From: a virus
Virus record (IMG/VR): IMGVR_UViG_3300011116_001123
Span: 1-64,000 of that record
Strand: one strand, 5' to 3'
Length of the DNA: 64,000 nucleotides
This document shows, one piece after another, positions 1 through 64,000 of the stretch. The translations under genes and the position numbers were made by a program. Under the pieces are notes generated by a model, which searched no databases, had not been told where the DNA came from, and saw nothing but the letters and a program-made list of their open reading frames with translations. Numbering within the stretch: position 1 is the first letter of the stretch; every line of letters starts with the position of its first letter.

Positions 1-1174
1 AAGATGCTTGTCCATAGTTATTTACTGTCAATACAACCCACTCAACCTCTCCTGAAACAGTTCTTGCATCAGTTGAAACCCAAGTAGGAACATTCATATA
101 ACCACCGCTTCCTTGTGTATAACCTTCAGGAACTGTAGTTATATTGTCGATTCCAACGACTTGAGCCAATAATTTTGGTAAGTCACCACCATCTATATTT
201 TTGTTTCTATTGATGTCAGCGGCATACAAAGATTGACCTGTATTGATTACAGTTCCTTTACTACCATCAAGACCCATAGTTGTGAATTCTGATTGTGCTG
301 AGGTGAAATCAGATACGCTGATTGCTCCATTATATATGGTGTTTAATTTGTCTGATTCGTGTTGAACAGTAACCTCATAAACTTTATTTTCAGATAAAAG
401 GGATTGGTTAATATCGACATTCCCATTTGTTAATATTGGGAATGACTGAACAGTATTGGTGACCGTGTCCCTAAATGCAACTTTGAGACCTGATATGTTG
501 AAAAGGTTCGAATTGACATCAACTTTCGCTGTGACAAGTTTTCCTGTATTTTGATTCAAAATAACATCAGTTGTCAATGGAGTTTCCATTATTGTAGAAA
601 CTTGTTGCCCATTTCCATTCCATCCAGCTGCAAAATTCAACTTTATCGGATTAAATGTTGTTGCCGTAGAAGTTGGTTTTACTCTGAATCTGATGACCAA
701 GAAATTCTCGTAATTTGTATTATTAACACCAGAATTACTTGCCCAAGTAATCATGGCTCTTATAATGGTATTATTTGAACTTTGGTTGAAAGTATATCCC
801 GCGGTTTGAAACCTCGTGGTTCCGTTTGTGTTGGTTGAATTTCCAACATATGAATATCCAGGATAATTCTGAAATGATATTTGTGGGTTTGAATTAACAG
901 GTAAAATTCCTCCACTGCCTACAACTCCAGTGTGATTGATCGTAATTAAATCGAAGTGACTTTTATCATATTCCAAATCAAACAATACTTGTTTGATTAC
1001 GTTGTCACCATTTCCATTGGCAACCACAATAACATTAAACTCATCACCTCTGTCTATGACTTGATTATTCAAATCTGAGATGACCTTGTCACTTGGAAAT
1101 TTGAATTTCATATTGGATTGACCAAATGACACAAATGATGTAATCAGTAAAGCAAATAATAGTGTATATCTCAT
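1..1174 (-). CDS. Secreted cohesin/dockerin-like protein, partial (runs off left edge)
   Basis: An open frame starts at ATG 1174-1172 and runs without a stop to the window edge, so about 391 residues are visible and the C-terminus is missing. It opens with a signal peptide (M-R-Y-T-L-L-F-A-L-L, ending F-G-Q-S). Residues about 35-75 resemble a cohesin-type beta-sandwich (VIVVANGNG, then VLFDLEYDKSHFDL). Near residue 320 is a dockerin/EF-hand-type calcium loop, ADINRNKNIDGGD. I infer an exported or virion-surface adhesion protein. It starts 2 bases after the stop of the next upstream gene, so both are probably one transcription unit. The cohesin and dockerin calls rest on motif reading only. 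Confidence 0.7.
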   Translation of the reverse strand, partial: MRYTLLFALLITSFVSFGQSNMKFKFPSDKVISDLNNQVIDRGDEFNVIVVANGNGDNVIKQVLFDLEYDKSHFDLITINHTGVVGSGGILPVNSNPQISFQNYPGYSYVGNSTNTNGTTRFQTAGYTFNQSSNNTIIRAMITWASNSGVNNTNYENFLVIRFRVKPTSTATTFNPIKLNFAAGWNGNGQQVSTIMETPLTTDVILNQNTGKLVTAKVDVNSNLFNISGLKVAFRDTVTNTVQSFPILTNGNVDINQSLLSENKVYEVTVQHESDKLNTIYNGAISVSDFTSAQSEFTTMGLDGSKGTVINTGQSLYAADINRNKNIDGGDLPKLLAQVVGIDNITTVPEGYTQGSGGYMNVPTWVSTDARTVSGEVEWVVLTVNNYGQAS

Positions 1175-1175
1175 T

Positions 1176-1670
1176 TTAGTTGTTTTCAAATAATTGATTC
1201 ACCAAGACACCCGATGCTTTCTTCAAAGCATTACTCAAAGATTGTTGATTGAAGTTTCCTCCATTGTCTACTATCAAGGTCGACATGGAAATTTCAGATG
1301 ACTCTTCTTCTACAACAATTTCTTTGGTTTTTTTCCCATCAACTTTCAAAACACCTTTCAATCGAATTACAACTGACTCCTTATCCTTGTGGATTACAGA
1401 AAAATTTGACTTAGTTTTTAACACATCCAAATACACAATTTCCACAACCAACTTAGTGGATGAGTCAGGATCTAAATCAAAATTTTGTTCTTGTAAAAAC
1501 TCCTCAATGATATTTCTGACACCGAATTCTAAATTTCGATTACCAGCAAGATTTCCAATCTGAATCTTGTTAGAAACAGATTCAACCCATATAACATCAT
1601 TGTTTTGTAAGGTGGGGTGAGGCATTGCAAATTGCAAAATGCTCACCAAAAGGAGTATAAGCAAATTCAT
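1176..1670 (-). CDS. Secreted protein of unknown function
   Basis: 164 residues with a clear N-terminal signal peptide (MNLLILLLVSILQFAMP). The mature part alternates beta-rich and charged stretches (LVVEIVYLDVLKTKSNFSV; KEIVVEEESS), a pattern seen in small periplasmic or outer-membrane-associated proteins, but I recognise no family. Its stop lies 1 base from the start of the cohesin/dockerin-like gene, suggesting cotranscription and a shared envelope or virion-surface role. Confidence 0.7.
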   Translation of the reverse strand: MNLLILLLVSILQFAMPHPTLQNNDVIWVESVSNKIQIGNLAGNRNLEFGVRNIIEEFLQEQNFDLDPDSSTKLVVEIVYLDVLKTKSNFSVIHKDKESVVIRLKGVLKVDGKKTKEIVVEEESSEISMSTLIVDNGGNFNQQSLSNALKKASGVLVNQLFENN

Positions 1671-1765
1671 TCGATAGTATCTTGGTTACTATAAATACTC
1701 AAAAAAGAGTATTCGGGCCAAAAATTTTATTATTTTATTCTATTAACCCTATCCGTTTTTTTGAA

Positions 1766-1773
1766 TATTTATG
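1766..1773 (+). promoter_or_regulatory. Late-type box TATTTATG before the GH19 endolysin
   Basis: TATTTATG on the coding strand ends 19 bases before the ATG at 1793. It belongs to the TATTTATn box found before most tagged genes here, which fits late expression of a lysis gene. Confidence 0.5.
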
Positions 1774-1792
1774 AAAATAAACATAAATTACT

Positions 1793-2620
1793 ATGATACT
1801 AAAGAATGGGTCTAAGGGAGAAGACGTTAAAAAACTCCAAGCGAAATTAGGTTTAGTAGCCGACGGGGTTTTCGGGTCTGGAACCGAAGCAGCGGTAAAA
1901 AAATGGCAAGCCGCAAACGGATTAACTGCTGACGGTATTGTTGGCGAAGGAACTTGGACAAAGATGTTCGGAGAAAAACAACTTATCACAGAACCATCAA
2001 CTCCAATAGTTAATGCTGGTCCTTTGAAGTTGGAAAACCTTAAAGGTCACATCCCTGATGCGGTCATTGCTCAGATTCCTGATGCAGCTAAAAAATTCAA
2101 CATTTCTAATCCATTACGTTTGGCACACTTCTTGGCTCAGTGTGGTCATGAATCTGCTGGATTCAAAGCGGTTCAAGAAAACTTGAACTACTCTGCCGAT
2201 GGTTTGAAAAAAATATTCCCTAAGTATTTCCCTGGTAATCTTGCTGAAGGTTATGCAAGAAACCCTGAGAAGATTGCTTCCAAAGTTTATGGAGGTAGAA
2301 TGGGTAATGGAGATGAAACAACCAAAGAAGGTTTCAAATTTAGAGGACGTGGTTACATTCAATTGACAGGAAAAGACAACTATACAAAATTTGCGAAATT
2401 TATCGGAGAAGATACAGTTGGAAATCCTGACTTAGTTGCAACAAAATATCCTTTAGCATCTGCGGCATTTTTCTTTGATTCCAACAAATTATGGGAAATC
2501 TGCGATAGAGGAGCGGATGATGCAACAGTAACTGCAGTAACAAAAAGAGTTAATGGTGGTACTATCGGTCTTGCAGATAGAATCAAACACTTCAAAGAGT
2601 ACTTTGGATTGTTGAAATAA
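1793..2620 (+). CDS. Endolysin: peptidoglycan-binding domain plus GH19 lysozyme/chitinase domain
   Basis: 275 residues. Residues 1-60 form a peptidoglycan-binding type 1 domain (KNGSKGEDVKKLQAKLG; DGVFGSGTEAAVKKWQ; DGIVGEGTW). Residues about 85-275 are a glycoside hydrolase 19 domain: LAHFLAQCGHESAGF carries the candidate catalytic Glu, followed by FKFRGRGYIQLTGKDNY and LASAAFFF. The family cleaves the glycan of peptidoglycan or chitin. There is no signal peptide and no head tag, so it probably acts from the cytoplasm at lysis with a holin, unlike the tagged lysozyme at 27928. The start fits the late-type box at 1766. Confidence 0.93.
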   Translation: MILKNGSKGEDVKKLQAKLGLVADGVFGSGTEAAVKKWQAANGLTADGIVGEGTWTKMFGEKQLITEPSTPIVNAGPLKLENLKGHIPDAVIAQIPDAAKKFNISNPLRLAHFLAQCGHESAGFKAVQENLNYSADGLKKIFPKYFPGNLAEGYARNPEKIASKVYGGRMGNGDETTKEGFKFRGRGYIQLTGKDNYTKFAKFIGEDTVGNPDLVATKYPLASAAFFFDSNKLWEICDRGADDATVTAVTKRVNGGTIGLADRIKHFKEYFGLLK

Positions 2621-2666
2621 AAGTTGAAAATAAACCTCAACAATTTTAATTATTTATTCTTGTGGG

Positions 2667-2697
2667 TTTCGCAGAGTAAATTTTTATTGTATCTTTG
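2667..2697 (+). promoter_or_regulatory. Bacteroidota-type promoter TTTC-N19-TATCTTTG
   Basis: TATCTTTG at 2690-2697 matches the Bacteroidota -7 consensus TAnnTTTG, and TTTC at 2667-2670 lies 19 bases upstream, the expected -33 spacing. It precedes the gene at 2714. Confidence 0.6.
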
Positions 2698-2713
2698 TTG
2701 TAAATAAATAACC

Positions 2714-2953
2714 ATGATGACAATGAATATGACTTCCGCAATCAAAGATTTCAAATGGGTATTAAAACTACTCCAATCTTCGAAGAGTAAAGCACATTTA
2801 GACACAACACTTCGGTGTTTCAATCTTTGGGAAAACAAACATACCAAAGATAAACTCACTGAAGCAGATGCTGATGCGGTAAAACATATGAGATATCAAT
2901 TTTGGTGTTTTTTCAAAAATAAAAATTCAAGATTTGGACTCTTACCAAAGTAA
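2714..2953 (+). CDS. Small protein of unknown function
   Basis: 79 residues, basic and helical, Trp/Phe-rich near the end (YQFWCFFKNKNSRFG). I do not recognise the family. It stands alone on the plus strand behind a host-type promoter, which suggests early expression. Met residues at codons 1, 2, 4 and 6 leave the exact start uncertain. Confidence 0.6.
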   Translation: MMTMNMTSAIKDFKWVLKLLQSSKSKAHLDTTLRCFNLWENKHTKDKLTEADADAVKHMRYQFWCFFKNKNSRFGLLPK

Positions 2954-3056
2954 AAAAATTACTCTGTGCATATCGTGAATCGAATTTTTTTGAAAATTTA
3001 CATATTTATTTACACAATCGCTCACAAAGTGAGTGTTCTCATATATCCCTTTATTT

Positions 3057-3090
3057 AAGACCCACATTTTTTGGTGGGTCTTATTTTTTT
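3057..3090. terminator. Bidirectional intrinsic terminator
   Basis: A perfect 9-bp stem, AAGACCCAC (3057-3065) with GTGGGTCTT (3074-3082), is followed by a T-run. It separates the gene ending at 2953 from the next promoter. Confidence 0.75.
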
Positions 3091-3101
3091 TACTATATTT
3101 G
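3070..3101 (+). promoter_or_regulatory. Bacteroidota-type promoter TTTG-N20-TATATTTG
   Basis: TATATTTG at 3094-3101 with TTTG at 3070-3073. It lies 20 bases before the ATG at 3121 and partly overlaps the terminator hairpin. Confidence 0.6.
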
Positions 3102-3120
3102 TATATTAAATCTAAAGACT

Positions 3121-3621
3121 ATGAACTGGAAAAACCTAACTTATCCAATCCGAAGAAAATACCAACAAATCAAACGAGTAATCGACTTTTTACCGATTAT
3201 TTGGAATGGATTCGATTTTGATTACACCTATTCAATTCAACTTTTCAAGAAACAACTCGAAAGACAAGCAAAGTATTTCGAGTCGGGTAAATCATATTCA
3301 GAAAGGGCAGACCAAAATGTGTCAAGAATCAGAACCGCAATTCGTTTGATGGATAAAGTTTATGATGAAGAATATTCCACAGAATGGCCCGATATACTCA
3401 GAGAGAAATACGGAGATGATGTTTTAGATTGGGATTGGGAAGAAACAAGTCAAGGAAGTGGTCTTTCTTATCACAGATGGAAGTTTGAAACTTGGGATAA
3501 TGCCGAAGAAATTAGACAAATGAAACTCGACCTGATTAGTAAAGGAGAGGCAAAACAAAAGAACGCCGAAGAATTATTATGGAAATTTATAGGGCACAAT
3601 ATTCGTTACTGGTGGGATTGA
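3121..3621 (+). CDS. Protein of unknown function, Trp/Asp-rich C-terminal half
   Basis: 166 residues. The N-terminal part is basic and helical (YPIRRKYQQIKRVI). The middle is acidic and Trp-rich (DVLDWDWEETSQGSG), and the protein ends in NIRYWWD. No membrane segment. I recognise no family. It is the first gene of a four-gene plus-strand group with the small gene at 3623, the phosphoesterase at 3751 and the gene at 4433, all behind one host-type promoter. Confidence 0.75.
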   Translation: MNWKNLTYPIRRKYQQIKRVIDFLPIIWNGFDFDYTYSIQLFKKQLERQAKYFESGKSYSERADQNVSRIRTAIRLMDKVYDEEYSTEWPDILREKYGDDVLDWDWEETSQGSGLSYHRWKFETWDNAEEIRQMKLDLISKGEAKQKNAEELLWKFIGHNIRYWWD

Positions 3622-3622
3622 T

Positions 3623-3754
3623 ATGAAAATATATGAAATTTACGGGCAAATCTATCTTTTCCCATTTGTGAAAATAACCCATACCAAAAAACTCAATGGT
3701 GATTTGGAATTCATCATTGGTTGGTTGAAGTGGGAATTGACAATAAAATTATGA
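3623..3754 (+). CDS. 43-residue protein, ATGA-overlapped with the phosphoesterase gene
   Basis: A 43-codon frame starting MKIYEIYGQIYLFPF, with a Trp-rich end (IIGWLKWELTIKL). Its stop overlaps the ATG of the next gene as ATGA (3751-3754) and it follows the previous stop by 1 base. That spacing argues it is translated. Function unknown. Confidence 0.6.
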   Translation: MKIYEIYGQIYLFPFVKITHTKKLNGDLEFIIGWLKWELTIKL

Positions 3755-4431
3755 AAAAGAAAATAACATTCATCTCTGACACTCACAACAAACACAAACA
3801 CCTTACAAGTAAGGGGATGGGAAATATATTGGGTAGTGGAGATATACTCGTACACGCAGGAGACTGCACAAGTATGGGATATAAACATGAAATCGAACAG
3901 TTTTTGGAATGGTTTTCAAATACTGATTTCAAACATAAAATTTTCATTGCCGGAAATCACGATTTCGGATTCGAACAACAAACCGATATAGCGCAAGTAT
4001 ATAAAGACTTAGGAGTAATCTATTTGTTTGATAATGAAGTTACCATAGATGGAATAAAGTTTTATGGAAGTCCTTGGCAACCTGAATTCCACAATTGGGC
4101 GTTCAATCTGTCAAGAGGAGAAGAATTGGCAGAAAAATGGGAACAAATTCCAAATGATGTTGATGTTCTAATCACTCACGGACCAGCTTATGGAATCTTG
4201 GATTACGCTCCAATAGGTGGTCATGTTGGTTGTGAAGAATTATATCGCAAGATTGTGGAGGTGAAACCTAAAATTCACGTTTGTGGTCACATTCACGATG
4301 GATATGGGCAAAAAACTATGGGTGGAATTGAATTTCTTAATGCTTCAGTTCTAAACGAAAGATATGAATATGCTCACAAACCAATTGTTGTAGAATACGA
4401 TACTGAAACAAAAGAAATTAATTATATCTAA
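3751..4431 (+). CDS. Calcineurin-like metallophosphoesterase
   Basis: About 226 residues from the ATG at 3751, which is chosen over an upstream start because of the ATGA overlap. All five metal-binding blocks are present: SDTHNKH, HAGDCT, GNHDFG, THGPAYGILD and CGHIHDGYG. The family is a binuclear-metal phosphoesterase; the substrate cannot be read from sequence. It is encoded 1 base before the DHDL-type gene at 4433, so nucleotide or nucleic-acid processing is plausible but inferred. Confidence 0.9.
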   Translation: MKKKITFISDTHNKHKHLTSKGMGNILGSGDILVHAGDCTSMGYKHEIEQFLEWFSNTDFKHKIFIAGNHDFGFEQQTDIAQVYKDLGVIYLFDNEVTIDGIKFYGSPWQPEFHNWAFNLSRGEELAEKWEQIPNDVDVLITHGPAYGILDYAPIGGHVGCEELYRKIVEVKPKIHVCGHIHDGYGQKTMGGIEFLNASVLNERYEYAHKPIVVEYDTETKEINYI

Positions 4432-4432
4432 A

Positions 4433-4849
4433 ATGAAAAAAATGTATAAGGTCTATTTGGATGATGTCAGAACTCCATTAGATAATGATTGGGAAATTGC
4501 AAGAAATTATGACCAATTCGTAGAAATAATCCAAAGGTTGGGATTGGAAAATATTGAAGTAATTTCTTTGGACCACGATTTGGACGACTCGGCAATTGCG
4601 GAATATTACGCCAATGCCAAACCAAATAACACCTTGAACTATGACAACATTTTGGAGAAGACAGGTATGGATTGTTGTAAGTTTTTGGTTCAGGAAAGTA
4701 TGGACACTAACATTTCTTTACCTCAAGTTTATGTTCATTCGTCCAATCCACCAGGTAGAGAAAATATGATGGGGTTAATCAACAATTATTTGAAAAGTTG
4801 CGGATTACCTGAAACCTGTGAAAGAAAAATTGTGAAGTTCAGTGTATAA
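4433..4849 (+). CDS. Receiver-like LDDxR...DHDL family protein
   Basis: 138 residues. The N-terminus YKVYLDDVRTPLD and later ISLDHDLDDSA match the phage and bacterial family with an LDD-x-R start and a DHDL motif, which I recall being described as a receiver-like cyclic-phosphate-processing domain. The acidic triad LDD/DHD would fit metal binding. Cotranscribed with the phosphoesterase at 3751. Confidence 0.65.
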   Translation: MKKMYKVYLDDVRTPLDNDWEIARNYDQFVEIIQRLGLENIEVISLDHDLDDSAIAEYYANAKPNNTLNYDNILEKTGMDCCKFLVQESMDTNISLPQVYVHSSNPPGRENMMGLINNYLKSCGLPETCERKIVKFSV

Positions 4850-4851
4850 AA

Positions 4852-4875
4852 AAAAGATGGAGAAATCCATCTTTT
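4852..4875. terminator. Bidirectional terminator between convergent genes
   Basis: A 10-bp stem AAAAGATGGA/TCCATCTTTT closes a GAAA tetraloop, with A- and T-runs outside. It sits between convergent genes ending at 4849 and 4874. Confidence 0.8.
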
Positions 4876-5086
4876 ATTTTTTTGTTCGTGTACGTTTTCT
4901 CGCTTCCTGAGCCAAATCCCCTAAAGTTTTCTTTTTCTGTTCTGTAGGATGTTTGTATCCTGCCTTGTATTTGAATTCTACAGATACGGGCCCATTTCTA
5001 TTAATATCCGAATTGTACTTAAAAACAGATATTGATTCCTCATCTTCGAATGTAATCTCCCACTTTGTTGTTCCTGATGTTCTCAT
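4874..5086 (-). CDS. Small basic protein of unknown function
   Basis: 70 residues. The first two thirds look like a small beta sheet (KWEITFEDEESISVF; VSVEFKYKAG) and the C-terminus is a basic tail (QEARKRTRTKK). A host-type -7 box TATCTTTG (plus-strand 5091-5098) lies 4 bases before the start, so the mRNA would be nearly leaderless. No family recognised. Confidence 0.65.
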   Translation of the reverse strand: MRTSGTTKWEITFEDEESISVFKYNSDINRNGPVSVEFKYKAGYKHPTEQKKKTLGDLAQEARKRTRTKK

Positions 5087-5090
5087 AGAA

Positions 5091-5098
5091 CAAAGATA
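5091..5098 (-). promoter_or_regulatory. Host-type -7 box TATCTTTG
   Basis: Matches TAnnTTTG on the minus strand directly before the gene starting at 5086. No clear -33 element is visible. Confidence 0.4.
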
Positions 5099-5112
5099 CT
5101 CAACTTTTTCAT

Positions 5113-5148
5113 AAAAAAAACCCCCACTCTTTCGGGTGGGGATTTTTT
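5113..5148 (-). terminator. Intrinsic terminator after the holin-like gene
   Basis: CCCCAC/GTGGGG stem with an 8-base T-run on the minus strand, starting 2 bases past the stop at 5150. Confidence 0.75.
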
Positions 5149-5149
5149 G

Positions 5150-5401
5150 TTACTCTTCGATTGAGTCTGACTTACCTTTGTTAATCCACTTGTCGACAGA
5201 ACCGATTCCAAAGGAACCAAGAACTAACCACAAGAATGAATTAAAGATAAATTCGTTAATCACAAGATCTTTCCCTAAAGTTCCTGTTACGATGTCGGCA
5301 ATAGCGAATCCAGCCATCATTAAGAAAGCTAAGAAACCTACAACACTTTTTTCATTGATTGAGTTGTTGTCATTGAACAACTGAGATAAGAATTTTTTCA
5401 T
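5150..5401 (-). CDS. Small two-helix membrane protein, holin-like
   Basis: 83 residues. Two hydrophobic segments, about residues 20-40 (VVGFLAFLMMAGFAIADIV) and 50-70 (FIFNSFLWLVLGSFGIG), flank a short loop. The C-terminus is charged (KWINKGKSDSIEE). Size and topology fit a class II holin or a similar phage membrane protein, but holins cannot be assigned from sequence alone. A TATTTATT box lies upstream. The next gene upstream is the tail-type protein. Confidence 0.6.
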   Translation of the reverse strand: MKKFLSQLFNDNNSINEKSVVGFLAFLMMAGFAIADIVTGTLGKDLVINEFIFNSFLWLVLGSFGIGSVDKWINKGKSDSIEE

Positions 5402-5458
5402 AGTATTTTGGTAATTTACTTACCAATAAATATCAGAGAAAACCTATAACTTTAGTTG

Positions 5459-6589
5459 TTAGAAATTTTGAGATTGCTTTATTCTTAAAATAAAATTATC
5501 AACTACAGTCTGACACTCTGCCTGAGTAACTAATTGTCCTCCGTTTTTACTCAATAAAGTTTTAATTGTCAAAATATTTTGTGTACCTGCACCTGTCGTG
5601 TAAAGATATCCTCCACAACCCCCAACATTAGTTGGTTGTGCGAAAGAAGTTACAGTTCCAAATGTCGAGTTCCAATTAGGGTGACCTAATAAAATATATA
5701 AGTCACAGTGTGATGGATCTCCAGCATTGTAAGTCTCTCGGAAGAATGAGTAGACGGTAAATCCACTTACAGTTGCTCCACTATAAATTGTTCCACTAGC
5801 TAACGTTCCTCCTCCATCAGCTCCTGAATTACCTCCTGTTTGAAATCCAATAGGTAGGTTAGGACCATAAGTTTCATTGTCTCTCGATCCCAAAACTGTT
5901 AGTGGTAAATAGGTTAAACTTTGTGTTCCAGTGTATTGTTGATATCCCAAACTAATGTATCCAAAACTCGTGTCTAAAGTTTGAGTTGTTGCAGATTGAG
6001 TGTAATCAACCGCGAATGGGTATGCTCCTGGATTATAACCTCCAGTACCAACGTATTCAGTGTTTGCAACTATCCATGGTGAAGAAATATTACCATTATC
6101 ATACATGTCTCCACCTCCGTCCTCTATGAAATAACTATTACCATCCAATTGATAAGCGTAAAAACTTGGATTCCTGAATTCAGGCATGTAATTTCTTAAA
6201 TATTCTGCTATAGTTTGAAGTTCAGAATACGGTGTTTTTGGAGAATAAGATGTCCAATATCCATTTGCATTCAACCAAGTTGCGGCGTCTGTACCACCTG
6301 TAAAGCTCTGGCCAAATAAACTATTTGTATATTGAACAAAAGAGTTTTCAGTCAATAATGGACTTCTAAAAAAGCCTACAGATGCAGTCACACCCGATAA
6401 TGGTGTTGGTTGAGTATTTCCTGAAACCGACTGAGCAATGACGTATCCTAATTCTTCATCGGGTCCATTCCAATACTGTGGACTATTGGTAAATCCTGAT
6501 GTTGGGGCCCCGATTGATAAGTCCCCTATTTGAGATGTTCCTGCAATTGAGGGTCCTGGATTGTATGCGAAAGGTCTTGCTTTTGCCAT
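5459..6589 (-). CDS. Phage tail/virion-type protein
   Basis: 376 residues, Gly/Ser/Thr/Asn/Tyr-rich and low in Lys, typical of beta-structured tail or fibre proteins. It begins MAKARPFAYNPGPSI, then GTSQIGDLSIGAP and NGPDEELGYVIA, a module I recognise from phage structural proteins. A TATTTATT-type late box precedes the ATG at 6589. A receptor-facing or baseplate role is plausible but not shown. Confidence 0.7.
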   Translation of the reverse strand: MAKARPFAYNPGPSIAGTSQIGDLSIGAPTSGFTNSPQYWNGPDEELGYVIAQSVSGNTQPTPLSGVTASVGFFRSPLLTENSFVQYTNSLFGQSFTGGTDAATWLNANGYWTSYSPKTPYSELQTIAEYLRNYMPEFRNPSFYAYQLDGNSYFIEDGGGDMYDNGNISSPWIVANTEYVGTGGYNPGAYPFAVDYTQSATTQTLDTSFGYISLGYQQYTGTQSLTYLPLTVLGSRDNETYGPNLPIGFQTGGNSGADGGGTLASGTIYSGATVSGFTVYSFFRETYNAGDPSHCDLYILLGHPNWNSTFGTVTSFAQPTNVGGCGGYLYTTGAGTQNILTIKTLLSKNGGQLVTQAECQTVVDNFILRIKQSQNF

Positions 6590-6618
6590 GATTTTTTAAT
6601 AATAAATATACAGGCACT

Positions 6619-6644
6619 AAAAAAGGGGACACCGTCGTGTCCCC
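6619..6644 (-). terminator. Strong intrinsic terminator (end of a candidate RNA)
   Basis: GGGGACAC/GTGTCCCC, a perfect 8-bp stem with a CGTC loop, followed by T6 on the minus strand. No minus-strand protein gene ends here, so it must terminate a non-coding transcript from 6.65-7.07 kb. Confidence 0.75.
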
Positions 6645-6783
6645 CAATTTTCCCCGTCGAGAAAATGTAGCGTGTCTTGTTGGATTAGGCTGATCACAAA
6701 CCTCAAGGATGGATGGTCCTTTGTTTTATTTATCGTCTCAAAACATCCAATAGTGACGTGTTTAATTCTATCTTTTTCAAGGT
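6619..6783 (-). ncRNA. Candidate small RNA between a host-type -7 box and a terminator
   Basis: The minus strand from about 6777 down to 6619 holds no open frame, begins just below a TAnnTTTG box (TATCTTTG, plus-strand 6784-6791) and ends in the perfect terminator at 6619-6644. This predicts a transcript of about 155 bases. Internal pairings such as TCTCGACGGGG are visible, but I recognise no known RNA family. The missing -33 element lowers confidence. Confidence 0.35.
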
Positions 6784-6913
6784 CAAAGATACAGGAAACA
6801 ACAACTTCTAACCTCCGATACCTGATTTTACGTTTTTCTAATTTATAAAGCGGAGAAGAAATTGTGAAGGTGAGTAAGGGAAAACACCACTATCAAACAT
6901 TCCGCTATCCATT

Positions 6914-7006
6914 TGGTGGCTGGGAGTGGGTTCGAACCACTGGCTCATCGGTGTTCACCCGATTGCTCTACCATGAATTCCGAAGAACTCCTGAGCTACC
7001 ACAACC
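6914..7006 (-). tRNA. Atypical tRNA, anticodon position GAA (Phe), UUCG hairpin inserted in the D-loop
   Basis: The minus strand folds as a tRNA. D-stem GCTC/GAGC; anticodon stem ATCGG/CCGAT with loop GTGAACA (anticodon GAA by position); 5-base variable loop; T-arm AGTGG-TTCGAAC-CCACT; 3' strand CCCAGCC, discriminator A and an encoded CCA. The acceptor pairs as 7 bp only with one bulged T. The D-loop would be a normal AGATGGTA, but a 16-base hairpin (GAGTTC-TTCG-GAATTC) is inserted after AG. G32 and C37 in the anticodon loop are unusual. It may be a decayed or special-purpose tRNA, but all tRNA arms are present. Confidence 0.65.
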
Positions 7007-7019
7007 ATATTGTTTCTCA

Positions 7020-7064
7020 GGGTTTGGAACCGAGTATCTTTCATCACCTGTAAGTCCCAAACCC
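7020..7064 (-). ncRNA. 5' hairpin element preceding the tRNA-like gene
   Basis: On the minus strand GGGTTTGG (7064-7057) pairs perfectly with CCAAACCC (7027-7020) around a loop of 29 bases. It starts about 5 bases below the host-type promoter at 7069-7100, so it would be the very 5' end of the transcript that continues into the tRNA. It could protect the 5' end or be a processing or regulatory element. It contains a TTCCAAAC stretch like a T-loop but lacks the other tRNA arms. Confidence 0.4.
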
Positions 7065-7068
7065 TTTA

Positions 7069-7100
7069 CAAATATAGAAAATTGTTTTCGGACTGTCAAA
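7069..7100 (-). promoter_or_regulatory. Bacteroidota-type promoter TTTG-N20-TATATTTG for the tRNA locus
   Basis: On the minus strand TTTG (plus 7097-7100) and TATATTTG (plus 7069-7076) are 20 bases apart. The predicted start falls at the GGG that opens the 7020-7064 hairpin. Confidence 0.65.
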
Positions 7101-7166
7101 CTATTTACGAAAAAAAGCCTCCCCTTTTTTGGGGCGTTTAGGACCGTTCCAGTTATGGGACAATTT

Positions 7167-7199
7167 AAGAGAACGATTCGCTACCGTTCTCTTTTTTTT
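7167..7199 (+). terminator. Intrinsic terminator reading on the plus strand
   Basis: AAGAGAACG (7167-7175) pairs with CGTTCTCTT (7185-7193), followed by a T-run. No plus-strand gene ends nearby, so it may block read-through or end an antisense RNA of the tRNA locus. Confidence 0.6.
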
Positions 7200-7207
7200 G
7201 TTGCAAC

Positions 7208-7215
7208 TATTTATA
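7208..7215 (+). promoter_or_regulatory. Late-type box TATTTATA
   Basis: Lies 12 bases before the ATG at 7228. Confidence 0.45.
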
Positions 7216-7227
7216 GAAAAAAATAAT

Positions 7228-7365
7228 ATGGCAAAAGGTACAAAGGGTGGATCTTCATCCCAATCTCGTAAAATTTCATTTGGAAAGAAAAGAACAGGTG
7301 TTGCAAAAAAAAGTTATTCCAAATACGAGCAAAAACCTAAAAAATATTTGGGTCAGGGAAGATAA
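7228..7365 (+). CDS. Small highly basic protein
   Basis: 45 residues starting MAKGTKGGSSSQSRK and rich in Lys, Arg, Gly and Ser, with no hydrophobic core. It looks like a nucleic-acid-binding or virion DNA-condensing peptide, but this is inference. The ATG at 7228 is chosen because a TATTTATA box precedes it and the frame upstream runs through the terminator hairpin. Confidence 0.6.
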   Translation: MAKGTKGGSSSQSRKISFGKKRTGVAKKSYSKYEQKPKKYLGQGR

Positions 7366-7402
7366 ACCGAGTTTTTTTATTTTTTTTTAATATATTTTTA
7401 TC

Positions 7403-7693
7403 ATGTCAGATAAGAAACGTAGATTCTATCGCCTTTTGGAAACCTATATGAATAAGTGTCGAAAAGAAGAGATTGAACTTGTATACGGTAAAGACGCAAA
7501 AATTAAAATTCACAATTGGACCCATAATGTTAAAGGAGACCAATTTATATTTGAATTAATTGTTGTGTTGGGAAATACGATTAACGAATCCGTTATGGAC
7601 ACAGGTCTCGCCGAAGTCTTATTAAAAGATGCTCTACAATATTTTTATCCCGAAGTAACAAAAGTATGTTATATGACAAGATTTGATGTCTGA
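7403..7693 (+). CDS. Small protein of unknown function
   Basis: 96 residues: basic N-terminal helix (KKRRFYRLLETYMNKCRK), then beta strands (IKIHNWTHNV; QFIFELIVVLG) and a closing strand. This helix-then-sheet layout resembles the 8125 and 51072 proteins, which could be distant relatives. No named family recognised. Confidence 0.65.
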   Translation: MSDKKRRFYRLLETYMNKCRKEEIELVYGKDAKIKIHNWTHNVKGDQFIFELIVVLGNTINESVMDTGLAEVLLKDALQYFYPEVTKVCYMTRFDV

Positions 7694-7695
7694 GA

Positions 7696-7980
7696 TTATA
7701 GACCTGTAGGATTTTTGGATTGTAAAAATTCAACTTTGACTGTTAGAGCCGCCACTTGTTCTGTAAGTTTCAAAATTGTTGCTCTCATTTCGTCCTTTTC
7801 TCTCGATGAACTTTCTAAAAGTGCTTCTAATTTGGCTATTCTGTCTTTGCAGTCATGTCGGATGAAATCTTCATCTCTTTCTCTTTTCATTGCTCTTTTT
7901 TCATAAAATCTCCAAGCTGAACCTCCACCTAAAACTGTAATCAGAGTCATTACGACCGTCCAAATAGTTTGTGTCTCCAT
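7696..7980 (-). CDS. Membrane-anchored coiled-coil protein (spanin/holin-like)
   Basis: 94 residues. One membrane segment at about residues 6-24 (IWTVVMTLITVLGGGSAW) is followed by a long charged heptad-type helix (KLEALLESSSREKDEMRA; KLTEQVAALTVKVEFL). This is the layout of inner-membrane spanins and of some phage accessory lysis proteins. It sits near the holin-like and tail genes, and a TATTTATC box precedes it. Assignment to lysis is inference. Confidence 0.55.
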   Translation of the reverse strand: METQTIWTVVMTLITVLGGGSAWRFYEKRAMKRERDEDFIRHDCKDRIAKLEALLESSSREKDEMRATILKLTEQVAALTVKVEFLQSKNPTGL

Positions 7981-8124
7981 TTTTGCACTTTTTGATGATA
8001 AATATAAGAGAAAAGATAAATAAATTATTTTTTGAACAAAAAACTTTTAGTCGAAAGGGCAATAATTATTATTCTTATAGAATAATAATATAATATTAAA
8101 AATATAAAAACTAGTGCACTAGTT

Positions 8125-8373
8125 CTAAGTAAAATCCACACAACACTCAAAACCAAATAATGAATTTAAAAAATTTGTTACGTCCATTACTGTGTCGACA
8201 CCAGTCTCATTTTTTTTCAGTTGTATAAAAAAAGTATGAGAATCTGGAACCCAATCATCTTTGATTTCATCGTGTAGATAAGTTGGTAATACGACCATGT
8301 CCACAACTTCCAAATTTGGGAATGAATTTTTGAGAGCTTTTAAACAAATTTTTTTTAATTTATCTTCGACCAT
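8125..8373 (-). CDS. Small alpha/beta protein of unknown function
   Basis: 82 residues: helix (EDKLKKICLKALKNSF), strand (VDMVVLPT), strand (TFFIQLKK), helix (VTNFLNSLFGFEC). The opening helix ending in A-L-K-x-x-F-P resembles the 38658 protein (KRALKKRFPW). The start overlaps the end of the DUF2452-like gene by 19 bases, so the two are translationally linked. Confidence 0.6.
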   Translation of the reverse strand: MVEDKLKKICLKALKNSFPNLEVVDMVVLPTYLHDEIKDDWVPDSHTFFIQLKKNETGVDTVMDVTNFLNSLFGFECCVDFT

Positions 8374-8738
8374 GTCATATCACTGTTTAATACTGTGGAA
8401 TAAAGATATTTTTGATTCCATAAGGAAGGTTCAATTATGGAAAGAAACTTTGTCCCATCCTTTTTCTCGTAGAGGTGGTAAATCTCCCCTATAATCGGTT
8501 CAAATCTATAAGATGAGTCGTAGACCTCCTGAGTAATAAGAAACGAATTTTGAAGGGTTTCTGCCTCTTTTAGGAGTTCTTGATATCTTCGGTTGAATAT
8601 CTTGTTTGCTTTATCGGTTCCGTTTTGTTTGAACGGTGTCAAATCGGTGGGTACAATCTTTGGGGCACCAACATGATGGGGATATTCCATCAAATTTGGA
8701 GTCAAATTTACTTTATCGATATGAGATTGTGTTGACAT
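8355..8738 (-). CDS. DUF2452-like protein
   Basis: 127 residues. The pattern YPHHVGAPKI, a central helix with FNRRYQELLKEAE, then FEPIIGEIYHLYEKKDG, FLSIIEP and a terminal TWSK matches the DUF2452 family common in Bacteroidota, whose function is unknown. Its presence supports a Bacteroidota host. A terminator (8740-8764) lies immediately upstream, so it must have its own promoter, not identified. Confidence 0.75.
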   Translation of the reverse strand: MSTQSHIDKVNLTPNLMEYPHHVGAPKIVPTDLTPFKQNGTDKANKIFNRRYQELLKEAETLQNSFLITQEVYDSSYRFEPIIGEIYHLYEKKDGTKFLSIIEPSLWNQKYLYSTVLNSDMTWSKIN

Positions 8739-8739
8739 A

Positions 8740-8764
8740 AAAAAACCTCGGATATACCGAGGTT
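8740..8764 (-). terminator. Intrinsic terminator after the 8795 gene
   Basis: AACCTCGG/CCGAGGTT, 8-bp stem with a 5-base loop and a T-run on the minus strand. Confidence 0.75.
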
Positions 8765-8794
8765 AAATATAAACATTATTTTTTGAGATACAAA

Positions 8795-9292
8795 TTATTC
8801 TCCTTTTATCATTCCCAAGCTGTGTTTCAAAAATTCTTTTGCTCTTTGAGAAACATTGGACAAGGCATAAACTTTTTCGATGTCCTTTACAAGTTCCTCA
8901 CCGTGTTCGTTTTCTTTGTACAACTCGATAATTTTATCCATCGCTTTATTACATTGATTTTTGGTTTCATCAAAATAGTTGTAGGGTTTGAATGCTTTCA
9001 AATGATTCATGATGTTATATGCAACATGCTCTCCACCATCAGTAATATTAGGGTGAATTCTCAAAGTCTTTAATAATTCAATTCTATCAGTAAGGGCTCC
9101 TACACCATTTTTTCGAAGTTGTACTCCCTCGATATAGTCTTCAAGTTCGTCAGATCCAACAATGTCTTCAAGGGTCTTAACGTTTCCACCATGACAGAAT
9201 TTTCTATCACCTTTTTCTTCTGATTGCTCAATCATGTATAATTTTTTGATTGACTGTTTTTCTTCTTCTGTAAGTACAAATCTTTTGCTCAT
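8795..9292 (-). CDS. Tagged protein (style C), body of unknown function
   Basis: 165 residues from the ATG at 9292, chosen because the box TATTTATC (plus 9296-9303) sits just upstream. The tag reads MSKRFVLTEEEKQSIKKLY, then MIEQSE; LTE and MIEQ are candidate protease sites. The body is helical and charged (AFKPYNYFDETKNQC; ELVKDIEKVY). No enzyme motif recognised. Predicted head cargo by the tag. Confidence 0.7.
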   Translation of the reverse strand: MSKRFVLTEEEKQSIKKLYMIEQSEEKGDRKFCHGGNVKTLEDIVGSDELEDYIEGVQLRKNGVGALTDRIELLKTLRIHPNITDGGEHVAYNIMNHLKAFKPYNYFDETKNQCNKAMDKIIELYKENEHGEELVKDIEKVYALSNVSQRAKEFLKHSLGMIKGE

Positions 9293-9295
9293 ACC

Positions 9296-9303
9296 GATAA
9301 ATA
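9296..9303 (-). promoter_or_regulatory. Late-type box TATTTATC
   Basis: Minus-strand box 3 bases before the ATG at 9292; a separate plus-strand box at 9329 serves the divergent gene. Confidence 0.5.
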
Positions 9304-9328
9304 TATCAATCATTGTAAATTACTAATC

Positions 9329-9336
9329 TATTTATC
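9329..9336 (+). promoter_or_regulatory. Late-type box TATTTATC
   Basis: Lies 12 bases before the ATG at 9349. Confidence 0.5.
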
Positions 9337-9348
9337 CATAAAAAACAC

Positions 9349-9996
9349 ATGAAAAGAATTTTATACTTTATATCAGTAATTTTATTATCCCTATTATTTG
9401 CGAGTTCAACTCAGCTACAAGATGAGGTGGTTCTAAAACACACAAATTACACTTCAACATTTAGCATCTCAAAAAAATATCCCGTGATTGTTGAGTGGTG
9501 GGTTACAAAGGCAAAGGTAAGTTGTCCAACACCTTTAAAAAGAAAAGATAATTTCAAACCAGATCCATTATTACCACAACACACAGACATTGCGAAGGAT
9601 TATGTAGGTAGTGGATATGATAGAGGACATATGATGCCAGCGGCAGACAATTTATGTCAGACTCAACAGATTCAAGACGAAAGTTTTTATTTTTCTAACA
9701 TGGCGGCTCAAACACATAGGTTAAATGCTGGAGATTGGAAATCATTGGAAACATTTACTCGGGACGAATCTAAGTTGAAGGATTCAATCCATGTTTGGGC
9801 GGGTAATGTTGGGGAAGTAAAAAAAATAGGAAGTGTGTCCGTCCCAAAATATTGTTGGAAAGTTATTCACATTAAAAAGGAAAATAAGTGGGTAGCGTAC
9901 TTGTTTGAAAACAATACGTCAGCTCCTGATGGATTCAAAAACAACGAAGTCGCCCTTAAGGACATTATGTCCTTAACTGGTTTTACATTTCGCTAA
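9349..9996 (+). CDS. Secreted DNA/RNA non-specific endonuclease (NUC1/EndoG family)
   Basis: 215 residues. An N-terminal signal peptide (MKRILYFISVILLSLLFASS) is followed by the catalytic motif DRGHMMPAAD at about residues 94-103, with the general-base His, then FYFSNMAAQTHRLNAGDW carrying the metal-binding Asn. These match the beta-beta-alpha-metal NUC family. Exported by signal peptide, it would degrade periplasmic or extracellular DNA, for example DNA of competing phages or debris. The plus-strand gene sits between minus-strand genes and has its own late-type box. Confidence 0.92.
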   Translation: MKRILYFISVILLSLLFASSTQLQDEVVLKHTNYTSTFSISKKYPVIVEWWVTKAKVSCPTPLKRKDNFKPDPLLPQHTDIAKDYVGSGYDRGHMMPAADNLCQTQQIQDESFYFSNMAAQTHRLNAGDWKSLETFTRDESKLKDSIHVWAGNVGEVKKIGSVSVPKYCWKVIHIKKENKWVAYLFENNTSAPDGFKNNEVALKDIMSLTGFTFR

Positions 9997-10210
9997 ACAA
10001 ATATTTGTTAATATTGTCTATAGTGAAGACCGTTTCTCTCTTATCATAGACATGTTCCCACAATGTTTTGTTTTTAAGATATGGGTGAGGTTGAGACTTC
10101 GCCCATTTTTTTCCCATCTCATAGTCTTCGACTTTGTAGGTTAATTTTTTAGTTGGTTTTGTTGCGAACCAACTTCTCACCGTCATTTTTAGTTGATGTA
10201 TCATAAGCAT
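9983..10210 (-). CDS. Small basic protein of unknown function
   Basis: 75 residues, Lys/Trp-rich (RSWFATKPTKKLTYKV; KWAKSQPHPYLKN). Its 3' end overlaps the convergent nuclease gene by 14 bases. No family recognised. Confidence 0.55.
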   Translation of the reverse strand: MLMIHQLKMTVRSWFATKPTKKLTYKVEDYEMGKKWAKSQPHPYLKNKTLWEHVYDKRETVFTIDNINKYLFSEM

Positions 10211-10233
10211 AAAAAAACCCCTAATGTAAGGGG
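10211..10233 (-). terminator. Intrinsic terminator after the 10245 gene
   Basis: CCCCT/AGGGG stem with a T7 run on the minus strand. Confidence 0.6.
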
Positions 10234-10244
10234 TCTAAAGTTTT

Positions 10245-10439
10245 TTATAGATATAATTTCTGTGTATCCAAATAAAGTTGTTTCATTCGTCCTTCCAAAA
10301 TAGTAATTTGTTTTTGGTCGGCTTCCGAAACATCAAAACTTTTGGCTTTAATCAGTCTAACTTGTTCCGCCATTTTTTCGTATCTGAATAACATGTCGTT
10401 GTAAAGTTTTGCTTTTTCGTCGTTTGTTAAATAACCCAT
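10245..10439 (-). CDS. Small coiled-coil protein
   Basis: 64 residues, almost entirely helical (EKAKLYNDMLFRYEKMAEQVRL, continuing to a second helix QKQITILEGRMKQLY). A TATTTATA box precedes it on the minus strand. It may be a small structural or adaptor peptide; function unknown. Confidence 0.6.
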   Translation of the reverse strand: MGYLTNDEKAKLYNDMLFRYEKMAEQVRLIKAKSFDVSEADQKQITILEGRMKQLYLDTQKLYL

Positions 10440-10484
10440 AATTTTGTTTTTTATAAATATATTCTGAGATTTTAAAATTGTAAA

Positions 10485-10766
10485 TTACTTTTCGTATTTG
10501 ATTTCGGTATGTGCTTTCTTAATTCCGTCAAGACCTTTATAAATCAAATCCTTAACTTCAGGACGAGTTTTCTTTCCTCCCTTAAACATTGATATTAATT
10601 CTTCCAAACTATCAATTACTTCTTCACTTGCATCGATTACATCCAAATTACCATTATCAGTGTCTGTTTGCATGGGTTGTGTATATATGTCCAAGTCCAT
10701 GGCAACACTATTTGACCCTGTTTCAACTAATTTTTTATATTGACTTTCACTAATAATGACTTTCAT
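10485..10766 (-). CDS. Tagged protein (style A), acidic body
   Basis: 93 residues. The tag is MKVIISESQYKKLVETG, with ISE-S as candidate cleavage site. The body is acidic and helical (VIDASEEVIDSLEELISM), ending in a basic stretch. No enzyme motif. Start supported by the palindromic late box at 10781. Confidence 0.7.
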   Translation of the reverse strand: MKVIISESQYKKLVETGSNSVAMDLDIYTQPMQTDTDNGNLDVIDASEEVIDSLEELISMFKGGKKTRPEVKDLIYKGLDGIKKAHTEIKYEK

Positions 10767-10780
10767 CGTAATCTCGATTA

Positions 10781-10792
10781 TATTTATAAATA
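10781..10792. promoter_or_regulatory. Palindromic late-type box serving two divergent genes
   Basis: TATTTATAAATA is a perfect 12-base palindrome. It presents TATTTATA to both strands, 14 bases before the minus start (10766) and 9 bases before the plus start (10802). Confidence 0.55.
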
Positions 10793-10801
10793 CATAAAAG
10801 T

Positions 10802-11392
10802 ATGGATATGAGACAAATTATAAAATTAATCTTCGTTTTGTCATTAGTTATTATGACATCTTGTTCAAGTCAACAAGGAATAGTTTATAGAAATTGTGAT
10901 TGTAATACCACAAACTTTGGGTTTGGATGGAATAATAATCCATATTGGGGGTTAAACAACGGATTTTATGGATGGAATAACCCATTTTGGGGATGGAATA
11001 GTTGGAATTGGTACCCTTATCGTGTAATTCCGAGATATTACGTATATCCGAATAGAATTCAACCATCTGAACCTTCGAGATATGAAAGAAGACAGACTAT
11101 TGGAGCTAGACCAAGTAGAAGTTTCCAAAATGAACCAAGTAATACAGATAATTTGTATCCAAGAAGAACTGAATCGAACAGATTTGAGAATCAAACTCCA
11201 AATAGATGGGAATCACCATCTAGAACTCAACCAAATAGAGTAGAAACACCTTCGAGGGTTCAACAAAGGACCAATTCAAACGTTAACACTCAACCAAGTC
11301 GTGTGGAATCACCTTCAAGAGTCCAACAACGAACAAATACACCTGTCACAACACAACCAACAAGAAGTAGAGTCCAAAACAGGGAAAATTAA
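10802..11392 (+). CDS. Lipoprotein with W/N/G-rich and R/S/P/T-rich repeats
   Basis: 196 residues. Signal sequence with lipobox (LVIMTSC) predicts lipidation at Cys21. Residues about 35-65 are Trp/Asn/Gly/Tyr repeats (GWNNPFWGW, NNPYWG). The C-terminal 100 residues are degenerate tandem repeats of the type ESPSRVQQRTN separated by TQP(S/N)R. Low-complexity lipoproteins of this kind are common in Bacteroidota, so host origin is possible. A surface-coating or superinfection role is speculation. Confidence 0.75.
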   Translation: MDMRQIIKLIFVLSLVIMTSCSSQQGIVYRNCDCNTTNFGFGWNNNPYWGLNNGFYGWNNPFWGWNSWNWYPYRVIPRYYVYPNRIQPSEPSRYERRQTIGARPSRSFQNEPSNTDNLYPRRTESNRFENQTPNRWESPSRTQPNRVETPSRVQQRTNSNVNTQPSRVESPSRVQQRTNTPVTTQPTRSRVQNREN

Positions 11393-11598
11393 GGTTTTTT
11401 TGGTTTTTTTGAGGATTTATCCTTCCATTCTAACCAAAAACCTGTTGCAACAACGATATTCATGCCCATGGACGCAATAATTTCATGTAAATCATCGTAA
11501 ATGTTGGTTGTTAGGTGTACATGCCCAACAATCCAAAAAGGAATTGATAAATTCGAGGCAATCCACTTAATCAAAAACTTAAAAAACTTCAATTTCAT
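11389..11598 (-). CDS. Small membrane protein
   Basis: 69 residues with two hydrophobic stretches (FLIKWIASNLSIPFWIVGHV; MGMNIVVATGFWLEW) and a Lys/Pro-rich tail. It overlaps the 11579 gene by 20 bases. Function unknown. Confidence 0.5.
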   Translation of the reverse strand: MKLKFFKFLIKWIASNLSIPFWIVGHVHLTTNIYDDLHEIIASMGMNIVVATGFWLEWKDKSSKKPKKP

Positions 11599-12049
11599 GT
11601 AAAAAATGTTCTACTGTAATGTTTTTTTCGGGAATGTGCTTTTTGAGCTCCAAAAATCGTCTTACAAGACTGTATGGAAACCCATATCGTTCATTAAGTT
11701 TCCAATTTTTGGTATTTTCTTGGGTAATTCCGTCAATATAATAAGAAATATCCAAACTTCTCCTTGAAATTTGGTTTATTGGGTGTCCAAAACTACTTTC
11801 TACCCATTTTTTTAACAAAATTTGATATTCTTTCTGTTCCAAAGAGAAAAAATAAAAAAAATCATCAAAAAACTTCGGGTTATAGTGTAATTTTCCCTCA
11901 CTATCGTACTGAAAATACCAATTTACCTCTTCTAAATCCAAAATCCATATATCTTTACCATAGGGATAGTAAATTTTACCCGATATTTCATTAAAAAGTC
12001 GTTGAAAAATGAATTTTCTCAGTTTTTTATTGTCTATTATAGTCACCAA
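11579..12049 (-). CDS. Protein of unknown family, paralog of the 19342 gene
   Basis: 156 residues. The core IWILDLEEVNWYFQYDSEGKL, then FFDDFFYFFSLEQ and LLKKWVESSFG, aligns by eye with the 19342 protein (IWFIDRANKYWYFE; FFTDFFILFSLK; LLSEWVEGIF). The shared aromatic-rich fold is about 110 residues and I do not recognise a name for it. No tag and no signal peptide. Confidence 0.7.
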   Translation of the reverse strand: MVTIIDNKKLRKFIFQRLFNEISGKIYYPYGKDIWILDLEEVNWYFQYDSEGKLHYNPKFFDDFFYFFSLEQKEYQILLKKWVESSFGHPINQISRRSLDISYYIDGITQENTKNWKLNERYGFPYSLVRRFLELKKHIPEKNITVEHFLHEIEVF

Positions 12050-12093
12050 AAAAAAAATATATTATAAATTATATAAAGAACATAGGTATATAC

Positions 12094-12120
12094 AAAAAAA
12101 CCCTCATTCAATGAGGGATT
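12094..12120 (-). terminator. Intrinsic terminator after the 12120 gene
   Basis: CCCTCAT/ATGAGGG stem with a 3-base loop and T7 on the minus strand. Confidence 0.7.
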
Positions 12121-12287
12121 TATTTGGATTTTCTTTTCGTTAAAAAATAACGTATCCCTTTTACATCGAAAAACTCAGTGCCGACCTCAAAAACATGTTT
12201 TTTCAGAGGTTCGAACGTCAAAACTTCATCAGAATATTTTAAGAGAATCCTGTTTTCTTCGATTTTAATTAAATTGATATTTTCCAT
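12120..12287 (-). CDS. 55-residue protein of unknown function
   Basis: Open frame from ATG 12287 to TAA 12120, flanked by terminators on both sides. Starts MENINLIKIEENRIL and ends YFLTKRKSK; reads as a small beta protein (RILLKYSDEVLTF). The isolated position between two terminators and good start context favour a real gene. Confidence 0.55.
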   Translation of the reverse strand: MENINLIKIEENRILLKYSDEVLTFEPLKKHVFEVGTEFFDVKGIRYFLTKRKSK

Positions 12288-12314
12288 AACTAAAATATAA
12301 GAAATTTTTCCAAT

Positions 12315-12342
12315 AAAAAAAACCTCACTTCAAAGGTGAGGT
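12315..12342 (-). terminator. Intrinsic terminator after the 12349 gene
   Basis: ACCTCAC/GTGAGGT stem with a 7-base loop and an A/T-run. Confidence 0.7.
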
Positions 12343-12348
12343 CAAATT

Positions 12349-12744
12349 TTAAGGAAACTCTGCGTTGAGTTTATCAACACTCGAGGTACATTCACATTGG
12401 GTTATGTTGAATACTTTATTCCCATCAGTTCTTTTGGCATACCAATCATTTTCAATCTTTATGTATCTCCATCTTGTATCACCTGGATATTGTTTGAGAT
12501 TAGCCTCATCTTCGAATTTCTGAGTTATGTTTGTATCAGTTACTGGTGGACATGGTTTTACTCTACATCCACTTGAGGAAGTCGTTGTTGCCTCAGATGG
12601 GTATGAGCCTATATTATTGGCCTCAAAAAAAGATGCACTCACTTCACCTTCAGTTTCAGTTGCAGTACTTTGCTCTAACATCAACTTTTTGTGTAAGTTA
12701 ATTATTCTAACTTTTTCTTCTTCGGATACTATAAACTTTTTCAT
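12349..12744 (-). CDS. Tagged protein (style C), Cys/Ser/Thr-rich body
   Basis: 131 residues. Tag MKKFIVSEEEKVRIINLH, then LMLEQ as candidate cleavage site. The body has a Ser/Thr/Glu linker and four cysteines (CRVKPC; CEC), followed by a Trp/Tyr-containing stretch (WRYIKIENDWYAKR) similar in flavour to the module of the 12744 protein. Its start abuts the stop of the 12744 gene, so the two are one unit. Confidence 0.7.
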   Translation of the reverse strand: MKKFIVSEEEKVRIINLHKKLMLEQSTATETEGEVSASFFEANNIGSYPSEATTTSSSGCRVKPCPPVTDTNITQKFEDEANLKQYPGDTRWRYIKIENDWYAKRTDGNKVFNITQCECTSSVDKLNAEFP

Positions 12745-13445
12745 TAAATTAAATTATTATCTTTTTGATACTGAACCAATTTATCTTTTGTTTTATTTCC
12801 AAATATACCATCGGTAACTAATTTAGTACCTGTACCTTTTTCATTCAAGAAATGTTGAAGCTGGACCACTTTGGGTCCCCGACTATCAAATTTTAAAGGA
12901 AAATCAGATGTGTCTGTTTCATCAGACGTATCAGAATCCGAATCACCAGTTTGACTTGAGTATGTTTCTCCACCGTCTTTTTTTATAGTAAAATTCGAAT
13001 CTCCATCACATGCCCACTCCCCTCTTTCGGCGAAAACAAGGTTCTTCATATTGACCCATCTTAGCTTGTTATCTGAGTTAGGTTTATAAAATATCCATAT
13101 TTCTGTTGGAGAAATTCTAATACCTTTCGAATCATCCCAATTTATGATTTCAACTCCTTTTTCTCTGAAATGATTCAGGATACAATTGAAATTGAAGACC
13201 CAAGCAAATGATTTAGACGAAAACGTATAATCTCCAGAGGTGACAAAATAATTGTCATTTCCATCACATTCCCATGTTCCAGTGTCTAAAATTTCCATAT
13301 TTTTTGTATGGGTCCATTTTCCATCATCATAGAATTCCCATGATTCTGATCTGCCAATATAATGCAAAATATATGAATCATATTCCCTCCAGGTATATGT
13401 TCTTGCATCAGCAGCTTTCTTAACACATTCTCTATTTCTACTCAT
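12744..13445 (-). CDS. Repeat protein with C-terminal peptidoglycan-binding domain
   Basis: 233 residues. Two repeats of about 65 residues are visible, ending GTWECDGNDNYFVTS and GEWACDGDSNFTIKK. After an acidic Asp/Ser/Thr linker, residues about 185-233 are a peptidoglycan-binding type 1 domain (GPKVVQLQHFLNEKG; DGIFGNKTKDKLVQYQ). There is no tag at its own N-terminus, but it sits between tagged genes and overlaps both neighbours closely. A cell-wall-binding cargo or accessory is inferred. Confidence 0.75.
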   Translation of the reverse strand: MSRNRECVKKAADARTYTWREYDSYILHYIGRSESWEFYDDGKWTHTKNMEILDTGTWECDGNDNYFVTSGDYTFSSKSFAWVFNFNCILNHFREKGVEIINWDDSKGIRISPTEIWIFYKPNSDNKLRWVNMKNLVFAERGEWACDGDSNFTIKKDGGETYSSQTGDSDSDTSDETDTSDFPLKFDSRGPKVVQLQHFLNEKGTGTKLVTDGIFGNKTKDKLVQYQKDNNLI

Positions 13446-13446
13446 A

Positions 13447-15180
13447 TTATTGTCGATTTCTACCAGATTGTTGATTTCTACCAGGTCTAGCCGGAGGTGG
13501 TGTTGGTCCTTGTCTTGGTGTAGTGTCTACTCCTTGTACATCAGTTGGTGTTAGTACTCTCGTTAAAGAATCAAGTCTTTGTCGATCGAGTTGATTAGCT
13601 CTCATTGCGGAATCCAACCTTGCCTGACTCACATCTGCTAAAGAATCTAATTCTCGTTGATATCGTACCGCTTCAGCTCCAGCGTTTTGAGCCGCCTCGA
13701 TTGACAAATCTCGTATACCTCCTTGCGTGACCCAATAATCCGTTTCATCAATCAATTTTTGCCAAATATTTGTAAATGGGTTCAATGCTTTAAGTACATC
13801 CACCACGGGGATTGGTAATTCTTTCCCGTGTATTTTAATAAATTCATCAGTATATATACCCATCGCTTTCTTGAATTCTTCGAACATGAAATATTTTACT
13901 GCTTCGGTGGTCTCTTCAAACGGTATTTCTTGAGTGATAAGACTATTTTTAATGTATTCCCATAACCCGAAGAAAACTGGCCAAACAATTTTAGCAACTC
14001 CTTGGAAATATAAATATAAGTACCAAGCCCCTTTTGGTACTCCATATCTTAGTAAGAAACTTTTATAAATTGCCGAAATGTTAGTTGCATATCCTATAGT
14101 TATTCCTGAAAATATTCTTTGTAAGAGTTTTGCCCAGCCTGTAGTAATTCCTACTAATTTATCCTTTGTCATATTAACAAAAGGAACCCATTGGAAAGCA
14201 TCACTTATTTCTTGGATTAACTGATTATCATCTAACACACTCTTGAAATATGATTCAGCATTCTTGCCAAGTGCCTCATTTGCTTTTAGAGCTTGAACTA
14301 TGTCCAACCCTTTATCTGTACCTGTAGCCTTATTTACTTCACGTTGAATTAAATTATAAATTTCTTGTTTAACTAAATCTTCGTTTTTCCTAAGTGCTTC
14401 GATTTCTGTATCAATTAATCGATATAATTCTGCTGGTGATTCTGCTTCATTTATCAATTTATCAGCAGCTTCTTTGAGATAACCCACAATTCTCTCCATA
14501 CTTTGAGCCCTTTGACCCTTGAACCTATTCAATAGATTGGTAATAGTGTATTTCAACTTAGCTCTAAATCCTCTGAACGCGCCGAGTCCCATGAGTTTTT
14601 TATCCACAATACTCAAAACACCTGGTGCAATTTCATCCCATTTTTTGAAAGTATCTCGTAAATCTTTCATCAGTTTATCGTCTGGAACATTTTTGGGTGG
14701 TGGGGTGATTGGATTCCTTGGTACTCCATCCAAAACATCTTTGATTTGTTTCTTAATAATTTTGTCTATTCCAGGCCATTGCTCGAAAAGACCCTCGAGG
14801 GCTCGCAACTGACTATCAATTATTTCATCATCTATTCTTAGATTATTTTTTTTGAAATCCGTTAGACGGTTTGTTACAGCTGTAATCTCGGCTTGATAAC
14901 TATCATCCAAAACCCCAAATATTCTTGGAATAATCTCGTCGGCAAACCTTTTTTCCAAGGTTACTAATTCGGATAAAACCTCAACTGCTTCCACATCAGT
15001 TTTTGCGTTTCGTAAACGTAAAAATTCATCAGAGTGCTTTGCGAAAAGTTCCGCCAATTCATCACCCAAACTCAAAAGTACGTCGGCAATCGCTTTGTAT
15101 CGAGATTCAGTAAGTAATTGAACTTCCATTAAAACTCTCATTCTTGAGATTTCTTCATTTAACGTTTTTCTATTTTTCAT
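13447..15180 (-). CDS. Large tagged protein (style D-like), helical, with hydrophobic segments
   Basis: 577 residues. Tag TLNEEISRMRVLMEVQLLTES, where LNE and LTE-S are candidate protease sites. Residues 40-320 are long charged helices (coiled-coil type). About residues 355-420 contain hydrophobic stretches (LLQRIFSGITIGYATNISAI; YLYLYFQGVAKIVWPVFFGLW). The end is Arg/Pro/Gln-rich. Length and mixed helices suggest an ejected protein able to reach or cross the cell membrane; no catalytic motif recognised. Overlaps the next gene by 11 bases. Confidence 0.75.
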   Translation of the reverse strand: MKNRKTLNEEISRMRVLMEVQLLTESRYKAIADVLLSLGDELAELFAKHSDEFLRLRNAKTDVEAVEVLSELVTLEKRFADEIIPRIFGVLDDSYQAEITAVTNRLTDFKKNNLRIDDEIIDSQLRALEGLFEQWPGIDKIIKKQIKDVLDGVPRNPITPPPKNVPDDKLMKDLRDTFKKWDEIAPGVLSIVDKKLMGLGAFRGFRAKLKYTITNLLNRFKGQRAQSMERIVGYLKEAADKLINEAESPAELYRLIDTEIEALRKNEDLVKQEIYNLIQREVNKATGTDKGLDIVQALKANEALGKNAESYFKSVLDDNQLIQEISDAFQWVPFVNMTKDKLVGITTGWAKLLQRIFSGITIGYATNISAIYKSFLLRYGVPKGAWYLYLYFQGVAKIVWPVFFGLWEYIKNSLITQEIPFEETTEAVKYFMFEEFKKAMGIYTDEFIKIHGKELPIPVVDVLKALNPFTNIWQKLIDETDYWVTQGGIRDLSIEAAQNAGAEAVRYQRELDSLADVSQARLDSAMRANQLDRQRLDSLTRVLTPTDVQGVDTTPRQGPTPPPARPGRNQQSGRNRQ

Positions 15181-16465
15181 TTCCTTGTTTTTTTTCGTCA
15201 GATTTCATTTTTAATAGTTCCAACGTTTTGGAATCAACTATACCAGTTTCTTCCAATTCATTATTCCATTGAAACAATATAACTGCGTCAAAAGTATTAT
15301 TACCGAAATCTCCATCGACACCTTTTTTCTCTGTATTATATCCTTTCAAAGTCAATCCATACTCCAAACTATCCAACATCTCTTGTACTTTTCTTACAGA
15401 TTCTCCTTTTTGTCCGAATTCAATAACATATGGTTTTTTTGTTTTTGGGTCAATTTTTCCTGCCAACACATCCTGAATCGGTGGTGATATCATTTGATTT
15501 TCAGATTTTATCTTTTCCTCTAATCCTCTCATGGTTTCCTGATGTTCTTGTTCCAGTCGTGCTGACTCTGTGCAATCAACTTGTTTTAATAAATTAGGAT
15601 TATCCTTGAACATTTGTTCGTGTTTCTTAAAATAGTCTCCTACTTCTTTTACAATACGTTCTTTAATCTTGGGATCTTTGAGAAACTGTACCAATTGATA
15701 AAAAGATGAATCCTGACGTAGTTTCATTTTTTCTTCATCGGTTCCATAAAGGGCTAAATAAACTTCATCATATGTGTAGTAAATCCCTCCAATTGTAAAA
15801 CCGAGCTTACCAAGACTCCAACTCATTTTTGTCAACAATAACACTGTCCCAAATAATAATTTACCACCAGTTTGTAGTATATTCGCAACGACTTGAGTGA
15901 CGAAATATTTTTGTGTCAGATTTGCAATTTTCTGAGAATGTTGGGTAAGTTCTGACATTAATTCATCGGCTTGTTTTACTATTGCCTTTTCTGCGTCGGT
16001 CAATGTTTTCCTTTTAGCAAGTTCCCTACCCTTTTTGATGGTATCAAGGACCTGTTTTTTTCCTCTAGCCATGCTTCTTGAAACTCTTGGGCTCATGAGA
16101 GCAAATTCTGATGCAGGAATCAAACAAAAAGATAAAACCAATCCCGCCATGTAGTCGTCATCTTCATATAAATAAAGCCCTCCATCAGCAAGACACGCTG
16201 CGGTTGAAACTCCCAAAAGAACTCCAGATGCTGGTGATGGAATTAATCCTAAGAGACCTGCTGCAACGTCGACAAAAGTCAACCAATCATGTGCATCCCA
16301 TGTTCTCATCCACTGTGGTGTTTTCGTGACTAACAATCCACCTGGAGAGAGCCCCCAGGCGCTTATGTTATTAAGTCCGATTTGCTCGTTGAGAACATTA
16401 ACTCCCATCAAACTTTGAATTCGTTCTATTTCAGATTCATAAAGATATTTACCTCCTTGGTTCAC
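15170..16465 (-). CDS. Tagged membrane-active protein with C-terminal peptidoglycan-binding domain
   Basis: 431 residues from a GTG at 16465, preferred over the ATG at 16504 because the late box TATTTATA (plus 16482-16489) lies between them and the tag then aligns with its relatives (YLYESEIERIQSLMG, then VLNEQ). Hydrophobic, Gly-rich segments lie at about residues 55-110 (VDVAAGLLGLIPSPASGVLLG) and 170-210. The last 80 residues are a peptidoglycan-binding domain (GESVRKVQEML; DGDFGNNTFDAVILFQ). Together with the 13447 gene it looks like ejected cargo for envelope passage. Confidence 0.75.
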   Translation of the reverse strand: MNQGGKYLYESEIERIQSLMGVNVLNEQIGLNNISAWGLSPGGLLVTKTPQWMRTWDAHDWLTFVDVAAGLLGLIPSPASGVLLGVSTAACLADGGLYLYEDDDYMAGLVLSFCLIPASEFALMSPRVSRSMARGKKQVLDTIKKGRELAKRKTLTDAEKAIVKQADELMSELTQHSQKIANLTQKYFVTQVVANILQTGGKLLFGTVLLLTKMSWSLGKLGFTIGGIYYTYDEVYLALYGTDEEKMKLRQDSSFYQLVQFLKDPKIKERIVKEVGDYFKKHEQMFKDNPNLLKQVDCTESARLEQEHQETMRGLEEKIKSENQMISPPIQDVLAGKIDPKTKKPYVIEFGQKGESVRKVQEMLDSLEYGLTLKGYNTEKKGVDGDFGNNTFDAVILFQWNNELEETGIVDSKTLELLKMKSDEKKQGNEK

Positions 16466-16481
16466 AATTAAATCTTTTTTA

Positions 16482-16489
16482 TATAAATA
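16482..16489 (-). promoter_or_regulatory. Late-type box TATTTATA that decides the 16465 GTG start
   Basis: The box lies 16 bases upstream of GTG 16465 but downstream of ATG 16504. Confidence 0.5.
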
Positions 16490-16514
16490 TATTGGTAATA
16501 TCAATTATTTTGTA

Positions 16515-16522
16515 TACTTTTG
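16515..16522 (+). promoter_or_regulatory. Host-type -7 box TACTTTTG
   Basis: TAnnTTTG match 4 bases before the ATG at 16527; TTGG near 16493 is a weak -33 candidate. Predicts a nearly leaderless mRNA. Confidence 0.45.
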
Positions 16523-16526
16523 TTTC

Positions 16527-16781
16527 ATGATAAATTGGAACATTGGATCGAAAATAAAGTCTCTCGCAAAAAAAACAATTCACGTTATTGAGTCGATTGA
16601 GACTGTTGAAGGAAAAACTGTGATTTTCACTGAAGACACAAAATGTTTTCCAGCTGAAGATGTTAAAGAACATTACGACTCGTTCGTAGCAGAATACTTT
16701 ATGAAAGTGTTTTCAGGACAGGAACCCACCATCGAAGATCGAGAAAAGATGAAAAAAATATTCAGGGCAAAAAAACAGTGA
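16527..16781 (+). CDS. Small protein of unknown function
   Basis: 84 residues: a small beta region (SIETVEGKTVIFTEDTKCF) followed by a charged helix (DREKMKKIFRAKKQ). Untagged, on the plus strand behind a host-type box. It converges on the large nuclease gene. No family recognised. Confidence 0.6.
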   Translation: MINWNIGSKIKSLAKKTIHVIESIETVEGKTVIFTEDTKCFPAEDVKEHYDSFVAEYFMKVFSGQEPTIEDREKMKKIFRAKKQ

Positions 16782-16797
16782 TTTATAATAAGTAATG

Positions 16798-19245
16798 TTA
16801 TTCCTTCAAATGATTAAACCTGAAGACAATGTTTTCCTCTTCAGGTTTATCTGAAAACAACGGACCCAAATATTCTCTGAAGTTGTTTCTCAACTTCATC
16901 TCGATTTGTTTTTCAACCTTTTCGGGAGTAAGGTTTGGTATTTCACCTTTCAAATAGTTTTCCGGTGTTGGAACTTGTTTTCCGTCTATCACTTTCAAAA
17001 CGTCTTGAATATCCACGTTTACGACGTTCTTGTCGTCAATGTCTTCAACGGAAGAAATTTTGAACTTGATACTAATTTTCGGTTCCGCACCATAAGACGG
17101 AGATTTTGCGGTTGAAACTTTTTGAGATACTAATGAAGGTGCCATATCTCTAAATGCCTTTCGTTTAAGTTCCATAACTTTCTCATGAGTAACACCTCTC
17201 TCAATCATTTCCATTTCCTGACGAGACAATAGATAAACTTGGGACTCTAAGGTGTCGTTCCATCTATATGGTCGAGACGCATTCATTTGCTTCCCTGTGG
17301 AGGAAGAATATCTATCTGAGGTTTCATACCACTTACCGTCTTTGTAGATATAAACTGGATACCACCCATAAGACTCGACAATATATATCTTTCCATCCAT
17401 TGTTGCTCTCCAATATCCTCTTAGGTTTGAACCCTTAAATGGAAGTTGTGCTTTGGTATAAACCTTGGCATTATAATTTGGAGTACGTTTCCCTTTCATC
17501 TTTCTCGGATCGGTAAAGTTGTCCTTTGTCAATGATGAATAATCACCATCTTGTCGATAGTTCAAAAGATATAATTCCAAAATATATGGTGCAAAATCGG
17601 GATCGATTCCGAAATAAGGTAAATAATCCTTGATTGCTGTTTGTAAGTCTCTTTTGTTGTTGTAATTACTTTTTTGGGTATTAAGAATTTTGAATAGCTT
17701 GACAATCACCTTATTCGGTTCAATATCAATGTTGACCGCCTCATTCATCATATCATCACCACAAGCGGTAAGATAATATTCCATCAAATCATCACCATAC
17801 CAATTTTGGGCCAAGGGGAAAATTATATCGATAAATTTTTCATAACTACCCTCGGGAAAATAATCTTCATTGACAGTGAAAAAATGGTCAATCGCCATAG
17901 CGATAATGTTACCGGAATATTCGTATTCATCGGCATAGTCTCCACAAAGATCTGGAAATTCCTCCTGTGTCTCAAGAATATATTTCATGAAGGATTCCTT
18001 ATTAACCCTTCGTTTCAATCTATCCATAAAGTCAGACTCAGACAATAATTCATGCTGTGATTCAACAATTCTTTGAAGTTGTAATTCTGTCAAAATGTAA
18101 TCTTTTTTCATTTTCGATTCCGTAACTTGTATAGGTATTGTGGGTAAATCTGGATTATTCCAACCTAATTTTGGATAATTTGTACTTAAATATATATCAT
18201 CCATCGGATTTTTAGACAGAGCTTTTTCAAGTTCAGATGCAATATTTTTTTGGTCATTGAAACTAATTCTTATAAGTTTTATTCCATTCTCCTTACAGAA
18301 TTTGTTTTTCGCCAAATCGTTCAATACCCTTTCTTTGTATCCCTCCAAACCTCTGTACCTACCCTCTACAGGAAAAAAATGTTGTCTCCCATCGAATTCT
18401 GCGATTACAACGGTTCCATCTTCTTTAACGAAATAAGCGTCCGATTTTAATTTATTTCGATTTCCACTTCCTTTAAAACTGTACGCCCCTAATTTTTTTT
18501 CTGTATCGACCGTATATCCTGAAACTTTTAGTGTGTCCACCATAGTGTATTCTCCCTTCCACTTGATATTTCTTTCCTTGTTGCACACAGGACAAGCAAA
18601 TTTTAAGTGGTTATCAAAGTATGCTACGGTACCCTTAGGATAAAGATTTACTGGTGTCTCGTGATTAGTACATTTGAAATTTTTTACAAAGAGTCTAGTT
18701 TGATTCGATCCTTCACTTCTCGGAACTAAATAAAAATTTTCTTTTTCGAAACTTAGCGTTGTATCTTGAGGAACCGTACTCATAAACTTTTCTATCTTGG
18801 AATCAAGATCTTGTGGATACATTTGATTAAGCCATTCAGAATAACATTTTTTACATGAGTTTTGTTTTAATTGTTCCAATCTGATTTCACCAACCTCTCC
18901 ATGAACTACTCCTTCTGAATCTGTTTTTTCACATATTACTCCATCGATGGTTTTGTGATGCCTCTCATCTTTACCATACGTAACATTATCAAAGTTAAAA
19001 TCAGGAAATAATTCTTTAAGCTTTTCAGTAGTCTGTTTGTTGTCCTTATCTTTTAATTCGGACAACATATTTTGCATGGTAAGAGTTTGGTCACCAGTAC
19101 GATTTCTTCTATTACTAATCCATACTGCTATATCATTGTATTCGGGACTTTCATAAAAATCCTTCAATGTATTGAATTGAGAAATATATTCTTTAACTGA
19201 ATCTATATCCCATTTTGATTCTCTACCTTCCGAAATTACTTCCAT
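16798..19245 (-). CDS. Large fusion: nuclease-like half plus an internally tagged second half
   Basis: 815 residues from ATG 19245, preferred over ATG 19251 because the box TATTTATG (plus 19249-19256) ends next to it; the N-terminus MEVISEGRE is itself tag-like. Residues about 120-235 have CxxC pairs (CKKC; CPVC) of zinc-ribbon or treble-clef type. About residues 265-345 read as a PD-(D/E)XK/Vsr-like nuclease: VVIAEFDGRQHFFP, then NDLAKNKFCKENGIKLIRISF. At residue 379 a second tag begins, MKKDYILTELQLQRIVES, then LLSES. The C-terminal 430 residues are of unknown function (WRATMDGKIYIVESYGWYPV). It may be two fused genes, or one polyprotein cut by the head protease. Confidence 0.7.
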   Translation of the reverse strand: MEVISEGRESKWDIDSVKEYISQFNTLKDFYESPEYNDIAVWISNRRNRTGDQTLTMQNMLSELKDKDNKQTTEKLKELFPDFNFDNVTYGKDERHHKTIDGVICEKTDSEGVVHGEVGEIRLEQLKQNSCKKCYSEWLNQMYPQDLDSKIEKFMSTVPQDTTLSFEKENFYLVPRSEGSNQTRLFVKNFKCTNHETPVNLYPKGTVAYFDNHLKFACPVCNKERNIKWKGEYTMVDTLKVSGYTVDTEKKLGAYSFKGSGNRNKLKSDAYFVKEDGTVVIAEFDGRQHFFPVEGRYRGLEGYKERVLNDLAKNKFCKENGIKLIRISFNDQKNIASELEKALSKNPMDDIYLSTNYPKLGWNNPDLPTIPIQVTESKMKKDYILTELQLQRIVESQHELLSESDFMDRLKRRVNKESFMKYILETQEEFPDLCGDYADEYEYSGNIIAMAIDHFFTVNEDYFPEGSYEKFIDIIFPLAQNWYGDDLMEYYLTACGDDMMNEAVNIDIEPNKVIVKLFKILNTQKSNYNNKRDLQTAIKDYLPYFGIDPDFAPYILELYLLNYRQDGDYSSLTKDNFTDPRKMKGKRTPNYNAKVYTKAQLPFKGSNLRGYWRATMDGKIYIVESYGWYPVYIYKDGKWYETSDRYSSSTGKQMNASRPYRWNDTLESQVYLLSRQEMEMIERGVTHEKVMELKRKAFRDMAPSLVSQKVSTAKSPSYGAEPKISIKFKISSVEDIDDKNVVNVDIQDVLKVIDGKQVPTPENYLKGEIPNLTPEKVEKQIEMKLRNNFREYLGPLFSDKPEEENIVFRFNHLKE

Positions 19246-19317
19246 ACTCATAAATACCCAATAAAAACGAAATCCCTATGATTATAAAATAGAATTGTCA
19301 TATTGGAAAAAAAACAA

Positions 19318-19325
19318 TATATTTG
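19318..19325 (+). promoter_or_regulatory. Host-type -7 box TATATTTG
   Basis: TAnnTTTG match 16 bases before the ATG at 19342. It argues against the TTG start at 19303, which would lie upstream of the promoter. Confidence 0.45.
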
Positions 19326-19341
19326 TTCAACAACTAATTTT

Positions 19342-20067
19342 ATGAATCCGGGTCTCAAAAAAGTCGTATTTCGAAAACTGAATTTGGATTTATCCAAGGT
19401 TGAAATCATTTTGGCTGAAAATCACTCCATTTGGTTCATCGACCGTGCAAATAAGTATTGGTACTTTGAATTGGAAAAATCAGGTAAGTTATGGTGGAGA
19501 TATGAGTTTTTTACCGATTTTTTTATCCTTTTTTCTCTCAAAATCGATGAATTCCAACCTCTACTCTCTGAATGGGTGGAAGGGATTTTCGATAGTAATG
19601 TAAACATGACTCCGCGATCCGGACATAGACTTCATAGCACGGTAGAAGGTATCCTCAATCATGGATACAGAAAGGGATCTCGTAAGATAGATGAGGTACT
19701 AAATCGTGAGATTAACGAAATTGATGGGGGAGAGTTATTTAATGATAGTACAGTGGTAAAGGTTCTCAATATTGATATAAACGAAACAATAGGAACCACA
19801 ATTCGAGAACCAAATCAAATAATCGAGGTGATGAATCGTGAAGATATACTTAATCATAAGGTCGTTTCAATTTCACATGGGAATGAACTCATTGATATAC
19901 ACAATCAGATTCTTCTTAATGAGTTAGTATATGAAGTTGAATCTGCAGATCCTTTGGACACACCAGCACACGATTCGGTGGATGAAGTATTAAAATACAA
20001 AGTAACCCGAACCATACCCGACCTTAGTGAATCACTGACAGAAATCGATATTTTATTGAACCAATAA
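19342..20067 (+). CDS. Paralog of the 11579 protein with a repetitive C-terminal region
   Basis: 241 residues. Residues about 15-95 match the aromatic-rich domain of the 11579 protein (IWFIDRANKYWYFE; FFTDFFILFSL). The remaining 140 residues contain degenerate repeats built on [DV]-[EK]-V-L-N followed by R-x-I/D-I (DEVLNREI; VKVLNIDI; IEVMNRED). No named family. Start set at ATG 19342, downstream of the host-type box. Confidence 0.65.
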   Translation: MNPGLKKVVFRKLNLDLSKVEIILAENHSIWFIDRANKYWYFELEKSGKLWWRYEFFTDFFILFSLKIDEFQPLLSEWVEGIFDSNVNMTPRSGHRLHSTVEGILNHGYRKGSRKIDEVLNREINEIDGGELFNDSTVVKVLNIDINETIGTTIREPNQIIEVMNREDILNHKVVSISHGNELIDIHNQILLNELVYEVESADPLDTPAHDSVDEVLKYKVTRTIPDLSESLTEIDILLNQ

Positions 20068-20108
20068 TTTATTATGGAGGTTTAATTTTTTTTTATTATA
20101 TTTTTTGT

Positions 20109-20492
20109 ATGGAAAAACCGAAAGTTCATAATGTAACGGAATGTCCCTCATGTAAAATCCCAAAAGGATGGGGGGAAGAAATTATAATTTGTAATCATGA
20201 ATTATATTGTGGTAAATTACTTTGTTTCAAGGAAGGTGCAAAATTCTCAATGCACTACCACATGATTAAAGATGAAACTTGGTATGTTGATGAAGGTCAA
20301 TTCATTTATAGATGGATTGATACAGAAACTGCACAAGTTAATGAACAAATCTTGAATGTCGGAGATGTCGTAAGACAACGACCAGGACAACCACATCAAC
20401 TCGAAGCTCTTACCAAAGGTGTGGTCTTCGAAGTATCAACAGAACACTTTGATTCGGATTCATATAGAATTTGGAAAGGAGATACACAATGA
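20109..20492 (+). CDS. Cupin-domain protein, sugar-phosphate isomerase-like
   Basis: 127 residues. Cupin motif 1 reads GAKFSMHYHMIKDETWYV (metal His pair and Glu) and motif 2 VGDVVRQRPGQPHQL (second His); the N-terminus has C-x2-C (CPSCKIPKGWGEE). The pattern resembles the mannose-6-phosphate isomerase C-terminal cupin. It is linked by an ATGA overlap to the HldE-like pair, so sugar-nucleotide work is likely, though the exact reaction is unknown. Confidence 0.8.
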   Translation: MEKPKVHNVTECPSCKIPKGWGEEIIICNHELYCGKLLCFKEGAKFSMHYHMIKDETWYVDEGQFIYRWIDTETAQVNEQILNVGDVVRQRPGQPHQLEALTKGVVFEVSTEHFDSDSYRIWKGDTQ

Positions 20493-20890
20493 AGATTTGG
20501 TTAAATGGTTGTTTTGATGTCCTACATCACGGACATTTCAAATTAATACAACATGCTACCTCATTTGGTGGTCAAGTTATGATTGGAATCGATTCTGATG
20601 AACGAGTAAAAAAACTAAAAGGAGAAGGGAGACCATTTCACTCCGAAAGTGAAAGAGCATTCAATCTTAAACAAATCTCAGGAGTAGATTCCGTAGTGGT
20701 GTTTGATTCTGATGAAATGTTAAGAGAAATTCTCGAACGTTATAAACCCGATAAATTTATTATAGGCTCAGATTATCTTGGAAAAAAAATAATCGGACAA
20801 GAGTTTGCAAAACAAGTTGTAATCTTCAACAGACTTGATAAATTTTCAACCACTGAAATACTAAATTATGCAAATAACGATAATAGGTGA
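20489..20890 (+). CDS. HldE C-domain-like cytidylyl/adenylyltransferase
   Basis: 133 residues from ATG 20489, which overlaps the cupin stop as ATGA. The nucleotidyltransferase signature GCFDVLHHGH is complete, with VMIGIDSDERVKKLKG and FSTTEIL as in the nucleotidyltransferase domain of RfaE/HldE and GlyC-P cytidylyltransferases. In HldE this domain makes ADP-heptose from heptose-1-phosphate and ATP. Here it is separated from the kinase, which follows with a 23-base overlap. Confidence 0.88.
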   Translation: MKIWLNGCFDVLHHGHFKLIQHATSFGGQVMIGIDSDERVKKLKGEGRPFHSESERAFNLKQISGVDSVVVFDSDEMLREILERYKPDKFIIGSDYLGKKIIGQEFAKQVVIFNRLDKFSTTEILNYANNDNR

Positions 20891-21611
20891 ACTATGCCAT
20901 GACGTATTCATCTATGGTGATGTGAAAAGACTATGCCCCGAAGCTCCAGTTCCAATTTTAACAGACATCGTCACAGAATCTAACTTAGGAATGGCCGGAA
21001 ATGTCAAGGAAAATTTAAAGGCACATGATCCTTCACTAAAAATATCATTGATTCACCAAACAAATTCAATTACCAAAACGAGATATATCGATCACAAAAC
21101 AAATCATATGTTTCTTAGAGTTGACGAAGGTGAAGATAATATTGATTCATTAATACTTACATCAGAAATAATTGAAGAAATCTCAAAGTCGGATTTAGTA
21201 ATTGTCAGTGATTACAACAAAGGATTTTTGAACGACGAAACTTTGATTCAAATTGGTAAGTTATCAAAACTATCCGTAATTGACACCAAAAAAATTATTA
21301 CCAAAAGACTAATTGAATCATTTACTTTTATGAAGTTGAATGAACACGAATATCAACGAAACAAGTTCATTTCAGATAAGAACAAAGATAAACTTATAAT
21401 CACGTTGGGAATGCATGGTGCTAAACATGACGACATTGTATATTTATCACCATCTCCAAAACAAACGATTGATGTTAGTGGTGCTGGGGATACATTTACG
21501 GCATTTTTTAGTTTGAAATATTATGAAACTAAAAATATTTCGGAATCAATAAAATTTGCAAATCAAATGGCGTCTATTGTTGTATCCAAAAGAGGTGTAG
21601 CAACTCCGTAA
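20868..21611 (+). CDS. PfkB-family sugar kinase, HldE N-domain-like
   Basis: 247 residues. The opening RLCPEAPVPILTD, GMAGNVKENL and the catalytic DVSGAGDTFTAFF are the RfaE/HldE kinase pattern, which phosphorylates heptose-7-phosphate at C1. It is shorter than the usual HldE kinase domain of about 310 residues, with the missing part in the middle lid region. With the 20489 gene it forms a split HldE. Likely role: modification of host or phage surface sugar; substrate inferred. Confidence 0.85.
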   Translation: MQITIIGELCHDVFIYGDVKRLCPEAPVPILTDIVTESNLGMAGNVKENLKAHDPSLKISLIHQTNSITKTRYIDHKTNHMFLRVDEGEDNIDSLILTSEIIEEISKSDLVIVSDYNKGFLNDETLIQIGKLSKLSVIDTKKIITKRLIESFTFMKLNEHEYQRNKFISDKNKDKLIITLGMHGAKHDDIVYLSPSPKQTIDVSGAGDTFTAFFSLKYYETKNISESIKFANQMASIVVSKRGVATP

Positions 21612-21617
21612 GTCAAG

Positions 21618-21947
21618 TTATACACTAAAACTTTCACCACATCCACATGTTCTTGATGCGTTCGGGTTTCTCCATTCGAATCCCTTACCATTCAACCCAT
21701 CCTCATAATCTAATTCGGTACCAACCAAATACAACAAAGATAATTTATTGATGCAAACTTGAATGGTATCAAGATCGACAATTGTGTCTGTTGGTTCTAC
21801 CTTATCATCAAACTTCATTTGATAAGATAATCCACTACAACCTCCCCCAATTACTCCGACTCTTAACTTATGAGTTTCAGGAGATATACCCTCATTCTCC
21901 ATTAAAACCATAAGTTGATTTTTTGCTCGTTCTGATAGTGTAACCAT
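21618..21947 (-). CDS. A-type iron-sulfur carrier (IscA/ErpA/HesB-like)
   Basis: 109 residues, the family length. The three cluster ligands are present: GGGCSGLSYQMKFDD and the terminal CGCGESF. This family accepts and delivers Fe-S clusters. In a phage it could load a phage Fe-S enzyme, but no such enzyme is obvious in this window. It converges on the kinase gene with 6 bases between. Confidence 0.92.
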   Translation of the reverse strand: MVTLSERAKNQLMVLMENEGISPETHKLRVGVIGGGCSGLSYQMKFDDKVEPTDTIVDLDTIQVCINKLSLLYLVGTELDYEDGLNGKGFEWRNPNASRTCGCGESFSV

Positions 21948-21956
21948 ATAAAATTA

Positions 21957-22259
21957 TTAAAAAAGACCTAAATCGGAAACTTCTACTCCCGTTAAATCAT
22001 ATACGAGTCTTCTGACTACTTTTCCAGCTTCCTTATCACTCAGTAAAAATAAGTCCATAATAGAACTGAAAATTCTTTCATCGATGTTGAAGTAATACGC
22101 ATTCATTTCAGGTGAATAAACTAGCACCGCGGTTTCTCGTCCATTCTTTTCGAAAATCTCCAATGTTGGAATTTCGGAATTTTTCAATTCCCCTAATTCG
22201 TTGAGTAAGTATTTTGTTGCGATTGTCTCTAATCTTGACTTATTTATCTCATATTTCAT
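21957..22259 (-). CDS. Tagged small protein of the ~100-residue paralog family
   Basis: 100 residues. MKYEINKSRLETIATKYL is a degenerate style A tag (K instead of E before S). The end follows the family pattern: MDLFLLSDKEAGKVVRRLVYDLTG. Overlaps the next paralog by 11 bases. Function unknown. Confidence 0.7.
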   Translation of the reverse strand: MKYEINKSRLETIATKYLLNELGELKNSEIPTLEIFEKNGRETAVLVYSPEMNAYYFNIDERIFSSIMDLFLLSDKEAGKVVRRLVYDLTGVEVSDLGLF

Positions 22260-22587
22260 CTAAATCTATATGGTTAAAGGTTCCGAAATGCATTACTTTT
22301 GGTGGTTCGATACCAAGGTAGTTTGAAAACCATTTTCTGATTGATTCCTTTTTTTCTTCATAATCAAGTGAAAACATATTTACTAACGGGTCTGAAATTT
22401 TTGCCCTATCGAAGAATACTCTGTCTTCAGATTCATTACTCATAAACACTATTTCTCCATTTTTGGTGGCAAAAACCCATTGTTTGTAATTTTTTTTACC
22501 TGGAACCCAAACTAAATCATTATATGCATCATTCAAAAAATATGCCCCCAAGTCAATCAGTCTCGATTCTGTGATTATTACCTTCAT
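22249..22587 (-). CDS. Tagged small protein of the ~100-residue paralog family
   Basis: 112 residues. Tag MKVIITESRLIDLGAYFL with ITE-S. Body: two beta-type stretches (YKQWVFATKNGEIVFM) and the family ending MFSLDYEEKKESIRKWFSNYLG. A TATTTATT box precedes it. Function unknown. Confidence 0.75.
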   Translation of the reverse strand: MKVIITESRLIDLGAYFLNDAYNDLVWVPGKKNYKQWVFATKNGEIVFMSNESEDRVFFDRAKISDPLVNMFSLDYEEKKESIRKWFSNYLGIEPPKVMHFGTFNHIDLDEI

Positions 22588-22599
22588 AAGTAATAAATA

Positions 22600-23421
22600 T
22601 CAAAGATGAGGGTTAGAAAGAGTATTTTTTTCAACAGAACGTATTTTCTCGATAATGCTGTCTGCAATTATTCTATGAAATTTTTTTGATGGGTGAAGAT
22701 CGAAAGGTGGGTTTTCACCAAAGAATTCATAATCTGTAGAAATCTTTAAATTTTTATCATCCTCCCAAACATCACTCATAGACTTAAATTCTTTATTTTT
22801 ATTTTTTATATAAATTTTTCTTTGATTCATATAATCATCTCCTTCTATCAATTTGTTATAATCATTAGACCAATTGAAAATCAGAGGTACTATACCTTTA
22901 TTTTCATAACGAATGAAAATTTCTTTGATTCTATCGAAAATCTGTCCACATAATTTTTCTAGATAGTCTTCATAATTAATGAAATTATACATTTCAAAAA
23001 ATTCATGAATTTTGTTATAATCGTCACTGAATCTAAATTTACTACCATCAGGTAAAATATAATGACTTCTTTGGGGCATTGATGTTTGAAAAATAATATA
23101 TTTTACTTCATCATGTTTATAATTATTTTTTACCCACTGTGGATTTAAAGGTAGAACACCAAAAACTTGGTCTATAAATTCAATACTATCTTCATCATTT
23201 CCCGAATAATCCTCTCGTGTTATTTCGAACATTTCCAATTCCTGAGACACTAATCTTGGAAATCTTAAAACATCTTTATATTTTAAATGATGGTTTGGTC
23301 TATTTTCGAGTATTGATGTAATGTCTTCATTACTTTTACATTGTCCGTATAAATCTTTGGAGTAAAACCATAGACCATGCCCATGTGTGTGTGAACATCC
23401 CGCAAAAATTATTCCACTCAT
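22600..23421 (-). CDS. SGNH/GDSL-type hydrolase-like protein
   Basis: 273 residues. The nucleophile block reads FAGCSHTHGHGLWFYS (Ser in GCS) and the C-terminal catalytic block DLHPSKKFHRIIADSI supplies Asp and His. A paralog of the 43170 protein (FAGCSFTWGQGLYFYS; DYHPSKYCHEVIARAV). Such proteins often act as acyl or sugar-acyl hydrolases. It is next to a glycosyltransferase-like gene, as in the 42-46 kb copy. Confidence 0.75.
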   Translation of the reverse strand: MSGIIFAGCSHTHGHGLWFYSKDLYGQCKSNEDITSILENRPNHHLKYKDVLRFPRLVSQELEMFEITREDYSGNDEDSIEFIDQVFGVLPLNPQWVKNNYKHDEVKYIIFQTSMPQRSHYILPDGSKFRFSDDYNKIHEFFEMYNFINYEDYLEKLCGQIFDRIKEIFIRYENKGIVPLIFNWSNDYNKLIEGDDYMNQRKIYIKNKNKEFKSMSDVWEDDKNLKISTDYEFFGENPPFDLHPSKKFHRIIADSIIEKIRSVEKNTLSNPHL

Positions 23422-23472
23422 TGAACTAATATTAATTTTTTAATCTCATTAAAATAAATACTTATTAGAAAA

Positions 23473-23688
23473 TTATTCGTCGAGACAAAACTGTTCAAGA
23501 AGGGAAATTTCAACATCGTCTACATCACCAGGTTTATCATCATCCCAAGAAATTTCAATCCATTTCTGTTCTCCATCAGTTTCATTAATATCGACTGAGA
23601 ATGGATAGTCCATTCCTTTACTATCGACATAATGTCCATAAGAGGTTTTGACAACAACATAATTCGGTTTATCGATTATAATTCCCAT
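23473..23688 (-). CDS. Small acidic protein of unknown function
   Basis: 71 residues from ATG 23688 (MGIIIDKPNYVVVK), chosen over an upstream ATG whose extra residues are Lys/Phe low complexity. Reads as a small beta domain with an Asp/Glu-rich end (ISWDDDKPGDVDDVEISL). Confidence 0.55.
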   Translation of the reverse strand: MGIIIDKPNYVVVKTSYGHYVDSKGMDYPFSVDINETDGEQKWIEISWDDDKPGDVDDVEISLLEQFCLDE

Positions 23689-23750
23689 AACTTTTTTTTT
23701 CAAAAATAAGAAATATACTTTACATTTCAAAATTATGAATAATTAGTTTT

Positions 23751-24869
23751 TCACATTTTATTTCTGAATGTTTCCTCCAAATTACATTCCATTGTTATGA
23801 ATTTGTTCTCAAGAAATACTTCAGTATGGTTTTTATATAAAGTAATTAATTCGTTTGGAATGAATGGGTCATTATCAAAATATTCGATTGATTTATTTTT
23901 GTTGAAAATTGTTATTTCTTTTATTTGGTTATATAACTCAGATAAATTGACATGTTTATATAGATTAAGATTTTTGACCATATCCACAATTCTTTCTTCG
24001 GAGTCTCTATTCGAATCATAAGAGTAATCAAAAATTTCATCGTATAATTTGAAACCCAACTTTTTAATTTCTTGATTATGAAATAATGACCCAACTGAAA
24101 TGAAAGGTTGGCCTATCAGAAAATTTTTATATGTTTTTTCTGATATAAAAACTTCATAATTTCCACTCATAGTTTCTCCTACTACATTGAATAAACAACG
24201 ATTATTGAGTAAAAAATCAGTATTGAAATCCAATCGTTCATCGATATTATCTATGTTGTCAATTTTTTCGAACATATCTATCACCATTCTCTTCTCCTCC
24301 CAACAATCAAACTTATATGGTTCGTGCCATTCATCGGATAATTTATTCCATGAAACCTTTCCAAAATTGAATAAATCGTTTTTACAAAAATTATCCATTA
24401 TCAATGAACGTTGACTTCTCGGGTGTCTATTTAAAGAAAAAAATAACTTCTCAAAGTCGGTATTGATATTAATTTCTTCAATTGGTTTTTTATAGACATT
24501 AACCAAGTGTTGACAACTATAATGTAAAAGGAATGTATTCCAAGTGAGAATCTTAACATTTTTAATTGGATAATCTCCACCTTTTCCCCAAGAATCGAAA
24601 AGTTTGGAACCTCCAAACAAAAAATAAACCACAATGTCTCTCTCGACTAAAAATGATTCGAATTCATACAAAGCCTTCTTATAATATTCTTCATACTCTT
24701 TCTCTGAAGGTATATCCACAGGATTACCTATTGGTTCAAGAGGGTGATAATATAAAACATCGATTGACCTTGAATCCCTAACAAGATTTGCGATGACATT
24801 GAAAATGTCTTCTTTCATAAAAGAATTATTATATGTTTCATGAAAAGTAAAAATCTTTAAATTTCTCAT
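23751..24869 (-). CDS. Glycosyltransferase-like protein
   Basis: 372 residues from ATG 24869 (MRNLKIFTFHETYNN). The C-terminal half has FISEKTYKNFLIGQPFISVG, then KLGFKLYDEIFDYSYD, a pattern of phage proteins related to GT10/exostosin-type transferases (EKT...PF...G...GF...D-E-x-YD). The 44862 protein shares it, with about half the residues identical there. The middle has FFSLNRHPRSQRS, a plausible donor-site motif. Substrate unknown. Its partner is the SGNH gene at 22600. Confidence 0.65.
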   Translation of the reverse strand: MRNLKIFTFHETYNNSFMKEDIFNVIANLVRDSRSIDVLYYHPLEPIGNPVDIPSEKEYEEYYKKALYEFESFLVERDIVVYFLFGGSKLFDSWGKGGDYPIKNVKILTWNTFLLHYSCQHLVNVYKKPIEEININTDFEKLFFSLNRHPRSQRSLIMDNFCKNDLFNFGKVSWNKLSDEWHEPYKFDCWEEKRMVIDMFEKIDNIDNIDERLDFNTDFLLNNRCLFNVVGETMSGNYEVFISEKTYKNFLIGQPFISVGSLFHNQEIKKLGFKLYDEIFDYSYDSNRDSEERIVDMVKNLNLYKHVNLSELYNQIKEITIFNKNKSIEYFDNDPFIPNELITLYKNHTEVFLENKFITMECNLEETFRNKM

Positions 24870-24896
24870 TTTTTTTAATAAAAATATAGTAAAAAT

Positions 24897-24928
24897 AATA
24901 AAAAACCCCACCTTTATGGGATGGGGAT
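24897..24928 (-). terminator. Intrinsic terminator after the 24949 gene
   Basis: Imperfect CCCCACC...GGGATGGGG hairpin followed by T-run on the minus strand. Confidence 0.55.
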
Positions 24929-24948
24929 TATATTTTAAATTTGATTGA

Positions 24949-25500
24949 TTATGGAGTCGGATAATCCACTTTCGGAACAGGTAGATTTCCTGCGCCGGTA
25001 GTACAGAAAGTTTGTTTCAATTCTTTGGTTAAGGAAGGTGCGAAAACACTAACGTAAAAATTTGAAAGAATTATACCCAACTTGTCAGAACTACAATTGA
25101 AATATGCTTTAGATCCAAATCTATCGAGATCGAAAACCACATCATTATTTCCAGTAACGTCAGAGTATGCTTTTTGAATTTTGAAAGTTCCATATAAATT
25201 ACCAATCTCATCAGGTTTGTTTTTTCCGCTAATTACAGAATATGTGTTGAATTGTTTACCCACATATTTTTCCAAAAGATCTGGATTATTGAACGGATTT
25301 GTTGTCGTGTCTCCACTAGTAGTCCCACTAGTTGGGTTTGGAAGAGTTGGATTTGACATTGGTGGAGTAGTCTTGGTTTTCACACCAGGATTTTCACCAG
25401 TTTGTACAACAGTGGTTTGAGTTTGTTCACTCATCAGTCGTTTCTCCAATCTTTGGTTGGCTTCTTGAATATGTCTGATTTTACTATAACTTCTATTCAT
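24949..25500 (-). CDS. Tagged protein (Ser-Glu-Gln end), Pro/Thr-rich linker
   Basis: 183 residues. Helical tag IRHIQEANQRLEKRLMSEQ. A 60-residue Thr/Pro/Gly/Asn linker follows, then a compact domain (KYVGKQFNTYSVIS; VFDLDRFGSKAYFNC). Two cysteines. No family recognised. Confidence 0.7.
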   Translation of the reverse strand: MNRSYSKIRHIQEANQRLEKRLMSEQTQTTVVQTGENPGVKTKTTPPMSNPTLPNPTSGTTSGDTTTNPFNNPDLLEKYVGKQFNTYSVISGKNKPDEIGNLYGTFKIQKAYSDVTGNNDVVFDLDRFGSKAYFNCSSDKLGIILSNFYVSVFAPSLTKELKQTFCTTGAGNLPVPKVDYPTP

Positions 25501-25534
25501 AATTTTACATTTCCAATAAATATCATTGGGGAAT

Positions 25535-25561
25535 AAAAAACCCCACCTTTATGTGGTGGGG
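25535..25561 (-). terminator. Intrinsic terminator after the 25585 gene
   Basis: Perfect 7-bp CCCCACC/GGTGGGG stem with T6 on the minus strand. Confidence 0.8.
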
Positions 25562-25584
25562 TTAATTTATTAAAGTTATTTATT

Positions 25585-25992
25585 TTATGCTTGAGGTTGT
25601 TGAGGTGCTTGAGCCTTTGCAATCGCATTTGCCAAAGCATCAAGTGGTCCCAATACATTGGAAATTGCCGGTAAATATGGTTTGAACGAATTTGTATTTT
25701 GATATTGAGCAATAGCCTTTTTAATAGTATCAGGAAGATTACCAAGTTGTCTTCTGATTTTCAAAATATCATAAATTGCATTTATTTCATTTTGTTGAGC
25801 CTGATAAGTCTCTCTGTTCGTGGTTCTCAAATCTTTTCTTGCATCTCTTCTTGCGTCCTTTGCATCTCGAACCCCTGCTCTAGCAGCATCAAGTCCTTGT
25901 TGTGCCGCCAGTTGTTGACTAGTTTGTTCTTGTATTGCCCTTTTAACTAATTTTGCTAAATCAGCTTCGGTCATTCTTATAATTTTTCCCAT
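25585..25992 (-). CDS. Tagged protein (style B), helical, Ala/Gln/Arg-rich
   Basis: 135 residues. Tag MGKIIRMTEADLAKLVKR, then AIQEQ. The body is a long helix (QQGLDAARAGVRDAKDARRD; RETYQAQQNEINAIYDI) and an Ala/Gln/Pro tail. It could be a DNA-binding or core-filling head protein. A late-type box lies upstream. Confidence 0.75.
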   Translation of the reverse strand: MGKIIRMTEADLAKLVKRAIQEQTSQQLAAQQGLDAARAGVRDAKDARRDARKDLRTTNRETYQAQQNEINAIYDILKIRRQLGNLPDTIKKAIAQYQNTNSFKPYLPAISNVLGPLDALANAIAKAQAPQQPQA

Positions 25993-26091
25993 GTTGTGTT
26001 TAGTTTAATATAAATACTCATTACATAAAAAAAAATCCTCATTTTATGGGATACAGATAAAAAAAAGATTATTTTTGAAAAAAAAATCGAT

Positions 26092-26613
26092 ATGCTAAAA
26101 TTCCCAATTTTTTTATTGATACCTTTCATTTTTGGGTTTCAAACACCAAATAATAATGATACACCCATCATTATTCACTTTGAACAGATTCTAAACGAAT
26201 ATCGGGATTCAAATGGGTTAAATCCAGTCAAAATTGACCACTCAATGAAAGAATTTACTGATTTACGTAGCAAAAGTTTAGTAAGCGATTATAGTCACAA
26301 TGGGTTCAATAAAAACTTGCGATCATACATTACAAATTTTACTGTGGGTGGTGAAAACATTGCAATGTTAATAAACGCTCCTAACGATAATAAGCCATAT
26401 TGGTCTTCAGATATTGAAGAGGTTGGTAAAATTCTCAACAAAATGTCCATGGGAACATCAACGAATTATGACGTGGCAATGTATTGTTTTTCGCTATGGA
26501 AGAATTCGAAATCTCATAATGAATTACTTCTTAACAATAAAGTAAAAAGGTTCTACCTTTCTTATGAAAAAAGTAAAACCTTTTATTATTTCTGTTTTAT
26601 TGGATTAGATTAG
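26092..26613 (+). CDS. Secreted CAP-domain (SCP/PR1-like) protein
   Basis: 173 residues. Signal peptide MLKFPIFLLIPFIFGF. CAP motifs: ILNEYRDSNGLNPVKID, then SDYSHNGF (first His), GGENIAM (Glu) and FSLWKNSKSHNELLL (second His). The family is extracellular with a His/Glu metal-binding cavity and poorly defined biochemistry. Untagged, exported by signal peptide; convergent with the 26610 gene with a 4-base overlap. Confidence 0.85.
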   Translation: MLKFPIFLLIPFIFGFQTPNNNDTPIIIHFEQILNEYRDSNGLNPVKIDHSMKEFTDLRSKSLVSDYSHNGFNKNLRSYITNFTVGGENIAMLINAPNDNKPYWSSDIEEVGKILNKMSMGTSTNYDVAMYCFSLWKNSKSHNELLLNNKVKRFYLSYEKSKTFYYFCFIGLD

Positions 26614-27917
26614 TAGTAATGACAAGGAAGAACTCCTTTTCTAACGAACAATCCTTTCAAGGAAATATCTGGTAAGGTAATTTGTGGAAGTCTAATTTTA
26701 ACTTTTAATCTTTTTCTACCCGTGGCACTGAATCTAACCATAAAATCAGTTTGAGAAATCGGTACAAGTTCTTCTGGAATTGGTTCGGTTGGTACGGGTT
26801 CAGATTGAGGTGGTGTTGTTCCTTTAACTGCAAAATCAAAAGTTAAATCTACTCTTTGATACTTCTTCAATTCATCTTTGTTTTGCCCATTGTATTCAGG
26901 TCCACTAGTTCCAGTACCATCAAGGGTCAGTGTTTGATTTCCACTCTTAACTGAGATTTGTTTTCCTGCATTAGTTCCTTGACTATCGATCTCAATACCC
27001 TCAGGATTAATTACTCCATTCCTTTGTTTAAGTCCCTCAACAATATAGTCATATACCACTTTTGCTCTTGCATCAGAAAGTTCTTTGAATGTTGGAATTT
27101 TTCCTGGAAAAGTTTTTTTACTCACACCATTTGGAATTGTTGAACTCGATGACGTAATTTTCAATTTATTTACCCATACATCGGCAGGTTTTCTTCCTTC
27201 TTTCACAAGTTCTTCACTCATTTTTTTTATTCCCTCATCAATACCACCAAAAATATTGTCATTAATATATTGAATGAATTCAGGAGTCATAACCGCCTCA
27301 TTGAATTCGAATTGCATTGGTTGTTGAATTGTTGGTGGAGTGAACATTGTGTATCCTTGTTCCATTACTGGTTCACTCACTTTTCCTTCTTGAGGTGGTG
27401 TTATTTCCTCTTTGATTGTCACACTATCATCAACAATAATATTTTTATCTTTGATAGTAGAACGTTTTGACCCCAATAATCCAGAATAATCATATCGTTG
27501 ATCGAAAACTCCATCCCCATACTCTACTTTTGGTTTCCCGAGTATATTTTTTCCAGCGAATCGATCACGTGGCCCCGTGTATTTTGAAACCACAAATAAA
27601 AAAAACTTAGGGTTTTCAACTCTCATTTTTTCGAATACTCCGAGAGATGTTTCGTCCATAAGTCCTTTCATTTGGTCTAGTTCTTGCTTGAAGGCTTCAC
27701 TATTAGCCGCCAACTCCCTTGAATAAGAATCCAAATCTTTCCCACTTAAATATTTTTCGATATTTGGGTCACGAGATGACAATATTATATCAAGACTTTT
27801 CATTTGTTTGACGGAGATTTGTTCCGACATCAAGTAAAGATTCTTTGTTGCTGATTCGTGAAGAGACAAAATTCTTTTTCTTTCTTCGTCCGATATTTGC
27901 CACGTTTGCTTTATCAT
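26610..27917 (-). CDS. Tagged protein (style C) with OmpA-like C-terminal region
   Basis: 435 residues. Tag QISDEERKRILSLHES, then LYLMSEQ. Residues about 30-190 are charged and helical (SRELAANSEAFKQELDQM); a Pro-rich stretch follows. Residues about 265-395 resemble an OmpA C-terminal peptidoglycan-binding domain: FKELSDARAKVVYDYI, then YQRVDLTFDF. A wall-binding function fits other cargo here, but the OmpA match is by pattern only. Confidence 0.65.
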   Translation of the reverse strand: MIKQTWQISDEERKRILSLHESATKNLYLMSEQISVKQMKSLDIILSSRDPNIEKYLSGKDLDSYSRELAANSEAFKQELDQMKGLMDETSLGVFEKMRVENPKFFLFVVSKYTGPRDRFAGKNILGKPKVEYGDGVFDQRYDYSGLLGSKRSTIKDKNIIVDDSVTIKEEITPPQEGKVSEPVMEQGYTMFTPPTIQQPMQFEFNEAVMTPEFIQYINDNIFGGIDEGIKKMSEELVKEGRKPADVWVNKLKITSSSSTIPNGVSKKTFPGKIPTFKELSDARAKVVYDYIVEGLKQRNGVINPEGIEIDSQGTNAGKQISVKSGNQTLTLDGTGTSGPEYNGQNKDELKKYQRVDLTFDFAVKGTTPPQSEPVPTEPIPEELVPISQTDFMVRFSATGRKRLKVKIRLPQITLPDISLKGLFVRKGVLPCHYY

Positions 27918-27927
27918 ATTATATAAA

Positions 27928-28947
27928 TTAATTTAAAAATACTTGAGATTCGAAGTTTCTACGTTTCGATAAACCAGGATAATATTGACCTGTCTGTGCT
28001 CCGGTGGTTGGACCTTGTGCGATGTAAGCTGCTGCAGCTTCCATATCTCCATCTACGATTGCATTTTTTATATTTTTCCCGTAATCCCTAGCAGTGAAAA
28101 CATACGGACCAGCATTATAACTGAAACTTAATAACGCGGCTTTTTGAGAGTCATTTAATTTTTCCCAGTTCAAGGGTCCAAGTTGGCTGGCAACGATTGG
28201 AGCGAAAGTATTTTTTAATTGATAGTCCAAAGTTTCTTCAGCTTCCTCAAGCGTCCAAGTGGTTTTGGGTGTCACATCGACCAACTTACCACCGACTAAT
28301 TTTTTGGATGTTCCATACCCACCTCTATATGTACCTTCATCATCTGAAGCTGTGTCACTGAACGTTTCAAATTTTCTGATGAGTTGCTTTGTCATTTCCA
28401 ACCAATCACCCGATAAAGAAATATTGATATTTCCGACTAACGGGTCTATTAATTTTTCTAAATCTTCAGAGTCGATATTTTTTTCTTTAAGAAGTTCAAT
28501 CATCTTAAGTAACATTTCTTCTGAGGCTTTTGTCGGACCTACTTCTGATGATTCCTCAGATGAAGTTGAACTATCATCTTTTTCGACATGGTCATTAGTA
28601 AATTCTTCAACAGCTTCGGCAGTTTCAGGTCCAAACAACCCATCGACACCATGAATTGGTAAATCATATCCAAGAATAATCAAACCAACCTGCATTGATT
28701 CAACTTCTTTTTTGAAATTGTAACTACCTCGTTCTTGTTGAGATATTCCACCATCCTGAGCGGCAGTTTCCAATGTATCGAAAAATTCATCCACATCGAC
28801 TCCAATTAAATCAGCTTTGGTTGGATCATCATCTTTTTTGTAGCCAACGTCTTTCAAAAATCGGTCAATAAATTCTTGTTCAACAATTTGACTACCATAC
28901 ATCATGGAATGCATTCTGTGCAATTCCTCAGTCAATGATTTTTTCAT
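27928..28947 (-). CDS. Tagged lysozyme: peptidoglycan-binding domain plus GH24-like muramidase
   Basis: 339 residues. Tag MKKSLTEELHRMHSMMYG, then QIVEQ (LTE and IVE-Q sites). Residues about 85-115 form a peptidoglycan-binding module (VDGLFGPETAEAVEEF). Residues about 180-339 are a T4-lysozyme-like domain: LIRKFETFSD (catalytic Glu), GGYGTSKK, ALLSFSYNAGPYVF and PGLSKRRNFE. A packaged lysozyme would act at entry, not release; the untagged GH19 enzyme at 1793 is the likely endolysin. A TATTTATT late box precedes the ATG. Confidence 0.9.
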   Translation of the reverse strand: MKKSLTEELHRMHSMMYGSQIVEQEFIDRFLKDVGYKKDDDPTKADLIGVDVDEFFDTLETAAQDGGISQQERGSYNFKKEVESMQVGLIILGYDLPIHGVDGLFGPETAEAVEEFTNDHVEKDDSSTSSEESSEVGPTKASEEMLLKMIELLKEKNIDSEDLEKLIDPLVGNINISLSGDWLEMTKQLIRKFETFSDTASDDEGTYRGGYGTSKKLVGGKLVDVTPKTTWTLEEAEETLDYQLKNTFAPIVASQLGPLNWEKLNDSQKAALLSFSYNAGPYVFTARDYGKNIKNAIVDGDMEAAAAYIAQGPTTGAQTGQYYPGLSKRRNFESQVFLN

Positions 28948-28988
28948 ATCAATAAATATACAAACTTGGAAAAAGGGTTGGTATTATC

Positions 28989-29240
28989 TTACTGAAGAAA
29001 TCTTCTCCTACCCATTCTACCACGACCAATCAATCTCATTCGTTCCCAATCATTCCGATCAAAAACAACTACCACGTGTTTTCTTCGGACAATGACCTTG
29101 GTTGCTTGTGGAAACAAGTCATATTTTTTATTTACAACCTTTTCTGAGTCCAACAGATAATTTACATAATCCTTTTCCATAGTTTGAGCATTGACACCCA
29201 AACCCAATAGCATCATTACAATAAAAATAATTTTTTTCAT
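28989..29240 (-). CDS. Small secreted basic protein
   Basis: 83 residues from ATG 29240 with a signal peptide (IIFIVMMLLGLGVNAQ). The mature protein is basic (KVIVRRKHVVVVFDR; RGRMGRRRFLQ). Untagged. Function unknown. Confidence 0.6.
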   Translation of the reverse strand: MKKIIFIVMMLLGLGVNAQTMEKDYVNYLLDSEKVVNKKYDLFPQATKVIVRRKHVVVVFDRNDWERMRLIGRGRMGRRRFLQ

Positions 29241-29253
29241 ATCAAAAATATAA

Positions 29254-29283
29254 TAAAAAAACCCCACCTATTGAAGGGTGGGG
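29254..29283 (-). terminator. Intrinsic terminator after the 29321 gene
   Basis: CCCCACC/GGTGGGG 7-bp stem with T-run on the minus strand. Confidence 0.75.
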
Positions 29284-29320
29284 TTGTAAATTATTCAATT
29301 TTTGTTCACTACCTGTTTTC

Positions 29321-29851
29321 TTATTGAAAACCACCTTTCTCGTCGTAGTAGCTTAGAATTTGACTAAGTACTGAGATTACTTGAGGTAAATTTTCTCTGT
29401 CGTATTGTGTGTATAGTGTTGTATAAGGAGTTCCGTTTACATCTCTATCATTCTTTCTTTTTGAATTTTTTCCTCTCATAGGAATTGATGCCAGCAATTG
29501 TTCGAATTTAATATCTGCAAAAACAGAGAAATAGCCACCCTTAAAAACTGTCAAGTATAAACCATCTGCTCCTGGCGTGAACCACGATTCAATTTCATCA
29601 TTACTACCCGATTCTTCGGCTGGATGTACTTTGCTTAATTCCGAAACTAATTTTCGATAATTCTTTTCGGTCTCTATTGACGGTGGATTTGAAGGAATGG
29701 AAGGCATTTTACGTCTGAAGTCGTCAAGTCTTCGTAGAGCCATTTTTTTAATTTCTTCTTTGCTTCCTGGAATGATAGCTCCTTGTTCTTTAATTACTCT
29801 TCTAACCAATCTAGTCAAATCTGCCTCGGTTAATCTAATAATTTTTTTCAT
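29321..29851 (-). CDS. Tagged protein (style B), unknown body
   Basis: 176 residues. The clearest style B tag, MKKIIRLTEADLTRLV, then VIKEQ. The body has a mixed domain (LYLTVFKGGYFSVFADIKF) with a basic patch (KNSKRKNDRD). No enzyme motif seen. Confidence 0.75.
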   Translation of the reverse strand: MKKIIRLTEADLTRLVRRVIKEQGAIIPGSKEEIKKMALRRLDDFRRKMPSIPSNPPSIETEKNYRKLVSELSKVHPAEESGSNDEIESWFTPGADGLYLTVFKGGYFSVFADIKFEQLLASIPMRGKNSKRKNDRDVNGTPYTTLYTQYDRENLPQVISVLSQILSYYDEKGGFQ

Positions 29852-29889
29852 GTAAAAAACGTTTAATAATAAATATTACACACTTAATA

Positions 29890-29920
29890 AAAAATAAAGC
29901 CCACTTTTACAGTAGGGCTT
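29890..29920 (-). terminator. Intrinsic terminator after the 29924 gene
   Basis: AAGCCCACT paired with AGTAGGGCTT (one bulge), 5-base loop, then A/T-run. Confidence 0.6.
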
Positions 29921-29923
29921 GGT

Positions 29924-31153
29924 TTACTTATACAGTACAAAATTATTTTTTTTATCTTTCAAATCAATGACTTGAAACTCGGTGGGGGTTATGGGATAGA
30001 CAAGATAATCGACAGCATCCTTATATTTTTTCGATTCAAACCTTTTTGCATCTGATTCGGAGGATTTGACTTGAATTGTTACGGCATCCTTACCTCTTCC
30101 CATAATCAAGTCCACAAAAAAATTCATATCAATAAAGTTTCCGTTGCCTCCACGATATAAAACATTGTATCCAAGTTTTTCAAAAGCATTGGCGACATCA
30201 GATTCCATTTGGTCTCCCAACTTGGAAAATTTAGTGGTATACTTGGTAAAGTTCATTAAATCCTTTTTATCTTCCAAATATTTTTCGAACAAGTCCTTGA
30301 AGTTGTCTTTATATTTTAGTAGGATATTTTTGATTACTTCGGAATCCGAAGCTGTAGATATTGTGTCGAGAATGCTTTTAGCTGCAGTACTTCCATTACT
30401 TTTAGCCTTCTCCAAATAAGTTGACAATAAATCAGATATGTCAGAATAGTTGGTGTTCAACTTATTAACATAATGCCATTTACCATTCGGATTTAAATTA
30501 CCTTCATCATCAACGTACACCAATTTTTTTCTATTTAAGTTTCTTACAAAATAGTCATATTGTTTGTCGTTAATTTTACCATATGAATTTAATATTTTGG
30601 CACCTTTGAGATTGTCTTTAATATCATCTTGTTGAATATCAAATTTGATATCCGATAAAATATCATCAACCACTTTACGAAGGTTCAACCCTTCATTAGA
30701 TTCCAACCAAGCCCCCAAAGAATTTAATTTGTTATATACATTACCACCCAACACCTTGGAGATATTCCCACTCAGTTTTTCTTCTTCCTGACGGGAAATG
30801 ATTTTATCTACAACCTCTCTATTCCTGTTTTGATATCCAATACATCCAGTTGGGACTTGTAAACCACCAAATTTGGTTATGGTCATGCTTTTGCAGGCAT
30901 ATGAGCTCATATCCAACTCAATAACATCCTCACCCAATTTGATTTCCAAATATCCCTTATTCCCATACAATTGTGATAAATCATTGGAAGTCAATTTACC
31001 TTCTCCTCCATCAATGACAACAGGATTGTTCACATAGTAATAATTACCCTTTGAACCCAACGAACTACCTTTGATGGTCGCAATATTCACACCAGTCTGA
31101 ATGACCTCAAGCAAATGATTTAACTGACCTTCTGAAATGATGAAGTTTCTCAT
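29924..31153 (-). CDS. Tagged PD-(D/E)XK-like nuclease
   Basis: 409 residues from ATG 31153, after a TATTTATT box. Tag MRNFIISEGQLNHLLEV. The final 100 residues have the nuclease pattern GDQMESDVANAFEKLGYNVL, then FIDMNFFVDLIMGRG and VTIQVKSSESD: a conserved Glu, an Asp and Q-V-K-S-S. This is typical of PD-(D/E)XK and restriction-endonuclease-like folds. Ejected with DNA, it might cut host DNA or plasmids, but substrate is unknown. The N-terminal 300 residues are unassigned. Confidence 0.7.
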   Translation of the reverse strand: MRNFIISEGQLNHLLEVIQTGVNIATIKGSSLGSKGNYYYVNNPVVIDGGEGKLTSNDLSQLYGNKGYLEIKLGEDVIELDMSSYACKSMTITKFGGLQVPTGCIGYQNRNREVVDKIISRQEEEKLSGNISKVLGGNVYNKLNSLGAWLESNEGLNLRKVVDDILSDIKFDIQQDDIKDNLKGAKILNSYGKINDKQYDYFVRNLNRKKLVYVDDEGNLNPNGKWHYVNKLNTNYSDISDLLSTYLEKAKSNGSTAAKSILDTISTASDSEVIKNILLKYKDNFKDLFEKYLEDKKDLMNFTKYTTKFSKLGDQMESDVANAFEKLGYNVLYRGGNGNFIDMNFFVDLIMGRGKDAVTIQVKSSESDAKRFESKKYKDAVDYLVYPITPTEFQVIDLKDKKNNFVLYK

Positions 31154-31209
31154 ATAACAATAAATACTAAGAATTAAAAAACCCACCTTTATGGGATGGG
31201 GGAAACTAA

Positions 31210-31905
31210 TCACAATAAGTCAATAATCGGTTTTGACCACTCTTTCACTAATCGTTTGGAATTTATTTGTAAATTTTTAAAATTTTCTACAGTAAACGGA
31301 CGACCTGATACTTTGGTCATAAATTCACCTTCTTTTCCTGGGTGGAACTTCCCCATGTTCTCTTTTACACCCAAACCAGGATAAGAAGAATTGTTTGTTC
31401 CGAATAAATAATTGTCTCCGAAATCGAAAATGAACACGCTGTCCTGACAAAAGATTTCACCCAACTTGATAATATTTTTAATGAATTTGGGGTCATTATT
31501 GGAATTGACAACGAAATATGAATCCTCCTTTACCTCAATCGCATTTTCTTGCATATAGTTTTCGATATATGTACCCTTAACTTTGGTAACATCATACCCT
31601 ACAACCAGTAATGAGGATAGTAGTTTTTTGTTCCGGCCCTTGTTATCGTATATGTTGATTCTTTTATCATCATCTTCGTCATATAAACAATTGGTTAAAG
31701 TTTTTCTGAACGCACTAATTACCGCACATTGATTGTTTTCAATGTATTTGTTTATTCTACTTAATGAAGATTCCACAATTTTATTAGACGAAACATTCGT
31801 CTCAATTATTTCTTGAAATAATTCAGGGTTTATTCGTCGTCTTAATGATACATAATCAGGATCATTCAAAATTTTTCTGTACTTGTCAATTAACTCTCTC
31901 ATCAC
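31210..31905 (-). CDS. DUF3293-like protein, untagged
   Basis: 231 residues. The pattern CAVISAFRKTLTN, KKLLSSLLVVGYDVTKVKGTY, EDSYFVVNS and FCQDSVFIFDFGDNYLFGTN resembles DUF3293 and its phage relatives (function unknown). The N-terminal 60 residues are a helix. A GATAAATA box complement lies near the start. A regulator or inhibitor role cannot be excluded. Confidence 0.6.
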   Translation of the reverse strand: MMRELIDKYRKILNDPDYVSLRRRINPELFQEIIETNVSSNKIVESSLSRINKYIENNQCAVISAFRKTLTNCLYDEDDDKRINIYDNKGRNKKLLSSLLVVGYDVTKVKGTYIENYMQENAIEVKEDSYFVVNSNNDPKFIKNIIKLGEIFCQDSVFIFDFGDNYLFGTNNSSYPGLGVKENMGKFHPGKEGEFMTKVSGRPFTVENFKNLQINSKRLVKEWSKPIIDLL

Positions 31906-32009
31906 TTGATAAATATAAGTTATTTTTTCTATGATGTAAAAATATGAAAAAAAAAGAAAAACAAAAAATTTATCTTATGGTAATGTGTGAAAAAAGGGTT
32001 CGTATAAAC

Positions 32010-33191
32010 TTAAACTTCTAACCAACTGATTGGTGGTTTGGAAACCTTTTTACACAGTCCTTTTTCCAATAAAAAATCATTTGTAGGCTGAATTTCAGTT
32101 TCGAAAGGCTTCAATGATTTCAAATTTGTTGAAACTCCATCCAATGTCACTTCTATCGTGATTTCATCACTCAAATATTTTTTATACAAGTAATTGCTCA
32201 GTTCGAGTGGACCTTTGGGTAATTCTTTCATTTTTCTACTCAAAACCGTATTCCCTCTAATTTCTCCATTCTCTATCGCGTATTGACTCAGGGCATTCCT
32301 TACAATACCCTCGAGGAAAATATCGAATTCATACAAATAACTTGCACCCCTTTTTGGTGCATAAAATCTCAAACTTCTACTCCCATGTTCAGTCACTATT
32401 TTGGTGGGGATTTTTCTATCAAAAACTCCATCTTTGATATTGATTTCGACATACATACTGTAAGATTTTGCAAATTGATAAACCTTGAAAGAGTTGGAAT
32501 TGAACTCTTTTGAAAATTTATATTCCACGGGGTTCTGAATAATCTTAGGTAATTGGTAAGGAGAGGAGGAACACCAATAATACCCTTCTTCACTTTGATT
32601 GGTAATATAATTATAAAGTCCAGCAGACCCATATGTGCCGACACCGAGCCTTTCAGATGCTTCCTTCAATACGTCCAAAAAATTGGCACCCCCACAAGCG
32701 GTGAAAAATACTTTTGTTCCAGAATGAATTAAAGGTTTGAAACTATCCAAAAAAGTATTATCGAACATGTATGCACCTTTTTCCTTTTGGGTCATTAATA
32801 AGTTACCTCCCTTACCATGAGACCCAATAACAAACTCATCAGTTTTAACACCCTTTTTTACAAGACCTTCAACAAAACTAACTGCCGAAGATAAACTTGT
32901 GAAAAATCCTGTAACGATTCCCAATTTTTTCAACAAGGAAAGAGCCATTTCTTCCCAACCATACAAAGGAAAAATTAATCGAACTTTTTTTATCGAAGCC
33001 GCAGGTTTATTTTTCAAAGCATCGAAATACTTTTCTTTTTCCAAACCCTGAAATCGATTTTTTTCAAATGCACCGTCTTTACCCAAATAGTCAGATGTAG
33101 GTTTATCTGATGGGGCAACATTCGGATTGAATAATCGTCTTGTTTGTTCTTTTAAAAAATTAAATTGATTTTTGGTTATACGTATTTCCAT
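32010..33191 (-). CDS. Tagged protein with caspase-like His/Cys dyad
   Basis: 393 residues. Tag MEIRITKNQFNFLKEQ (LKE-Q). Residues about 65-190 read as a caspase/clostripain-type fold: KKVRLIFPLYGWEE, FVIGSHGKGGNLLMTQ with the candidate catalytic His, then FDNTFLDSFKPLI and TKVFFTACGGANF with the candidate Cys. The dyad context (SHG...TACGGA) also fits DUF4347/CHAT-like proteins. The rest (190-393) is unassigned. Host-killing or processing peptidase is inferred. Box TATTTATA at plus 33196-33203. Confidence 0.65.
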   Translation of the reverse strand: MEIRITKNQFNFLKEQTRRLFNPNVAPSDKPTSDYLGKDGAFEKNRFQGLEKEKYFDALKNKPAASIKKVRLIFPLYGWEEMALSLLKKLGIVTGFFTSLSSAVSFVEGLVKKGVKTDEFVIGSHGKGGNLLMTQKEKGAYMFDNTFLDSFKPLIHSGTKVFFTACGGANFLDVLKEASERLGVGTYGSAGLYNYITNQSEEGYYWCSSSPYQLPKIIQNPVEYKFSKEFNSNSFKVYQFAKSYSMYVEINIKDGVFDRKIPTKIVTEHGSRSLRFYAPKRGASYLYEFDIFLEGIVRNALSQYAIENGEIRGNTVLSRKMKELPKGPLELSNYLYKKYLSDEITIEVTLDGVSTNLKSLKPFETEIQPTNDFLLEKGLCKKVSKPPISWLEV

Positions 33192-33195
33192 TATA

Positions 33196-33203
33196 TATAA
33201 ATA
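33196..33203 (-). promoter_or_regulatory. Late-type box TATTTATA
   Basis: Four bases upstream of the ATG at 33191, after repeat copy R1a. Confidence 0.5.
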
Positions 33204-33214
33204 CCAAACATCCC

Positions 33215-33262
33215 AAAAAAGGGGATGGGGATTAGAACGGATGGTGCGGTATACGAATATCC
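33215..33262. repeat. Intergenic repeat R1, copy a
   Basis: Poly-A, then GGGGATGGGGATTAGAACGG, then GCGGTATACGAATATCC. Shares the first part with copies b-d and the second part with copy c. Lies between the 33264 and 33191 genes. Confidence 0.7.
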
Positions 33263-33263
33263 A

Positions 33264-33425
33264 TCATGACATCTTGTTCTTTAATATCTTCATTTCCCTT
33301 TCCAAACCTTCAATCTTATATCGAATCATCCGTTGCAAATCCTCCTCACCATACCTGATGGCAGATGCCAACATCTTATTCAAATTTTCAATTCTATCCT
33401 CCAAATCATTAAGTTGCTTTTTCAT
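33264..33425 (-). CDS. 53-residue coiled-coil protein
   Basis: Open frame from ATG 33425 to TGA at 33264. Almost wholly charged helix (MKKQLNDLEDRIENLNK; IEGLEREMKILKNKMS), suggesting a dimeric coiled coil. A host-type box TATATTTG (plus 33430-33437) precedes it. Confidence 0.55.
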   Translation of the reverse strand: MKKQLNDLEDRIENLNKMLASAIRYGEEDLQRMIRYKIEGLEREMKILKNKMS

Positions 33426-33429
33426 AAGA

Positions 33430-33437
33430 CAAATATA
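33430..33437 (-). promoter_or_regulatory. Host-type -7 box TATATTTG
   Basis: TAnnTTTG match 4 bases upstream of the ATG at 33425; no clear -33. Confidence 0.35.
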
Positions 33438-33466
33438 AAAAAACCCCCACCATAAGTGAGGGTTTC
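33438..33466 (-). terminator. Terminator-like hairpin after the 33470 gene
   Basis: AAACCC/GGGTTT-type stem with T-run on the minus strand; less perfect than others. Confidence 0.5.
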
Positions 33467-33469
33467 AAA

Positions 33470-34057
33470 TTAAATTATTTCCCAATCGATTTCACCATAC
33501 TGGTCATAATCATCATTCTCATCGTGAGTGGAACCGTCAATATCTTCCTCAACCTTTCTATAAGCCTCACATGCACTTCTTGCCATAACCGTATGAGTCC
33601 ATGTCTGAACGCAAGAACGAGACGCCTGAATGGTATATTCCGTTTCCTCATTCTCTTCCCATCCTTCTTCATCCTCGCAGTCATCGTCAACAACATTCTT
33701 AGTTTTTTCGGGAACCCTTCCAAACTTATCGATTGATTCCATCAAAGAATTTCTAAATGCAATCAAATCCTTCAGAGAATAAATCTTAAATGAATAACTT
33801 GAGCAAGGGGATCCATTCACACCAATCTCAACAAATTCCTTTGTTCCATCAAAACCATCCCAATGATAAATGGATAGACCTGAGGCATTATCAAATTCCA
33901 AAGTGGAATTATCAACATACATATAATCCAAATGCCAATCATCAGGATTGGAATCCTTCATATCTTTATACTCCTTCTCCAAATCACGAAGTTGGGTCAA
34001 CGCTTTGGAATACTTCTTCTCAAAAGATTTCTTCCACTTATCACTATATTCTGCCAT
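33470..34057 (-). CDS. Protein of unknown function with very acidic C-terminus
   Basis: 195 residues. N-terminal helix (YSKALTQLRDLEKEYKDM), a beta region (STLEFDNASGLSIYHWDGF), an acidic linker (DDDCEDEEGWEENEE), and a C-terminal stretch like phage DUF domains (TWTHTVMARSACEAYRKVEED). Untagged. Confidence 0.65.
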   Translation of the reverse strand: MAEYSDKWKKSFEKKYSKALTQLRDLEKEYKDMKDSNPDDWHLDYMYVDNSTLEFDNASGLSIYHWDGFDGTKEFVEIGVNGSPCSSYSFKIYSLKDLIAFRNSLMESIDKFGRVPEKTKNVVDDDCEDEEGWEENEETEYTIQASRSCVQTWTHTVMARSACEAYRKVEEDIDGSTHDENDDYDQYGEIDWEII

Positions 34058-34094
34058 AACAAATTTTTTATAATGATAAGAAAAATTTTTTAAT

Positions 34095-34136
34095 AAAAAA
34101 AGGGGTTGGGGATTAGAACGACCGAAGGGAGAACGG
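34095..34136. repeat. Intergenic repeat R1, copy b
   Basis: Poly-A, GGGGTTGGGGATTAGAACG, then ACCGAAGGGAGAACGG. Lies between the 34057 start and the 34144 stop. Confidence 0.75.
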
Positions 34137-34143
34137 AAATATG

Positions 34144-35388
34144 TTACGCGAGATTTTTATCTGTAGTGTTGGGCTTTCCCATAGCGATAGAATTACTGAA
34201 ATTCAAAAAGTCTGCCAACGTTTTTTTACTATATATCCACTGAGATAAGAAAATCCGCAAGTCAGAATCAATATTCGTTTTTCCGTTGACTGAATTAATT
34301 ATCATCTCTTTTGTAATTTTCTGGTCTGGTTTCAATTTAAAATAACGTCTAATTTCAGACAAAGTTGACATAACTTCATTTGGGTTTCTGAGGTGAACCT
34401 CATCATTTTTGAGTCGCCATAAATAAGTGTCGGAAATTTTACTTGACGCATTTTCATCAAACCCTTGTGTCATTAGGAATTTTTTCAATCTCTGAAAATT
34501 GGTTTCAGGTGTACCACTCGTATCGTCTCCTAAAAACTTTTTTATTACCCAATCATCAAATTTATTGGATTCATAAGGATGGAATTTATGATAATCATCT
34601 AGAATATGTTGAATCTCATGAATCATAAATGACAATGCTTCATTTTCACTATAATCATTAGCCACCCTACAATTTATGTTTATAGGCACATCATACCCAT
34701 TAATAAAAAGGCCTGGTCTTACCCATCCACCCGCGATATCATCACTTATAACATATTCGATTGGTATTTGTGATAGTATCTTATTATATTCGGCAAAATG
34801 TTTCTCGACCGTGCTTTTATCGTATTTGAATGATTTAGCAAACCTATCTTTAGTCGATGGATGGTTCAACCAATTTCTCCACCAATCAGTCGCTTTTTTT
34901 AGTAAATCAGAATTATATTTAGATTTACAACGATAAAAAATTTCATTTTGTTTTTTTATTTCATCTCCCTCCACCGTGCCTACACGAACAAAAGGTATGT
35001 TAATCGATTTAAGAACAGGAGCCTTACCTGGAATTGTATAAACAAAAGTCAAATTTCCTGTAAAACTTCCTTCTCCTACTGATTGATTAAAATCCAGTGT
35101 AATAAAATCTACCTGCTTTGATAGGATTTGTTTTGAATACTTTTTTTCTCCATCAAAATATTCGAAAATTGGGGAACTTTTTTCAATGTTCACAATTATC
35201 GGAGAGATATTATTTTTATTATGAATTGAAATTTTTCCAGATTTTTTTGGAAGTATGTAAGCTCCACTTTTAGGGTCCACACCATAAGCAACAATCAAAA
35301 TATTATTATCAGAAAACAAAACTTTGTCCTCAGACTGTTCATTTAATACCACCCGATTGTATTGACTCTCTGTAATCAAAATATTCAT
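34144..35388 (-). CDS. Tagged HExxH zinc metallopeptidase-like protein
   Basis: 414 residues. Tag MNILITESQYNRVVLNEQSE (ITE-S and LNE-Q sites). At about residues 250-270 is ALSFMIHEIQHILDDYHKF, an HExxH zinc motif with a following Asp/Asp-His region that could supply the third ligand. Residues 30-130 are beta-rich. A packaged protease could act on host proteins at entry. Late box TATTTATT at plus 35392-35399. Confidence 0.75.
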   Translation of the reverse strand: MNILITESQYNRVVLNEQSEDKVLFSDNNILIVAYGVDPKSGAYILPKKSGKISIHNKNNISPIIVNIEKSSPIFEYFDGEKKYSKQILSKQVDFITLDFNQSVGEGSFTGNLTFVYTIPGKAPVLKSINIPFVRVGTVEGDEIKKQNEIFYRCKSKYNSDLLKKATDWWRNWLNHPSTKDRFAKSFKYDKSTVEKHFAEYNKILSQIPIEYVISDDIAGGWVRPGLFINGYDVPININCRVANDYSENEALSFMIHEIQHILDDYHKFHPYESNKFDDWVIKKFLGDDTSGTPETNFQRLKKFLMTQGFDENASSKISDTYLWRLKNDEVHLRNPNEVMSTLSEIRRYFKLKPDQKITKEMIINSVNGKTNIDSDLRIFLSQWIYSKKTLADFLNFSNSIAMGKPNTTDKNLA

Positions 35389-35391
35389 AAC

Positions 35392-35399
35392 AATAAATA
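35392..35399 (-). promoter_or_regulatory. Late-type box TATTTATT
   Basis: Three bases upstream of the ATG at 35388. Confidence 0.5.
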
Positions 35400-35411
35400 C
35401 ACAATATCATG

Positions 35412-35476
35412 AAAAAAGGGGTTGGGGATTAGAACGACCGAAGGGAGAACGGACGGGGCGGTATACGAATATCCCC
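35412..35476. repeat. Intergenic repeat R1, copy c (longest)
   Basis: Combines both parts: poly-A, GGGGTTGGGGATTAGAACG, ACCGAAGGGAGAACGG, ACGG, GGCGGTATACGAATATCC. Copies a and b each match a portion of it. Confidence 0.75.
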
Positions 35477-35535
35477 AAAATTTTTCCAAAAATTTTTTTT
35501 AACAAATGGGGTCATAAAAAAATAGGGGGGTCATG

Positions 35536-35829
35536 TTATAATAAACTTTCAGGGTCAGTGGTCTCAACTCCATCAATTTCTATGTCAGGAAACTTTCTCC
35601 TTAAATAATTAAACAACAACTTATTGGTATCATCCCCGAACATTGCTTTCAACGAATTCGCTTCCGAACTATTTCCATAGTAAAACCTCTGTTCCCACCA
35701 ATCCCCAAATATTCTTCCATCCCCAGTTCTGTACTCACGACTTACCGGACGAAATTTCAAATCATAGGTCGATTCCATGTACTTCTCAAAAATATCATAC
35801 AATCTACTCTCGTTGATAATGTATCTCAT
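35536..35829 (-). CDS. Tagged small protein of the ~100-residue paralog family
   Basis: 97 residues. Tag MRYIINESRLYDIFEKYM (INE-S). Middle with Trp-containing strands (DGRIFGDWWEQRFYYG) and family-like end (KAMFGDDTNKLLFNYLRRKF). Just upstream of the 35851 paralog. Confidence 0.7.
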   Translation of the reverse strand: MRYIINESRLYDIFEKYMESTYDLKFRPVSREYRTGDGRIFGDWWEQRFYYGNSSEANSLKAMFGDDTNKLLFNYLRRKFPDIEIDGVETTDPESLL

Positions 35830-35850
35830 AACTTATTCCTTGAAGGGGGA

Positions 35851-36168
35851 TTAATAATATATTGAATAATAGGATGCAATAACCCTTTCATCGGGGAATC
35901 TCTTCTCAAACCATTTTACAAACATCTCCTCAGTTTGAGATTGATTCAAATTGAACATGGACATTATTGTAGAAAATAATTCTCGAGCAACTCCCAAGTG
36001 TCGTCCAAAATACTGAAATATTATATTATCATTTTTATCAAGAAGGTCGAAGTCCTCCTTTTCCCCAAGTTGATGACTTGACTTTGTTCTGATCAGTCTC
36101 CCCACCGCCAAAGTAATATACTTATCAATCAAGCTTACAAGTCTGTCTTCTGAAATAATATAATCCAT
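35851..36168 (-). CDS. Tagged small protein of the ~100-residue paralog family
   Basis: 105 residues. Tag MDYIISEDRLVSLIDKYI (ISE-D). Ends MSMFNLNQSQTEEMFVKWFEKRF, the family C-terminal pattern. Late box TATTTATT at plus 36173-36180. Confidence 0.75.
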   Translation of the reverse strand: MDYIISEDRLVSLIDKYITLAVGRLIRTKSSHQLGEKEDFDLLDKNDNIIFQYFGRHLGVARELFSTIMSMFNLNQSQTEEMFVKWFEKRFPDERVIASYYSIYY

Positions 36169-36172
36169 AATT

Positions 36173-36180
36173 AATAAATA
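36173..36180 (-). promoter_or_regulatory. Late-type box TATTTATT
   Basis: Four bases upstream of the ATG at 36168. Confidence 0.5.
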
Positions 36181-36190
36181 CCCACAAAAT

Positions 36191-36218
36191 AAAAAACCCC
36201 TCTATAAGGGAGGGGTTT
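36191..36218 (-). terminator. Intrinsic terminator after the 36222 gene
   Basis: Perfect 9-bp stem AAACCCCTC/GAGGGGTTT with T-run. Confidence 0.8.
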
Positions 36219-36221
36219 CAA

Positions 36222-36635
36222 TTATATCTTCACAGGAGATTTTGCTTTTTTAATTATACATTCTCCAACATCCTTAAGTTTTCCCATAACTGTAAAAATA
36301 TTATCCCCAGTAGACTTCGACAAGTCGGAGGTACAAGGTCCATATTTTGTGATATCCAATGGAAGTTGTTTAGTGTCCCCAATTTCTTTAGCAAGATCTT
36401 TACAACTTTTAGGTAGTTCCATATTCGGAGCGTCGAAATGAGTTTTGAAACAATCAACCACCATATCTGACGTGTTTGTTCCAGTGACCTGTTCCTTCAC
36501 CACTGGCTTTACATCCCCAAGTTTTGAATTTACCAATTTGGAGAAACTCTCAGTCATTACCTTCATTCCCCCTGTATGTTGCTCACGGATAGAGTTCTTC
36601 TCTTGTTCCGATAAATCATTTAATAAGTGTTTCAT
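36222..36635 (-). CDS. Tagged protein (style C variant), small Cys-containing body
   Basis: 137 residues from ATG 36635 (MKHLLNDLSEQEKNSIREQ), which carries LSE-Q and IRE-Q; a further MTES and KEQ follow (VKEQVTG), so several protease sites could exist. Body about 70 residues with four Cys (DCFKTHF; KSCKDL; YGPCTS; GECIIK). A TATTTATA box precedes it. Unknown function. Confidence 0.65.
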   Translation of the reverse strand: MKHLLNDLSEQEKNSIREQHTGGMKVMTESFSKLVNSKLGDVKPVVKEQVTGTNTSDMVVDCFKTHFDAPNMELPKSCKDLAKEIGDTKQLPLDITKYGPCTSDLSKSTGDNIFTVMGKLKDVGECIIKKAKSPVKI

Positions 36636-36670
36636 AATTTTAAGTTTATTATAAATACTCAACACTCCCG

Positions 36671-36710
36671 AAAAAGGGGCTGGGGATTCCTACGACCGAA
36701 GGGAGAACGC
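36671..36710. repeat. Intergenic repeat R1, copy d (divergent)
   Basis: AAAAAGGGGCTGGGGATT, then CCTACGACCGAAGGGAGAAC. Differs from copies b and c near the middle. Confidence 0.7.
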
Positions 36711-36731
36711 GGATCCGAACAACAATAAAAA

Positions 36732-37415
36732 TTATTGTATACTCTCCAATAAACAATCCGCTTCCGATCTCCACAATTCACCAATGTAGGCTTTCAAATC
36801 CTCAAGACTATCTCCACCCATTTTATTATTCATACGTAACAAATGGTGCTCAATAGAATACTTTTCAAATGTACACCCATAATTCTCAAAGTTACTTGTT
36901 TTGTGAACTGATTTGGAACCATTCATGTGACTCAATGTCATATACTGCTGAATTACATCGAAATCAACAATGTAAAACGTGGGTTGAAAGTTATTCACAC
37001 AATCTATCAAACAAATTATATACCCACCATCAATATTTTGGTAGGGACGCAAATTCCTTAACCTGTAATGATTATTCTTTCCCAAAAAAGTAACCTTGAT
37101 TTCGAAACTCTTTATACGGGAATATTTTGACCAATGATTATGAGTATATACGAAAACCTTTCCATCATCCATAAGTAAATTCCCCCTTGAGGCATAAACC
37201 CTAATCTCACAGTCCCCACAATTTTCAGATTCAGGAACTTCCAACAATCGATCAACCTCTTGAATAATCTTCTTTTCCAAATACTTTCCGTAAGCAGATG
37301 GGGAATAACCCAAATAACACTCCAAAATAAAATCGTTGAAGGGTAAATGATACGGAACATCATTGTTCTTACTATTCTGAAATCTTTCAATCGCCAATTC
37401 TAACTTCGTCTTCAT
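36732..37415 (-). CDS. Restriction-endonuclease-like protein under a host-type promoter
   Basis: 227 residues, untagged. A possible nuclease core: YGKYLEKKIIQEV, then DGKVFVYTHNHWSKYSRIKS, EIKVTFLGKNNHYRLRNLRP (E-x-K) and GGYIICLIDCVNN. This resembles PD-(D/E)XK-type endonucleases, but I cannot name a family. It is the only gene in this cargo region with a textbook Bacteroidota promoter (37432-37462), so it is probably expressed early and separately. Confidence 0.5.
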   Translation of the reverse strand: MKTKLELAIERFQNSKNNDVPYHLPFNDFILECYLGYSPSAYGKYLEKKIIQEVDRLLEVPESENCGDCEIRVYASRGNLLMDDGKVFVYTHNHWSKYSRIKSFEIKVTFLGKNNHYRLRNLRPYQNIDGGYIICLIDCVNNFQPTFYIVDFDVIQQYMTLSHMNGSKSVHKTSNFENYGCTFEKYSIEHHLLRMNNKMGGDSLEDLKAYIGELWRSEADCLLESIQ

Positions 37416-37431
37416 ATATAGAGTTTTTTTA

Positions 37432-37462
37432 CAAAGTTAAAACTAATTTGACAATCACCAAA
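37432..37462 (-). promoter_or_regulatory. Bacteroidota-type promoter TTTG-N19-TAACTTTG
   Basis: On the minus strand TTTG (plus 37459-37462) and TAACTTTG (plus 37432-37439) are separated by exactly 19 bases, 17 bases upstream of the ATG at 37415. Best host-type match in the window. Confidence 0.7.
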
Positions 37463-37528
37463 AATTTCCCAAAAATTTTTTTCCTTAAATAGGGGTGATT
37501 TTATTTAGGGGGGTTGTGTTCTATAAAA

Positions 37529-37557
37529 TAAAAAACCCCTCGTTAATGGGAGGGGTT
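37529..37557 (-). terminator. Intrinsic terminator after the 37543 gene (overlaps its 3' end)
   Basis: AACCCCTC/GAGGGGTT 8-bp stem with T-run; the second arm includes the stop region of the 37543 gene. Confidence 0.7.
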
Positions 37558-37881
37558 CATTTTCTTATAATCCAAATAACCTTGTTTTATTTTGTTATTG
37601 ATTACCTTGTTTTTAACATACTTGAAGAATTCCTCCACATCATCAACTTCTCTCTCATTGTCATACTCCAAACTACCCAATGTTTTCCATAAGACTTCTG
37701 ATTTATAATCTTCGAAATCTTCAGGTTCAAAACCACCAACATTTATATCAGATATTGCCTCATCCACATAATTGTTAATTATTTCAGACCTTCTTAAATA
37801 AAAAGGTTTATCATTTTCATTGATTACCATTTTAACAATATTTTCCAAATCTGATTCAGTAAGTCTTACAATCTTTTTCAT
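37543..37881 (-). CDS. Tagged protein (style B), acidic helical body
   Basis: 112 residues. Tag MKKIVRLTESDLENIVKM, then VINEN (LTE-S; INE-N). The body is acidic (FEPEDFEDYKSEVLW; DNEREVDDVEEFF). Late box upstream (TATTTATT). Function unknown. Confidence 0.7.
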   Translation of the reverse strand: MKKIVRLTESDLENIVKMVINENDKPFYLRRSEIINNYVDEAISDINVGGFEPEDFEDYKSEVLWKTLGSLEYDNEREVDDVEEFFKYVKNKVINNKIKQGYLDYKKMNPSH

Positions 37882-38202
37882 ATTAATAAATACCCAAAAA
37901 GGGTCATTTTTTCCCCAAAAATTTTTTTGCGTAATATAGGGGATTATCCCCCCTAAACTGACATTCTGACACCCCGTAAGGGGGGATACGGGGGAGGGGG
38001 GTCCCCATATGGGGGGGTAGACCCCATGCCAGAGGGGAGGTCTTAGATATATTTATTTATCCCCCGCCCCCTGTGACTTATCCACAAGTTATTAATGTGG
38101 ATAACTTGTGGACATAAACAGAATAATATATTGTGGATAAGTGGTATGACAGATAGTCAATAATAAAAAGTACGTAGGGGTAACCGAAGAATGTTCTGTA
38201 TA
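37882..38202. other. Non-coding: three DnaA boxes, inverted repeat and G/C-rich hairpins
   Basis: No supported gene. Perfect 9-mer DnaA boxes TTATCCACA lie at 38078-38086 (+), 38096-38104 (-) and 38132-38140 (-). The first two sit in an 11-bp inverted repeat, CCACAAGTTAT (38082) with ATAACTTGTGG (38101). Upstream (37940-38040) is a run of G/C blocks with CCCCATATGGGG, a perfect palindrome. Candidate origin or DnaA-titrating site. Confidence 0.5.
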
Positions 38203-38505
38203 TTACTTAAGAAATATAATTAACCGAGAGGGGTTAAGACCATAGTATGTATATAACCATTCTCTAACTACCTTCTTGATTTCTTTCTCTGACAAGTCAA
38301 ACATGTCTCTCAATCTCGAGGACACATCTCCGTAGAACACAACAGAGTCATCCCCTTCATCATACTCAAACACATGTGTATTGTTGATTGGATTAATATA
38401 CAATACTGAGTTGTCTAATGGTTCCTCAATAAGGTCGGGGAACTTATCGTTAACAAACTTAACTGCCAGATCCATTAACCGTGATTCTCTGATGATTACT
38501 TTCAT
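38203..38505 (-). CDS. Tagged small protein of the ~100-residue paralog family
   Basis: 100 residues. Tag MKVIIRESRLMDLAVKFV (IRE-S). Strands DNSVLYINPINNTHVFEYD and end MFDLSEKEIKKVVREWLYTYYG. Late box TATTTATT at plus 38509-38516. Confidence 0.75.
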   Translation of the reverse strand: MKVIIRESRLMDLAVKFVNDKFPDLIEEPLDNSVLYINPINNTHVFEYDEGDDSVVFYGDVSSRLRDMFDLSEKEIKKVVREWLYTYYGLNPSRLIIFLK

Positions 38506-38508
38506 AAT

Positions 38509-38516
38509 AATAAATA
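38509..38516 (-). promoter_or_regulatory. Late-type box TATTTATT
   Basis: Three bases upstream of the ATG at 38505. Confidence 0.5.
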
Positions 38517-38657
38517 CAATTACTTCTTGGTTTTGTACGCGCTACTTAACATAATCCAGATTATATAACATGGTTCTATAACTCCCCCAACCTTTTATTG
38601 TATTATATGGGGAAAGTTTAGATGGCCCTAAAAAGTGGTACCATGGTGATAACCATG

Positions 38658-39092
38658 TTAGATTTGCATATAAGGTTGTTCCCCTGGCTTACGATTGATG
38701 TGCCATGTCCCCAATTCAATATTACGATTACGGAACTTGAACTCATCAGGAAGGGCGGGGTTCTCAGCCACATCTTGGATTGTTCTCCTTATCTCATTAC
38801 GAACTGTCTTGTATTCATCAAACTCCATATCGTTTATAAGGTTGGGGTACGAATAGTCAATGTACTTCCCCGCATCAATCAACTCCTGAATCCATTCCTT
38901 TGTCTCATGACCATAAGCCTTAGAAAATTCATTGGGGTCGAACTCAAAGTTCAAAAAAATTGTTGTATAGAGATCCAAGTCCTCCTGTCTGACAAACACA
39001 TCCTTAATCCATGGGAATCTCTTTTTTAATGCTCTCTTAATCAACTTGAAAGCATAAACATCATATATATCTTCAGGTGTAGTCTTCCCCAT
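38658..39092 (-). CDS. Protein of unknown function, possibly related to 8125
   Basis: 144 residues. Helix KLIKRALKKRFPWIKD followed by a strand region (LYTTIFLNFEFDP) recalls the 8125 protein. Untagged; a TATTTATA box is at its start (39092). Function unknown. Confidence 0.6.
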   Translation of the reverse strand: MGKTTPEDIYDVYAFKLIKRALKKRFPWIKDVFVRQEDLDLYTTIFLNFEFDPNEFSKAYGHETKEWIQELIDAGKYIDYSYPNLINDMEFDEYKTVRNEIRRTIQDVAENPALPDEFKFRNRNIELGTWHINRKPGEQPYMQI

Positions 39093-39105
39093 GGTTTACT
39101 GTTTA

Positions 39106-39363
39106 TTATAAATACTCAGCCTTAATCATCTTTTGACATACCTCCACAATTTCCTTGGGGAATATCTCATAATCAGACACTTCGTATAACTTCTCAATCT
39201 TGGCATCAACACATACCCAAGCATCCATGCCAATAGGTTTCCTGTTAAACCCAATCTTTGCTCTCTCAAAATACAGAGAACCAACCTCTTCATCATTGAA
39301 GGAGATAATAAACCTAATTCTCCCCTCCTCCATTTTGTCCATCGTGTAAATAAAATCTGTCAT
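39106..39363 (-). CDS. Small protein of unknown function
   Basis: 85 residues from ATG 39363 (MTDFIYTMDKMEEGRIRF), chosen because the frame above it crosses a DnaA box and lacks other support. Beta-rich core (IISFNDEEVGSLYFERAK). No family recognised. Confidence 0.55.
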   Translation of the reverse strand: MTDFIYTMDKMEEGRIRFIISFNDEEVGSLYFERAKIGFNRKPIGMDAWVCVDAKIEKLYEVSDYEIFPKEIVEVCQKMIKAEYL

Positions 39364-40227
39364 GTTGATAAGTATACGTTCGGAACATATAAAAATAAAG
39401 TTATCCACATACTGACATTATGTCTGGCGGGGTCGTCATGTGGAAAACTTTTTCCATTGTGGATAACTTTTATGACCAAAAAACTTGATTTTGTCAAAAT
39501 GTCAGGGGAGCGTTACATGGGGGATAATCCCTTTGGGGGGTTTTGGTTCCCCCACACTCTACCACTTTCCCCCACCATTAGTACTGAATTTATGGCTGGT
39601 TATAGTGTAATGACCACTTTTTTCCCCCTGACGATAGTGAGAAGACCATTTTTTTACTATATATAAATCCTAGCAAAAAAAGGATTACTAAGTGAGACCC
39701 CGCGTGAGTGAACGTAGTGAACCTTTAACCCCCCTTCAACGAACCAATAGGGTATCTTAGATGACCCCTCGTATGGACAATTATAGTCCCCTTCAACGAC
39801 ATATCGTAGATGGTGGGAGATTGTGGGAGTTATACCTGATGGGGTGTAATTATTTACCGAAGGTATTGTTTTGTACCCCATAGGGTATAGGACTGTAATG
39901 TGAAATAATATATGTTAATTCGGATCCCCACCGAATAGGTATGTCTTTATTAACATCTCACCTTCACACAATATCACCATGTCATTCGAAGTCCTCTCAT
40001 TTGGCGGGGGACACTCTATTAGGAGGGGACAGTTTGTCCCCATGTATAACTCTCCAAATGTGTGTTAAAAAATGAGATTTGGAAGATTATACAACAAGAG
40101 AGAGAATGAGGGACAATCCACGGAACGGTAGTGTAGTGGATAATGTCTGTCCCGAGATGAACGAACTTGGTGGATAATCATCACAATTATTTAATATGGT
40201 GTGAGTTTCTTTATTCTATTTATTGGT
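39364..40227. other. Long non-coding stretch with DnaA boxes
   Basis: About 860 bases without a supported gene. Perfect DnaA boxes at 39401-39409 (+) and 39458-39466 (-). G/C-rich blocks with GGGGGGTTTTGGTTCCCCC at about 39534. No clear tRNA, terminator or repeat copy. The glycosyltransferase late box lies at its right end. With the 37882-38202 stretch it makes five exact TTATCCACA boxes within 1.4 kb. Confidence 0.5.
40217..40224 (+). promoter_or_regulatory. Late-type box TATTTATT
   Basis: Three bases before the ATG at 40228. Confidence 0.5.
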
Positions 40228-40926
40228 ATGATAAAAGATTTACTAACAATCGTTATACCTTGTAAGAATGAATCGGAGTTAATTGATTTGACTCTGAGTT
40301 TATTAAACAAACAAGAAGATATATCAGGTACAAAAGTTATTATTGCTGATTCGTCTGATGATTCTACAAGAGACATTATATTATCAGGAGACCATAGTAA
40401 TTTGAACATTACCATTATTGATGGTGGTTATCCGAGCGTGGCAAGAAACAAGGGTGCCATGATGTCCACAACCCCTTATATATTATTCTTGGATGCTGAT
40501 ATATACTTAATTGATAATACCACCATAAGAGAGTGTATGAGTATTATACAGAAAGAACCATTGGAGTTGTTAACCTGTAAGTTTAGATGTGAAGGAAGAT
40601 ATTCATTTGTATTCCCCATCTTTGAATTCTTTAGAGATTTATCGATTAGATATTCCCCTTGTGCTATTGGAGGTTTTATGTTATTTGAATTTGAATCCTT
40701 TATGAGAGTCGGAGGGTTTAATGATGAAGATAAATTTGCTGAAGATTTCCATCTTAGTAGTAAAATCTCGCCTGAATCTTTTAAGGTTATGAATAAAAAG
40801 ATATATACCACAGATAGAAGATTTCAGAAGAAGGGATTATTTTATATGGTTCGTGTTGCCATTTTATCCATAATGAATAAAAACAATCCTGCGTTTTTCA
40901 AATATGACCACAACTATTGGCTATAA
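40228..40926 (+). CDS. Family 2 glycosyltransferase (GT-A fold)
   Basis: 232 residues from ATG 40228, after the late box. GT-A motifs: LTIVIPCKNESELIDL, GGYPSVARNKGAM and the donor-binding FLDADIYL (D-x-D). No membrane anchor. The family transfers a sugar from a nucleotide donor. Its end overlaps the LpxH-like phosphoesterase by 23 bases, so both act in one surface-polysaccharide or lipid pathway (inferred). Confidence 0.85.
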   Translation: MIKDLLTIVIPCKNESELIDLTLSLLNKQEDISGTKVIIADSSDDSTRDIILSGDHSNLNITIIDGGYPSVARNKGAMMSTTPYILFLDADIYLIDNTTIRECMSIIQKEPLELLTCKFRCEGRYSFVFPIFEFFRDLSIRYSPCAIGGFMLFEFESFMRVGGFNDEDKFAEDFHLSSKISPESFKVMNKKIYTTDRRFQKKGLFYMVRVAILSIMNKNNPAFFKYDHNYWL

Positions 40927-41629
40927 GGTCGTGATAATGTCTGATCTCCACTTGGGAATGAATGATTGTAGACCCAAACGCATTCTTGAATTCCTTGATA
41001 GCATCGATACAGACCTCCTGATACTTAATGGAGATATTATTGATGTGGACGCTCTTCGTCGTGGTAGCAAGTGGAAGGATAAACATATGAAGGTTCTTAT
41101 TAAGTTATTGGATATGTCCCGCCAAACAGAGATTATCTATATCAGAGGGAACCACGATAATGATGTGAAGGATCTGTATAATAGCATCCTCGGGAATATT
41201 AAATTCATGGACGAATATATGTATTTTGCTAATGGTAAGAAGTACCTGGTTTTCCACGGTGATAAGATTGATATCACAACAAAATATAAATTGCTCACTC
41301 AGATTGGTTCCATCGGTTATGACCTCGCCCTTCGTCTTAATACTTGGTATAACAAATATAGAGAATTCACAGGAAAACCATATTACAGCATTTCTAAAGT
41401 AATTAAGGAGAACTTTAAGAATGCCATTTCATTCATTAATGACTTTGAGGTCAACTCATGTGATTATGCAAAAACGCTTAATTGTGATGGTGTCATTACC
41501 GGACATATTCATATCCCCTCAGCTAAAATAATCAACGGAATGGAATACTACAACTCAGGTGATTGGGTGGAAAACTTCTCCGCCCTTGTCCTTACCCAAG
41601 ATAATGAATGGAGGTTAATCAATTTATAG
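40904..41629 (+). CDS. LpxH-like metallophosphoesterase
   Basis: 241 residues. Motifs VIMSDLHLGMND, LNGDIIDVD, YIRGNHDNDVK, VFHGDKIDITT and GVITGHIHIPSA form the binuclear-metal calcineurin fold. The order and lengths resemble the UDP-2,3-diacylglucosamine pyrophosphatase LpxH, which acts in lipid A synthesis, but the specificity is not proven. More C-ending codons than its neighbours, a possible sign of recent transfer. Confidence 0.8.
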   Translation: MTTTIGYKVVIMSDLHLGMNDCRPKRILEFLDSIDTDLLILNGDIIDVDALRRGSKWKDKHMKVLIKLLDMSRQTEIIYIRGNHDNDVKDLYNSILGNIKFMDEYMYFANGKKYLVFHGDKIDITTKYKLLTQIGSIGYDLALRLNTWYNKYREFTGKPYYSISKVIKENFKNAISFINDFEVNSCDYAKTLNCDGVITGHIHIPSAKIINGMEYYNSGDWVENFSALVLTQDNEWRLINL

Positions 41630-41672
41630 CCGTATCTTGTTAATCTCAATCTTATTCCCTATTTTTATAACC

Positions 41673-42026
41673 ATGAACAAGACCCTGAAACTTAAGAGAT
41701 TGATGATGTCGTACTTGGACTCCGCTCATCCTGAGATTTACCTGTTGAAGTTGGATTTCTTGGGTGATATCGTACAGACCTTTGATGAAAGTAAACAAAA
41801 AGATTGGTTTGACGACAGGGGATTGAATAGTAAACCTGATAGTTGGTATATGATGAGAAAGAAAATCATCGACAGACTGGTGTTGATGTTCTCGGTGGAA
41901 TACTCATACGCTGACAGTGTATTGAATGATTGGGTAAACTGTAGACCTAAGTATGTGTATGTCAGGAACTCTACGGACGAGCAAATACTTGTTCGCGTGG
42001 AGGAAGAATGTGGTATGACAATCTAA
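41673..42026 (+). CDS. Small protein, divergent member of the tagged paralog family
   Basis: 117 residues from ATG 41673 (MNKTLKLKRLMMSYLDS), a start where a tag-like helix lacks the [IL]-x-E site. The stretch LVLMFSVEYSYADSVLNDWV matches the C-terminal pattern of the ~100-residue family. Likely a derived paralog. Confidence 0.6.
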   Translation: MNKTLKLKRLMMSYLDSAHPEIYLLKLDFLGDIVQTFDESKQKDWFDDRGLNSKPDSWYMMRKKIIDRLVLMFSVEYSYADSVLNDWVNCRPKYVYVRNSTDEQILVRVEEECGMTI

Positions 42027-42077
42027 CTGTCGTATGCCGGGGTCGATTATCCCCCTACCCCCTTTTTATTTAACTGA

Positions 42078-42085
42078 TATTTATA
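42078..42085 (+). promoter_or_regulatory. Late-type box TATTTATA
   Basis: Three bases before the ATG at 42089. Confidence 0.5.
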
Positions 42086-42088
42086 AAC

Positions 42089-42400
42089 ATGAAATATATT
42101 ATACCTGAAAAAAGAATAGAAAGGTTGGCGAATAAGTACTTAAGTTCTTTAGGGTTAACAGAAGGAAATTATGATGAGGATGGGTTTGATATAATACAAG
42201 GTGTTAATCATATGCTGGCGTACCGTAGTGAAGAAGAGAAATTATACATGAACATTTACTTAATCAAAGACCTCCGAGACCTTTTTGATTTGACCCAAAG
42301 AGAAAGTATGACCTATATCAAAAATTGGTTTCAGGACGCATATGAAACAGATGTGAAGTCAGTATGGTTGTTGTTTCCTGATGAACCATTCACCTATTAA
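42089..42400 (+). CDS. Tagged small protein of the ~100-residue paralog family
   Basis: 103 residues. Tag MKYIIPEKRIERLANKYL (IPE-K). Ends FDLTQRESMTYIKNWFQDAYE, the family pattern. Overlaps the convergent SGNH gene by 11 bases. Function unknown. Confidence 0.7.
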   Translation: MKYIIPEKRIERLANKYLSSLGLTEGNYDEDGFDIIQGVNHMLAYRSEEEKLYMNIYLIKDLRDLFDLTQRESMTYIKNWFQDAYETDVKSVWLLFPDEPFTY

Positions 42401-43121
42401 TATGATTATAAAATAAATTGGACATTACCTGATGTCCACTTACCCCCAAATGAAAATCGAATATTTCTTGGTTGGTTTCTTCTTTTATTCTTTCCCCACC
42501 ATTTTTCTCGATTAGTTTAATCATATTATCAATCTCCCACTTCATATAAATCTCATCACCCATAATAATTCTTTGGTTATCTCTATCTTGAATCTCTCTA
42601 TTATAAAGAACATAGGGATCACAAGACCAATAAAACACTTTGAAACCAACCAAATCGGAAATATAATTTATTAATTCCATTCTCTGATTTATGACCTCAG
42701 AATATAAGTGAAATGTGTTATCACTCGTTCTGTTGAAAACAATCTCATTTGATGTTTGTTCGGTTATATCTTCGGTACCATTTAAAACCGAATGGTTTCT
42801 TCCAAAGTTTGTGTTAATCCATTTTCTCGTATCATGGTTTGCCCACATGAATCTTGAAAGAAATGACCAACCGATGATTACCACATCATTTTTTTGAATT
42901 GTTCTGATTTGTTCGATTACTCTATTGAATATCATGTCATTCCCCGCGCCAGGTATCCCATGATTTACAAGATTCAAGTTCATTCTGTTTGATAATAATT
43001 CAAACCATGTGCTCGGAAAACTTCCCCCACAAAATGTCTTATATCTCCTATACTCATCAGTTTCCTCATGATATGGAGAACTGAAACTACAACCAAATAT
43101 GTGAAGATTATTAATTACCAT
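42390..43121 (-). CDS. SGNH/GDSL-type hydrolase-like protein
   Basis: 243 residues. HIFGCSFSSPYHEE carries the candidate Ser; NHGIPGAGNDMIFNR carries a Gly/Asn block; FHLGVSGHQVMSN supplies the candidate His. The 44104 protein is similar (GKAGAGNFF). One of three SGNH-type genes in this cassette. Confidence 0.65.
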   Translation of the reverse strand: MVINNLHIFGCSFSSPYHEETDEYRRYKTFCGGSFPSTWFELLSNRMNLNLVNHGIPGAGNDMIFNRVIEQIRTIQKNDVVIIGWSFLSRFMWANHDTRKWINTNFGRNHSVLNGTEDITEQTSNEIVFNRTSDNTFHLYSEVINQRMELINYISDLVGFKVFYWSCDPYVLYNREIQDRDNQRIIMGDEIYMKWEIDNMIKLIEKNGGERIKEETNQEIFDFHLGVSGHQVMSNLFYNHINR

Positions 43122-43169
43122 GTATTCTATTCATCTGCCGTGTGTAAGCAACCACATGCCAATAAATCT

Positions 43170-44096
43170 TTATATTTTTTCTTCGGATTTATCAACATGT
43201 AAATCTTGATTTATGGAGTTTATCACAGCTCTCGCAATAACCTCATGACAATATTTGGATGGATGGTAATCTGTTAGCGCATTTTCAGGTATGTTCCCTC
43301 CAAACCCCTCTTTATCATAAGCGATGGTAAACTTTTCTCTACAACTAAGTTGTAAATCACTTATGGTTTTATAAGTTTTACCTTCATGTTCTAATAATAT
43401 ATGTCTTTTCTTGTAAAATTCATCTTCGAATAATGAGGGTAAATCATTAACCCAAAATAACACTTTGCTTTTAATACCTTGTGCCTCCAAATGTAAAAGA
43501 TATTCTTTGATTAAATTTCCAAAATAATTAGTATGTAATTCAAGATAATCTTCTATGGTATAATTGTTTTCTTCTAACCATGGGAAAAAAATGGTATCGA
43601 TTCCGTTTTCAACTGGACATTCTGACCCGTCATCAGCTTTACTAAGAACAACAGACACATCATCATAGTTTGGATTAGGATGTACGAAATAATCTTTTCC
43701 TTTGTATACAAACTTGAATCTGGATCTATATGGTTGAGTCATTTGAAAAATGACATATTCAATATCATCAAAATAATAATTTTCTTCACTTAACCAAGAA
43801 GAACTTTTGATATGTCCATCTGCTGGTTCCTCGTATTTATCAAATATTTTTTTCAAAAACATGAGACTTGTTACATCACTTCCACCATTTGATGCTTTAC
43901 ACACTTCAAAAGTATTGAAATGGTTTGCGACTAACCTTGGAAACCTTATAGTATCTTTATATTTGATTAACGCATCAGTCATTAGACTGTAATCAAATAC
44001 CCAATCCTCAAATTTAGGAGTATGATTGAGGCTAGAATAAAAATACAGCCCCTGGCCCCAAGTGAAAGAACATCCCGCAAAAACTAATCCTTTCAT
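43170..44096 (-). CDS. SGNH-type hydrolase-like protein, paralog of 22600
   Basis: 308 residues. FAGCSFTWGQGLYFYS (Ser block) and DYHPSKYCHEVIARAV (Asp/His block) match the 22600 protein closely. The middle contains IEYVIFQMTQPYRSR, also shared with 22600. Eight bases separate it from the 44104 gene. Confidence 0.75.
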   Translation of the reverse strand: MKGLVFAGCSFTWGQGLYFYSSLNHTPKFEDWVFDYSLMTDALIKYKDTIRFPRLVANHFNTFEVCKASNGGSDVTSLMFLKKIFDKYEEPADGHIKSSSWLSEENYYFDDIEYVIFQMTQPYRSRFKFVYKGKDYFVHPNPNYDDVSVVLSKADDGSECPVENGIDTIFFPWLEENNYTIEDYLELHTNYFGNLIKEYLLHLEAQGIKSKVLFWVNDLPSLFEDEFYKKRHILLEHEGKTYKTISDLQLSCREKFTIAYDKEGFGGNIPENALTDYHPSKYCHEVIARAVINSINQDLHVDKSEEKI

Positions 44097-44103
44097 TGTG
44101 TAT

Positions 44104-44865
44104 TTATTTTTTCATTTCACTAAAATCCACAAAGTTTTTTCGATTTGGATTTATGATATCGTTTATTTTTTTCGGAATAGTTTTTTCCCAATTCTCACAA
44201 ATTAAATCCATTTCTTTAACATAATATTTCCCCATATTTTGTTTAATCCATTCCAAATGTGTTGAAATTGGTGGATGGCCATCTATTTGACCTGCAAGAT
44301 CTTCAAAATAATAGTGTTCGTTCCTTTTGTTATGAAATTCTACTAAAGTTTCACCTGAAACCATTTCGTCTAATAATTCCAAACAAACGTCCACTGTTTG
44401 ACCTACGTTTTGCGGTTTCGCATATTCACGTGACCCATCGATTTGATTAAAATCGAAAGACTTCATTAGTTGATACTCACATCCTATTGAATCCAATAAT
44501 TGTTTTGCCGATGAAACTGAAAACCAAGTATTGTATAACCCGAATTCCTCGCTCCATTTATTCATAACAAAATCTCCAAACAAACTGTGATTTTTTCCAT
44601 AAATGCTGCCATTTGTTTCAAAATAAGAATTTTGATTAATGTAATCGAATCTGTCTATGGATGAAAACATAATTAAGACTACGTCATCCTTAGTAATTTT
44701 ATTCACATGATGACATTGATATAAATTACTAGAAATAAAAAAGTTTCCAGCTCCAGCTTTCCCCCAATTTTGAAATTCTTCAAACTGAGTTCCAATAATG
44801 TTTGCCCAAGTTTGCCATTTGTAATTTGTAAAACTGCAACCAAACGTAAAAAGTCTTTTACTCAT
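44104..44865 (-). CDS. SGNH-type hydrolase-like protein
   Basis: 253 residues. FTFGCSFTNYKWQTWANI (Ser block), NWGKAGAGNFFISSN (Gly/Asn block) and DGHPPISTHLEWI (Asp/His block). The start overlaps the end of the glycosyltransferase-like gene by 4 bases, linking the two. Confidence 0.7.
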   Translation of the reverse strand: MSKRLFTFGCSFTNYKWQTWANIIGTQFEEFQNWGKAGAGNFFISSNLYQCHHVNKITKDDVVLIMFSSIDRFDYINQNSYFETNGSIYGKNHSLFGDFVMNKWSEEFGLYNTWFSVSSAKQLLDSIGCEYQLMKSFDFNQIDGSREYAKPQNVGQTVDVCLELLDEMVSGETLVEFHNKRNEHYYFEDLAGQIDGHPPISTHLEWIKQNMGKYYVKEMDLICENWEKTIPKKINDIINPNRKNFVDFSEMKK

Positions 44866-45962
44866 ACTGAATACTTTTCATAGAACTTAACCAAAGGGTT
44901 AAATTTATCATTTTTTCTAATCCCAAGAGCAATGTTTTTGTTATATTCCAATTTGTCTTTAATTTTTTCATGTAGTTCGTAATAATTTTGATTCTTCAAA
45001 TTATTAAGATTGCTAATTATTCCCGATATTCTATCATTTATATGGTCTTTTGAATCAAAATCATAGTCAAAAATTTCATCATATAATTCAAATCCATACT
45101 TTGTAATTTCTTTGTTTTGATTCTTTGCCCCATAACAAAGAAATGGATGTTTCAACAAAATTGGCCGGAATGTCTTTTCAGTAACAAAAGGAATATACAT
45201 TGAAGATTCTCCAACCAATGACATAAAACAATTTGGTTCTGTAATGATGTCAGTGTATTCATCACTGAATCCAAATTGTTTGATTCGATATCCATCTATA
45301 TTAATTATTTTTTCTTTCCAATATTTGAACTCAAAATGTAAATCTTCATTTACCAATATGTCCGTGACACCACATTCCTCTATTGTTTGATTCCAAGTAT
45401 TAATACCATTTTCTAATAAATTGTGATTAGATAGTTGGTCAATCATCAAACATCTATGGAATCTAGATTTATTATTCAAATTTAAATATAATTTATCAAA
45501 TTTGTTTTTTATTGATAACGTTTCTACATTCATTGGCCCATCCAATCCTCTCGGGTGTAAATATAAATCTTTCAACCCATCATATGTGTGTGAAATCAAG
45601 TAAGTTGGCCAATACAGAATCTCAAAGTTCTTAATTGAATTTTCGAATGGTTTATATAATTCAGGGTAATGACACCCGAGTATTAAATAAAACTTACAAT
45701 CATTTTGTAATAAAATACTCTCTAACTCAAAAAATTCAGGATTTATTGCGAAATCTTTATCCTCAGTGTAACAACGACTTAACCATTCTACTGTAGTTTC
45801 CGTTGGATACAAATAGATTACACACTCTGGTTTTTTTTCTGATATTAAATTGATAATAGGTCTTAATGTCAAATCGGAATGGTTTATTCCCCTATCAATA
45901 GATAAACATTTATCATTTTTATGATTGAAAATAAAATATCCCAAATAATCTTTTCCTAACAT
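44862..45962 (-). CDS. Glycosyltransferase-like protein, paralog of 23751
   Basis: 366 residues. FVTEKTFRPILLKHPFLCYG, then KYGFELYDEIFDYDFD, matches the 23751 protein. LNLNNKSRFHRCLMID corresponds to its FSLNRHPRSQRS. The C-terminal 45 residues (NNLKNQNYYELHEKIKDK) are also found alone in the next small gene. Confidence 0.65.
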   Translation of the reverse strand: MLGKDYLGYFIFNHKNDKCLSIDRGINHSDLTLRPIINLISEKKPECVIYLYPTETTVEWLSRCYTEDKDFAINPEFFELESILLQNDCKFYLILGCHYPELYKPFENSIKNFEILYWPTYLISHTYDGLKDLYLHPRGLDGPMNVETLSIKNKFDKLYLNLNNKSRFHRCLMIDQLSNHNLLENGINTWNQTIEECGVTDILVNEDLHFEFKYWKEKIINIDGYRIKQFGFSDEYTDIITEPNCFMSLVGESSMYIPFVTEKTFRPILLKHPFLCYGAKNQNKEITKYGFELYDEIFDYDFDSKDHINDRISGIISNLNNLKNQNYYELHEKIKDKLEYNKNIALGIRKNDKFNPLVKFYEKYSV

Positions 45963-45963
45963 A

Positions 45964-46239
45964 TTATTTTATTAATAATTTAACAAAAATGTCCATCATG
46001 AAATCGTTATTTTTATTTTTAAATTCCAAAAAGGATTCTTTCTGTCGTTCAAAAAGGTTTCGAATCTCTGTAGAAATATAAACATCATTTTCTAATATAG
46101 AAATAGCGTTATTTTTATTGTGTTTTATTTTTTCCTCCACTAAATTAAATAGTTCTCGTAGTTCGTGAGATTTTAAATTATTTAGATTTTTGATTATCCC
46201 GTCAATTGATTTGCTCGGAACATAAATCTTAAATTTCAT
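45964..46239 (-). pseudogene. C-terminal remnant of the glycosyltransferase-like family
   Basis: 91 residues from ATG 46239. IIKNLNNLKSHELRELFNLV, then HNKNNAISILENDVYI, aligns with the C-terminus of the 44862 protein (IISNLNNLKNQNYYELHEKI; YNKNIALGIRKND) and less well with that of 23751. The catalytic half is missing. Either a leftover of a partial duplication or a small standalone protein. Confidence 0.55.
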
Positions 46240-46324
46240 TGTTTTTATTTTTATATATAAAGATATAATACTTTTACCGAGTAGAAATATTAAAAAAAAA
46301 ACAAATCTCATTAAAATTTCCTTA

Positions 46325-46332
46325 TATTTATC
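46325..46332 (+). promoter_or_regulatory. Late-type box TATTTATC for the two tandem paralogs
   Basis: Three bases before the ATG at 46336; no box precedes the second paralog at 46632. Confidence 0.5.
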
Positions 46333-46335
46333 CAT

Positions 46336-46629
46336 ATGAAATACATTATCTCCGAGGGTCGACTTGATAACATCATGAAAAAGTATTTGGATTCATTTTT
46401 AACCTCCAAACAAATCTTGGATTATGATGATAGTTTGGTAATCGCGGATCCGAATGCTGATGATGATAATCCACATTGGACTGAATATATGTTCTATAAC
46501 TATGACGATGAGGACTTATGGGTGAACAATCAATTTATTGAAGAATTCGGCTATTTGTTTAATAAGGATTATGAAGAATCTCTTGCTTTTATAAAAGATT
46601 GGTTTAAGAAAGAATTCAACCTGAATTAA
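46336..46629 (+). CDS. Tagged small protein of the ~100-residue paralog family, tandem copy 1
   Basis: 97 residues. Tag MKYIISEGRLDNIMKKYL (ISE-G). Acidic middle (DPNADDDNPHWTEYMFYN) and family ending YEESLAFIKDWFKKEF. Two bases before copy 2; the tags differ by one residue over the first 20. Confidence 0.8.
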   Translation: MKYIISEGRLDNIMKKYLDSFLTSKQILDYDDSLVIADPNADDDNPHWTEYMFYNYDDEDLWVNNQFIEEFGYLFNKDYEESLAFIKDWFKKEFNLN

Positions 46630-46631
46630 AA

Positions 46632-46916
46632 ATGAAATATATTATCTCCGAGGGCCGACTTGATGACATAATGAAAAAGTATTTGGATTCTTTCTTATTA
46701 AATAAGGATGTAATCGATAATCAAGCGGGTATCGCCGTTTATGATGATGAGGAGAATTATTTAGAATACTTCCCAAGAAAAAGAGAACTATTCATATTGG
46801 GCGAATTCTTGGATGAGTTCGAGACTATGTTCGGTCTTACTCGAAATGAAGCAATTAAATTCATTCGGAATTGGTTCGAGAATGAATTCTATGTGAAGGT
46901 TCAAATGGCTGGATAA
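46632..46916 (+). CDS. Tagged small protein of the ~100-residue paralog family, tandem copy 2
   Basis: 94 residues. Tag MKYIISEGRLDDIMKKYL. Ends MFGLTRNEAIKFIRNWFENEF. The bodies have diverged much more than the tags, as if only the tag is under strong constraint. Confidence 0.8.
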   Translation: MKYIISEGRLDDIMKKYLDSFLLNKDVIDNQAGIAVYDDEENYLEYFPRKRELFILGEFLDEFETMFGLTRNEAIKFIRNWFENEFYVKVQMAG

Positions 46917-46923
46917 TTTGGTT

Positions 46924-47265
46924 CTATCCCTTATATTTTGTAGTACTTCGGTAATATAACTTTTCAAACTTATCTAACAATTCCTTATTAGCATAGATTA
47001 AATTACGAAGTCCGTCTTCTAATTCATGCATTTGCGGAACATGAGTATCAGCATAATCCGTAGGTATTACACTTATAACCCCTGAGTATATCGCTCTATC
47101 TAAGTATGTATTGAAATCAGGCATAAATGATGGCACGTACCAATCTGCTGCTTGAATGACTGCGGCGATAAGTTCGGGCATTCTTCTTTTAAGATATGGA
47201 TTTACGGATCCTTCGTTAATCCCCATCACTTCTTTGATTCTATCAATGTCCTCCTGTAAATTCAT
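46924..47265 (-). CDS. Tagged protein (style D), single-module member of a tandem array
   Basis: 113 residues. Tag MNLQEDIDRIKEVMGINEG (INE-G). Body module: NPYLKRRMPELIAAVIQAADW and FNTYLDRAIYSGVISVI. Modules of this type also occur in the 47980 and 48329 genes. Follows the 47267 gene by 1 base. Confidence 0.75.
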   Translation of the reverse strand: MNLQEDIDRIKEVMGINEGSVNPYLKRRMPELIAAVIQAADWYVPSFMPDFNTYLDRAIYSGVISVIPTDYADTHVPQMHELEDGLRNLIYANKELLDKFEKLYYRSTTKYKG

Positions 47266-47266
47266 A

Positions 47267-47983
47267 TTAAATCAAACCTTTGTTTACCATCTCTTTAACC
47301 ACAGTCAATTGTTCAGGACTTGGAGTATCCAACCATGAAATTGCAGTGTCGAAAACTTCACTCAACTCAGGTGTTAATAATTTTTTTTCTTGTAATATAA
47401 TTTTAACTTCTATCAACTGTTCTTTCAACTTTCCGACTTGTTGTACAAGAACTTCGACACCTTGAGTTTTCATAAGTTTTGTTATGAAAATCCAAAAAGA
47501 CCATTTGAATTCTCGTTTATCAAACAAAATTCTGTAGTTAATTATTCCTTTTTGTATTGCCCATCTTTGTATTGAATCGGGGGTCATTCGCAATAGGTTT
47601 TTAATCCCCTGCTTGACTCCTACCGATGCAATATTTCCTCCAACAGGATAAAGTCCAAATAATGCCGTTACTAAACCTAAAATAATGAATTCTGTTCTTT
47701 GAAGTCCTGATGTCATGGCAGCTCTTACAAAGTAGGATAAAGCATGAATTTCATCTATTACAAATGAAATAAGATTACCAAAACCTGGTACTACATCTAT
47801 AGCCGCAGAAATAGCATCAACCATAAAATCTGCTCCCATGGGTTTTTTTGAATCGATTGCTCGCTTAGATTGACCGAAATTTTCAGGTGGTGCAAATTTT
47901 GGAGCAAGTGTCTTACCTTTCAATTCAAGAGACGTTTGCTCCATCACTTCTTTGATTCTATCTATATCTTCTTGTAAGTTCAT
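47267..47983 (-). CDS. Tagged protein (style D) with hydrophobic helices
   Basis: 238 residues. Tag MNLQEDIDRIKEVMEQTSL, where VMEQ replaces GINE. Residues about 50-115 are hydrophobic (FMVDAISAAIDVVPGFGNLI; IILGLVTALFGLYPVGGNI), similar in tone to the hydrophobic part of the 15170 protein (LGLIPSPASGVLLG). The rest is helical. A membrane-inserting cargo is plausible. Confidence 0.75.
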   Translation of the reverse strand: MNLQEDIDRIKEVMEQTSLELKGKTLAPKFAPPENFGQSKRAIDSKKPMGADFMVDAISAAIDVVPGFGNLISFVIDEIHALSYFVRAAMTSGLQRTEFIILGLVTALFGLYPVGGNIASVGVKQGIKNLLRMTPDSIQRWAIQKGIINYRILFDKREFKWSFWIFITKLMKTQGVEVLVQQVGKLKEQLIEVKIILQEKKLLTPELSEVFDTAISWLDTPSPEQLTVVKEMVNKGLI

Positions 47984-48324
47984 TCCAAATCAAGTTTACT
48001 TATGAAGATTTGTTTTAGTGTCTGAAGTAGTTCTTTATCTTGAGTAATCGTCTTTAACAATATCTTCTCGATTTCTTCTAATTCTTCATGTGTCAAATCA
48101 TAATTTTCAATGACATTTCTTATTGAATAAAATATTGTCCTATCCAAGAAATTCTTAAAATAATTCTCATCGAATTCTCTGTCACTTCTAACAAATATTT
48201 CGTTAGCGGTATCAACAACTGCATTAAGAAACTCAGGAAGTCTCCTTCTTAAATAAGGATTAAGAAAACCTTCATTAATCCCCATAACCTCCTTAATTCT
48301 ATCTATGTCTTCTTGTAAATTCAT
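47980..48324 (-). CDS. Tagged protein (style D), single-module member of the tandem array
   Basis: 114 residues from ATG 48324, the codon that gives the intact tag MNLQEDIDRIKEVMGINEG; the ATG at 48363 adds residues outside the tag. Module NPYLRRRLPEFLNAVVDTAN and YFKNFLDRTIFYSIRNVI. Overlaps the 47267 gene by 4 bases. Confidence 0.75.
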   Translation of the reverse strand: MNLQEDIDRIKEVMGINEGFLNPYLRRRLPEFLNAVVDTANEIFVRSDREFDENYFKNFLDRTIFYSIRNVIENYDLTHEELEEIEKILLKTITQDKELLQTLKQIFISKLDLE

Positions 48325-48328
48325 TTGA

Positions 48329-48946
48329 TTATATGTTGGAGATATAGTGATCGTAAATCTCATCGTATATCGAATGTTTCTTTACTAACTCCATTATCAT
48401 TGGCTCTAACTCTTCACTTATTTTTAACTGTTCTTCGAATTCTCCACCTATTTCATCGGCAACGAAATCTCTTGTTGCTGAGAATATAACCCTTTCTAAA
48501 AAATCATCAAAGTTTTTGAATCTCCGTGGTGATAACCAGTCATATGAAGCTTCAATATAATCAAGTAAAGCATCCATTCTTCTTTTAACACGTATAATTT
48601 CCTTGGACTCATTGATTGATGAATCTTCACTTGAATAGTAATGATGTTTAATTTTTTTTAACAACCATTCATCATTTTGTAATATTCGAAGAGCAATTGG
48701 GAGTAACTCTTCCATTTCATCATTCTTGATAAGAATATTATTATAATCAAAAAACCCATCTATTGCATGCATTAAAACATACTGAAGATATTCTTCAAAA
48801 CTATCCCCTTCTTCTACTTCTATCCACTCGAAAGAATGAAGGATGGTATCAATAAATTCCTTTTGTCTTCTCCTGAAGAACATATCACGGCTTTCGTTAA
48901 TACCCATGACTTCCTTAATCCTATTTATGTCTTCATGCAAATTCAT
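48329..48946 (-). CDS. Tagged protein (style D), two modules with an internal INE-S site
   Basis: 205 residues. Tag MNLHEDINRIKEVMGINES, first module (RRRQKEFIDTILHSFEWI; FEEYLQYVLMHAIDGFF), then a second copy beginning SINESKEIIRVKRRMDALLD with FDDFLERVIFSATRDFV. The second module is preceded by another INE-S, as if the head protease could release two products. Late box TATTTATC at plus 48950-48957. Confidence 0.75.
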   Translation of the reverse strand: MNLHEDINRIKEVMGINESRDMFFRRRQKEFIDTILHSFEWIEVEEGDSFEEYLQYVLMHAIDGFFDYNNILIKNDEMEELLPIALRILQNDEWLLKKIKHHYYSSEDSSINESKEIIRVKRRMDALLDYIEASYDWLSPRRFKNFDDFLERVIFSATRDFVADEIGGEFEEQLKISEELEPMIMELVKKHSIYDEIYDHYISNI

Positions 48947-48949
48947 ATA

Positions 48950-48957
48950 GATAAATA
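48950..48957 (-). promoter_or_regulatory. Late-type box TATTTATC for the style D array
   Basis: Three bases upstream of the ATG at 48946; the three following genes are packed without further boxes. Confidence 0.5.
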
Positions 48958-48967
48958 TATGGGAAAT

Positions 48968-48995
48968 AAAAAACCCCCACCTTTTGGGTGAGGGT
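48968..48995 (-). terminator. Intrinsic terminator after the DoxX-like gene
   Basis: ACCCCCACC/GGGTGAGGGT hairpin with T-run on the minus strand. Confidence 0.6.
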
Positions 48996-49000
48996 CTTTA

Positions 49001-49339
49001 TTAAATTACTCTAAGGAAATGTCCCAAGAGACCTGCAACTCCAATCATGATTGGAATCGAGGTTTTAGCCCCACCCATAAGTGATAGGTGCATTACTGCC
49101 GCCGCACTCATGAAGGACGCGATAAGGATTGCTCCAAAAATTGATAATCCAGGTACCAACAAAAGAACAACTCCAAGTAATTCTCCTGCACCTGTAAGAA
49201 CTCTATACTTCTCTAACTTCATGTAAGCAAAATTACCTACCATTTCTTGTGTTCCGATTAGTTTTTCGATTGCACCTTTTCCTAAAAATAGTGCGGTCGC
49301 AACGGACAGTACCCATCCGATAATTGATAAAATTTCCAT
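49001..49339 (-). CDS. DoxX-like small membrane protein
   Basis: 112 residues, four membrane segments. Features KGAIEKLIGTQEMVGNF, YRVLTGAGELLGVVLLLV and IMIGVAGLLGHFLRVI match the DoxX/DoxD-like family of the inner membrane. Role in phage biology unknown. Confidence 0.8.
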   Translation of the reverse strand: MEILSIIGWVLSVATALFLGKGAIEKLIGTQEMVGNFAYMKLEKYRVLTGAGELLGVVLLLVPGLSIFGAILIASFMSAAAVMHLSLMGGAKTSIPIMIGVAGLLGHFLRVI

Positions 49340-49382
49340 AGTGTGTTTTTTTATTTAACTTTAATAATTTATTCTGATAATG

Positions 49383-50585
49383 TCAAACAAATACGGAGGG
49401 AATATCCTCCCATGATGTTGTGTATTTTTGTGACATGAAATCCTGTTTCATCTCCCATTTCTTCTCCACGTTTATGGGTGGTTGAATCAATTGGATTGGT
49501 TCTGTGAATAACGATATCTGCTCCACCGATTCGGGCATAAGATTGTTGAATATAATTCCACACTTCTTGTATGTCCTTGTAGATCTGAACATCCTATTTA
49601 ATTGAGGATAAACCTGAGACCATATCTCCTCCACATCTCGAGTTTGTTTTTGGAAAACTATTTGTTTGAATGAATAATGGTCATTACCCTTGTGTTTGTT
49701 TCCTGAAATAAAGATGGTTGCTTTGTTCGGAGATATTCCATTGTCCGTTAACTTCTTAACCCCGCTCGTAATGTAGGAATACATCGCCTCAGCAATTTGG
49801 TCAAACGAATCAATATCCTGTCCGAAAGATCTGGTGGATGCAATATTTCTCTTTAACTTTGGTACCTTTTGTATTGGGAAACAATACATACCTGTTAATT
49901 CCATCTTCGTCTTTAATCCATTCACGTTCATCATCTTCTTAATAATCATATCTGATTGCATGATGAACTGACCAACACTGTCGACTCCTATGGCTCTCAG
50001 CTTCTTTGACCACTTTCTTCCTATCCCCCAAACATCTGAGGCGGATATGGTATATAAGATATTTCTAAAGTTTGGTAAGGACCAGTAGGAGCATATCCCG
50101 TTATATTGGGATTGTCTCTTGGCGATATGTGAGGTGAGTTTTGCCAAGGTTTTGTTTGGGCCAATACCAATTGATACAGGAATCCCTGTTAACCTCTTCA
50201 CCTCGTTCCTAATGAAGTGTAGTCGGTCTTCCAACTCCTCATCAGGAATGTTGGAGAAGTCCACGAAGGCTTCATCTATGGAATACACCTCCACTTCGGA
50301 AGCATACTTCTTGATTGTTGTCATCACTCTATCAGACATATCTCCATAAAGATTGTAGTTAGAAGAATACACACAGAACCTGTGTTCATCCATGAAATCT
50401 TTTTTCTGAAAGAACGGTTCTCCCATCTTTATCCCCAAATCTTTTGCTTCTTGAGAACGAGCAATCACACAACCATCGTTGTTGGAAAGCACAACTGTTG
50501 GTCTCCCGATTGAAACAGGATTGAATACCCTTTCACAAGAGACATAGAAATTGTTACAGTCAACTATACCAATTTTTTTATTCAT
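49383..50585 (-). CDS. umuC: Y-family DNA polymerase V catalytic subunit
   Basis: 400 residues, close to the UmuC length of about 420. Catalytic motifs are intact: IVDCNNFYVSCERVFNP, YSIDEAFVDFS (metal carboxylates) and VSIGIGPNKTLAKLTSHIAK. The family carries out error-prone translesion synthesis with UmuD'. It is last in a three-gene unit: UmuD-like, a 41-residue membrane peptide and UmuC, linked by ATGA. Confidence 0.96.
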   Translation of the reverse strand: MNKKIGIVDCNNFYVSCERVFNPVSIGRPTVVLSNNDGCVIARSQEAKDLGIKMGEPFFQKKDFMDEHRFCVYSSNYNLYGDMSDRVMTTIKKYASEVEVYSIDEAFVDFSNIPDEELEDRLHFIRNEVKRLTGIPVSIGIGPNKTLAKLTSHIAKRQSQYNGICSYWSLPNFRNILYTISASDVWGIGRKWSKKLRAIGVDSVGQFIMQSDMIIKKMMNVNGLKTKMELTGMYCFPIQKVPKLKRNIASTRSFGQDIDSFDQIAEAMYSYITSGVKKLTDNGISPNKATIFISGNKHKGNDHYSFKQIVFQKQTRDVEEIWSQVYPQLNRMFRSTRTYKKCGIIFNNLMPESVEQISLFTEPIQLIQPPINVEKKWEMKQDFMSQKYTTSWEDIPSVFV

Positions 50586-50707
50586 TTTCTCCCAATGAAA
50601 AACAACACGATTAATCCGATAATTAGGTATCCCATAAAGTTTGGGATATTATTTATTCCCCAAACAACAATAAACCCAACAATTAATATATTGAGAAGTC
50701 TTAACAT
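50582..50707 (-). CDS. 41-residue membrane peptide between umuD and umuC
   Basis: Open frame from ATG 50707 to a TGA that overlaps the umuC ATG as ATGA (50582-50585). Sequence begins MLRLLNILIVGFIVVWGI and is essentially two hydrophobic segments (GYLIIGLIVLFFIGRK at the end). Its position 4 bases after the umuD stop makes translation likely. Function unknown. Confidence 0.55.
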   Translation of the reverse strand: MLRLLNILIVGFIVVWGINNIPNFMGYLIIGLIVLFFIGRK

Positions 50708-50710
50708 AAT

Positions 50711-51031
50711 TTATAGTTTGTTTAATATCCAAGAAACTTTTCCCCACACATTGGATTGACCTTCGAATTTCCGTATCTTGAAACAAGATGTGTCGGCAAG
50801 TACTACTAAATCATCCTCCACAGGATCCACTGATTTGTCGATGACAAGAATGTTTCCATTCTTAACCCCAAGGGTATCAGGTCCCTTATATCTAAAATAA
50901 AATGTGGTATGAATGTTATTAACAATCAACTCATTCAGATCCAATCTTTTATCAACATATGATTCAGCAGGAGACGCAAACCCCGTGGTCCGAGATTTAA
51001 TAAAAAGCATATCTTTATCTATGGTAGCCAT
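50711..51031 (-). CDS. umuD: UmuD homolog with altered catalytic Ser and missing cleavage site
   Basis: 106 residues, against about 139 for E. coli UmuD. Alignment by eye: GFASPAESYVDKRLDLNEL matches UmuD GFPSPAADYVEQRIDLNQL; RYKGPDTLGVKNGNILVIDK matches [20 protein letters not shown], so Ser60 is Thr; FKIRKF keeps the Lys. The Cys-Gly cleavage bond is Thr-Gly here and the UmuD arm is shortened. I infer it acts like a fixed UmuD' partner of UmuC without RecA-stimulated self-cleavage. Confidence 0.85.
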   Translation of the reverse strand: MATIDKDMLFIKSRTTGFASPAESYVDKRLDLNELIVNNIHTTFYFRYKGPDTLGVKNGNILVIDKSVDPVEDDLVVLADTSCFKIRKFEGQSNVWGKVSWILNKL

Positions 51032-51071
51032 AATTGAAAGATACGAAAAAATATTAAATAAAAAAACTTAG

Positions 51072-51500
51072 TTATTTCTTTTTCTTAACACAGTTTGGAT
51101 ATCTTTTACCAAACATAGTTTTCATTCCTTTCTGAGTATAACCTTTCCAACATCTTTCCGTTAGTTCACCTTCGAATAAATCTGTAGTATCCTCATCACA
51201 GTTACGAACAAATGCCGAACGCATCCGAGGTGAAATCTCGAAATAATTATTTACAGTAGTGTAAACTTCATCCATTATATCTCTCGCTAAGTCACGTGTA
51301 AGGTGATTATGACTGACTTTGAAAATAACTGAAACCCAATATCTTGGATAATTTACGTTTTCAGTGGAACCCTCGACTTCAATTTTACAAATGTCTTCAG
51401 GATATTTGGAAACTATAGTTCTATCAACAAGCCTCTGTATTAAACGAGTATAATCAACGTTTCGTTCTTCTCTTAAAATTCTTCGGATAAGATCTCTCAT
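51072..51500 (-). CDS. Tagged (short style B-like) protein, alpha/beta body
   Basis: 142 residues. MRDLIRRILREERN carries an LRE-E site. The helix-strand layout (LIQRLVDRTIVSKYPEDICK; YWVSVIFKV) recalls the 8125 and 38658 proteins. The C-terminal tail is basic (RYPNCVKKKK). Late-type box TATTTATA upstream of the ATG. Function unknown. Confidence 0.65.
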   Translation of the reverse strand: MRDLIRRILREERNVDYTRLIQRLVDRTIVSKYPEDICKIEVEGSTENVNYPRYWVSVIFKVSHNHLTRDLARDIMDEVYTTVNNYFEISPRMRSAFVRNCDEDTTDLFEGELTERCWKGYTQKGMKTMFGKRYPNCVKKKK

Positions 51501-51521
51501 TGTGTATAAATACCTGAGAAA

Positions 51522-51866
51522 TTAAAATAACTTTCGTAGAATCTTGAACTTAACCCTATCCATTTTAGTCATCCCATTTCGACTCCATAAGTCTTTGTCA
51601 ATCAAACTCTCATATTTCCCATACAGATAGTTTCTTAAGAACAAGAAGTCCCAACGGTCAGTAACGAATCTCTTTACATTAGTTTTGTTTGGAAGTCTGA
51701 ACGACCATGATAATAATGAACTCTTACGTAACTGTTTGGTAATACTGAAGAATGCAAAACCTCCAGCAGAATTCGATCCATCATATTTAGCCGAAAACAA
51801 CACAAACTTGAAATTAACTCTGTGTAACTTCCAAGAAACTTTTTCTAATAATTCATTAACTTTCAT
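51522..51866 (-). CDS. Small basic protein of unknown function
   Basis: 114 residues, Lys/Arg/Trp/Phe-rich (LEKVSWKLHRVNFKFVLF; VKFKILRKLF). Untagged. No family recognised. Confidence 0.6.
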   Translation of the reverse strand: MKVNELLEKVSWKLHRVNFKFVLFSAKYDGSNSAGGFAFFSITKQLRKSSLLSWSFRLPNKTNVKRFVTDRWDFLFLRNYLYGKYESLIDKDLWSRNGMTKMDRVKFKILRKLF

Positions 51867-51937
51867 ACAATTCTATTTACTGATTAAAAATAACAATAAT
51901 CCTTGAAATAATAAAGTCAGGAAATCAGGTCAATTTG

Positions 51938-51945
51938 TATTTATC
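51938..51945 (+). promoter_or_regulatory. Late-type box TATTTATC
   Basis: Three bases before the ATG at 51949. Confidence 0.5.
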
Positions 51946-51948
51946 AGT

Positions 51949-52602
51949 ATGAGCTACTTAGTCGCAAACATCCCCCCAATAGAAGTTTTAATAGATAAAA
52001 AATTCTTGTACGATTTTCAAAAAGATGAAACGGGAAAATACTTAGGTGATGGTGAGTGGGAAAAAGGACATTGGGTTAGTGTAAAATCTATTCCCAACCG
52101 AGCACTATTGTTTGAGACTTATGTAGACAAATTTGGTGCGGTATATGATAAATTACCAATACACGCTTTTCGATGGAGAGAACCTCAACCAACAGATAAA
52201 GTGTTCCCATTAGACTTTTTACAACTTTGGGATTGCTTATCATATAACGTGTCAGTGATTGAAAAACGAGTCTTGAGAGGTGTTAAGACTTTCACCACGA
52301 TGAAAGACCAAAGTATTGTTGAGGGTGAGTATTTGTTCACAATTGATACCGCCCATTCAGATCCTAATGAAATCGACTGTGGATGGAGTGAAACTCCCAA
52401 TGAACATAAGTGTTACAACATATCGAAGTTGGAAAATGGACAGATATGTGCACAACCTAATAACAGAACGAGATGGTATCAACCGAGTAGAACTTCGGAT
52501 ATAACACAAATTCCCTACTTCAGATATTCGACAAAAATTTGGAAATCAGAGGATTATAGTAAATGGCGTCCTTCAGATGAAAATTGGGATTACACTCCCT
52601 AA
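51949..52602 (+). CDS. Conserved phage protein of unknown function
   Basis: 217 residues. YVDKFGAVYDKLPIHAFRWR and TFTTMKDQSIVEGEYLFTID resemble a hypothetical protein of T4-like and marine phages, as I recall it. Trp/Tyr-rich second half (RTRWYQPSRTSD; KIWKSEDYSKWRPSDENWDY). Untagged; late-type box suggests a virion component. Confidence 0.6.
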   Translation: MSYLVANIPPIEVLIDKKFLYDFQKDETGKYLGDGEWEKGHWVSVKSIPNRALLFETYVDKFGAVYDKLPIHAFRWREPQPTDKVFPLDFLQLWDCLSYNVSVIEKRVLRGVKTFTTMKDQSIVEGEYLFTIDTAHSDPNEIDCGWSETPNEHKCYNISKLENGQICAQPNNRTRWYQPSRTSDITQIPYFRYSTKIWKSEDYSKWRPSDENWDYTP

Positions 52603-52608
52603 AAATAA

Positions 52609-53433
52609 TTAAATCTCACCAATCAAAACCATCGGAGTCATTCCTAATGCCGCCGCAGTTGATAACCTTGTATTCCCTGCAACCAAATAATATCTGTCAC
52701 CAAATTTGAGTATCATTGGTCTATGATAATCTCCACCCAATAGTGATTTTGCTAATTTCGTGGGATTGGTTTTGTTAAATTCTTTAGCAATTTTCCTCAC
52801 CTTATCCATTTCTCCCACCTTAATTTGATTAGAGTGTGTATTTTCTAATTTACTCCAAACTTCGAAAGGAATTTCAATTTCAACACCATTTCTGAATGCA
52901 TCTACAACATCATCGACTGATGTTTCGATTCCCTTTCTTGATAAATCCTCCACCGTTCTTTCAATTTCCTCTATCTCATCATCAATAGGATCTTTTTTTC
53001 TACGAAAAGAAACGACTTTTTTCTTACCTTTTTTTTCTTCATAAAGGGTGTCTTTGAAATCAGGATTTTGTTTGTCAAACTTCTTGATAAAAATACCTGA
53101 GAGAACATTACTCATATTCTCCTCAGGTCCTCCAATGTCTTGTATCTTTTGCTTGTCGTTCAATCCCATCTTTTGATACTGATATTCATGAACCCATTCA
53201 TGAGATATTGTCCTCAAGATGTCAATTAACATTCTACCTTTAGCCAGGATAAACATTTTACTACCTGGCATTCTTACACCTGTTGTACCTGTAGTGGATT
53301 GATTGCTAGTAAGGTTAACCTCCACATCTGAAGATAGTGGGAGTTGGCTTTGTAGGAATTTAATAAATGAAGAAATAACCTCTAATTGTTCCTGATTAAC
53401 TTCTGACTTTGGACTTTTGATACAAACTTTCAT
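52609..53433 (-). CDS. HExxH metallopeptidase-like domain fused to a ParB-like domain
   Basis: 274 residues. The first part has LRTISHEWVHEYQYQKMG (HExxH) at about residues 75-95, then EENMSNVLSG. A Lys/Glu-rich linker (residues about 130-170) leads to a ParB/sulfiredoxin-like C-terminus: IKVGEMDKVRKIAKEF and YYLVAGNTRLSTAAALG. N-terminus MKVCIKSPKSE vaguely resembles a decayed style A tag. A DNA-associated peptidase is suggested by the domain pair. Confidence 0.65.
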   Translation of the reverse strand: MKVCIKSPKSEVNQEQLEVISSFIKFLQSQLPLSSDVEVNLTSNQSTTGTTGVRMPGSKMFILAKGRMLIDILRTISHEWVHEYQYQKMGLNDKQKIQDIGGPEENMSNVLSGIFIKKFDKQNPDFKDTLYEEKKGKKKVVSFRRKKDPIDDEIEEIERTVEDLSRKGIETSVDDVVDAFRNGVEIEIPFEVWSKLENTHSNQIKVGEMDKVRKIAKEFNKTNPTKLAKSLLGGDYHRPMILKFGDRYYLVAGNTRLSTAAALGMTPMVLIGEI

Positions 53434-53437
53434 CAGG

Positions 53438-53445
53438 TATAAATA
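53438..53445 (-). promoter_or_regulatory. Late-type box TATTTATA
   Basis: Four bases upstream of the ATG at 53433. Confidence 0.45.
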
Positions 53446-53463
53446 TTATGAAATACGGTTATT

Positions 53464-53601
53464 TTATTGCGATGTCTCTGTTCGTCTTTTACTTTCAATT
53501 TTTTTACACTTGTCTGCGACGACTTTTACCAACTCTCCCATTGGATTATTCGCTAAAAAAAACCTCATTCTTGTGTCCGATTCTAATTTTCTTACTTTCA
53601 T
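53464..53601 (-). CDS. 45-residue basic protein
   Basis: Open frame from ATG 53601, starting MKVRKLESDTRMRFFL and ending in a basic helix (VVADKCKKIESKRRTE). Fits the gap between two minus-strand genes in the same direction. Function unknown. Confidence 0.45.
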   Translation of the reverse strand: MKVRKLESDTRMRFFLANNPMGELVKVVADKCKKIESKRRTETSQ

Positions 53602-53649
53602 GTTCTGTTATTATTTACTAATTAATAAATAGTTGGATTTCACCAAATA

Positions 53650-53904
53650 TTATTTGGTGTGAGATGTTTTGTCAATTGCTTTGATACACTTTCTCATCGC
53701 TTCAAACTGACCCCAAGAAAGTTGTATTTGTCGTTCCCCCTGAGAATCAAAAATGTGAATATCATATCCTTCACCATTCGACCATTCAGTTACCTCAAGG
53801 AAATGACCCTTGTCTTTATTATCAAAGTCCATAGAACCAATACAATAGTCTTTTAGTTCCACGAATGTAGATTTTCTATTTGTTACTTTTATTTCTTTTT
53901 TCAT
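53650..53904 (-). CDS. Small protein of unknown function
   Basis: 84 residues, beta-rich (STFVELKDYCIGSMDF; GYDIHIFDSQGERQIQLSW) with a helical end. Overlaps the 53901 gene by 4 bases. Confidence 0.65.
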   Translation of the reverse strand: MKKEIKVTNRKSTFVELKDYCIGSMDFDNKDKGHFLEVTEWSNGEGYDIHIFDSQGERQIQLSWGQFEAMRKCIKAIDKTSHTK

Positions 53905-54269
53905 ATTTGGTTGGTGTCATAAGATTTAGGTGATGGTAATCCACTATATTCACAATAGAGTTCATCTCGTTTCTTTTGTAAGTCATCTTTTATTTTTTCA
54001 GGGAAATAAATACCGTCAGACTCCATGTCAGCCATGGTTCTATCGATTGTTTTTATTAGAGACTTTTTATCATTTTTTGATAAAGACACATCTTCGAATA
54101 AAGACTCCAAAAGATAATATATAGCGTCACGACCAAACTTCGATCCTTTTGGATCGTATTTGTATTCTTCTTTCTCCATCTTGGAGAATTCTTTGATAGA
54201 GGTAACAATGAATACCACAAAGGCAATCATTACAACCACAGACAAAATTACAATTTCAATGTTTTCCAT
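53901..54269 (-). CDS. Membrane-anchored protein of unknown function
   Basis: 122 residues. One N-terminal membrane segment (VILSVVVMIAFVVFIVTS), then a charged domain (YYLLESLFEDVSLSKNDKKS; MADMESDGIYFPEKIKDDLQ). Part of a run of overlapping membrane genes with 54256 and 54501. Confidence 0.65.
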   Translation of the reverse strand: MENIEIVILSVVVMIAFVVFIVTSIKEFSKMEKEEYKYDPKGSKFGRDAIYYLLESLFEDVSLSKNDKKSLIKTIDRTMADMESDGIYFPEKIKDDLQKKRDELYCEYSGLPSPKSYDTNQI

Positions 54270-54441
54270 TTCTTTTCTTAAGGTTAAAAATCATTACAAA
54301 TCCTAAAATAGTGGGACACCACAAGCCAATGAAGATGGCCTTGAGTGGCTCATCCAAGAAAACGAAGTAATATTCTGATATTCCAATCAGTGCAATTACA
54401 AGTAGAAGCAATACTACTTCTGAGATTTTGAAGTTTTTCAT
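54256..54441 (-). CDS. Small two-helix membrane protein
   Basis: 61 residues. Segments VVLLLLVIALIGISEYYFV and IGLWCPTILGFVMIFNL. A host-type box TATTTTTG (plus 54459-54466) precedes it. Overlaps the next gene by 14 bases. Confidence 0.6.
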   Translation of the reverse strand: MKNFKISEVVLLLLVIALIGISEYYFVFLDEPLKAIFIGLWCPTILGFVMIFNLKKRNGKH

Positions 54442-54500
54442 GTTTTTATATTTGAATTCAAAAATAAGAAAAAAACTTCAGATTACAAAATGAGTTTGAC

Positions 54501-54821
54501 TTATGTATTTTTTTTTCTCAGGGAATAAGCAACTGAAAGAGCTCCGAGAAACATAGAAATATGAACAGGAAACATGGGAAATCCTTGTAGTTCATGTAAC
54601 ATCCAAAAAATATTCATTGAGACCCAACTTGAAAGTATTAGATTTGTATCTCGTCGATCTTTCTCCGTAATCAATAAAAAAACTGTAAAAAAAATGGTTG
54701 GAAACACCATCAGGGTCGCCAACCATTTGAATTTTAAACACCAAAATAAATCTTTAATTAACCAACAAGTGAAATGGGATTTTTGTAAAGACCAACCTGA
54801 CAAAAGGTTTCTTATTCCCAT
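54501..54821 (-). CDS. Membrane protein of unknown function
   Basis: 106 residues with three to four hydrophobic segments (MVFPTIFFTVFLLITE; IHSMFLGALSVAYSL type near the end). Overlaps the speD gene by 10 bases. No family recognised. Confidence 0.6.
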   Translation of the reverse strand: MGIRNLLSGWSLQKSHFTCWLIKDLFWCLKFKWLATLMVFPTIFFTVFLLITEKDRRDTNLILSSWVSMNIFWMLHELQGFPMFPVHISMFLGALSVAYSLRKKNT

Positions 54822-55207
54822 ACCCCTTCGGAAAATATCACAGGTTTATTGTTTCTGTCAATCATAATCCATTCCGCTTTTACTAATCCGAATGGTTTAA
54901 AACATTCCATCACTTGTTCTAAAGTGAAAGACTTACATGAATAGATGTCAAATTGCATCATGGGTAATTCCAAATTGTCCCAAATGTGAATCGAAGCATG
55001 TGAGGTTGCCAAAGTCACAGTTCCTGTCAATCCCTCATTACCTGGATCCGAGACATAAACACTTGTGGGTCCAGCAACTACTTTCATCCCCACTCTTTCA
55101 ACTAAATTTATAAACCAATGATTTAATTCCTCTTCTTTTTTCGGAGGATTAGTTATCCAACCTCTAATTAATAGATGTTGGTGATAGGGAGTAAATTTTT
55201 CCATCAA
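54812..55207 (-). CDS. speD: S-adenosylmethionine decarboxylase proenzyme
   Basis: 131 residues, the length of the short bacterial/archaeal SpeD. TVTLATSHASIHIW holds the processing Ser (TSH instead of the usual ESH) and the acid His; MMQFDIYSCKSF holds the active-site Cys, two residues further than in the Thermotoga enzyme. The enzyme self-cleaves to make a pyruvoyl cofactor and yields decarboxylated SAM for spermidine synthesis. No spermidine synthase is in the window, so the host must supply it. Confidence 0.85.
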   Translation of the reverse strand: MMEKFTPYHQHLLIRGWITNPPKKEEELNHWFINLVERVGMKVVAGPTSVYVSDPGNEGLTGTVTLATSHASIHIWDNLELPMMQFDIYSCKSFTLEQVMECFKPFGLVKAEWIMIDRNNKPVIFSEGVWE

Positions 55208-55255
55208 TAGTATATGTAATTTTTACATATATATCATGATTTTATGAAAAATTAA

Positions 55256-55570
55256 TCAATCACAATTATCAGGATGAGGACAAGCTTGGCCAGCTCCCTC
55301 AATGTATCCATATCGAAGATGAATATTAGTACTTTTTAGGTATGGAGTTTTCTTTCCACACACAACACAAGTATCATAGTCATCAGAACGATTTATAGAG
55401 GTCACCAGTCCATCTTCATTGATTGTGAGACCAACGTGTTCATCATCAAATTGAGGACCTTCTAAGTCCCTCTTTGCTTGCCAATATTTGTTGTTGACTA
55501 ATTTACCCAACTCAAAATAATTTGGAGTTTCTAAAATTTCTTTTTCGGTTACAATGATTTGAAATGACAT
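55256..55570 (-). CDS. Small zinc-binding-type protein
   Basis: 104 residues. A C-x2-C pair (CVVCGKKT) and a later C-x5-C pair (GQACPHPDNCD) suggest zinc binding. The middle has an EDGLVTSINRSDDYD stretch. No named family. Confidence 0.6.
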   Translation of the reverse strand: MSFQIIVTEKEILETPNYFELGKLVNNKYWQAKRDLEGPQFDDEHVGLTINEDGLVTSINRSDDYDTCVVCGKKTPYLKSTNIHLRYGYIEGAGQACPHPDNCD

Positions 55571-55621
55571 AATATGTTTTTTATATTCAAAACATAATTA
55601 GTCAAAAAGAAAAAATAAATG

Positions 55622-55629
55622 TATTTATC
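55622..55629 (+). promoter_or_regulatory. Late-type box TATTTATC
   Basis: Three bases before the ATG at 55633. Confidence 0.45.
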
Positions 55630-55632
55630 AAT

Positions 55633-55998
55633 ATGGTTAACATAAAAACATTGTCTGAAAAATTAAAATATTTGATTGGTGAAGAATCGAATCGACAATT
55701 CGAAATATTGGATTTGGATGTGGATTTTTATGACGGAAACAGTGGTTATCAATTATTTGTTAAGTTTGATTACTTTGGGGTAATTGATTCCCAGATGCCA
55801 GGTTTTGCCAGAGATATCTCTATAATGATAGAAAAAATAGAAAACATTATATCCAAAGTTACAATCACACCTGAAAGAAGATTAACTTTGTCTCAGAAAG
55901 TTGAGGTGGAATCTTTTATCGATAAAATTGATTATAAGTTTGAAGATACACATATTTTTACTATTTCTTTTTTAGTTCATTACCTTGACAAAGATTAA
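55633..55998 (+). CDS. Protein of unknown function
   Basis: 121 residues: helix (IKTLSEKLKYLIGEES; a weak tag-like IGEES), strands (ILDLDVDFYDGN; YQLFVKFDYFG) and a helix/strand end. Three bases separate it from the zinc-repeat gene at 56002, so they are cotranscribed. Confidence 0.6.
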   Translation: MVNIKTLSEKLKYLIGEESNRQFEILDLDVDFYDGNSGYQLFVKFDYFGVIDSQMPGFARDISIMIEKIENIISKVTITPERRLTLSQKVEVESFIDKIDYKFEDTHIFTISFLVHYLDKD

Positions 55999-56001
55999 AT
56001 T

Positions 56002-56796
56002 ATGGACGAAAAAATAAAAAAAACTGCCACCAAACTTCAAGGTTTAGTAAAACATTACGATGACCCTGGTGAAGTTTATTACGATGTTAGAAAGATCGCC
56101 GAAACTCAAAGTGATTACTTCTATTACTTAGGTCCTGACAATATAATCAAATTGACATTATACATCTATTCACTCAAGAAAACTGGAGATTTGAAATTAG
56201 GTGAAAAAATGATCAACAACTTATCTTTTGTGCAACTTTTGACAACAGAAAATAAATCAACAATAAAGGAGTGCGAATCGTGTGACGGAATGGGTACAAC
56301 CCCATGTAAAGTATGTGAAGGTGCTGGTATGATAGAATGCCCAAAGTGTGAAGGTAGTGGTGAATTATCTCATGATTTTGTCGAAGATTATTTCGAAGAA
56401 TGTAATGAATGTAAAGGTAGAGGAGATATAGTTTGCCCTTCATGTAGGAGGGAGGGAGAAACAGTTTGTGAAACATGTGGAGGAGAAGGAGAGATAGAAA
56501 GTGAAGATGAAGTGTCCTATGAGATTTATTTCATCGCTACTTGGAACAAACAGATTCAAGATCTTTGTGAATTACGCGCTGAGACATTAGAACCCGTAAT
56601 GTCTTTGATACAATTTCTCAGATCAAGCAACGATTATTTACAGTTGACTAGATGGGACGGATCAGCCGAACTTAATATAGATAAAGACCAAATGTACTGT
56701 CTTGATTACTCTAACGAACCTGAAATGCACCTACAAAAAAACATGCTCATCAGACCACGAAATAGATACATACGAGATTTAGATTACTTAAAATAG
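56002..56796 (+). CDS. DnaJ-type CxxCxGxG zinc-repeat protein without a J domain
   Basis: 264 residues. Residues about 90-165 hold six CxxC units: CESCDGMG, CKVCEGAG, CPKCEGSG, CNECKGRG, CPSCRREG and CETCGGEG. DnaJ itself has four. There is no J domain; the flanks are helical (VYYDVRKIAETQSDYF). DnaJ zinc repeats bind unfolded protein, so a chaperone-like or scaffold role is possible. Confidence 0.8.
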   Translation: MDEKIKKTATKLQGLVKHYDDPGEVYYDVRKIAETQSDYFYYLGPDNIIKLTLYIYSLKKTGDLKLGEKMINNLSFVQLLTTENKSTIKECESCDGMGTTPCKVCEGAGMIECPKCEGSGELSHDFVEDYFEECNECKGRGDIVCPSCRREGETVCETCGGEGEIESEDEVSYEIYFIATWNKQIQDLCELRAETLEPVMSLIQFLRSSNDYLQLTRWDGSAELNIDKDQMYCLDYSNEPEMHLQKNMLIRPRNRYIRDLDYLK

Positions 56797-56798
56797 AA

Positions 56799-56820
56799 AA
56801 AGGAGACCGAAGTCTCCTTT
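56799..56820. terminator. Bidirectional terminator between convergent genes
   Basis: Perfect AAAGGAGAC/GTCTCCTTT stem around a CGAA loop. Confidence 0.8.
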
Positions 56821-56861
56821 ATAGGGCTGTACAGGTTTTGTACAACTTCCACCACCAAGTT

Positions 56862-57161
56862 TTATCGGACTTGGAAACCGTTGTTTCTGAAAATAGAGTT
56901 AGCCAATTCCTCTAACTTTTCAGCTCTCATAAAACCGATGACATCATCACCAAGTTCAGGAAAGAAATAACGTGTAAGAAAATTTCTATCTTTTGTATCA
57001 AAGATTGCAACTTCGAAAGTCTTATCGAAATCTCCATACAATCCTTTTCTACCACCGACAATCGACAGTTCATATTTGTTGTTGAATATATTTGTCATTC
57101 TACCCCCATCACCAATCGGATGAGGTTTTGACCAGCTTTGAATATCTTTGATAGTTATCAT
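56862..57161 (-). CDS. Protein of unknown function
   Basis: 99 residues, mixed alpha/beta (YELSIVGGRKGLYGDFDKTF; AIFDTKDRNFLTRYFF). Overlaps the 57158 gene by 4 bases; the two form a unit. Confidence 0.65.
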   Translation of the reverse strand: MITIKDIQSWSKPHPIGDGGRMTNIFNNKYELSIVGGRKGLYGDFDKTFEVAIFDTKDRNFLTRYFFPELGDDVIGFMRAEKLEELANSIFRNNGFQVR

Positions 57162-57439
57162 TTTGTTACTTCCGCCTCGATTTTAGATTTGTTGATAAGA
57201 TGCTCCGCTAACGTATAAGTATCCACATTTGTGGTGATAATAGATTCAACTAAATGTTTGAATGGTATGTGAACAAAGAAATCCACACCATTGAAGAAAG
57301 TTAAATCATTCTTCAATTCAATACTTCCCTGAATCATCTTAAGAAAAAGTTTGAATTGAGTACCGTTCACAAATGTCTCATTCAAAAGAGTTCCGAACTT
57401 TTCGTGTTGAATCTTGATGTTGTGGGAGGTCATGTTCAT
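57158..57439 (-). CDS. Protein of unknown function
   Basis: 93 residues from ATG 57439 (MNMTSHNIKIQHEKFG). The longer frame above it is Arg/Phe-rich and crosses a terminator, so it is not used. Strand-helix-strand layout (DLTFFNGVDFFVHIPF). A host-type box TATATTTG (plus 57459-57466) lies upstream. Confidence 0.6.
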   Translation of the reverse strand: MNMTSHNIKIQHEKFGTLLNETFVNGTQFKLFLKMIQGSIELKNDLTFFNGVDFFVHIPFKHLVESIITTNVDTYTLAEHLINKSKIEAEVTK

Positions 57440-57483
57440 ATCTTCGTCGTTTGTTTTACAAATATAGTAAACTCCCACAATAA

Positions 57484-57516
57484 TAAAAAAAAATCCCCCA
57501 CTTTTTTTTAGTAGGG
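57484..57516 (-). terminator. Terminator-like hairpin
   Basis: CCCCCACT/AGTAGGGG with an A-run on the plus strand, that is, a T-run on the minus strand. It lies between the 57692 gene and the 57439 start. Confidence 0.55.
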
Positions 57517-57691
57517 GTGAGAGAAAAAAAAAGTCCCACAAACTCCTTCTCTCTCGAACTCTCATTTGTGGGACAAATGTTTCACGAATGTAACAATTCT
57601 CTTTTTCAAAATCGAATTGTAGTGAAACTTTTTGTGGGGGTGTTGAATCTCTCGATTCAGTTATATAAATATAGACAACATTTATAAAAAA

Positions 57692-58102
57692 TCAACTGAC
57701 AGAAAAATATTTTTTTAATATTGTCCGCAAATTCGACTCCAACCCCAATTTTTTTGTTTCTTCGAGAGTGAAATATCCACATTTACTGTGCTCGTGTCCA
57801 TCTGATGCCGCATCTAAATCAGGTAGTATTTCATCACCTAATTCAGATATAAACACATAAATAAAGTCATTGTTGGACTCATCATTGTCGATTGTAGGAA
57901 TTGTTCCAATGAAATCTATATCATTCTCTGATAATTCAAAGTCAGTCTCCTCATATAATTCACGAACCGCAGCTTCTCTTGGAGTTTCTCCCCTCTCAAT
58001 TTTACCTGTGGGAATGAACCATTGATTTGCATGAGATTGGTTTTCATTACGTTTACATAATAAAAACTTATCTCTGTATTTTAGTATTACACCTGAGTAC
58101 AT
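57692..58102 (-). CDS. NUDIX hydrolase
   Basis: 136 residues. The NUDIX box is complete: GKIERGETPREAAVRELYEE (G-x5-E-x7-R-E-x2-E-E). Substrate unknown; the family removes nucleoside diphosphates linked to another moiety. Ends with a basic-hydrophobic tail (TILKKYFSVS). Confidence 0.9.
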   Translation of the reverse strand: MYSGVILKYRDKFLLCKRNENQSHANQWFIPTGKIERGETPREAAVRELYEETDFELSENDIDFIGTIPTIDNDESNNDFIYVFISELGDEILPDLDAASDGHEHSKCGYFTLEETKKLGLESNLRTILKKYFSVS

Positions 58103-58116
58103 TTTAACTTAATTTG

Positions 58117-58124
58117 TATTTATA
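58117..58124 (+). promoter_or_regulatory. Late-type box TATTTATA
   Basis: Three bases before the ATG at 58128; located in the divergent gap with the NUDIX gene. Confidence 0.45.
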
Positions 58125-58127
58125 ATT

Positions 58128-58475
58128 ATGGATGTTTCAATAAATAATCACAGATTCGAAGTTATTACTCTTTTGGACCCACGTTCCCAACAAATTGGAA
58201 TGATGGGTAAAAGATTTTCCCATATCAAACAAGGTATGTTATTTTTGATGGGAGGTAAAGAACAATGTTTTTGGATGAAAAACTGTATTGTACCTTTAGA
58301 CATTATTATAATAAAAAATAATGTCATTGTCAACATCCATCATGATTGTCCTCCTTGTCTTCAAGAGGATTGTCCAACTTATTGTGGTAACGGTAATATT
58401 GTATTGGAATTACGTGGTGGAGCTTGTCAAAAGTTGGATATCAAACCTGGAGACACAGTTAATTATCTGCTTTAG
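58128..58475 (+). CDS. DUF192-family protein
   Basis: 115 residues. GMMGKRFSHIKQGMLFLM, FWMKNCIVPLDIIII and LELRGGACQKLDIKPGDTV match the DUF192 family, small proteins often secreted or linked to envelope functions. No signal peptide here. Extra cysteines (CPPCLQEDCPTYC) could bind metal. Its 3' end overlaps the DHH gene by 17 bases. Confidence 0.8.
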   Translation: MDVSINNHRFEVITLLDPRSQQIGMMGKRFSHIKQGMLFLMGGKEQCFWMKNCIVPLDIIIIKNNVIVNIHHDCPPCLQEDCPTYCGNGNIVLELRGGACQKLDIKPGDTVNYLL

Positions 58476-59865
58476 ATTGTTCAATTTTTTCTTTTAAAAC
58501 TTTTTGAAATTGATTTGCAATCATCTTCGTGAACTTAACCGATGGACTATCTTCCGATTCAGGGTTGTATCTGTAGTTACCTTGAGGTGGTCTTGTACTT
58601 CTTCCTAAGTAGTTTAATCCTGATATGTTTGTGATACACTTATGTCCACCAGAGTTTGATTGAATCAAGTCCCAAGCATTAACACCTATTTTATCCAAAA
58701 TTTTCATTTCATCTTCAGTCAAACTATTGAAAGGTTTTTCCATCAAAGATTGGATTTTATCCATAACTTTTTCACCACCATCTATGACCGTTATTTTGTC
58801 TCCATACAATGCTTTAAAATCTTTGAAGGTAAATCCAATACTTTCAGGACCGACACTTGTTTCACTTACCCACTTTATCGTTGATAATGGAACAGTTTTT
58901 TGTTTTAACTGTTCTTCCCATTTTCCGAGTACTTCTTGAGCAATTTCACCCAAATTCACACCTTTGAGTTGTCTGTCAAGTTTGAATGGATTACATGATG
59001 CTTGAACCAAACCCATCGGCCATACCATAATTAAAAAATCAGCCTCAGGATTGTTCTTATATGGAGTATATCTATCGTAAGAACCTGGCTTGAACATGCT
59101 TCCTCCACCATATTGGAAAATAATATTATCCGTTACAGTCGGAAATGATTTCATCTTCTCTGTATAATCTTCAGCATTTTTCTGAAGTTCTTCAGCTGAA
59201 GGTGCTCCAACCGACTTCATCCAAGATTTAATATTATTCAAGATAGACATCAGAGATGGTTGTGAATCCATAACTAACATCTCTAAGAAACCAGGTTTGT
59301 TCTTAAAGGCTAATAATAGTTTATTAATTACTAATCCCAATAACATCTTATTACCTTGAAGAGAAGTTTCTCTATCTAATCGGAACAAATAATTTACCAC
59401 ATCCTCTGGACTTAAGTTTTGTCTTGCAAAATCTGCTGAGTCAACTGTGTTAATTAACAATATATCAGATGATGGGAATAGGTCTCTTGGTGAAACGACC
59501 TGTGAAATAGTTGCAACATTAGACCGAGATTGTCGAAATGACGTAGATTTTGTATCTTCAGCACCCGCTTGTCTATCATGATGATCCGTATGAATAACAA
59601 ACATTGGTTTACCATGCGCAAAGTCAACAAGTACGGGCATTGTATCTCCCATTGCGTCATTCTTTTTTACCGCAAATTCTTTGTCACCATATTGAATTAC
59701 ATGGGCATCGACAACATCGATACCGTTATCCTCAAGGTATTTTTTCATTGCAATTGCGGTGGTTACACCATCTAAATCCTGATGGAAGTAGATTTCAGCT
59801 TTTGGATATCTTTTACTTAATCCTTTTATATCCCTAATACCACCCTCTTTTATTATTTTTTTCAT
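58459..59865 (-). CDS. Tagged DHH-family phosphoesterase
   Basis: 468 residues. A short style A tag, MKKIIKEGGIRDI (IKE-G), precedes DHH motifs: FHQDLDGVTTAIAM, VDFAHGKP and HTDHHDRQ. A helical middle is followed by a DHHA1-like end with GGHKCITNISGL. The family includes RecJ exonucleases and oligoribonucleases/c-di-NMP phosphodiesterases; which one is not clear. If ejected it could degrade nucleic acids or signal nucleotides, for example those of CBASS-like defences. Overlaps the 59862 gene by 4 bases. Confidence 0.8.
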   Translation of the reverse strand: MKKIIKEGGIRDIKGLSKRYPKAEIYFHQDLDGVTTAIAMKKYLEDNGIDVVDAHVIQYGDKEFAVKKNDAMGDTMPVLVDFAHGKPMFVIHTDHHDRQAGAEDTKSTSFRQSRSNVATISQVVSPRDLFPSSDILLINTVDSADFARQNLSPEDVVNYLFRLDRETSLQGNKMLLGLVINKLLLAFKNKPGFLEMLVMDSQPSLMSILNNIKSWMKSVGAPSAEELQKNAEDYTEKMKSFPTVTDNIIFQYGGGSMFKPGSYDRYTPYKNNPEADFLIMVWPMGLVQASCNPFKLDRQLKGVNLGEIAQEVLGKWEEQLKQKTVPLSTIKWVSETSVGPESIGFTFKDFKALYGDKITVIDGGEKVMDKIQSLMEKPFNSLTEDEMKILDKIGVNAWDLIQSNSGGHKCITNISGLNYLGRSTRPPQGNYRYNPESEDSPSVKFTKMIANQFQKVLKEKIEQSKADN

Positions 59866-60224
59866 TGAAACTGTTTTTTAACCCACTCGAGAAAATTTCC
59901 CCAATAATCTTCGTGTACACCATATTCGTTGGCAACTATGTTTTTCAACATAATTTTGTCTTTCTCAGGCATTTTCGCGTAAGTTTTGTCTCCAAATTGA
60001 CCATCTGTAGGATATACTCCAATCATTTCTTGATATTTAGCAATCGCTTTCTCAGTCTCTGAATTTCGTCCAGTTCTACCATCCACTACTAAACCAGCAT
60101 TCATTCTTTTATTCAGAAAAGCCTGAATTCTATAAATGTGCTCTCGGTGATACATTTGTTCGTTAATCACTCTTTTAACTACTCTTGTCAAGTCGGACTC
60201 CGTCAATTTAATTATTTTTGCCAT
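59862..60224 (-). CDS. Tagged peptidoglycan-binding protein (style B)
   Basis: 120 residues. Tag MAKIIKLTESDLTRVVKR, then VINEQ. Residues about 30-90 look like a divergent peptidoglycan-binding type 1 domain (RIQAFLNKR; VDGRTGRNSETEKAIAKYQ; TDGQFGDKTYAKM). Ends with a helix (NFLEWVKKQFQ). Confidence 0.7.
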   Translation of the reverse strand: MAKIIKLTESDLTRVVKRVINEQMYHREHIYRIQAFLNKRMNAGLVVDGRTGRNSETEKAIAKYQEMIGVYPTDGQFGDKTYAKMPEKDKIMLKNIVANEYGVHEDYWGNFLEWVKKQFQ

Positions 60225-60226
60225 GA

Positions 60227-60598
60227 TTAGTACTTAAGGGTTAATAAGTATTTTGATTTGTTTATCGTAGCCAACATTTCATCACGGATGTTCAACAAAT
60301 CAGTATCATATCTTGTATCCAATCGATCCGAAAAACTAACCAAAAATTCTGTGATTCCATCCAAAAAATTCTGCATGCTAATTGAAGATATATCTTGGAA
60401 CATTAACGCAAACTCAGGGTCAAACTTGGGTCTACCATACTTTCCCATCATTACTTCTGTAAATTCATCGATTAAGTCACCGAGTCCATCATATATTTCT
60501 CCGTAAGTTCTGTGTTTTGCATCTCCATATGTCTGCCAATGCAAAAACTTCCATTGAAGTTGCATTTGTACCAATTTTTTTATTAGTTCTTCTTTCAT
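60227..60598 (-). CDS. Ferritin-like (Dps/DUF5856-type) protein
   Basis: 123 residues, four-helix type. QWKFLHWQTYGDAKHRTYGE and LGDLIDEFTEVMMGKYG supply a His/Asp/Glu pattern like the Dps/ferritin-like family found in phages (DUF5856 as I recall it). A role in DNA or metal binding is plausible. Late box TATTTATT at plus 60602-60609. Confidence 0.7.
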   Translation of the reverse strand: MKEELIKKLVQMQLQWKFLHWQTYGDAKHRTYGEIYDGLGDLIDEFTEVMMGKYGRPKFDPEFALMFQDISSISMQNFLDGITEFLVSFSDRLDTRYDTDLLNIRDEMLATINKSKYLLTLKY

Positions 60599-60601
60599 GA
60601 T

Positions 60602-60609
60602 AATAAATA
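60602..60609 (-). promoter_or_regulatory. Late-type box TATTTATT
   Basis: Three bases upstream of the ATG at 60598. Confidence 0.5.
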
Positions 60610-60619
60610 CCTCATAAAC

Positions 60620-60645
60620 AAAAAAAAGGTCTTTCGGGACCTTTT
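60620..60645 (-). terminator. Intrinsic terminator after the methyltransferase gene
   Basis: AAAAGGTC/GACCTTTT stem; overlaps the 3' end of the gene at 60644. Confidence 0.65.
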
Positions 60646-61507
60646 AAGTTTGAGTTTGTGTAAAATCAAATTCTCCTTGTTTTTTACTGTTCACAAAAAA
60701 CTGAACCCTTTTTCTAACCACTTCACAATAGTTGGGGCTCAATTCAATTCCAATCCATCTACGGCCAAGAATTTCCGCACTAACCAACGAAGTTCCCGAA
60801 CCAGCAAAAGGGTCTAAAACTACATCATTCTTATATGTAAGAATTTTTATTGCTTTCGAAGGAATATCCATCGAGAATGTTGCCTTTGTTTGTTGTTTTG
60901 TGTCGGCAAAGTATTCCCATTGACCATAAACCAAACTCATAAATTCTTTCTTATCTTCTTCTTTGTATATGGTTTTCCTCTTCGAAGAACCATCTTCTTG
61001 TTCAATGTCAATTACTTCGGATTCCCATTGTGGGTCCCCTTTCAATTTCTTAATTCTATCTTTTTTGTAAGCAAGAATCACACATTCTTTCGGATTATAA
61101 ATGTACGGACTTGAGGGAGACATCCAAGAACCCCAAGCGGTAGTTTTACTTCTATGAGGAGAATTCTCATCCAAGTCCACAAGACCATAAAACTTAAATC
61201 CAACTTTTTTCATGATGGACCAAAACTCCGCCATAAATAAAACTCTACCTCCACGATCTTGAACATTGACTTCATAAGGGATGTTAATCGCAATCCTACC
61301 ATCATCTTTAAGAACTCTGAACGCCTGAGTCAACCAATCATCCGTGAACCTCCAATAAGAGTTCATAGATTGATTATCATCGTGAACGTCGTAATCTATC
61401 CCCACGTTGTATGGGGGTGAGGTAACAATTAAATCAATTATTGACTCAGGTAATTTACCCATCTCAACAACACAATCACCATTTATAATCCTATTTGTTT
61501 CGAACAT
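60644..61507 (-). CDS. DNA N4-cytosine/N6-adenine methyltransferase, beta class
   Basis: 287 residues. Catalytic [12 protein letters not shown] comes before the SAM motif [16 protein letters not shown], the order of the beta class, which holds many N6-adenine and N4-cytosine enzymes. Target sequence cannot be read. Probably protects phage DNA against host restriction; no paired restriction gene is adjacent. Confidence 0.92.
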
Positions 61508-61512
61508 ATTTT

Positions 61513-61746
61513 TTATTTTATAATAACAACATCACCTTCCCAAATTACCTCATTTGCAAAACAACTAACATGATGTTTATCAACTTTAGTTGCTCTTACA
61601 CTATCCCAAACTTCATCGCGAGTTGTATGAACAGGTACTTCAAAAATAACATTTGAACAAAGGTGTTCTATACCATCAACAATTATTCTCCAATAATGGT
61701 AATCGTCTTCGCATTGGGTATTCCACCTTACTTTTACATCAATCAT
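61513..61746 (-). CDS. Small protein of unknown function
   Basis: 77 residues, beta-rich ([31 protein letters not shown]). Overlaps the nucleotidyltransferase gene by 4 bases; part of a four-gene operon. Confidence 0.65.
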
Positions 61747-62144
61747 AATTTACCTTCCTTTCTCATTTGTTCTCTGATTTTTGTGGCAGAGATATCCGAA
61801 ACTTCTTGAGGTGGAATGTGTTCAATAATGTCATAACCGACTCCTCTACCAAAATTAATAGATTCTATATTAGGGATAATAATAACTTTAACTCTACCCT
61901 CCATAATTAAGTCTATAAGTTCTCCAGTGATTCTATTCTCAACCTCTTGTGAAGTATAAGGATTTTTATCGTCAGGTTCAATGTCTCTAATACAAATTAG
62001 AACATTTTTACCTTCGTCTAATATTTCATTCACAATCCACCTATGTCCAGCATGAAAGGGTTGAAATCTTCCCACAAACATGGAATATTGTTTACCTCCC
62101 GTATTTTTTAATTTTGGATCTCCCTCGACGTGTACCTTTTTCAT
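61743..62144 (-). CDS. NMNAT-like nucleotidyltransferase
   Basis: 133 residues. MFVGRFQPFHAGHRWIVN carries the HxGH motif and the C-terminus has ISATKIREQM (I-S-A-T-x-I-R), the pattern of nicotinamide-nucleotide adenylyltransferases and relatives. The substrate could be NMN (NAD synthesis) or another. ATGA-type 4-base overlap with the kinase gene. Confidence 0.85.
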   Translation of the reverse strand: MKKVHVEGDPKLKNTGGKQYSMFVGRFQPFHAGHRWIVNEILDEGKNVLICIRDIEPDDKNPYTSQEVENRITGELIDLIMEGRVKVIIIPNIESINFGRGVGYDIIEHIPPQEVSDISATKIREQMRKEGKL

Positions 62145-62593
62145 TTTTGTTTTTGATTTGTTTTTATGAACTCCAAAATAATATTTACAGAATCCTCAAT
62201 TGAGACCTTGGTTGTATCAATATCAATGAAATTCTCAGTTGGTTGTTGATATTCTTTAACGAAATAATCTTCTCTACCTCTAACTTCGGTGGTGTGTACA
62301 TAAACTTCGATAAGTTTATCTCCCATCTTTGATTTGAACCTATCTCTTTGGTCTTTATATGGAGACACCAAAGAAACAAATACGTGTTTACCTTTATTAT
62401 GAAGATATTCTGAGATTTGTTGAGCAAGTTCAATATTCTTTCTCCGTCCAACTTCGGAGTAATCCTTATTATCAAATAAATCCCTCAAATCATCACCATC
62501 AATGTGAAATACATCTGACCCCATGTTCAACATTATTTGTTTACATAGAGTTGTCTTACCCGATCCAGGTTGTCCCGTTAACCAAACTATCAT
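62141..62593 (-). CDS. Adenylylsulfate kinase (CysC)-like P-loop kinase
   Basis: 150 residues. P-loop LTGQPGSGKTTLCKQ, then FHIDGDDLRDLF and YSEVGRRKNIELAQQI, as in APS kinases, which make PAPS. The sulfate role is not certain; related phage kinases may use other substrates. Overlaps neighbours by 4 bases on both sides. Confidence 0.85.
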   Translation of the reverse strand: MIVWLTGQPGSGKTTLCKQIMLNMGSDVFHIDGDDLRDLFDNKDYSEVGRRKNIELAQQISEYLHNKGKHVFVSLVSPYKDQRDRFKSKMGDKLIEVYVHTTEVRGREDYFVKEYQQPTENFIDIDTTKVSIEDSVNIILEFIKTNQKQK

Positions 62594-62814
62594 TTTTCTA
62601 AATTTTTGATTTTTCTATCTAAATAAAATGCGGCTTTCTTCAAGTCTTCAAGTTCTTTTGTTTGGTCTTTTTTACCAGCCCTTGCAACGTATTTAACAAC
62701 GTTGAATAGATACGCATCTTTATCTAAATCCCACGCCTCACATACTTTGATAACCTCATAGGTATTGTCCTCACCCCCATAATGATTAGGGTGATTTACC
62801 ATTTCTTTATTCAT
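62590..62814 (-). CDS. DUF3310-like protein
   Basis: 74 residues from ATG 62814. VNHPNHYGG, then EVIKVCEAWDLDKDAYLFNVVKYVARAG shortened pattern (FNVVKYVARAGKK) and LEDLKKAAFYLDRKI match DUF3310, a common phage family of unknown role. A longer start at 62847 is possible. Confidence 0.8.
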   Translation of the reverse strand: MNKEMVNHPNHYGGEDNTYEVIKVCEAWDLDKDAYLFNVVKYVARAGKKDQTKELEDLKKAAFYLDRKIKNLEK

Positions 62815-62930
62815 TGTTTTTACCCCACTTTTTTCCAATGTATTCATTGTATCTATCATATTTTCTTGGACTGTATAGAATCCAAACAAAATAGATATCA
62901 ATGAACCATTCTATTTTTTTTAGAATTTTT

Positions 62931-63152
62931 TTAATTTTTTCCAAAATATTGTTCGATGGTTTCAAGTCTTTCATCAGCATCTGCCAACATACGGAGAGCT
63001 TCTTCAGCATTCTCATAAAAGTCTTTGGTTGAATGGTCACCGATACCTACACCTGTATTACCTAACAAGTCCAGGGTTAATAGTGCTTTAGCCTTATCCG
63101 CCTCTGCTGAGGTCTTTAACATTTTGATTAGATTTTTATTCATAACTTTCAT
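62931..63152 (-). CDS. Small helical protein
   Basis: 73 residues, helical and acidic (AEADKAKALLTLDLLGN; ALRMLADADERLETIEQYF). Overlaps the 63136 gene by 17 bases. No family recognised. Confidence 0.6.
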   Translation of the reverse strand: MKVMNKNLIKMLKTSAEADKAKALLTLDLLGNTGVGIGDHSTKDFYENAEEALRMLADADERLETIEQYFGKN

Positions 63153-63336
63153 TTTGATTAATTAAATTTAATATTTGTTCATCGGTTTTTCCTTGAACGT
63201 GCATGTTGAAAATAAGAGAACAGGTATCATTCTCGAAATACAACATATCACTTTTCCCGTAATATTCTTTCAATCTCCTTTCTTTGAGGGCTGTGACACA
63301 TTGGTCAAGTTTTACCCATCTCTTGTTAACGCTCAT
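63136..63336 (-). CDS. Small protein of unknown function
   Basis: 66 residues. Basic N-terminus (LKERRLKEYYGKSD) and a short strand/helix end (LIFNMHVQGKTDEQILNL). No motif. Confidence 0.55.
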   Translation of the reverse strand: MSVNKRWVKLDQCVTALKERRLKEYYGKSDMLYFENDTCSLIFNMHVQGKTDEQILNLINQNESYE

Positions 63337-63354
63337 TTTGAAAATATAATAAAG

Positions 63355-64000
63355 TTAGTTCTGAGAGTCAAAGTTATTAATTTTTTCGAAATTAACAACT
63401 TGAAAAATATAAGACATAACTTTTCTTTTGATAATAGGTACCATCGTTTCCTCGAATGGAAAATTCTGTGAACATTTGATTTCGAATATGGGTAGATTTT
63501 TATAAAATTCTGTTTGATTCCATTTTGAATTCGAATCAATAATTTCAGTGAGTGTTCGTTCATCCATCCCACCTTCAGATATCAAACTCAAATGTGTCCT
63601 GTTTGTAGACTTATCTTTTTTGTCAGCCTTAATTTCATACTCCCACACGTACATTTTTTCTTCTGACTTTCGATAGAAAAAAATATATCCTGAGCCTGAA
63701 ACTAAATTGTTTTTGTTTTTTCTCAAATACAAATCAATAGATTCGAATGCAATATTCCATATTGATTTGGCGATGTTGAAAGCATCAAATAGTTTTGGGC
63801 CTGAAAACTTCAGAGTTTTATCTAATTCATTTTCTTCTTGTTCGGTTAATTGTCTTGGTTTCTTTGGGGTCAATTCTTTAACAAGAATTTCATCATCAGG
63901 TGATTCGAATTTTTTGTTGGTTAACAAAAGTGTATTCTCCTTTGAGATTGACTGAATATTTGCAAGATGTAATGACAATTCCACAAAATTTGGGTATAAC
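63355..64000 (-). CDS. Protein of unknown function, partial (runs off right edge)
   Basis: At least 215 residues. The frame stays open from 63355 to the window edge; a GTG at 63984 is only one possible start. Mixed alpha/beta: KKPRQLTEQEENELDKTL, YIFFYRKSEEKMYVWEYEI. No recognised motif. Confidence 0.6.
   Translation of the reverse strand, partial: LYPNFVELSLHLANIQSISKENTLLLTNKKFESPDDEILVKELTPKKPRQLTEQEENELDKTLKFSGPKLFDAFNIAKSIWNIAFESIDLYLRKNKNNLVSGSGYIFFYRKSEEKMYVWEYEIKADKKDKSTNRTHLSLISEGGMDERTLTEIIDSNSKWNQTEFYKNLPIFEIKCSQNFPFEETMVPIIKRKVMSYIFQVVNFEKINNFDSQN

What the first reader, a model, noticed from the sequence alone, without database searches (positions are those of the whole stretch)
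6914..7006. tRNA with a UUCG hairpin inserted in the D-loop
Removing the 16-base GAGTTC-TTCG-GAATTC insert leaves a normal AGATGGTA D-loop, so the insertion point is precise. The acceptor has a bulged T, and the anticodon loop has G32 and C37. Such a D-loop hairpin in a tRNA is very unusual. It may resist tRNA-cleaving host nucleases (for example anticodon nucleases) or serve a non-translation role.
Basis: seen in the sequence. Interest (0 to 1): 0.75.

Follow-up and report, generated by a model that had tools for sequence, protein, structure and literature searches.

The report
Phage tRNA-Phe with extra D-loop hairpin
This virus of bacteria carries a real, conserved tRNA-like RNA with a phenylalanine anticodon and an extra hairpin in its D-loop; about 40 distinct relatives exist in other phages, none was found in bacterial genomes, and several features suggest it does something other than ordinary protein synthesis.

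Summary
On the minus strand (7006 to 6914) lies a complete tRNA cloverleaf with anticodon GAA (Phe), encoded CCA, a bulged T in the acceptor stem, G32, C37, and a 16-base GAGTTC-TTCG-GAATTC hairpin between positions 15 and 18 of the D-loop. It is not an assembly error: independent contigs carry it, and about 40 distinct phage relatives have different hairpin sequences that covary. All but one keep (T/C)GAA. They also keep the nucleotides that fold a tRNA into its L shape. The anticodon arm varies from 15 to 18 nt (17 in seven of eight tRNA-Phe-like sequences without the insert), position 37 is often C, and five of the phages also carry an ordinary tRNA-Phe. The window copy sits in one transcription unit: Bacteroidota-type promoter, conserved leader hairpin, tRNA, a new ~295-nt structured RNA absent from Rfam, terminator. 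Another branch of the family sits near GOLLD RNA. I judge it a phage-specific tRNA-Phe mimic that is probably recognised as tRNA-Phe but mainly works off the ribosome, as a decoy or carrier. Nuclease resistance is possible but untested. The anatomy is secure; the function is inferred.

The parts
7069..7100 (-). Promoter, Bacteroidota type (TTTG-N20-TATATTTG), start of the unit
   Evidence: Pattern TTTG-N17-21-TANNTTTG matches here; the sigma-70-type scan also gives its best hit here, 11 of 12; conserved in L002, L003, L074, L031.
7019..7065 (-). Leader hairpin with conserved GATGAAAGATACTCGGT loop
   Evidence: Arms 7019-7030/7054-7065; motif in 107 viral contigs, usually just after such a promoter; 8 of 13 pairs show compensatory change; many of these loci also hold tRNA arrays, tmRNA or GOLLD.
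6914..7006 (-). tRNA-Phe-like RNA with D-loop hairpin; GAA anticodon at 6956-6954, discriminator A at 6917, CCA at 6916-6914
   Evidence: model R1 scores 107.3 bits (the window copy is one of its building sequences).
6975..6990 (-). Inserted D-loop hairpin GAGTTC-TTCG-GAATTC
   Evidence: covariation across relatives.
7001..7001 (-). Bulged T in the acceptor stem (GGTTG[T/A]GG over CCCARCC)
   Evidence: The same bulge (A or T) in all GGTTG-type relatives, including two without the D hairpin (L147, and L122 with a compensated stem).
6620..6913 (-). New structured noncoding RNA 'X' (about 295 nt), directly downstream of the tRNA CCA
   Evidence: 16 relatives aligned; 11 of 32 predicted pairs with compensatory change, including one of the long-range pairs that close the 5' part; no significant Rfam match in window or L012.
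6624..6645 (-). Terminator hairpin GGGGGACAC-GACG-GTGTCCCC + T run
   Evidence: covarying in 16 relatives.

Best explanation
The element is a phage-specific tRNA-Phe mimic. Shown from sequence: it has all stems, the tertiary-contact nucleotides (T8-A14, G15-C48, G18G19 with T55C56), A73 and a GAA anticodon, with an extra 4-7 bp hairpin in place of bases 16-17 of the D-loop, conserved as a hairpin rather than as a sequence. It has its own promoter and leader hairpin and is placed head to tail with a structured RNA. Inferred: it folds as an L, is trimmed from the transcript like a tRNA, and is recognised as tRNA-Phe (by PheRS or another tRNA-Phe-binding factor). Its odd anticodon arm and the protruding D hairpin make it a poor elongator, so its main work is off the ribosome, most likely as a decoy or dedicated carrier that occupies a host factor acting on tRNA-Phe while the host's or phage's ordinary tRNA-Phe decodes.
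For: About 40 distinct relatives; GAA kept in 39 of 40 while everything else in the anticodon arm drifts. Arm length 15-18 nt in the family against 17 in seven of eight tRNA-Phe-like sequences without the insert (leaving out one poor match; the eighth, L147/L122 type, is also 17); the review PMC7609411 states that the anticodon stem is consistently 5 bp and the loop 7 nt in tRNAs. C37 in 7 of 9 copies with a 17-nt arm. Hairpin covariation. One such RNA per phage, 25-55 kb from the tRNA cluster in six X-linked phages. Ordinary tRNA-Phe in the same phage in five cases: L011, L012, L023, L025, L109. Acceptor GGT...ACC-A73 shared with phage tRNA-Phe in most members.
Against: The window copy itself has a standard 5 bp + 7 nt arm with T33, and neither its near-identical sibling (L003, 12 other tRNAs) nor L031, L074, L007 and L013 showed an ordinary tRNA-Phe in the clusters read, so in those phages it could still decode. 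No expression, charging or binding data exist. Which host factor would be engaged is unknown. Several members show recent common descent, so counts are not independent events.
Confidence: 0.45

Rival explanations
1. A translating tRNA-Phe hardened against host tRNA-cleaving defences: the altered anticodon loop and the D hairpin block a nuclease while decoding continues.
For: Phage tRNAs with nuclease-insensitive anticodon loops are proposed for mycobacteriophages (PMC10264068), and phage tRNAs evade retrons and other defences (PMC11555353 abstract). Loop changes G32, C37 and altered loop sizes are in the right place. Some phages with the element lack an ordinary tRNA-Phe in the clusters read.
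Against: Arms of 15, 16 and 18 nt and C33 in the GOLLD branch would be expected to impair decoding. Five phages also encode ordinary, unhardened tRNA-Phe. A factor that attacks only tRNA-Phe would be needed.
Confidence: 0.25
2. A processing or structural module of neighbouring noncoding RNAs: the tRNA shape sets the ends of, or docks onto, RNA X or GOLLD.
For: In window, L002, L003, L031, L074 and L078 the CCA is followed directly by RNA X; the other branch lies near GOLLD. [quoted passage not shown]
Against: In L010, L011, L012, L020, L022 and L060 RNA X has its own promoter-like sequence after the tRNA, and in several of them the tRNA also has its own. The phages of L025 and L109 carry it without X in the stretches read. 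It does not explain the conserved GAA.
Confidence: 0.15
3. A decaying tRNA-Phe gene that tolerates junk in its D-loop.
For: Weak Rfam score (24.6 bits) and irregular anticodon arm in the family.
Against: All stems covary (96.3% of cells paired, 12 pairs with changes on both sides, 0 of 500 shuffles); different hairpin sequences of similar size; promoter, leader and terminator are kept.
Confidence: 0.05

Closest known systems
Canonical bacterial/phage tRNA-Phe (GAA)
   Same: Cloverleaf, GAA, A73, G15-C48, G18G19/T55C56, variable loop GTGCC/GAGCC like the GTGTC of phage tRNA-Phe
   Different: D-loop insert of 17-23 nt forming a hairpin, acceptor bulge in the X-linked branch, anticodon arm 15-18 nt, C37; mostly a separate locus
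tRNA-Sec (ARAGORN's label)
   Same: An unusual D-arm
   Different: No long variable arm, no 6-bp D-stem, anticodon GAA not TCA; the label is a mis-fold
tmRNA
   Same: A tRNA part joined to a long RNA; the same phages often encode a real tmRNA
   Different: Keeps a 4-bp D-stem and the whole anticodon arm; U3-G70 or U3-A70 rather than the alanine G3-U70 pair; no Rfam tmRNA match here
GOLLD and other large ornate phage RNAs
   Same: A large structured RNA next to phage tRNAs; GOLLD lies near the other branch of this family (PMC12286853)
   Different: RNA X is about 295 nt, unrelated by Rfam search, and no cage structure is known for it

Membership tests
tRNA (elongator, tRNA-Phe) | Acceptor, D, anticodon and T stems that pair | tested here: met
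   96.3% of cells paired, 12 pairs with changes on both sides, 0/500 shuffles
tRNA (elongator, tRNA-Phe) | Rfam tRNA gathering score (29 bits) | tested here: not met
   24.6 bits in the window; some relatives pass, e.g. L040, L104
tRNA (elongator, tRNA-Phe) | Nucleotides of the L-shaped fold: T8-A14, G15-C48, G18G19 with T55C56 | tested here: met
   Sequence and alignments
tRNA (elongator, tRNA-Phe) | GAA anticodon, T33, purine 37, 5-bp stem and 7-nt loop | tested here: inconclusive
   GAA, T33 and 5+7 met in the window; C37 not. Across the family the arm length is 15-18 nt
tRNA (elongator, tRNA-Phe) | Charging by PheRS and use on the ribosome | not testable with these tools
   Needs biochemistry
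tRNA-Sec | UCA anticodon, long variable arm, 6-bp D-stem | tested here: not met
   GAA anticodon, 5-nt variable loop, 4-bp D-stem
tmRNA | Match to the tmRNA family model | tested here: not met
   No match in the window or in 6600-7260
GOLLD RNA (for RNA X) | Match to RF02032 | tested here: not met
   No match in the window, in 6600-7260 up to E = 10, or in records G001, G002, G008, G011 that carry X

The most novel reading that the evidence does not exclude
Many Bacteroidota-type phages run an off-ribosome tRNA-Phe mimic with a D-loop hairpin as part of an RNA-based takeover kit (leader hairpin, tRNA set, tmRNA, GOLLD or the new RNA X), acting as a decoy or carrier against a host system that targets tRNA-Phe.
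Probability: 0.3. Interest if true: 0.85.

Novelty: new variant of a known kind. Interest (0 to 1): 0.68.

Why it matters
No paper found here describes a tRNA with a hairpin set into the D-loop as a conserved phage family; a review of non-canonical tRNAs contains no mention of phages, and searches turned up nothing matching. If it is an off-ribosome mimic, it points to a host process or defence that acts on tRNA-Phe, and gives a natural example of where a tRNA tolerates a protruding helix. It also links phage tRNAs to large structured RNAs of unknown function (GOLLD and the new RNA X), whose role is an open question.

Tried and rejected
Assembly error or chance: rejected. tRNA-Sec: ARAGORN artefact. 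tmRNA: no match. Known Rfam family for leader hairpin or RNA X: none at E up to 10 beyond tRNA itself and chance-level hits. Isolated, annotated phages carrying it: none found. Host identification by RNA X in genome contigs: no hits. D-hairpin GAA tRNA in bacterial and archaeal genomes: three hits, two archaeal and one a tandem remnant of an ordinary tRNA-Phe, none of this family. MAFFT alignment of all inserts mis-registers the hairpins, so covariation was counted on stems registered from the loop (these stems were chosen to pair, so only the variety of pairs counts) and on a subset with nearly equal insert length. MFE folding alone is not decisive. The gene downstream of RNA X (5459-6589) has no Pfam or PHROG hit.

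Full report
The thing itself. The window is part of an 88,930-bp virus record. On the minus strand, 7006 to 6914, the sequence reads as a full tRNA with a GAA anticodon and an encoded CCA. Between A14-G15 and G18-G19 of the D-loop sits GAGTTC-TTCG-GAATTC. The cloverleaf with this hairpin (-28.6 kcal/mol) is within 0.4 kcal/mol of the MFE, and the hairpin adds 6 kcal/mol. ARAGORN finds the gene but labels it SeC because it takes TCA next to the hairpin as the anticodon; Rfam scores it 24.6 bits, below its cut-off. It is the only tRNA found in the record.

Conservation. The exact D-arm is in two other contigs, 162.8 and 142.4 kb; in the tRNA of L002 the differences fall in loops or turn A-T into G-T pairs. 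After requiring T-arm and acceptor stem, about 40 distinct sequences form one family. Their inserts differ (GAGTTC/GAATTC, AACTC/GGGTT, TGTGAAG/CTTCACA, TGTGTGG/CCACACA, GGGAGA/TCTTCC, GATAC/GTATC), with 3 to 6 kinds of pair at each of the first six positions from the loop (the stems were picked to pair, so the variety is what counts). On a subset with nearly equal insert length, 96.3% of cells pair, 12 pairs change on both sides, and none of 500 shuffles reaches this; the D hairpin alone has 3 such pairs, the anticodon stem 4, the T stem 3. A GAA-restricted scan gave 42 viral stretches. The comparable scan of 84,980 bacterial and archaeal genomes gave three, none of this family.

What is kept and what is lost. 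Kept: all stems, T8, A14, G15-C48, G18-G19, TTC of the T-loop, A73, and (T/C)GAA in 39 of 40. In the GGTTG branch an extra A or T is bulged in the acceptor stem in every member, and also in two relatives without the D hairpin (L147, and L122 with a compensated stem). Not kept: anticodon-arm length, which is 15, 16, 17 or 18 nt in the family. Sequences without the insert found by the same test were nine: eight with 17 nt (one of them bacterial) and one poor match, L142, with 14. Position 37 is C in 7 of 9 family copies with a 17-nt arm, and the GOLLD branch mostly has C33. These are not features of ordinary decoding tRNAs (anticodon stem 5 bp and loop 7 nt per PMC7609411; purine 37 and U33 from general knowledge). 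The window copy is one of the more regular ones: 5 bp + 7 nt with T33, but G32 and C37.

Company. Upstream of the window copy are a Bacteroidota-type promoter (7100-7069) and a leader hairpin whose loop GATGAAAGATACTCGGT occurs in 107 viral contigs, usually just after such a promoter. Its stem covaries (8 of 13 pairs), and many of those loci hold tRNA arrays, tmRNA or GOLLD. Directly after the CCA begins a new ~295-nt RNA, here called X, ending in a terminator at 6645-6624. It has 11 of 32 predicted pairs with compensatory change and no Rfam relative. In L010, L011, L012, L020, L022 and L060 RNA X has its own promoter-like sequence; in the window, L002, L003, L031, L074 and L078 tRNA and X are fused. 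The second branch (GGTATTR acceptor) lies near GOLLD. The same phages carry large tRNA clusters, 25-55 kb away in the X-linked cases, and 8 of 14 records hold a full-length tmRNA match (seven over the cut-off). Five phages also have an ordinary tRNA-Phe (L011, L012, L023, L025, L109); in L003, L031, L074, L007 and L013 none was found in the clusters read.

Reading. Shown: a conserved, phage-specific RNA built as tRNA-Phe with an added D-loop hairpin, in a defined putative transcription unit. Inferred: recognition as tRNA-Phe, because GAA is the part of the anticodon arm that does not drift and the acceptor resembles that of phage tRNA-Phe. Inferred with less certainty: an off-ribosome role, from irregular anticodon arms, C37/C33, separate location and coexistence with ordinary tRNA-Phe. 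A role only in processing RNA X is unlikely because the two are often separate transcripts.

Limits. Hosts are inferred from promoter type only. Records are metagenomic and may be fragments, so absence of an ordinary tRNA-Phe is weak evidence. The pattern search fixes the D-arm sequence, so D hairpins on other isotypes were not surveyed; a few non-GAA tRNAs with long D-loops were seen. Literature was searched only in the open-access library.

Noticed in passing
window 6620-6913 (-); L002, L010, L011, L012, L020, L023, L031, L059, L060, L074, L078, L122, L129, L130, L131: A new conserved ~295-310-nt structured phage RNA ('X', starting AATGGAYAGCGG, ending in two hairpins with GACG loops and a terminator), absent from Rfam.
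   Followed up: partly
window 7019-7065 (-); L132-L208: A leader hairpin (GAACTTAYAGGYGATGAAAGATACTCGGTATTC) in 107 viral contigs, usually right after Bacteroidota-type promoters and in loci with tRNA arrays, tmRNA and GOLLD; often followed by a boxA-like GTTCTTTGAAA. Possibly an antitermination or stability element.
   Followed up: partly
L008 (- strand, offset 6340), L017:4516, L034:690, L042, L044, L097, L098, L104:257 and neighbours: Circularly permuted tRNA-like elements (T-arm before D-arm, 5' and 3' ends joined by an 8-13 bp stem that differs between loci yet still pairs, e.g. GGTGGACGT/ACGTCCACT against GTGTGGGTGT/ACACCCACAT) flank the D-hairpin tRNA in GOLLD phages.
   Followed up: partly
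window 7123-7200: A stretch just upstream of the promoter with terminator-like hairpins is identical in L002 from 7145 to 7200 and nearly so down to 7123, although the flanking gene differs; may be another small RNA.
   Followed up: no
window 16798-19251 (-): 817-aa protein with HNH/homing-endonuclease matches, i.e. a probable mobile element in this phage.
   Followed up: no

What the first reader, a model, noticed from the sequence alone, without database searches (positions are those of the whole stretch)
8795..60224. About thirty unrelated proteins share T4-like head-targeting tags: a packaged effector arsenal
Seen: short N-terminal tags of four related styles precede unrelated bodies in about thirty genes (for example 10485, 13447, 15170, 22249, 25585, 26610, 27928, 29321, 29924, 32010, 34144, 35536, 36222, 37543, 42089, 46336, 48329, 58459, 59862). 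Most end in [IL]-x-E followed by Q, S, G, A or E. Known: T4 internal proteins carry a short N-terminal capsid-targeting sequence cut by the prohead protease after [IL]-x-E. Inference: this phage packs a large set of cargo proteins into its head and ejects them with DNA. The bodies include a lysozyme, peptidoglycan binders, a metallopeptidase, a caspase-like protein, nucleases and a DHH phosphoesterase. The number and chemical variety go far beyond T4 and suggest a general delivery system in a Bacteroidota phage.
Basis: partly seen in the sequence, partly recalled or inferred. Interest (0 to 1): 0.95.

Follow-up and report, generated by a model that had tools for sequence, protein, structure and literature searches.

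The report
Phage head-cargo tags on many proteins
A large freshwater-type phage of Bacteroidota puts one of several short, probably cleavable address tags on more than twenty different proteins, which most likely loads them into its head for delivery into the next host; phage T4 does this with only a few proteins.

Summary
The window has about 31 genes with N-termini of four recurrent styles. About 23 have a plausible [ILV]xE cleavage site. Eight style-2 genes are one paralogous ~100-aa family, six of them with no site, and 46924/47980/48329 are a second paralog set. That leaves roughly 20 distinct tagged bodies.

A 142-kb contig that is 99.99% identical to the window over 39.5 kb carries the T4-like head module: S77 (gp21-type) prohead protease, gp23-type capsid protein, portal and terminase. 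The capsid protein keeps L-I-N-E|A in 80 of 80 relatives.

The tag is a separable module ending at the protease motif. The front half of the style-1 tag alone predicts [ILVM]xE 62/62 times (chance 8%). Identical tags sit on unrelated bodies, and homologous bodies carry different tags. Large relatives carry up to 38 tags; T4, immuto, RM378 and Mel-JY01 carry none of these styles.

Packaging, cleavage and ejection remain inferred; I found no virion proteomics for this phage group. The mechanism is the known T4 capsid-targeting principle, greatly expanded and with unrelated tag sequences. I found no earlier report in the papers searched.

The parts
8795..9292 (-). Tagged gene, style 4: MSKRFVLTEEEKQSIKKLYMIE|QSEEK; a homologous body in G016 has a different tag (MKKIVINEKELRKSIRQHLLE|QSQ)
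   Evidence: HMM; swap
10485..10766 (-). Tagged gene, style 2: MKVIISESQYKKLVE|TGSN
12349..12744 (-). Tagged gene, style 4: MKKFIVSEEEKVRIINLHKKLMLE|QSTA
13447..15180 (-). Tagged gene, style 3: MKNRKTLNEEISRMRVLMEVQLLTE|SRYK, 577 aa, no known domain
15170..16504 (-). Tagged gene, style 3: YLYESEIERIQSLMGVNVLNE|QIGL; body ends in PG_binding_1; exact start codon uncertain
   Evidence: (Pfam E=1.8e-12)
16798..19251 (-). 817-aa protein with a short possible tag (MSMEVISE|GRES), an HNH/homing-type nuclease N-part, and a second internal style-2 tag (MKKDYILTELQLQRIVE|SQHELLSE|SD); part of the second half is a separate tagged protein in G016
24949..25500 (-). Tagged gene, style 3 variant: MNRSYSKIRHIQEANQRLEKRLMSE|QTQT
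25585..25992 (-). Tagged gene, style 1: MGKIIRMTEADLAKLVKRAIQE|QTSQ
26610..27917 (-). Tagged gene, style 4: MIKQTWQISDEERKRILSLHESATKNLYLMSE|QISV; shares only residues 1-33 (tag plus Q) with G002 135472, an OmpA-type protein
27928..28947 (-). Tagged gene, style 3: MKKSLTEELHRMHSMMYGSQIVE|QEFI; phage lysozyme plus PG_binding_1
   Evidence: Pfam E=8e-11
29321..29851 (-). Tagged gene, style 1: MKKIIRLTEADLTRLVRRVIKE|QGAI
29924..31153 (-). Tagged gene, style 2: MRNFIISEGQLNHLLE|VIQT; weak Holliday-resolvase-type nuclease match at the C-terminus
   Evidence: E=0.0018, below cut-off
32010..33191 (-). Tagged gene, style 2: MEIRITKNQFNFLKE|QTRR; caspase-like reading rests on motifs only
34144..35388 (-). 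Tagged gene, style 2: MNILITESQYNRVVLNE|QSED; HEIQH motif
36222..36635 (-). Tagged gene, style 4: MKHLLNDLSEQEKNSIREQHTGGMKVMTE|SFSK
37543..37881 (-). Tagged gene, style 1: MKKIVRLTESDLENIVKMVINE|NDKP
46924..47265 (-). Tagged gene, style 3: MNLQEDIDRIKEVMGINE|GSVN (paralog family B)
47267..47983 (-). Tagged gene, style 3: MNLQEDIDRIKEVME|QTSL
47980..48324 (-). Tagged gene, style 3: MNLQEDIDRIKEVMGINE|GFLN (paralog family B)
48329..48946 (-). Tagged gene, style 3: MNLHEDINRIKEVMGINE|SRDM; two family-B units with an internal SINE|SK
51072..51500 (-). Short tag: MRDLIRRILRE|ERNV; part of the body follows a style-1 tag in G020
58459..59865 (-). DHH-type protein with short tag MKKIIKE|GGIR; homologues MKKLIIE|SGIR (G016) and MKMVITESQYKRLLNE|SGIR (G020)
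   Evidence: (E=1.8e-4, below cut-off)
59862..60224 (-). Tagged gene, style 1: MAKIIKLTESDLTRVVKRVINE|QMYH; weak peptidoglycan-binding match; homologous body has a style-4-like tag in G016
21957..22587 (-). Two family-A genes (21957-22259 and 22249-22587): style-2-like N-termini, related ~100-aa bodies, no cleavage site
35536..36168 (-). Two probable family-A genes (35536-35829 and 35851-36168), no site; assigned by N-terminus and size
38203..38505 (-). Family-A gene; doubtful site (DLIE|E)
42089..42400 (+). Family-A gene; doubtful site (GLTE|G)
46336..46916 (+). Two family-A genes (46336-46629 and 46632-46916), no site

Best explanation
The N-terminal tags are capsid-targeting propeptides of a T4-type head system. 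During head assembly they should bind the prohead core, so that about 20 (window) to about 40 (large relatives) different late proteins are built into the prohead. The phage's S77 protease then cuts after [ILV]-x-E, freeing the cargo and removing the tag before DNA is packaged. The mature cargo leaves the head with the DNA and helps entry (lysozyme, M23 endopeptidase, peptidoglycan binders) and early takeover or counter-defence (nucleases, DHH protein, unknown bodies). Shown here: the tags, their N-terminal position, the conserved [ILV]xE end, modular swapping, the protease with a matching capsid-protein site, and a shared promoter-like motif. Inferred: core binding, cleavage, packaging, ejection and cargo function.
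For: Tags are N-terminal and recur on unrelated bodies. The front half of style 1 predicts [ILVM]xE 62/62, chance 8%, P1' mostly Q; codons at identical residues are near random, so the constraint is on protein. S77 protease, gp23-type capsid protein, portal and terminase in the contig identical to the window. Capsid protein LINE|A in 80/80 relatives. Same tag on different bodies, ending at E|Q; same body behind different tags. TATTTAT motif before 16/26 tagged against 18/86 other genes, also before head genes. 16/19 tag-bearing contigs >=90 kb carry S77 against 2/7 random ones. PA5oct homologue of tagged protein 70892 is annotated as detected by ESI-MS/MS and starts with a CTS-like peptide.
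Against: No virion proteomics for this phage group. The tags are not recognisably similar to T4's CTS and are absent from T4, immuto, RM378 and Mel-JY01 although these have S77. Family A has style-2-like starts mostly without a site. Style-1 tags counted include many orthologues. In several swap pairs the alignment also runs into the tags. MS enrichment in PA5oct is only p=0.06. Tag-S77 co-occurrence is partly shared ancestry.
Confidence: 0.85

Rival explanations
1. The tagged proteins go into the prohead and are cut, but most act there as core or scaffold components or stay in the virion, rather than as ejected effectors.
For: T4 IPIII affects head assembly (PMC9026906). The acidic 478-aa protein at record bases 76772-78208 has three tag-like segments, and a head-module protein carries KLTESQINILHSKLMVE|A.
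Against: Bodies include a lysozyme, an M23 endopeptidase and nuclease-like proteins, which fit entry or takeover better than scaffolding; cargo sets differ between relatives.
Confidence: 0.2
2. The tags direct proteins to some other place or partner (tail or baseplate assembly, a membrane, a phage compartment) and the [IL]xE end is a by-product of helix composition.
For: Some bodies (lysozyme, peptidoglycan binders) are of kinds usually found in tails. No localisation data exist.
Against: The conserved tag ends at the motif of the phage's own prohead protease, body changes fall there, and the capsid protein has the same motif. The tags lack hydrophobic signal-peptide cores.
Confidence: 0.08
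3. The shared N-termini are a translation-initiation or regulatory feature at the DNA/RNA level.
For: Tagged genes often share a promoter-like motif just upstream; the phage encodes its own bS21.
Against: At identical residues codons differ 0.40-0.43 of the time against 0.53-0.55 for random choice, so the constraint is mainly on protein sequence.
Confidence: 0.02
4. Family A (the ~100-aa style-2 paralogs) is an ordinary paralogous protein family whose first helix resembles the tag, not packaged cargo.
For: Most bodies are homologous to each other and six of eight have no site.
Against: Their N-termini score with the cleavable style-2 tags and 5 of 8 have the promoter-like motif. In T4, targeting can occur without processing (PMC9026906).
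Confidence: 0.6

Closest known systems
T4 internal proteins IPI-III and Alt with capsid targeting sequence (CTS) and gp21 (S77) protease (PMC9026906)
   Same: Short N-terminal peptide shared by unrelated proteins, [IL]xE end, S77 protease beside gp23, gp20 and terminase
   Different: Tag sequences not recognisably related; several tag families per phage; 25-38 tagged N-termini in three of four large relatives instead of a handful; P1' mostly Q; tags 7-40 residues
Phage P1 DarB capsid targeting (PMC9024508)
   Same: N-terminal residues direct a protein into the head
   Different: P1 Dar proteins share no N-terminal consensus by BLAST
phiKZ/SPN3US-type ejection proteins (PMC5694885, PMC10052503)
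   Same: Many head proteins packaged and ejected, some cut by a prohead protease
   Different: Several propeptides there exceed 100 residues; here the tags are short, on many small unrelated bodies
bS21-encoding phages of freshwater Bacteroidetes (PMC9723584)
   Same: Probably the same phage group: bS21 on the reverse strand inside the TerL-portal-protease-MCP region, genomes up to 331 kb, predicted Bacteroidetes hosts
   Different: The passages of that paper seen here do not mention tags or a cargo set; it suggests proteomics to test for packaged bS21

Membership tests
T4-type capsid-targeting / internal head protein system | Short N-terminal peptide shared by otherwise unrelated proteins | tested here: met
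T4-type capsid-targeting / internal head protein system | Peptide ends in [IL]-x-E | tested here: met
   (62/62 style-1 tags); for the window; not met by most of family A
T4-type capsid-targeting / internal head protein system | Same phage encodes an S77 prohead protease with a T4-like head module | tested here: met
T4-type capsid-targeting / internal head protein system | Major capsid protein carries the same cleavage motif before its mature part | tested here: met
   LINE|A in 80/80 relatives; position near, not identical to, T4's; actual cleavage not testable
T4-type capsid-targeting / internal head protein system | Recognisable T4 CTS sequence (MKTYQEFI.E type) | tested here: not met
   The four tag HMMs have no hit in T4; so 'works like', not 'homologous tag'
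T4-type capsid-targeting / internal head protein system | gp22-type core/scaffold that the tags bind | tested here: inconclusive
   Acidic protein between MCP and protease at G002 138501 and G027 49993; no family match; binding not testable
T4-type capsid-targeting / internal head protein system | Late expression with head genes | tested here: inconclusive
   Shared TATTTAT upstream motif; no expression data
T4-type capsid-targeting / internal head protein system | Cargo present in virions without the tag, and ejected with DNA | not testable with these tools
   Needs virion mass spectrometry and infection assays
phiKZ/SPN3US-type ejection proteins | Long propeptides, several over 100 residues | tested here: not met
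   Tags are 7-40 residues; comparison from PMC5694885

The most novel reading that the evidence does not exclude
A general, modular head-cargo delivery system in T4-like large phages of Bacteroidota: several interchangeable tag families let any late gene become packaged cargo, giving each virion dozens of different ejected effectors that are gained, lost and re-tagged between phages.
Probability: 0.65. Interest if true: 0.9.

Novelty: new variant of a known kind. Interest (0 to 1): 0.8.

Why it matters
If true, virions of a widespread group of large phages carry dozens of ejected proteins, and the tag plus [IL]xE rule lets one list them from sequence alone. Many hypothetical genes of these phages would gain a predicted place (virion interior), time (start of infection) and mature N-terminus. 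It also suggests where to look for counter-defence proteins against Bacteroidota immunity, and makes an open question, what large phages carry in their heads, directly testable by proteomics.

Tried and rejected
S77 in the 88.9-kb window record alone: none, because the record lacks the head module. INPHARED DNA search: no match. tblastn with a 23-aa tag and a DNA back-translation of style 1: nothing, probably too short or too strict. Protease search of bacterial genome contigs: none. Tag styles in T4, immuto, RM378 and Mel-JY01: none, though immuto has its own recurrent N-termini. Virion proteomics of immuto: the Baltic phage paper read does not name immuto or report mass spectrometry. PA5oct enrichment: suggestive only, p=0.06, with a rule set after seeing examples. 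Gut-type tagged protein against phage isolates: no match. Cargo charge (T4 internal proteins are basic): no difference in pI. Faster divergence of tagged genes: p=0.10. Structure of 32010 without relatives: pLDDT 37, so no fold search was made. Explanation at codon level rejected.
Full report
What was checked. The window is bases 1-64,000 of an 88,930-base IMG/VR fragment. All cited genes exist. HMMs from window tags define four styles: 1, MKKIIRLTESDLTRLVKRVIKE|Q; 2, MKIIITESQYKxLLE|; 3, MNLQEDIDRIKEVMGINE|; 4...SEEEKxRIxxLH...LMSE|Q. Almost every hit is at a protein start, also in proteins not used as seeds. An alignment-score test without any HMM gives 30 similar N-terminal pairs, 24 of them with unrelated bodies, against 3-10 pairs for other segments.

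Corrections to the observation. Eight style-2 genes look like one ~100-aa paralogous family, two of them assigned only by N-terminus and size; six have no [ILV]xE site and two only doubtful ones. Three style-3 genes are also paralogs. About 23 genes with plausible sites and about 20 distinct bodies remain. Body functions with family support are the lysozyme, the peptidoglycan binders and an HNH/homing-type nuclease; the DHH and Hjc-type matches are below cut-offs; the caspase-like and metallopeptidase readings are unproven.

The protease. The window's own record contains no S77 protease. A relative found through a 446-aa tagged protein (G002, 326 kb, about 90% identical there) does, next to a gp23-type capsid protein, an acidic scaffold-like protein, portal and terminase. 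Contig G027 (142 kb) matches window bases 1-39,528 at 99.992% and carries the same module, with Peptidase_S77 E=3e-22, so the protease belongs to essentially the same phage. It aligns with the prohead core protein protease of PDB 5jbl. The capsid protein has LINE|A shortly before its conserved part in 80 of 80 relatives; T4 gp23 is cut 26 residues before the matching segment, here the site lies about 10 residues before it (the T4 motif itself is from general knowledge).

The tag is a module ending at the protease motif. An HMM of the first 16 residues of style 1 finds 63 distinct tags; in 62 of the 62 that could be read on, [ILVM]xE follows 5-8 residues later (chance 8%), with Q next in 46. 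Many are orthologues, so these are not 62 independent events. At identical residues codons differ 0.40-0.43 of the time against 0.53-0.55 at random, so conservation is mainly of protein. Same tag, different body: 26610 and G002 135472 share only residues 1-33, ending at MSE|Q. Same body, different tag: the DHH protein (MKKIIKE|GGIR, MKKLIIE|SGIR, MKMVITESQYKRLLNE|SGIR), two nearby G016 genes (...NFLVE|QTIPPVTSGTTP and ...KRILSE|QSTPPVTSGTTP, alignment starting at P3), the peptidoglycan binder 59862, and 8795. In many pairs the alignment also runs into the tags, so the G016 pair and 26610 are the cleanest cases. Part of the second half of 16798 is a separate tagged protein in G016.

Spread. Large relatives carry 35 (G002), 38 (G020), 25 (G016) and 10 (G022) tagged N-termini; two S77-negative control stretches had none. 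A style-2 DNA pattern found 74 stretches; 16 of 19 of their contigs of at least 90 kb encode S77, against 2 of 7 contigs of that size (3 of 9 including two of 71 kb) drawn with an unrelated pattern. This is partly shared ancestry. T4, RM378, Mel-JY01 and immuto have S77 but lack these tags; immuto has its own recurrent N-termini, one resembling style 3. The bS21 gene inside the head module places the phage with the freshwater Bacteroidetes phages of PMC9723584.

Regulation. TATTTAT is the commonest upstream 7-mer in G002. It precedes 23/36 tagged, 11/25 structural and 48/271 other genes there, and 16/26 tagged against 18/86 other genes in the window's record (p=1.8e-4); several tagged genes without it follow closely behind another gene. 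This fits late expression with head genes but is no expression measurement.

Indirect experimental hint. The only isolate matches to tagged protein 70892 are in PA5oct-like phages. The PA5oct protein is annotated 'ESI-MS/MS' and begins MKLFEVFTLYE|D. Across PA5oct, MS-detected proteins have CTS-like starts 13/93 against 23/318 (p=0.06): suggestive only, with a rule set after seeing examples.

Mechanism and novelty. The most likely mechanism is that of T4: the tag binds the core, the protease cuts after [IL]xE, and the cargo stays in the head and leaves with the DNA. In T4 ten residues suffice for targeting, and the review proposes that the CTS lets T4-like phages package varied proteins (PMC9026906). 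New here are the tag sequences, their number, several tag families per phage, and clear swapping. No paper in the searched library contains these tag strings, but sequences are rarely printed in papers, so this is weak evidence of novelty. Packaging, cleavage and ejection are not shown.

Noticed in passing
window 22600-23421, 42390-45962; many more in G002: A run of genes with FAGCSFTxG / FGCSFT / FGDSFS N-termini, perhaps an expanded SGNH/GDSL-like hydrolase family; untagged.
   Followed up: no
window 6914-7006 (-): ARAGORN calls a tRNA with anticodon TCA (tRNA-SeC), i.e. one that would read UGA.
   Followed up: no
record bases 76772-78208 (L001:16772-18208): Acidic 478-aa protein with tag-like segments at its N-terminus, in the middle (SLKLTEDELIDLIEQIVLE|QS) and near its C-terminus; possibly a core protein cut into pieces.
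   Followed up: partly
G002 134094-134789 and 237671; L029: Tag-like segments also occur at C-termini (for example NESLRDLIVKILKENIR), so targeting may not be only N-terminal.
   Followed up: no
L108/L114-L121 (Flavobacterium phage immuto): This isolate has its own recurrent N-termini on unrelated bodies and an S77 protease, which makes it a practical test case.
   Followed up: partly
G002 upstream regions, e.g. before 153315, 232764, 245330: Many cargo genes sit as terminator hairpin - TATTTAT - tag - body cassettes, which may ease exchange between phages.
   Followed up: partly
window 20471-21611: Adjacent nucleotidyltransferase-like and sugar-kinase-like genes that resemble the two halves of ADP-heptose synthesis (read by eye).
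   Followed up: no
G022: A more distant relative (279,749-base record) carries the MKKLIRLTESDLHRIIENSVKRVLKE variant of the style-1 tag, so the tag reaches beyond the close clade.
   Followed up: partly
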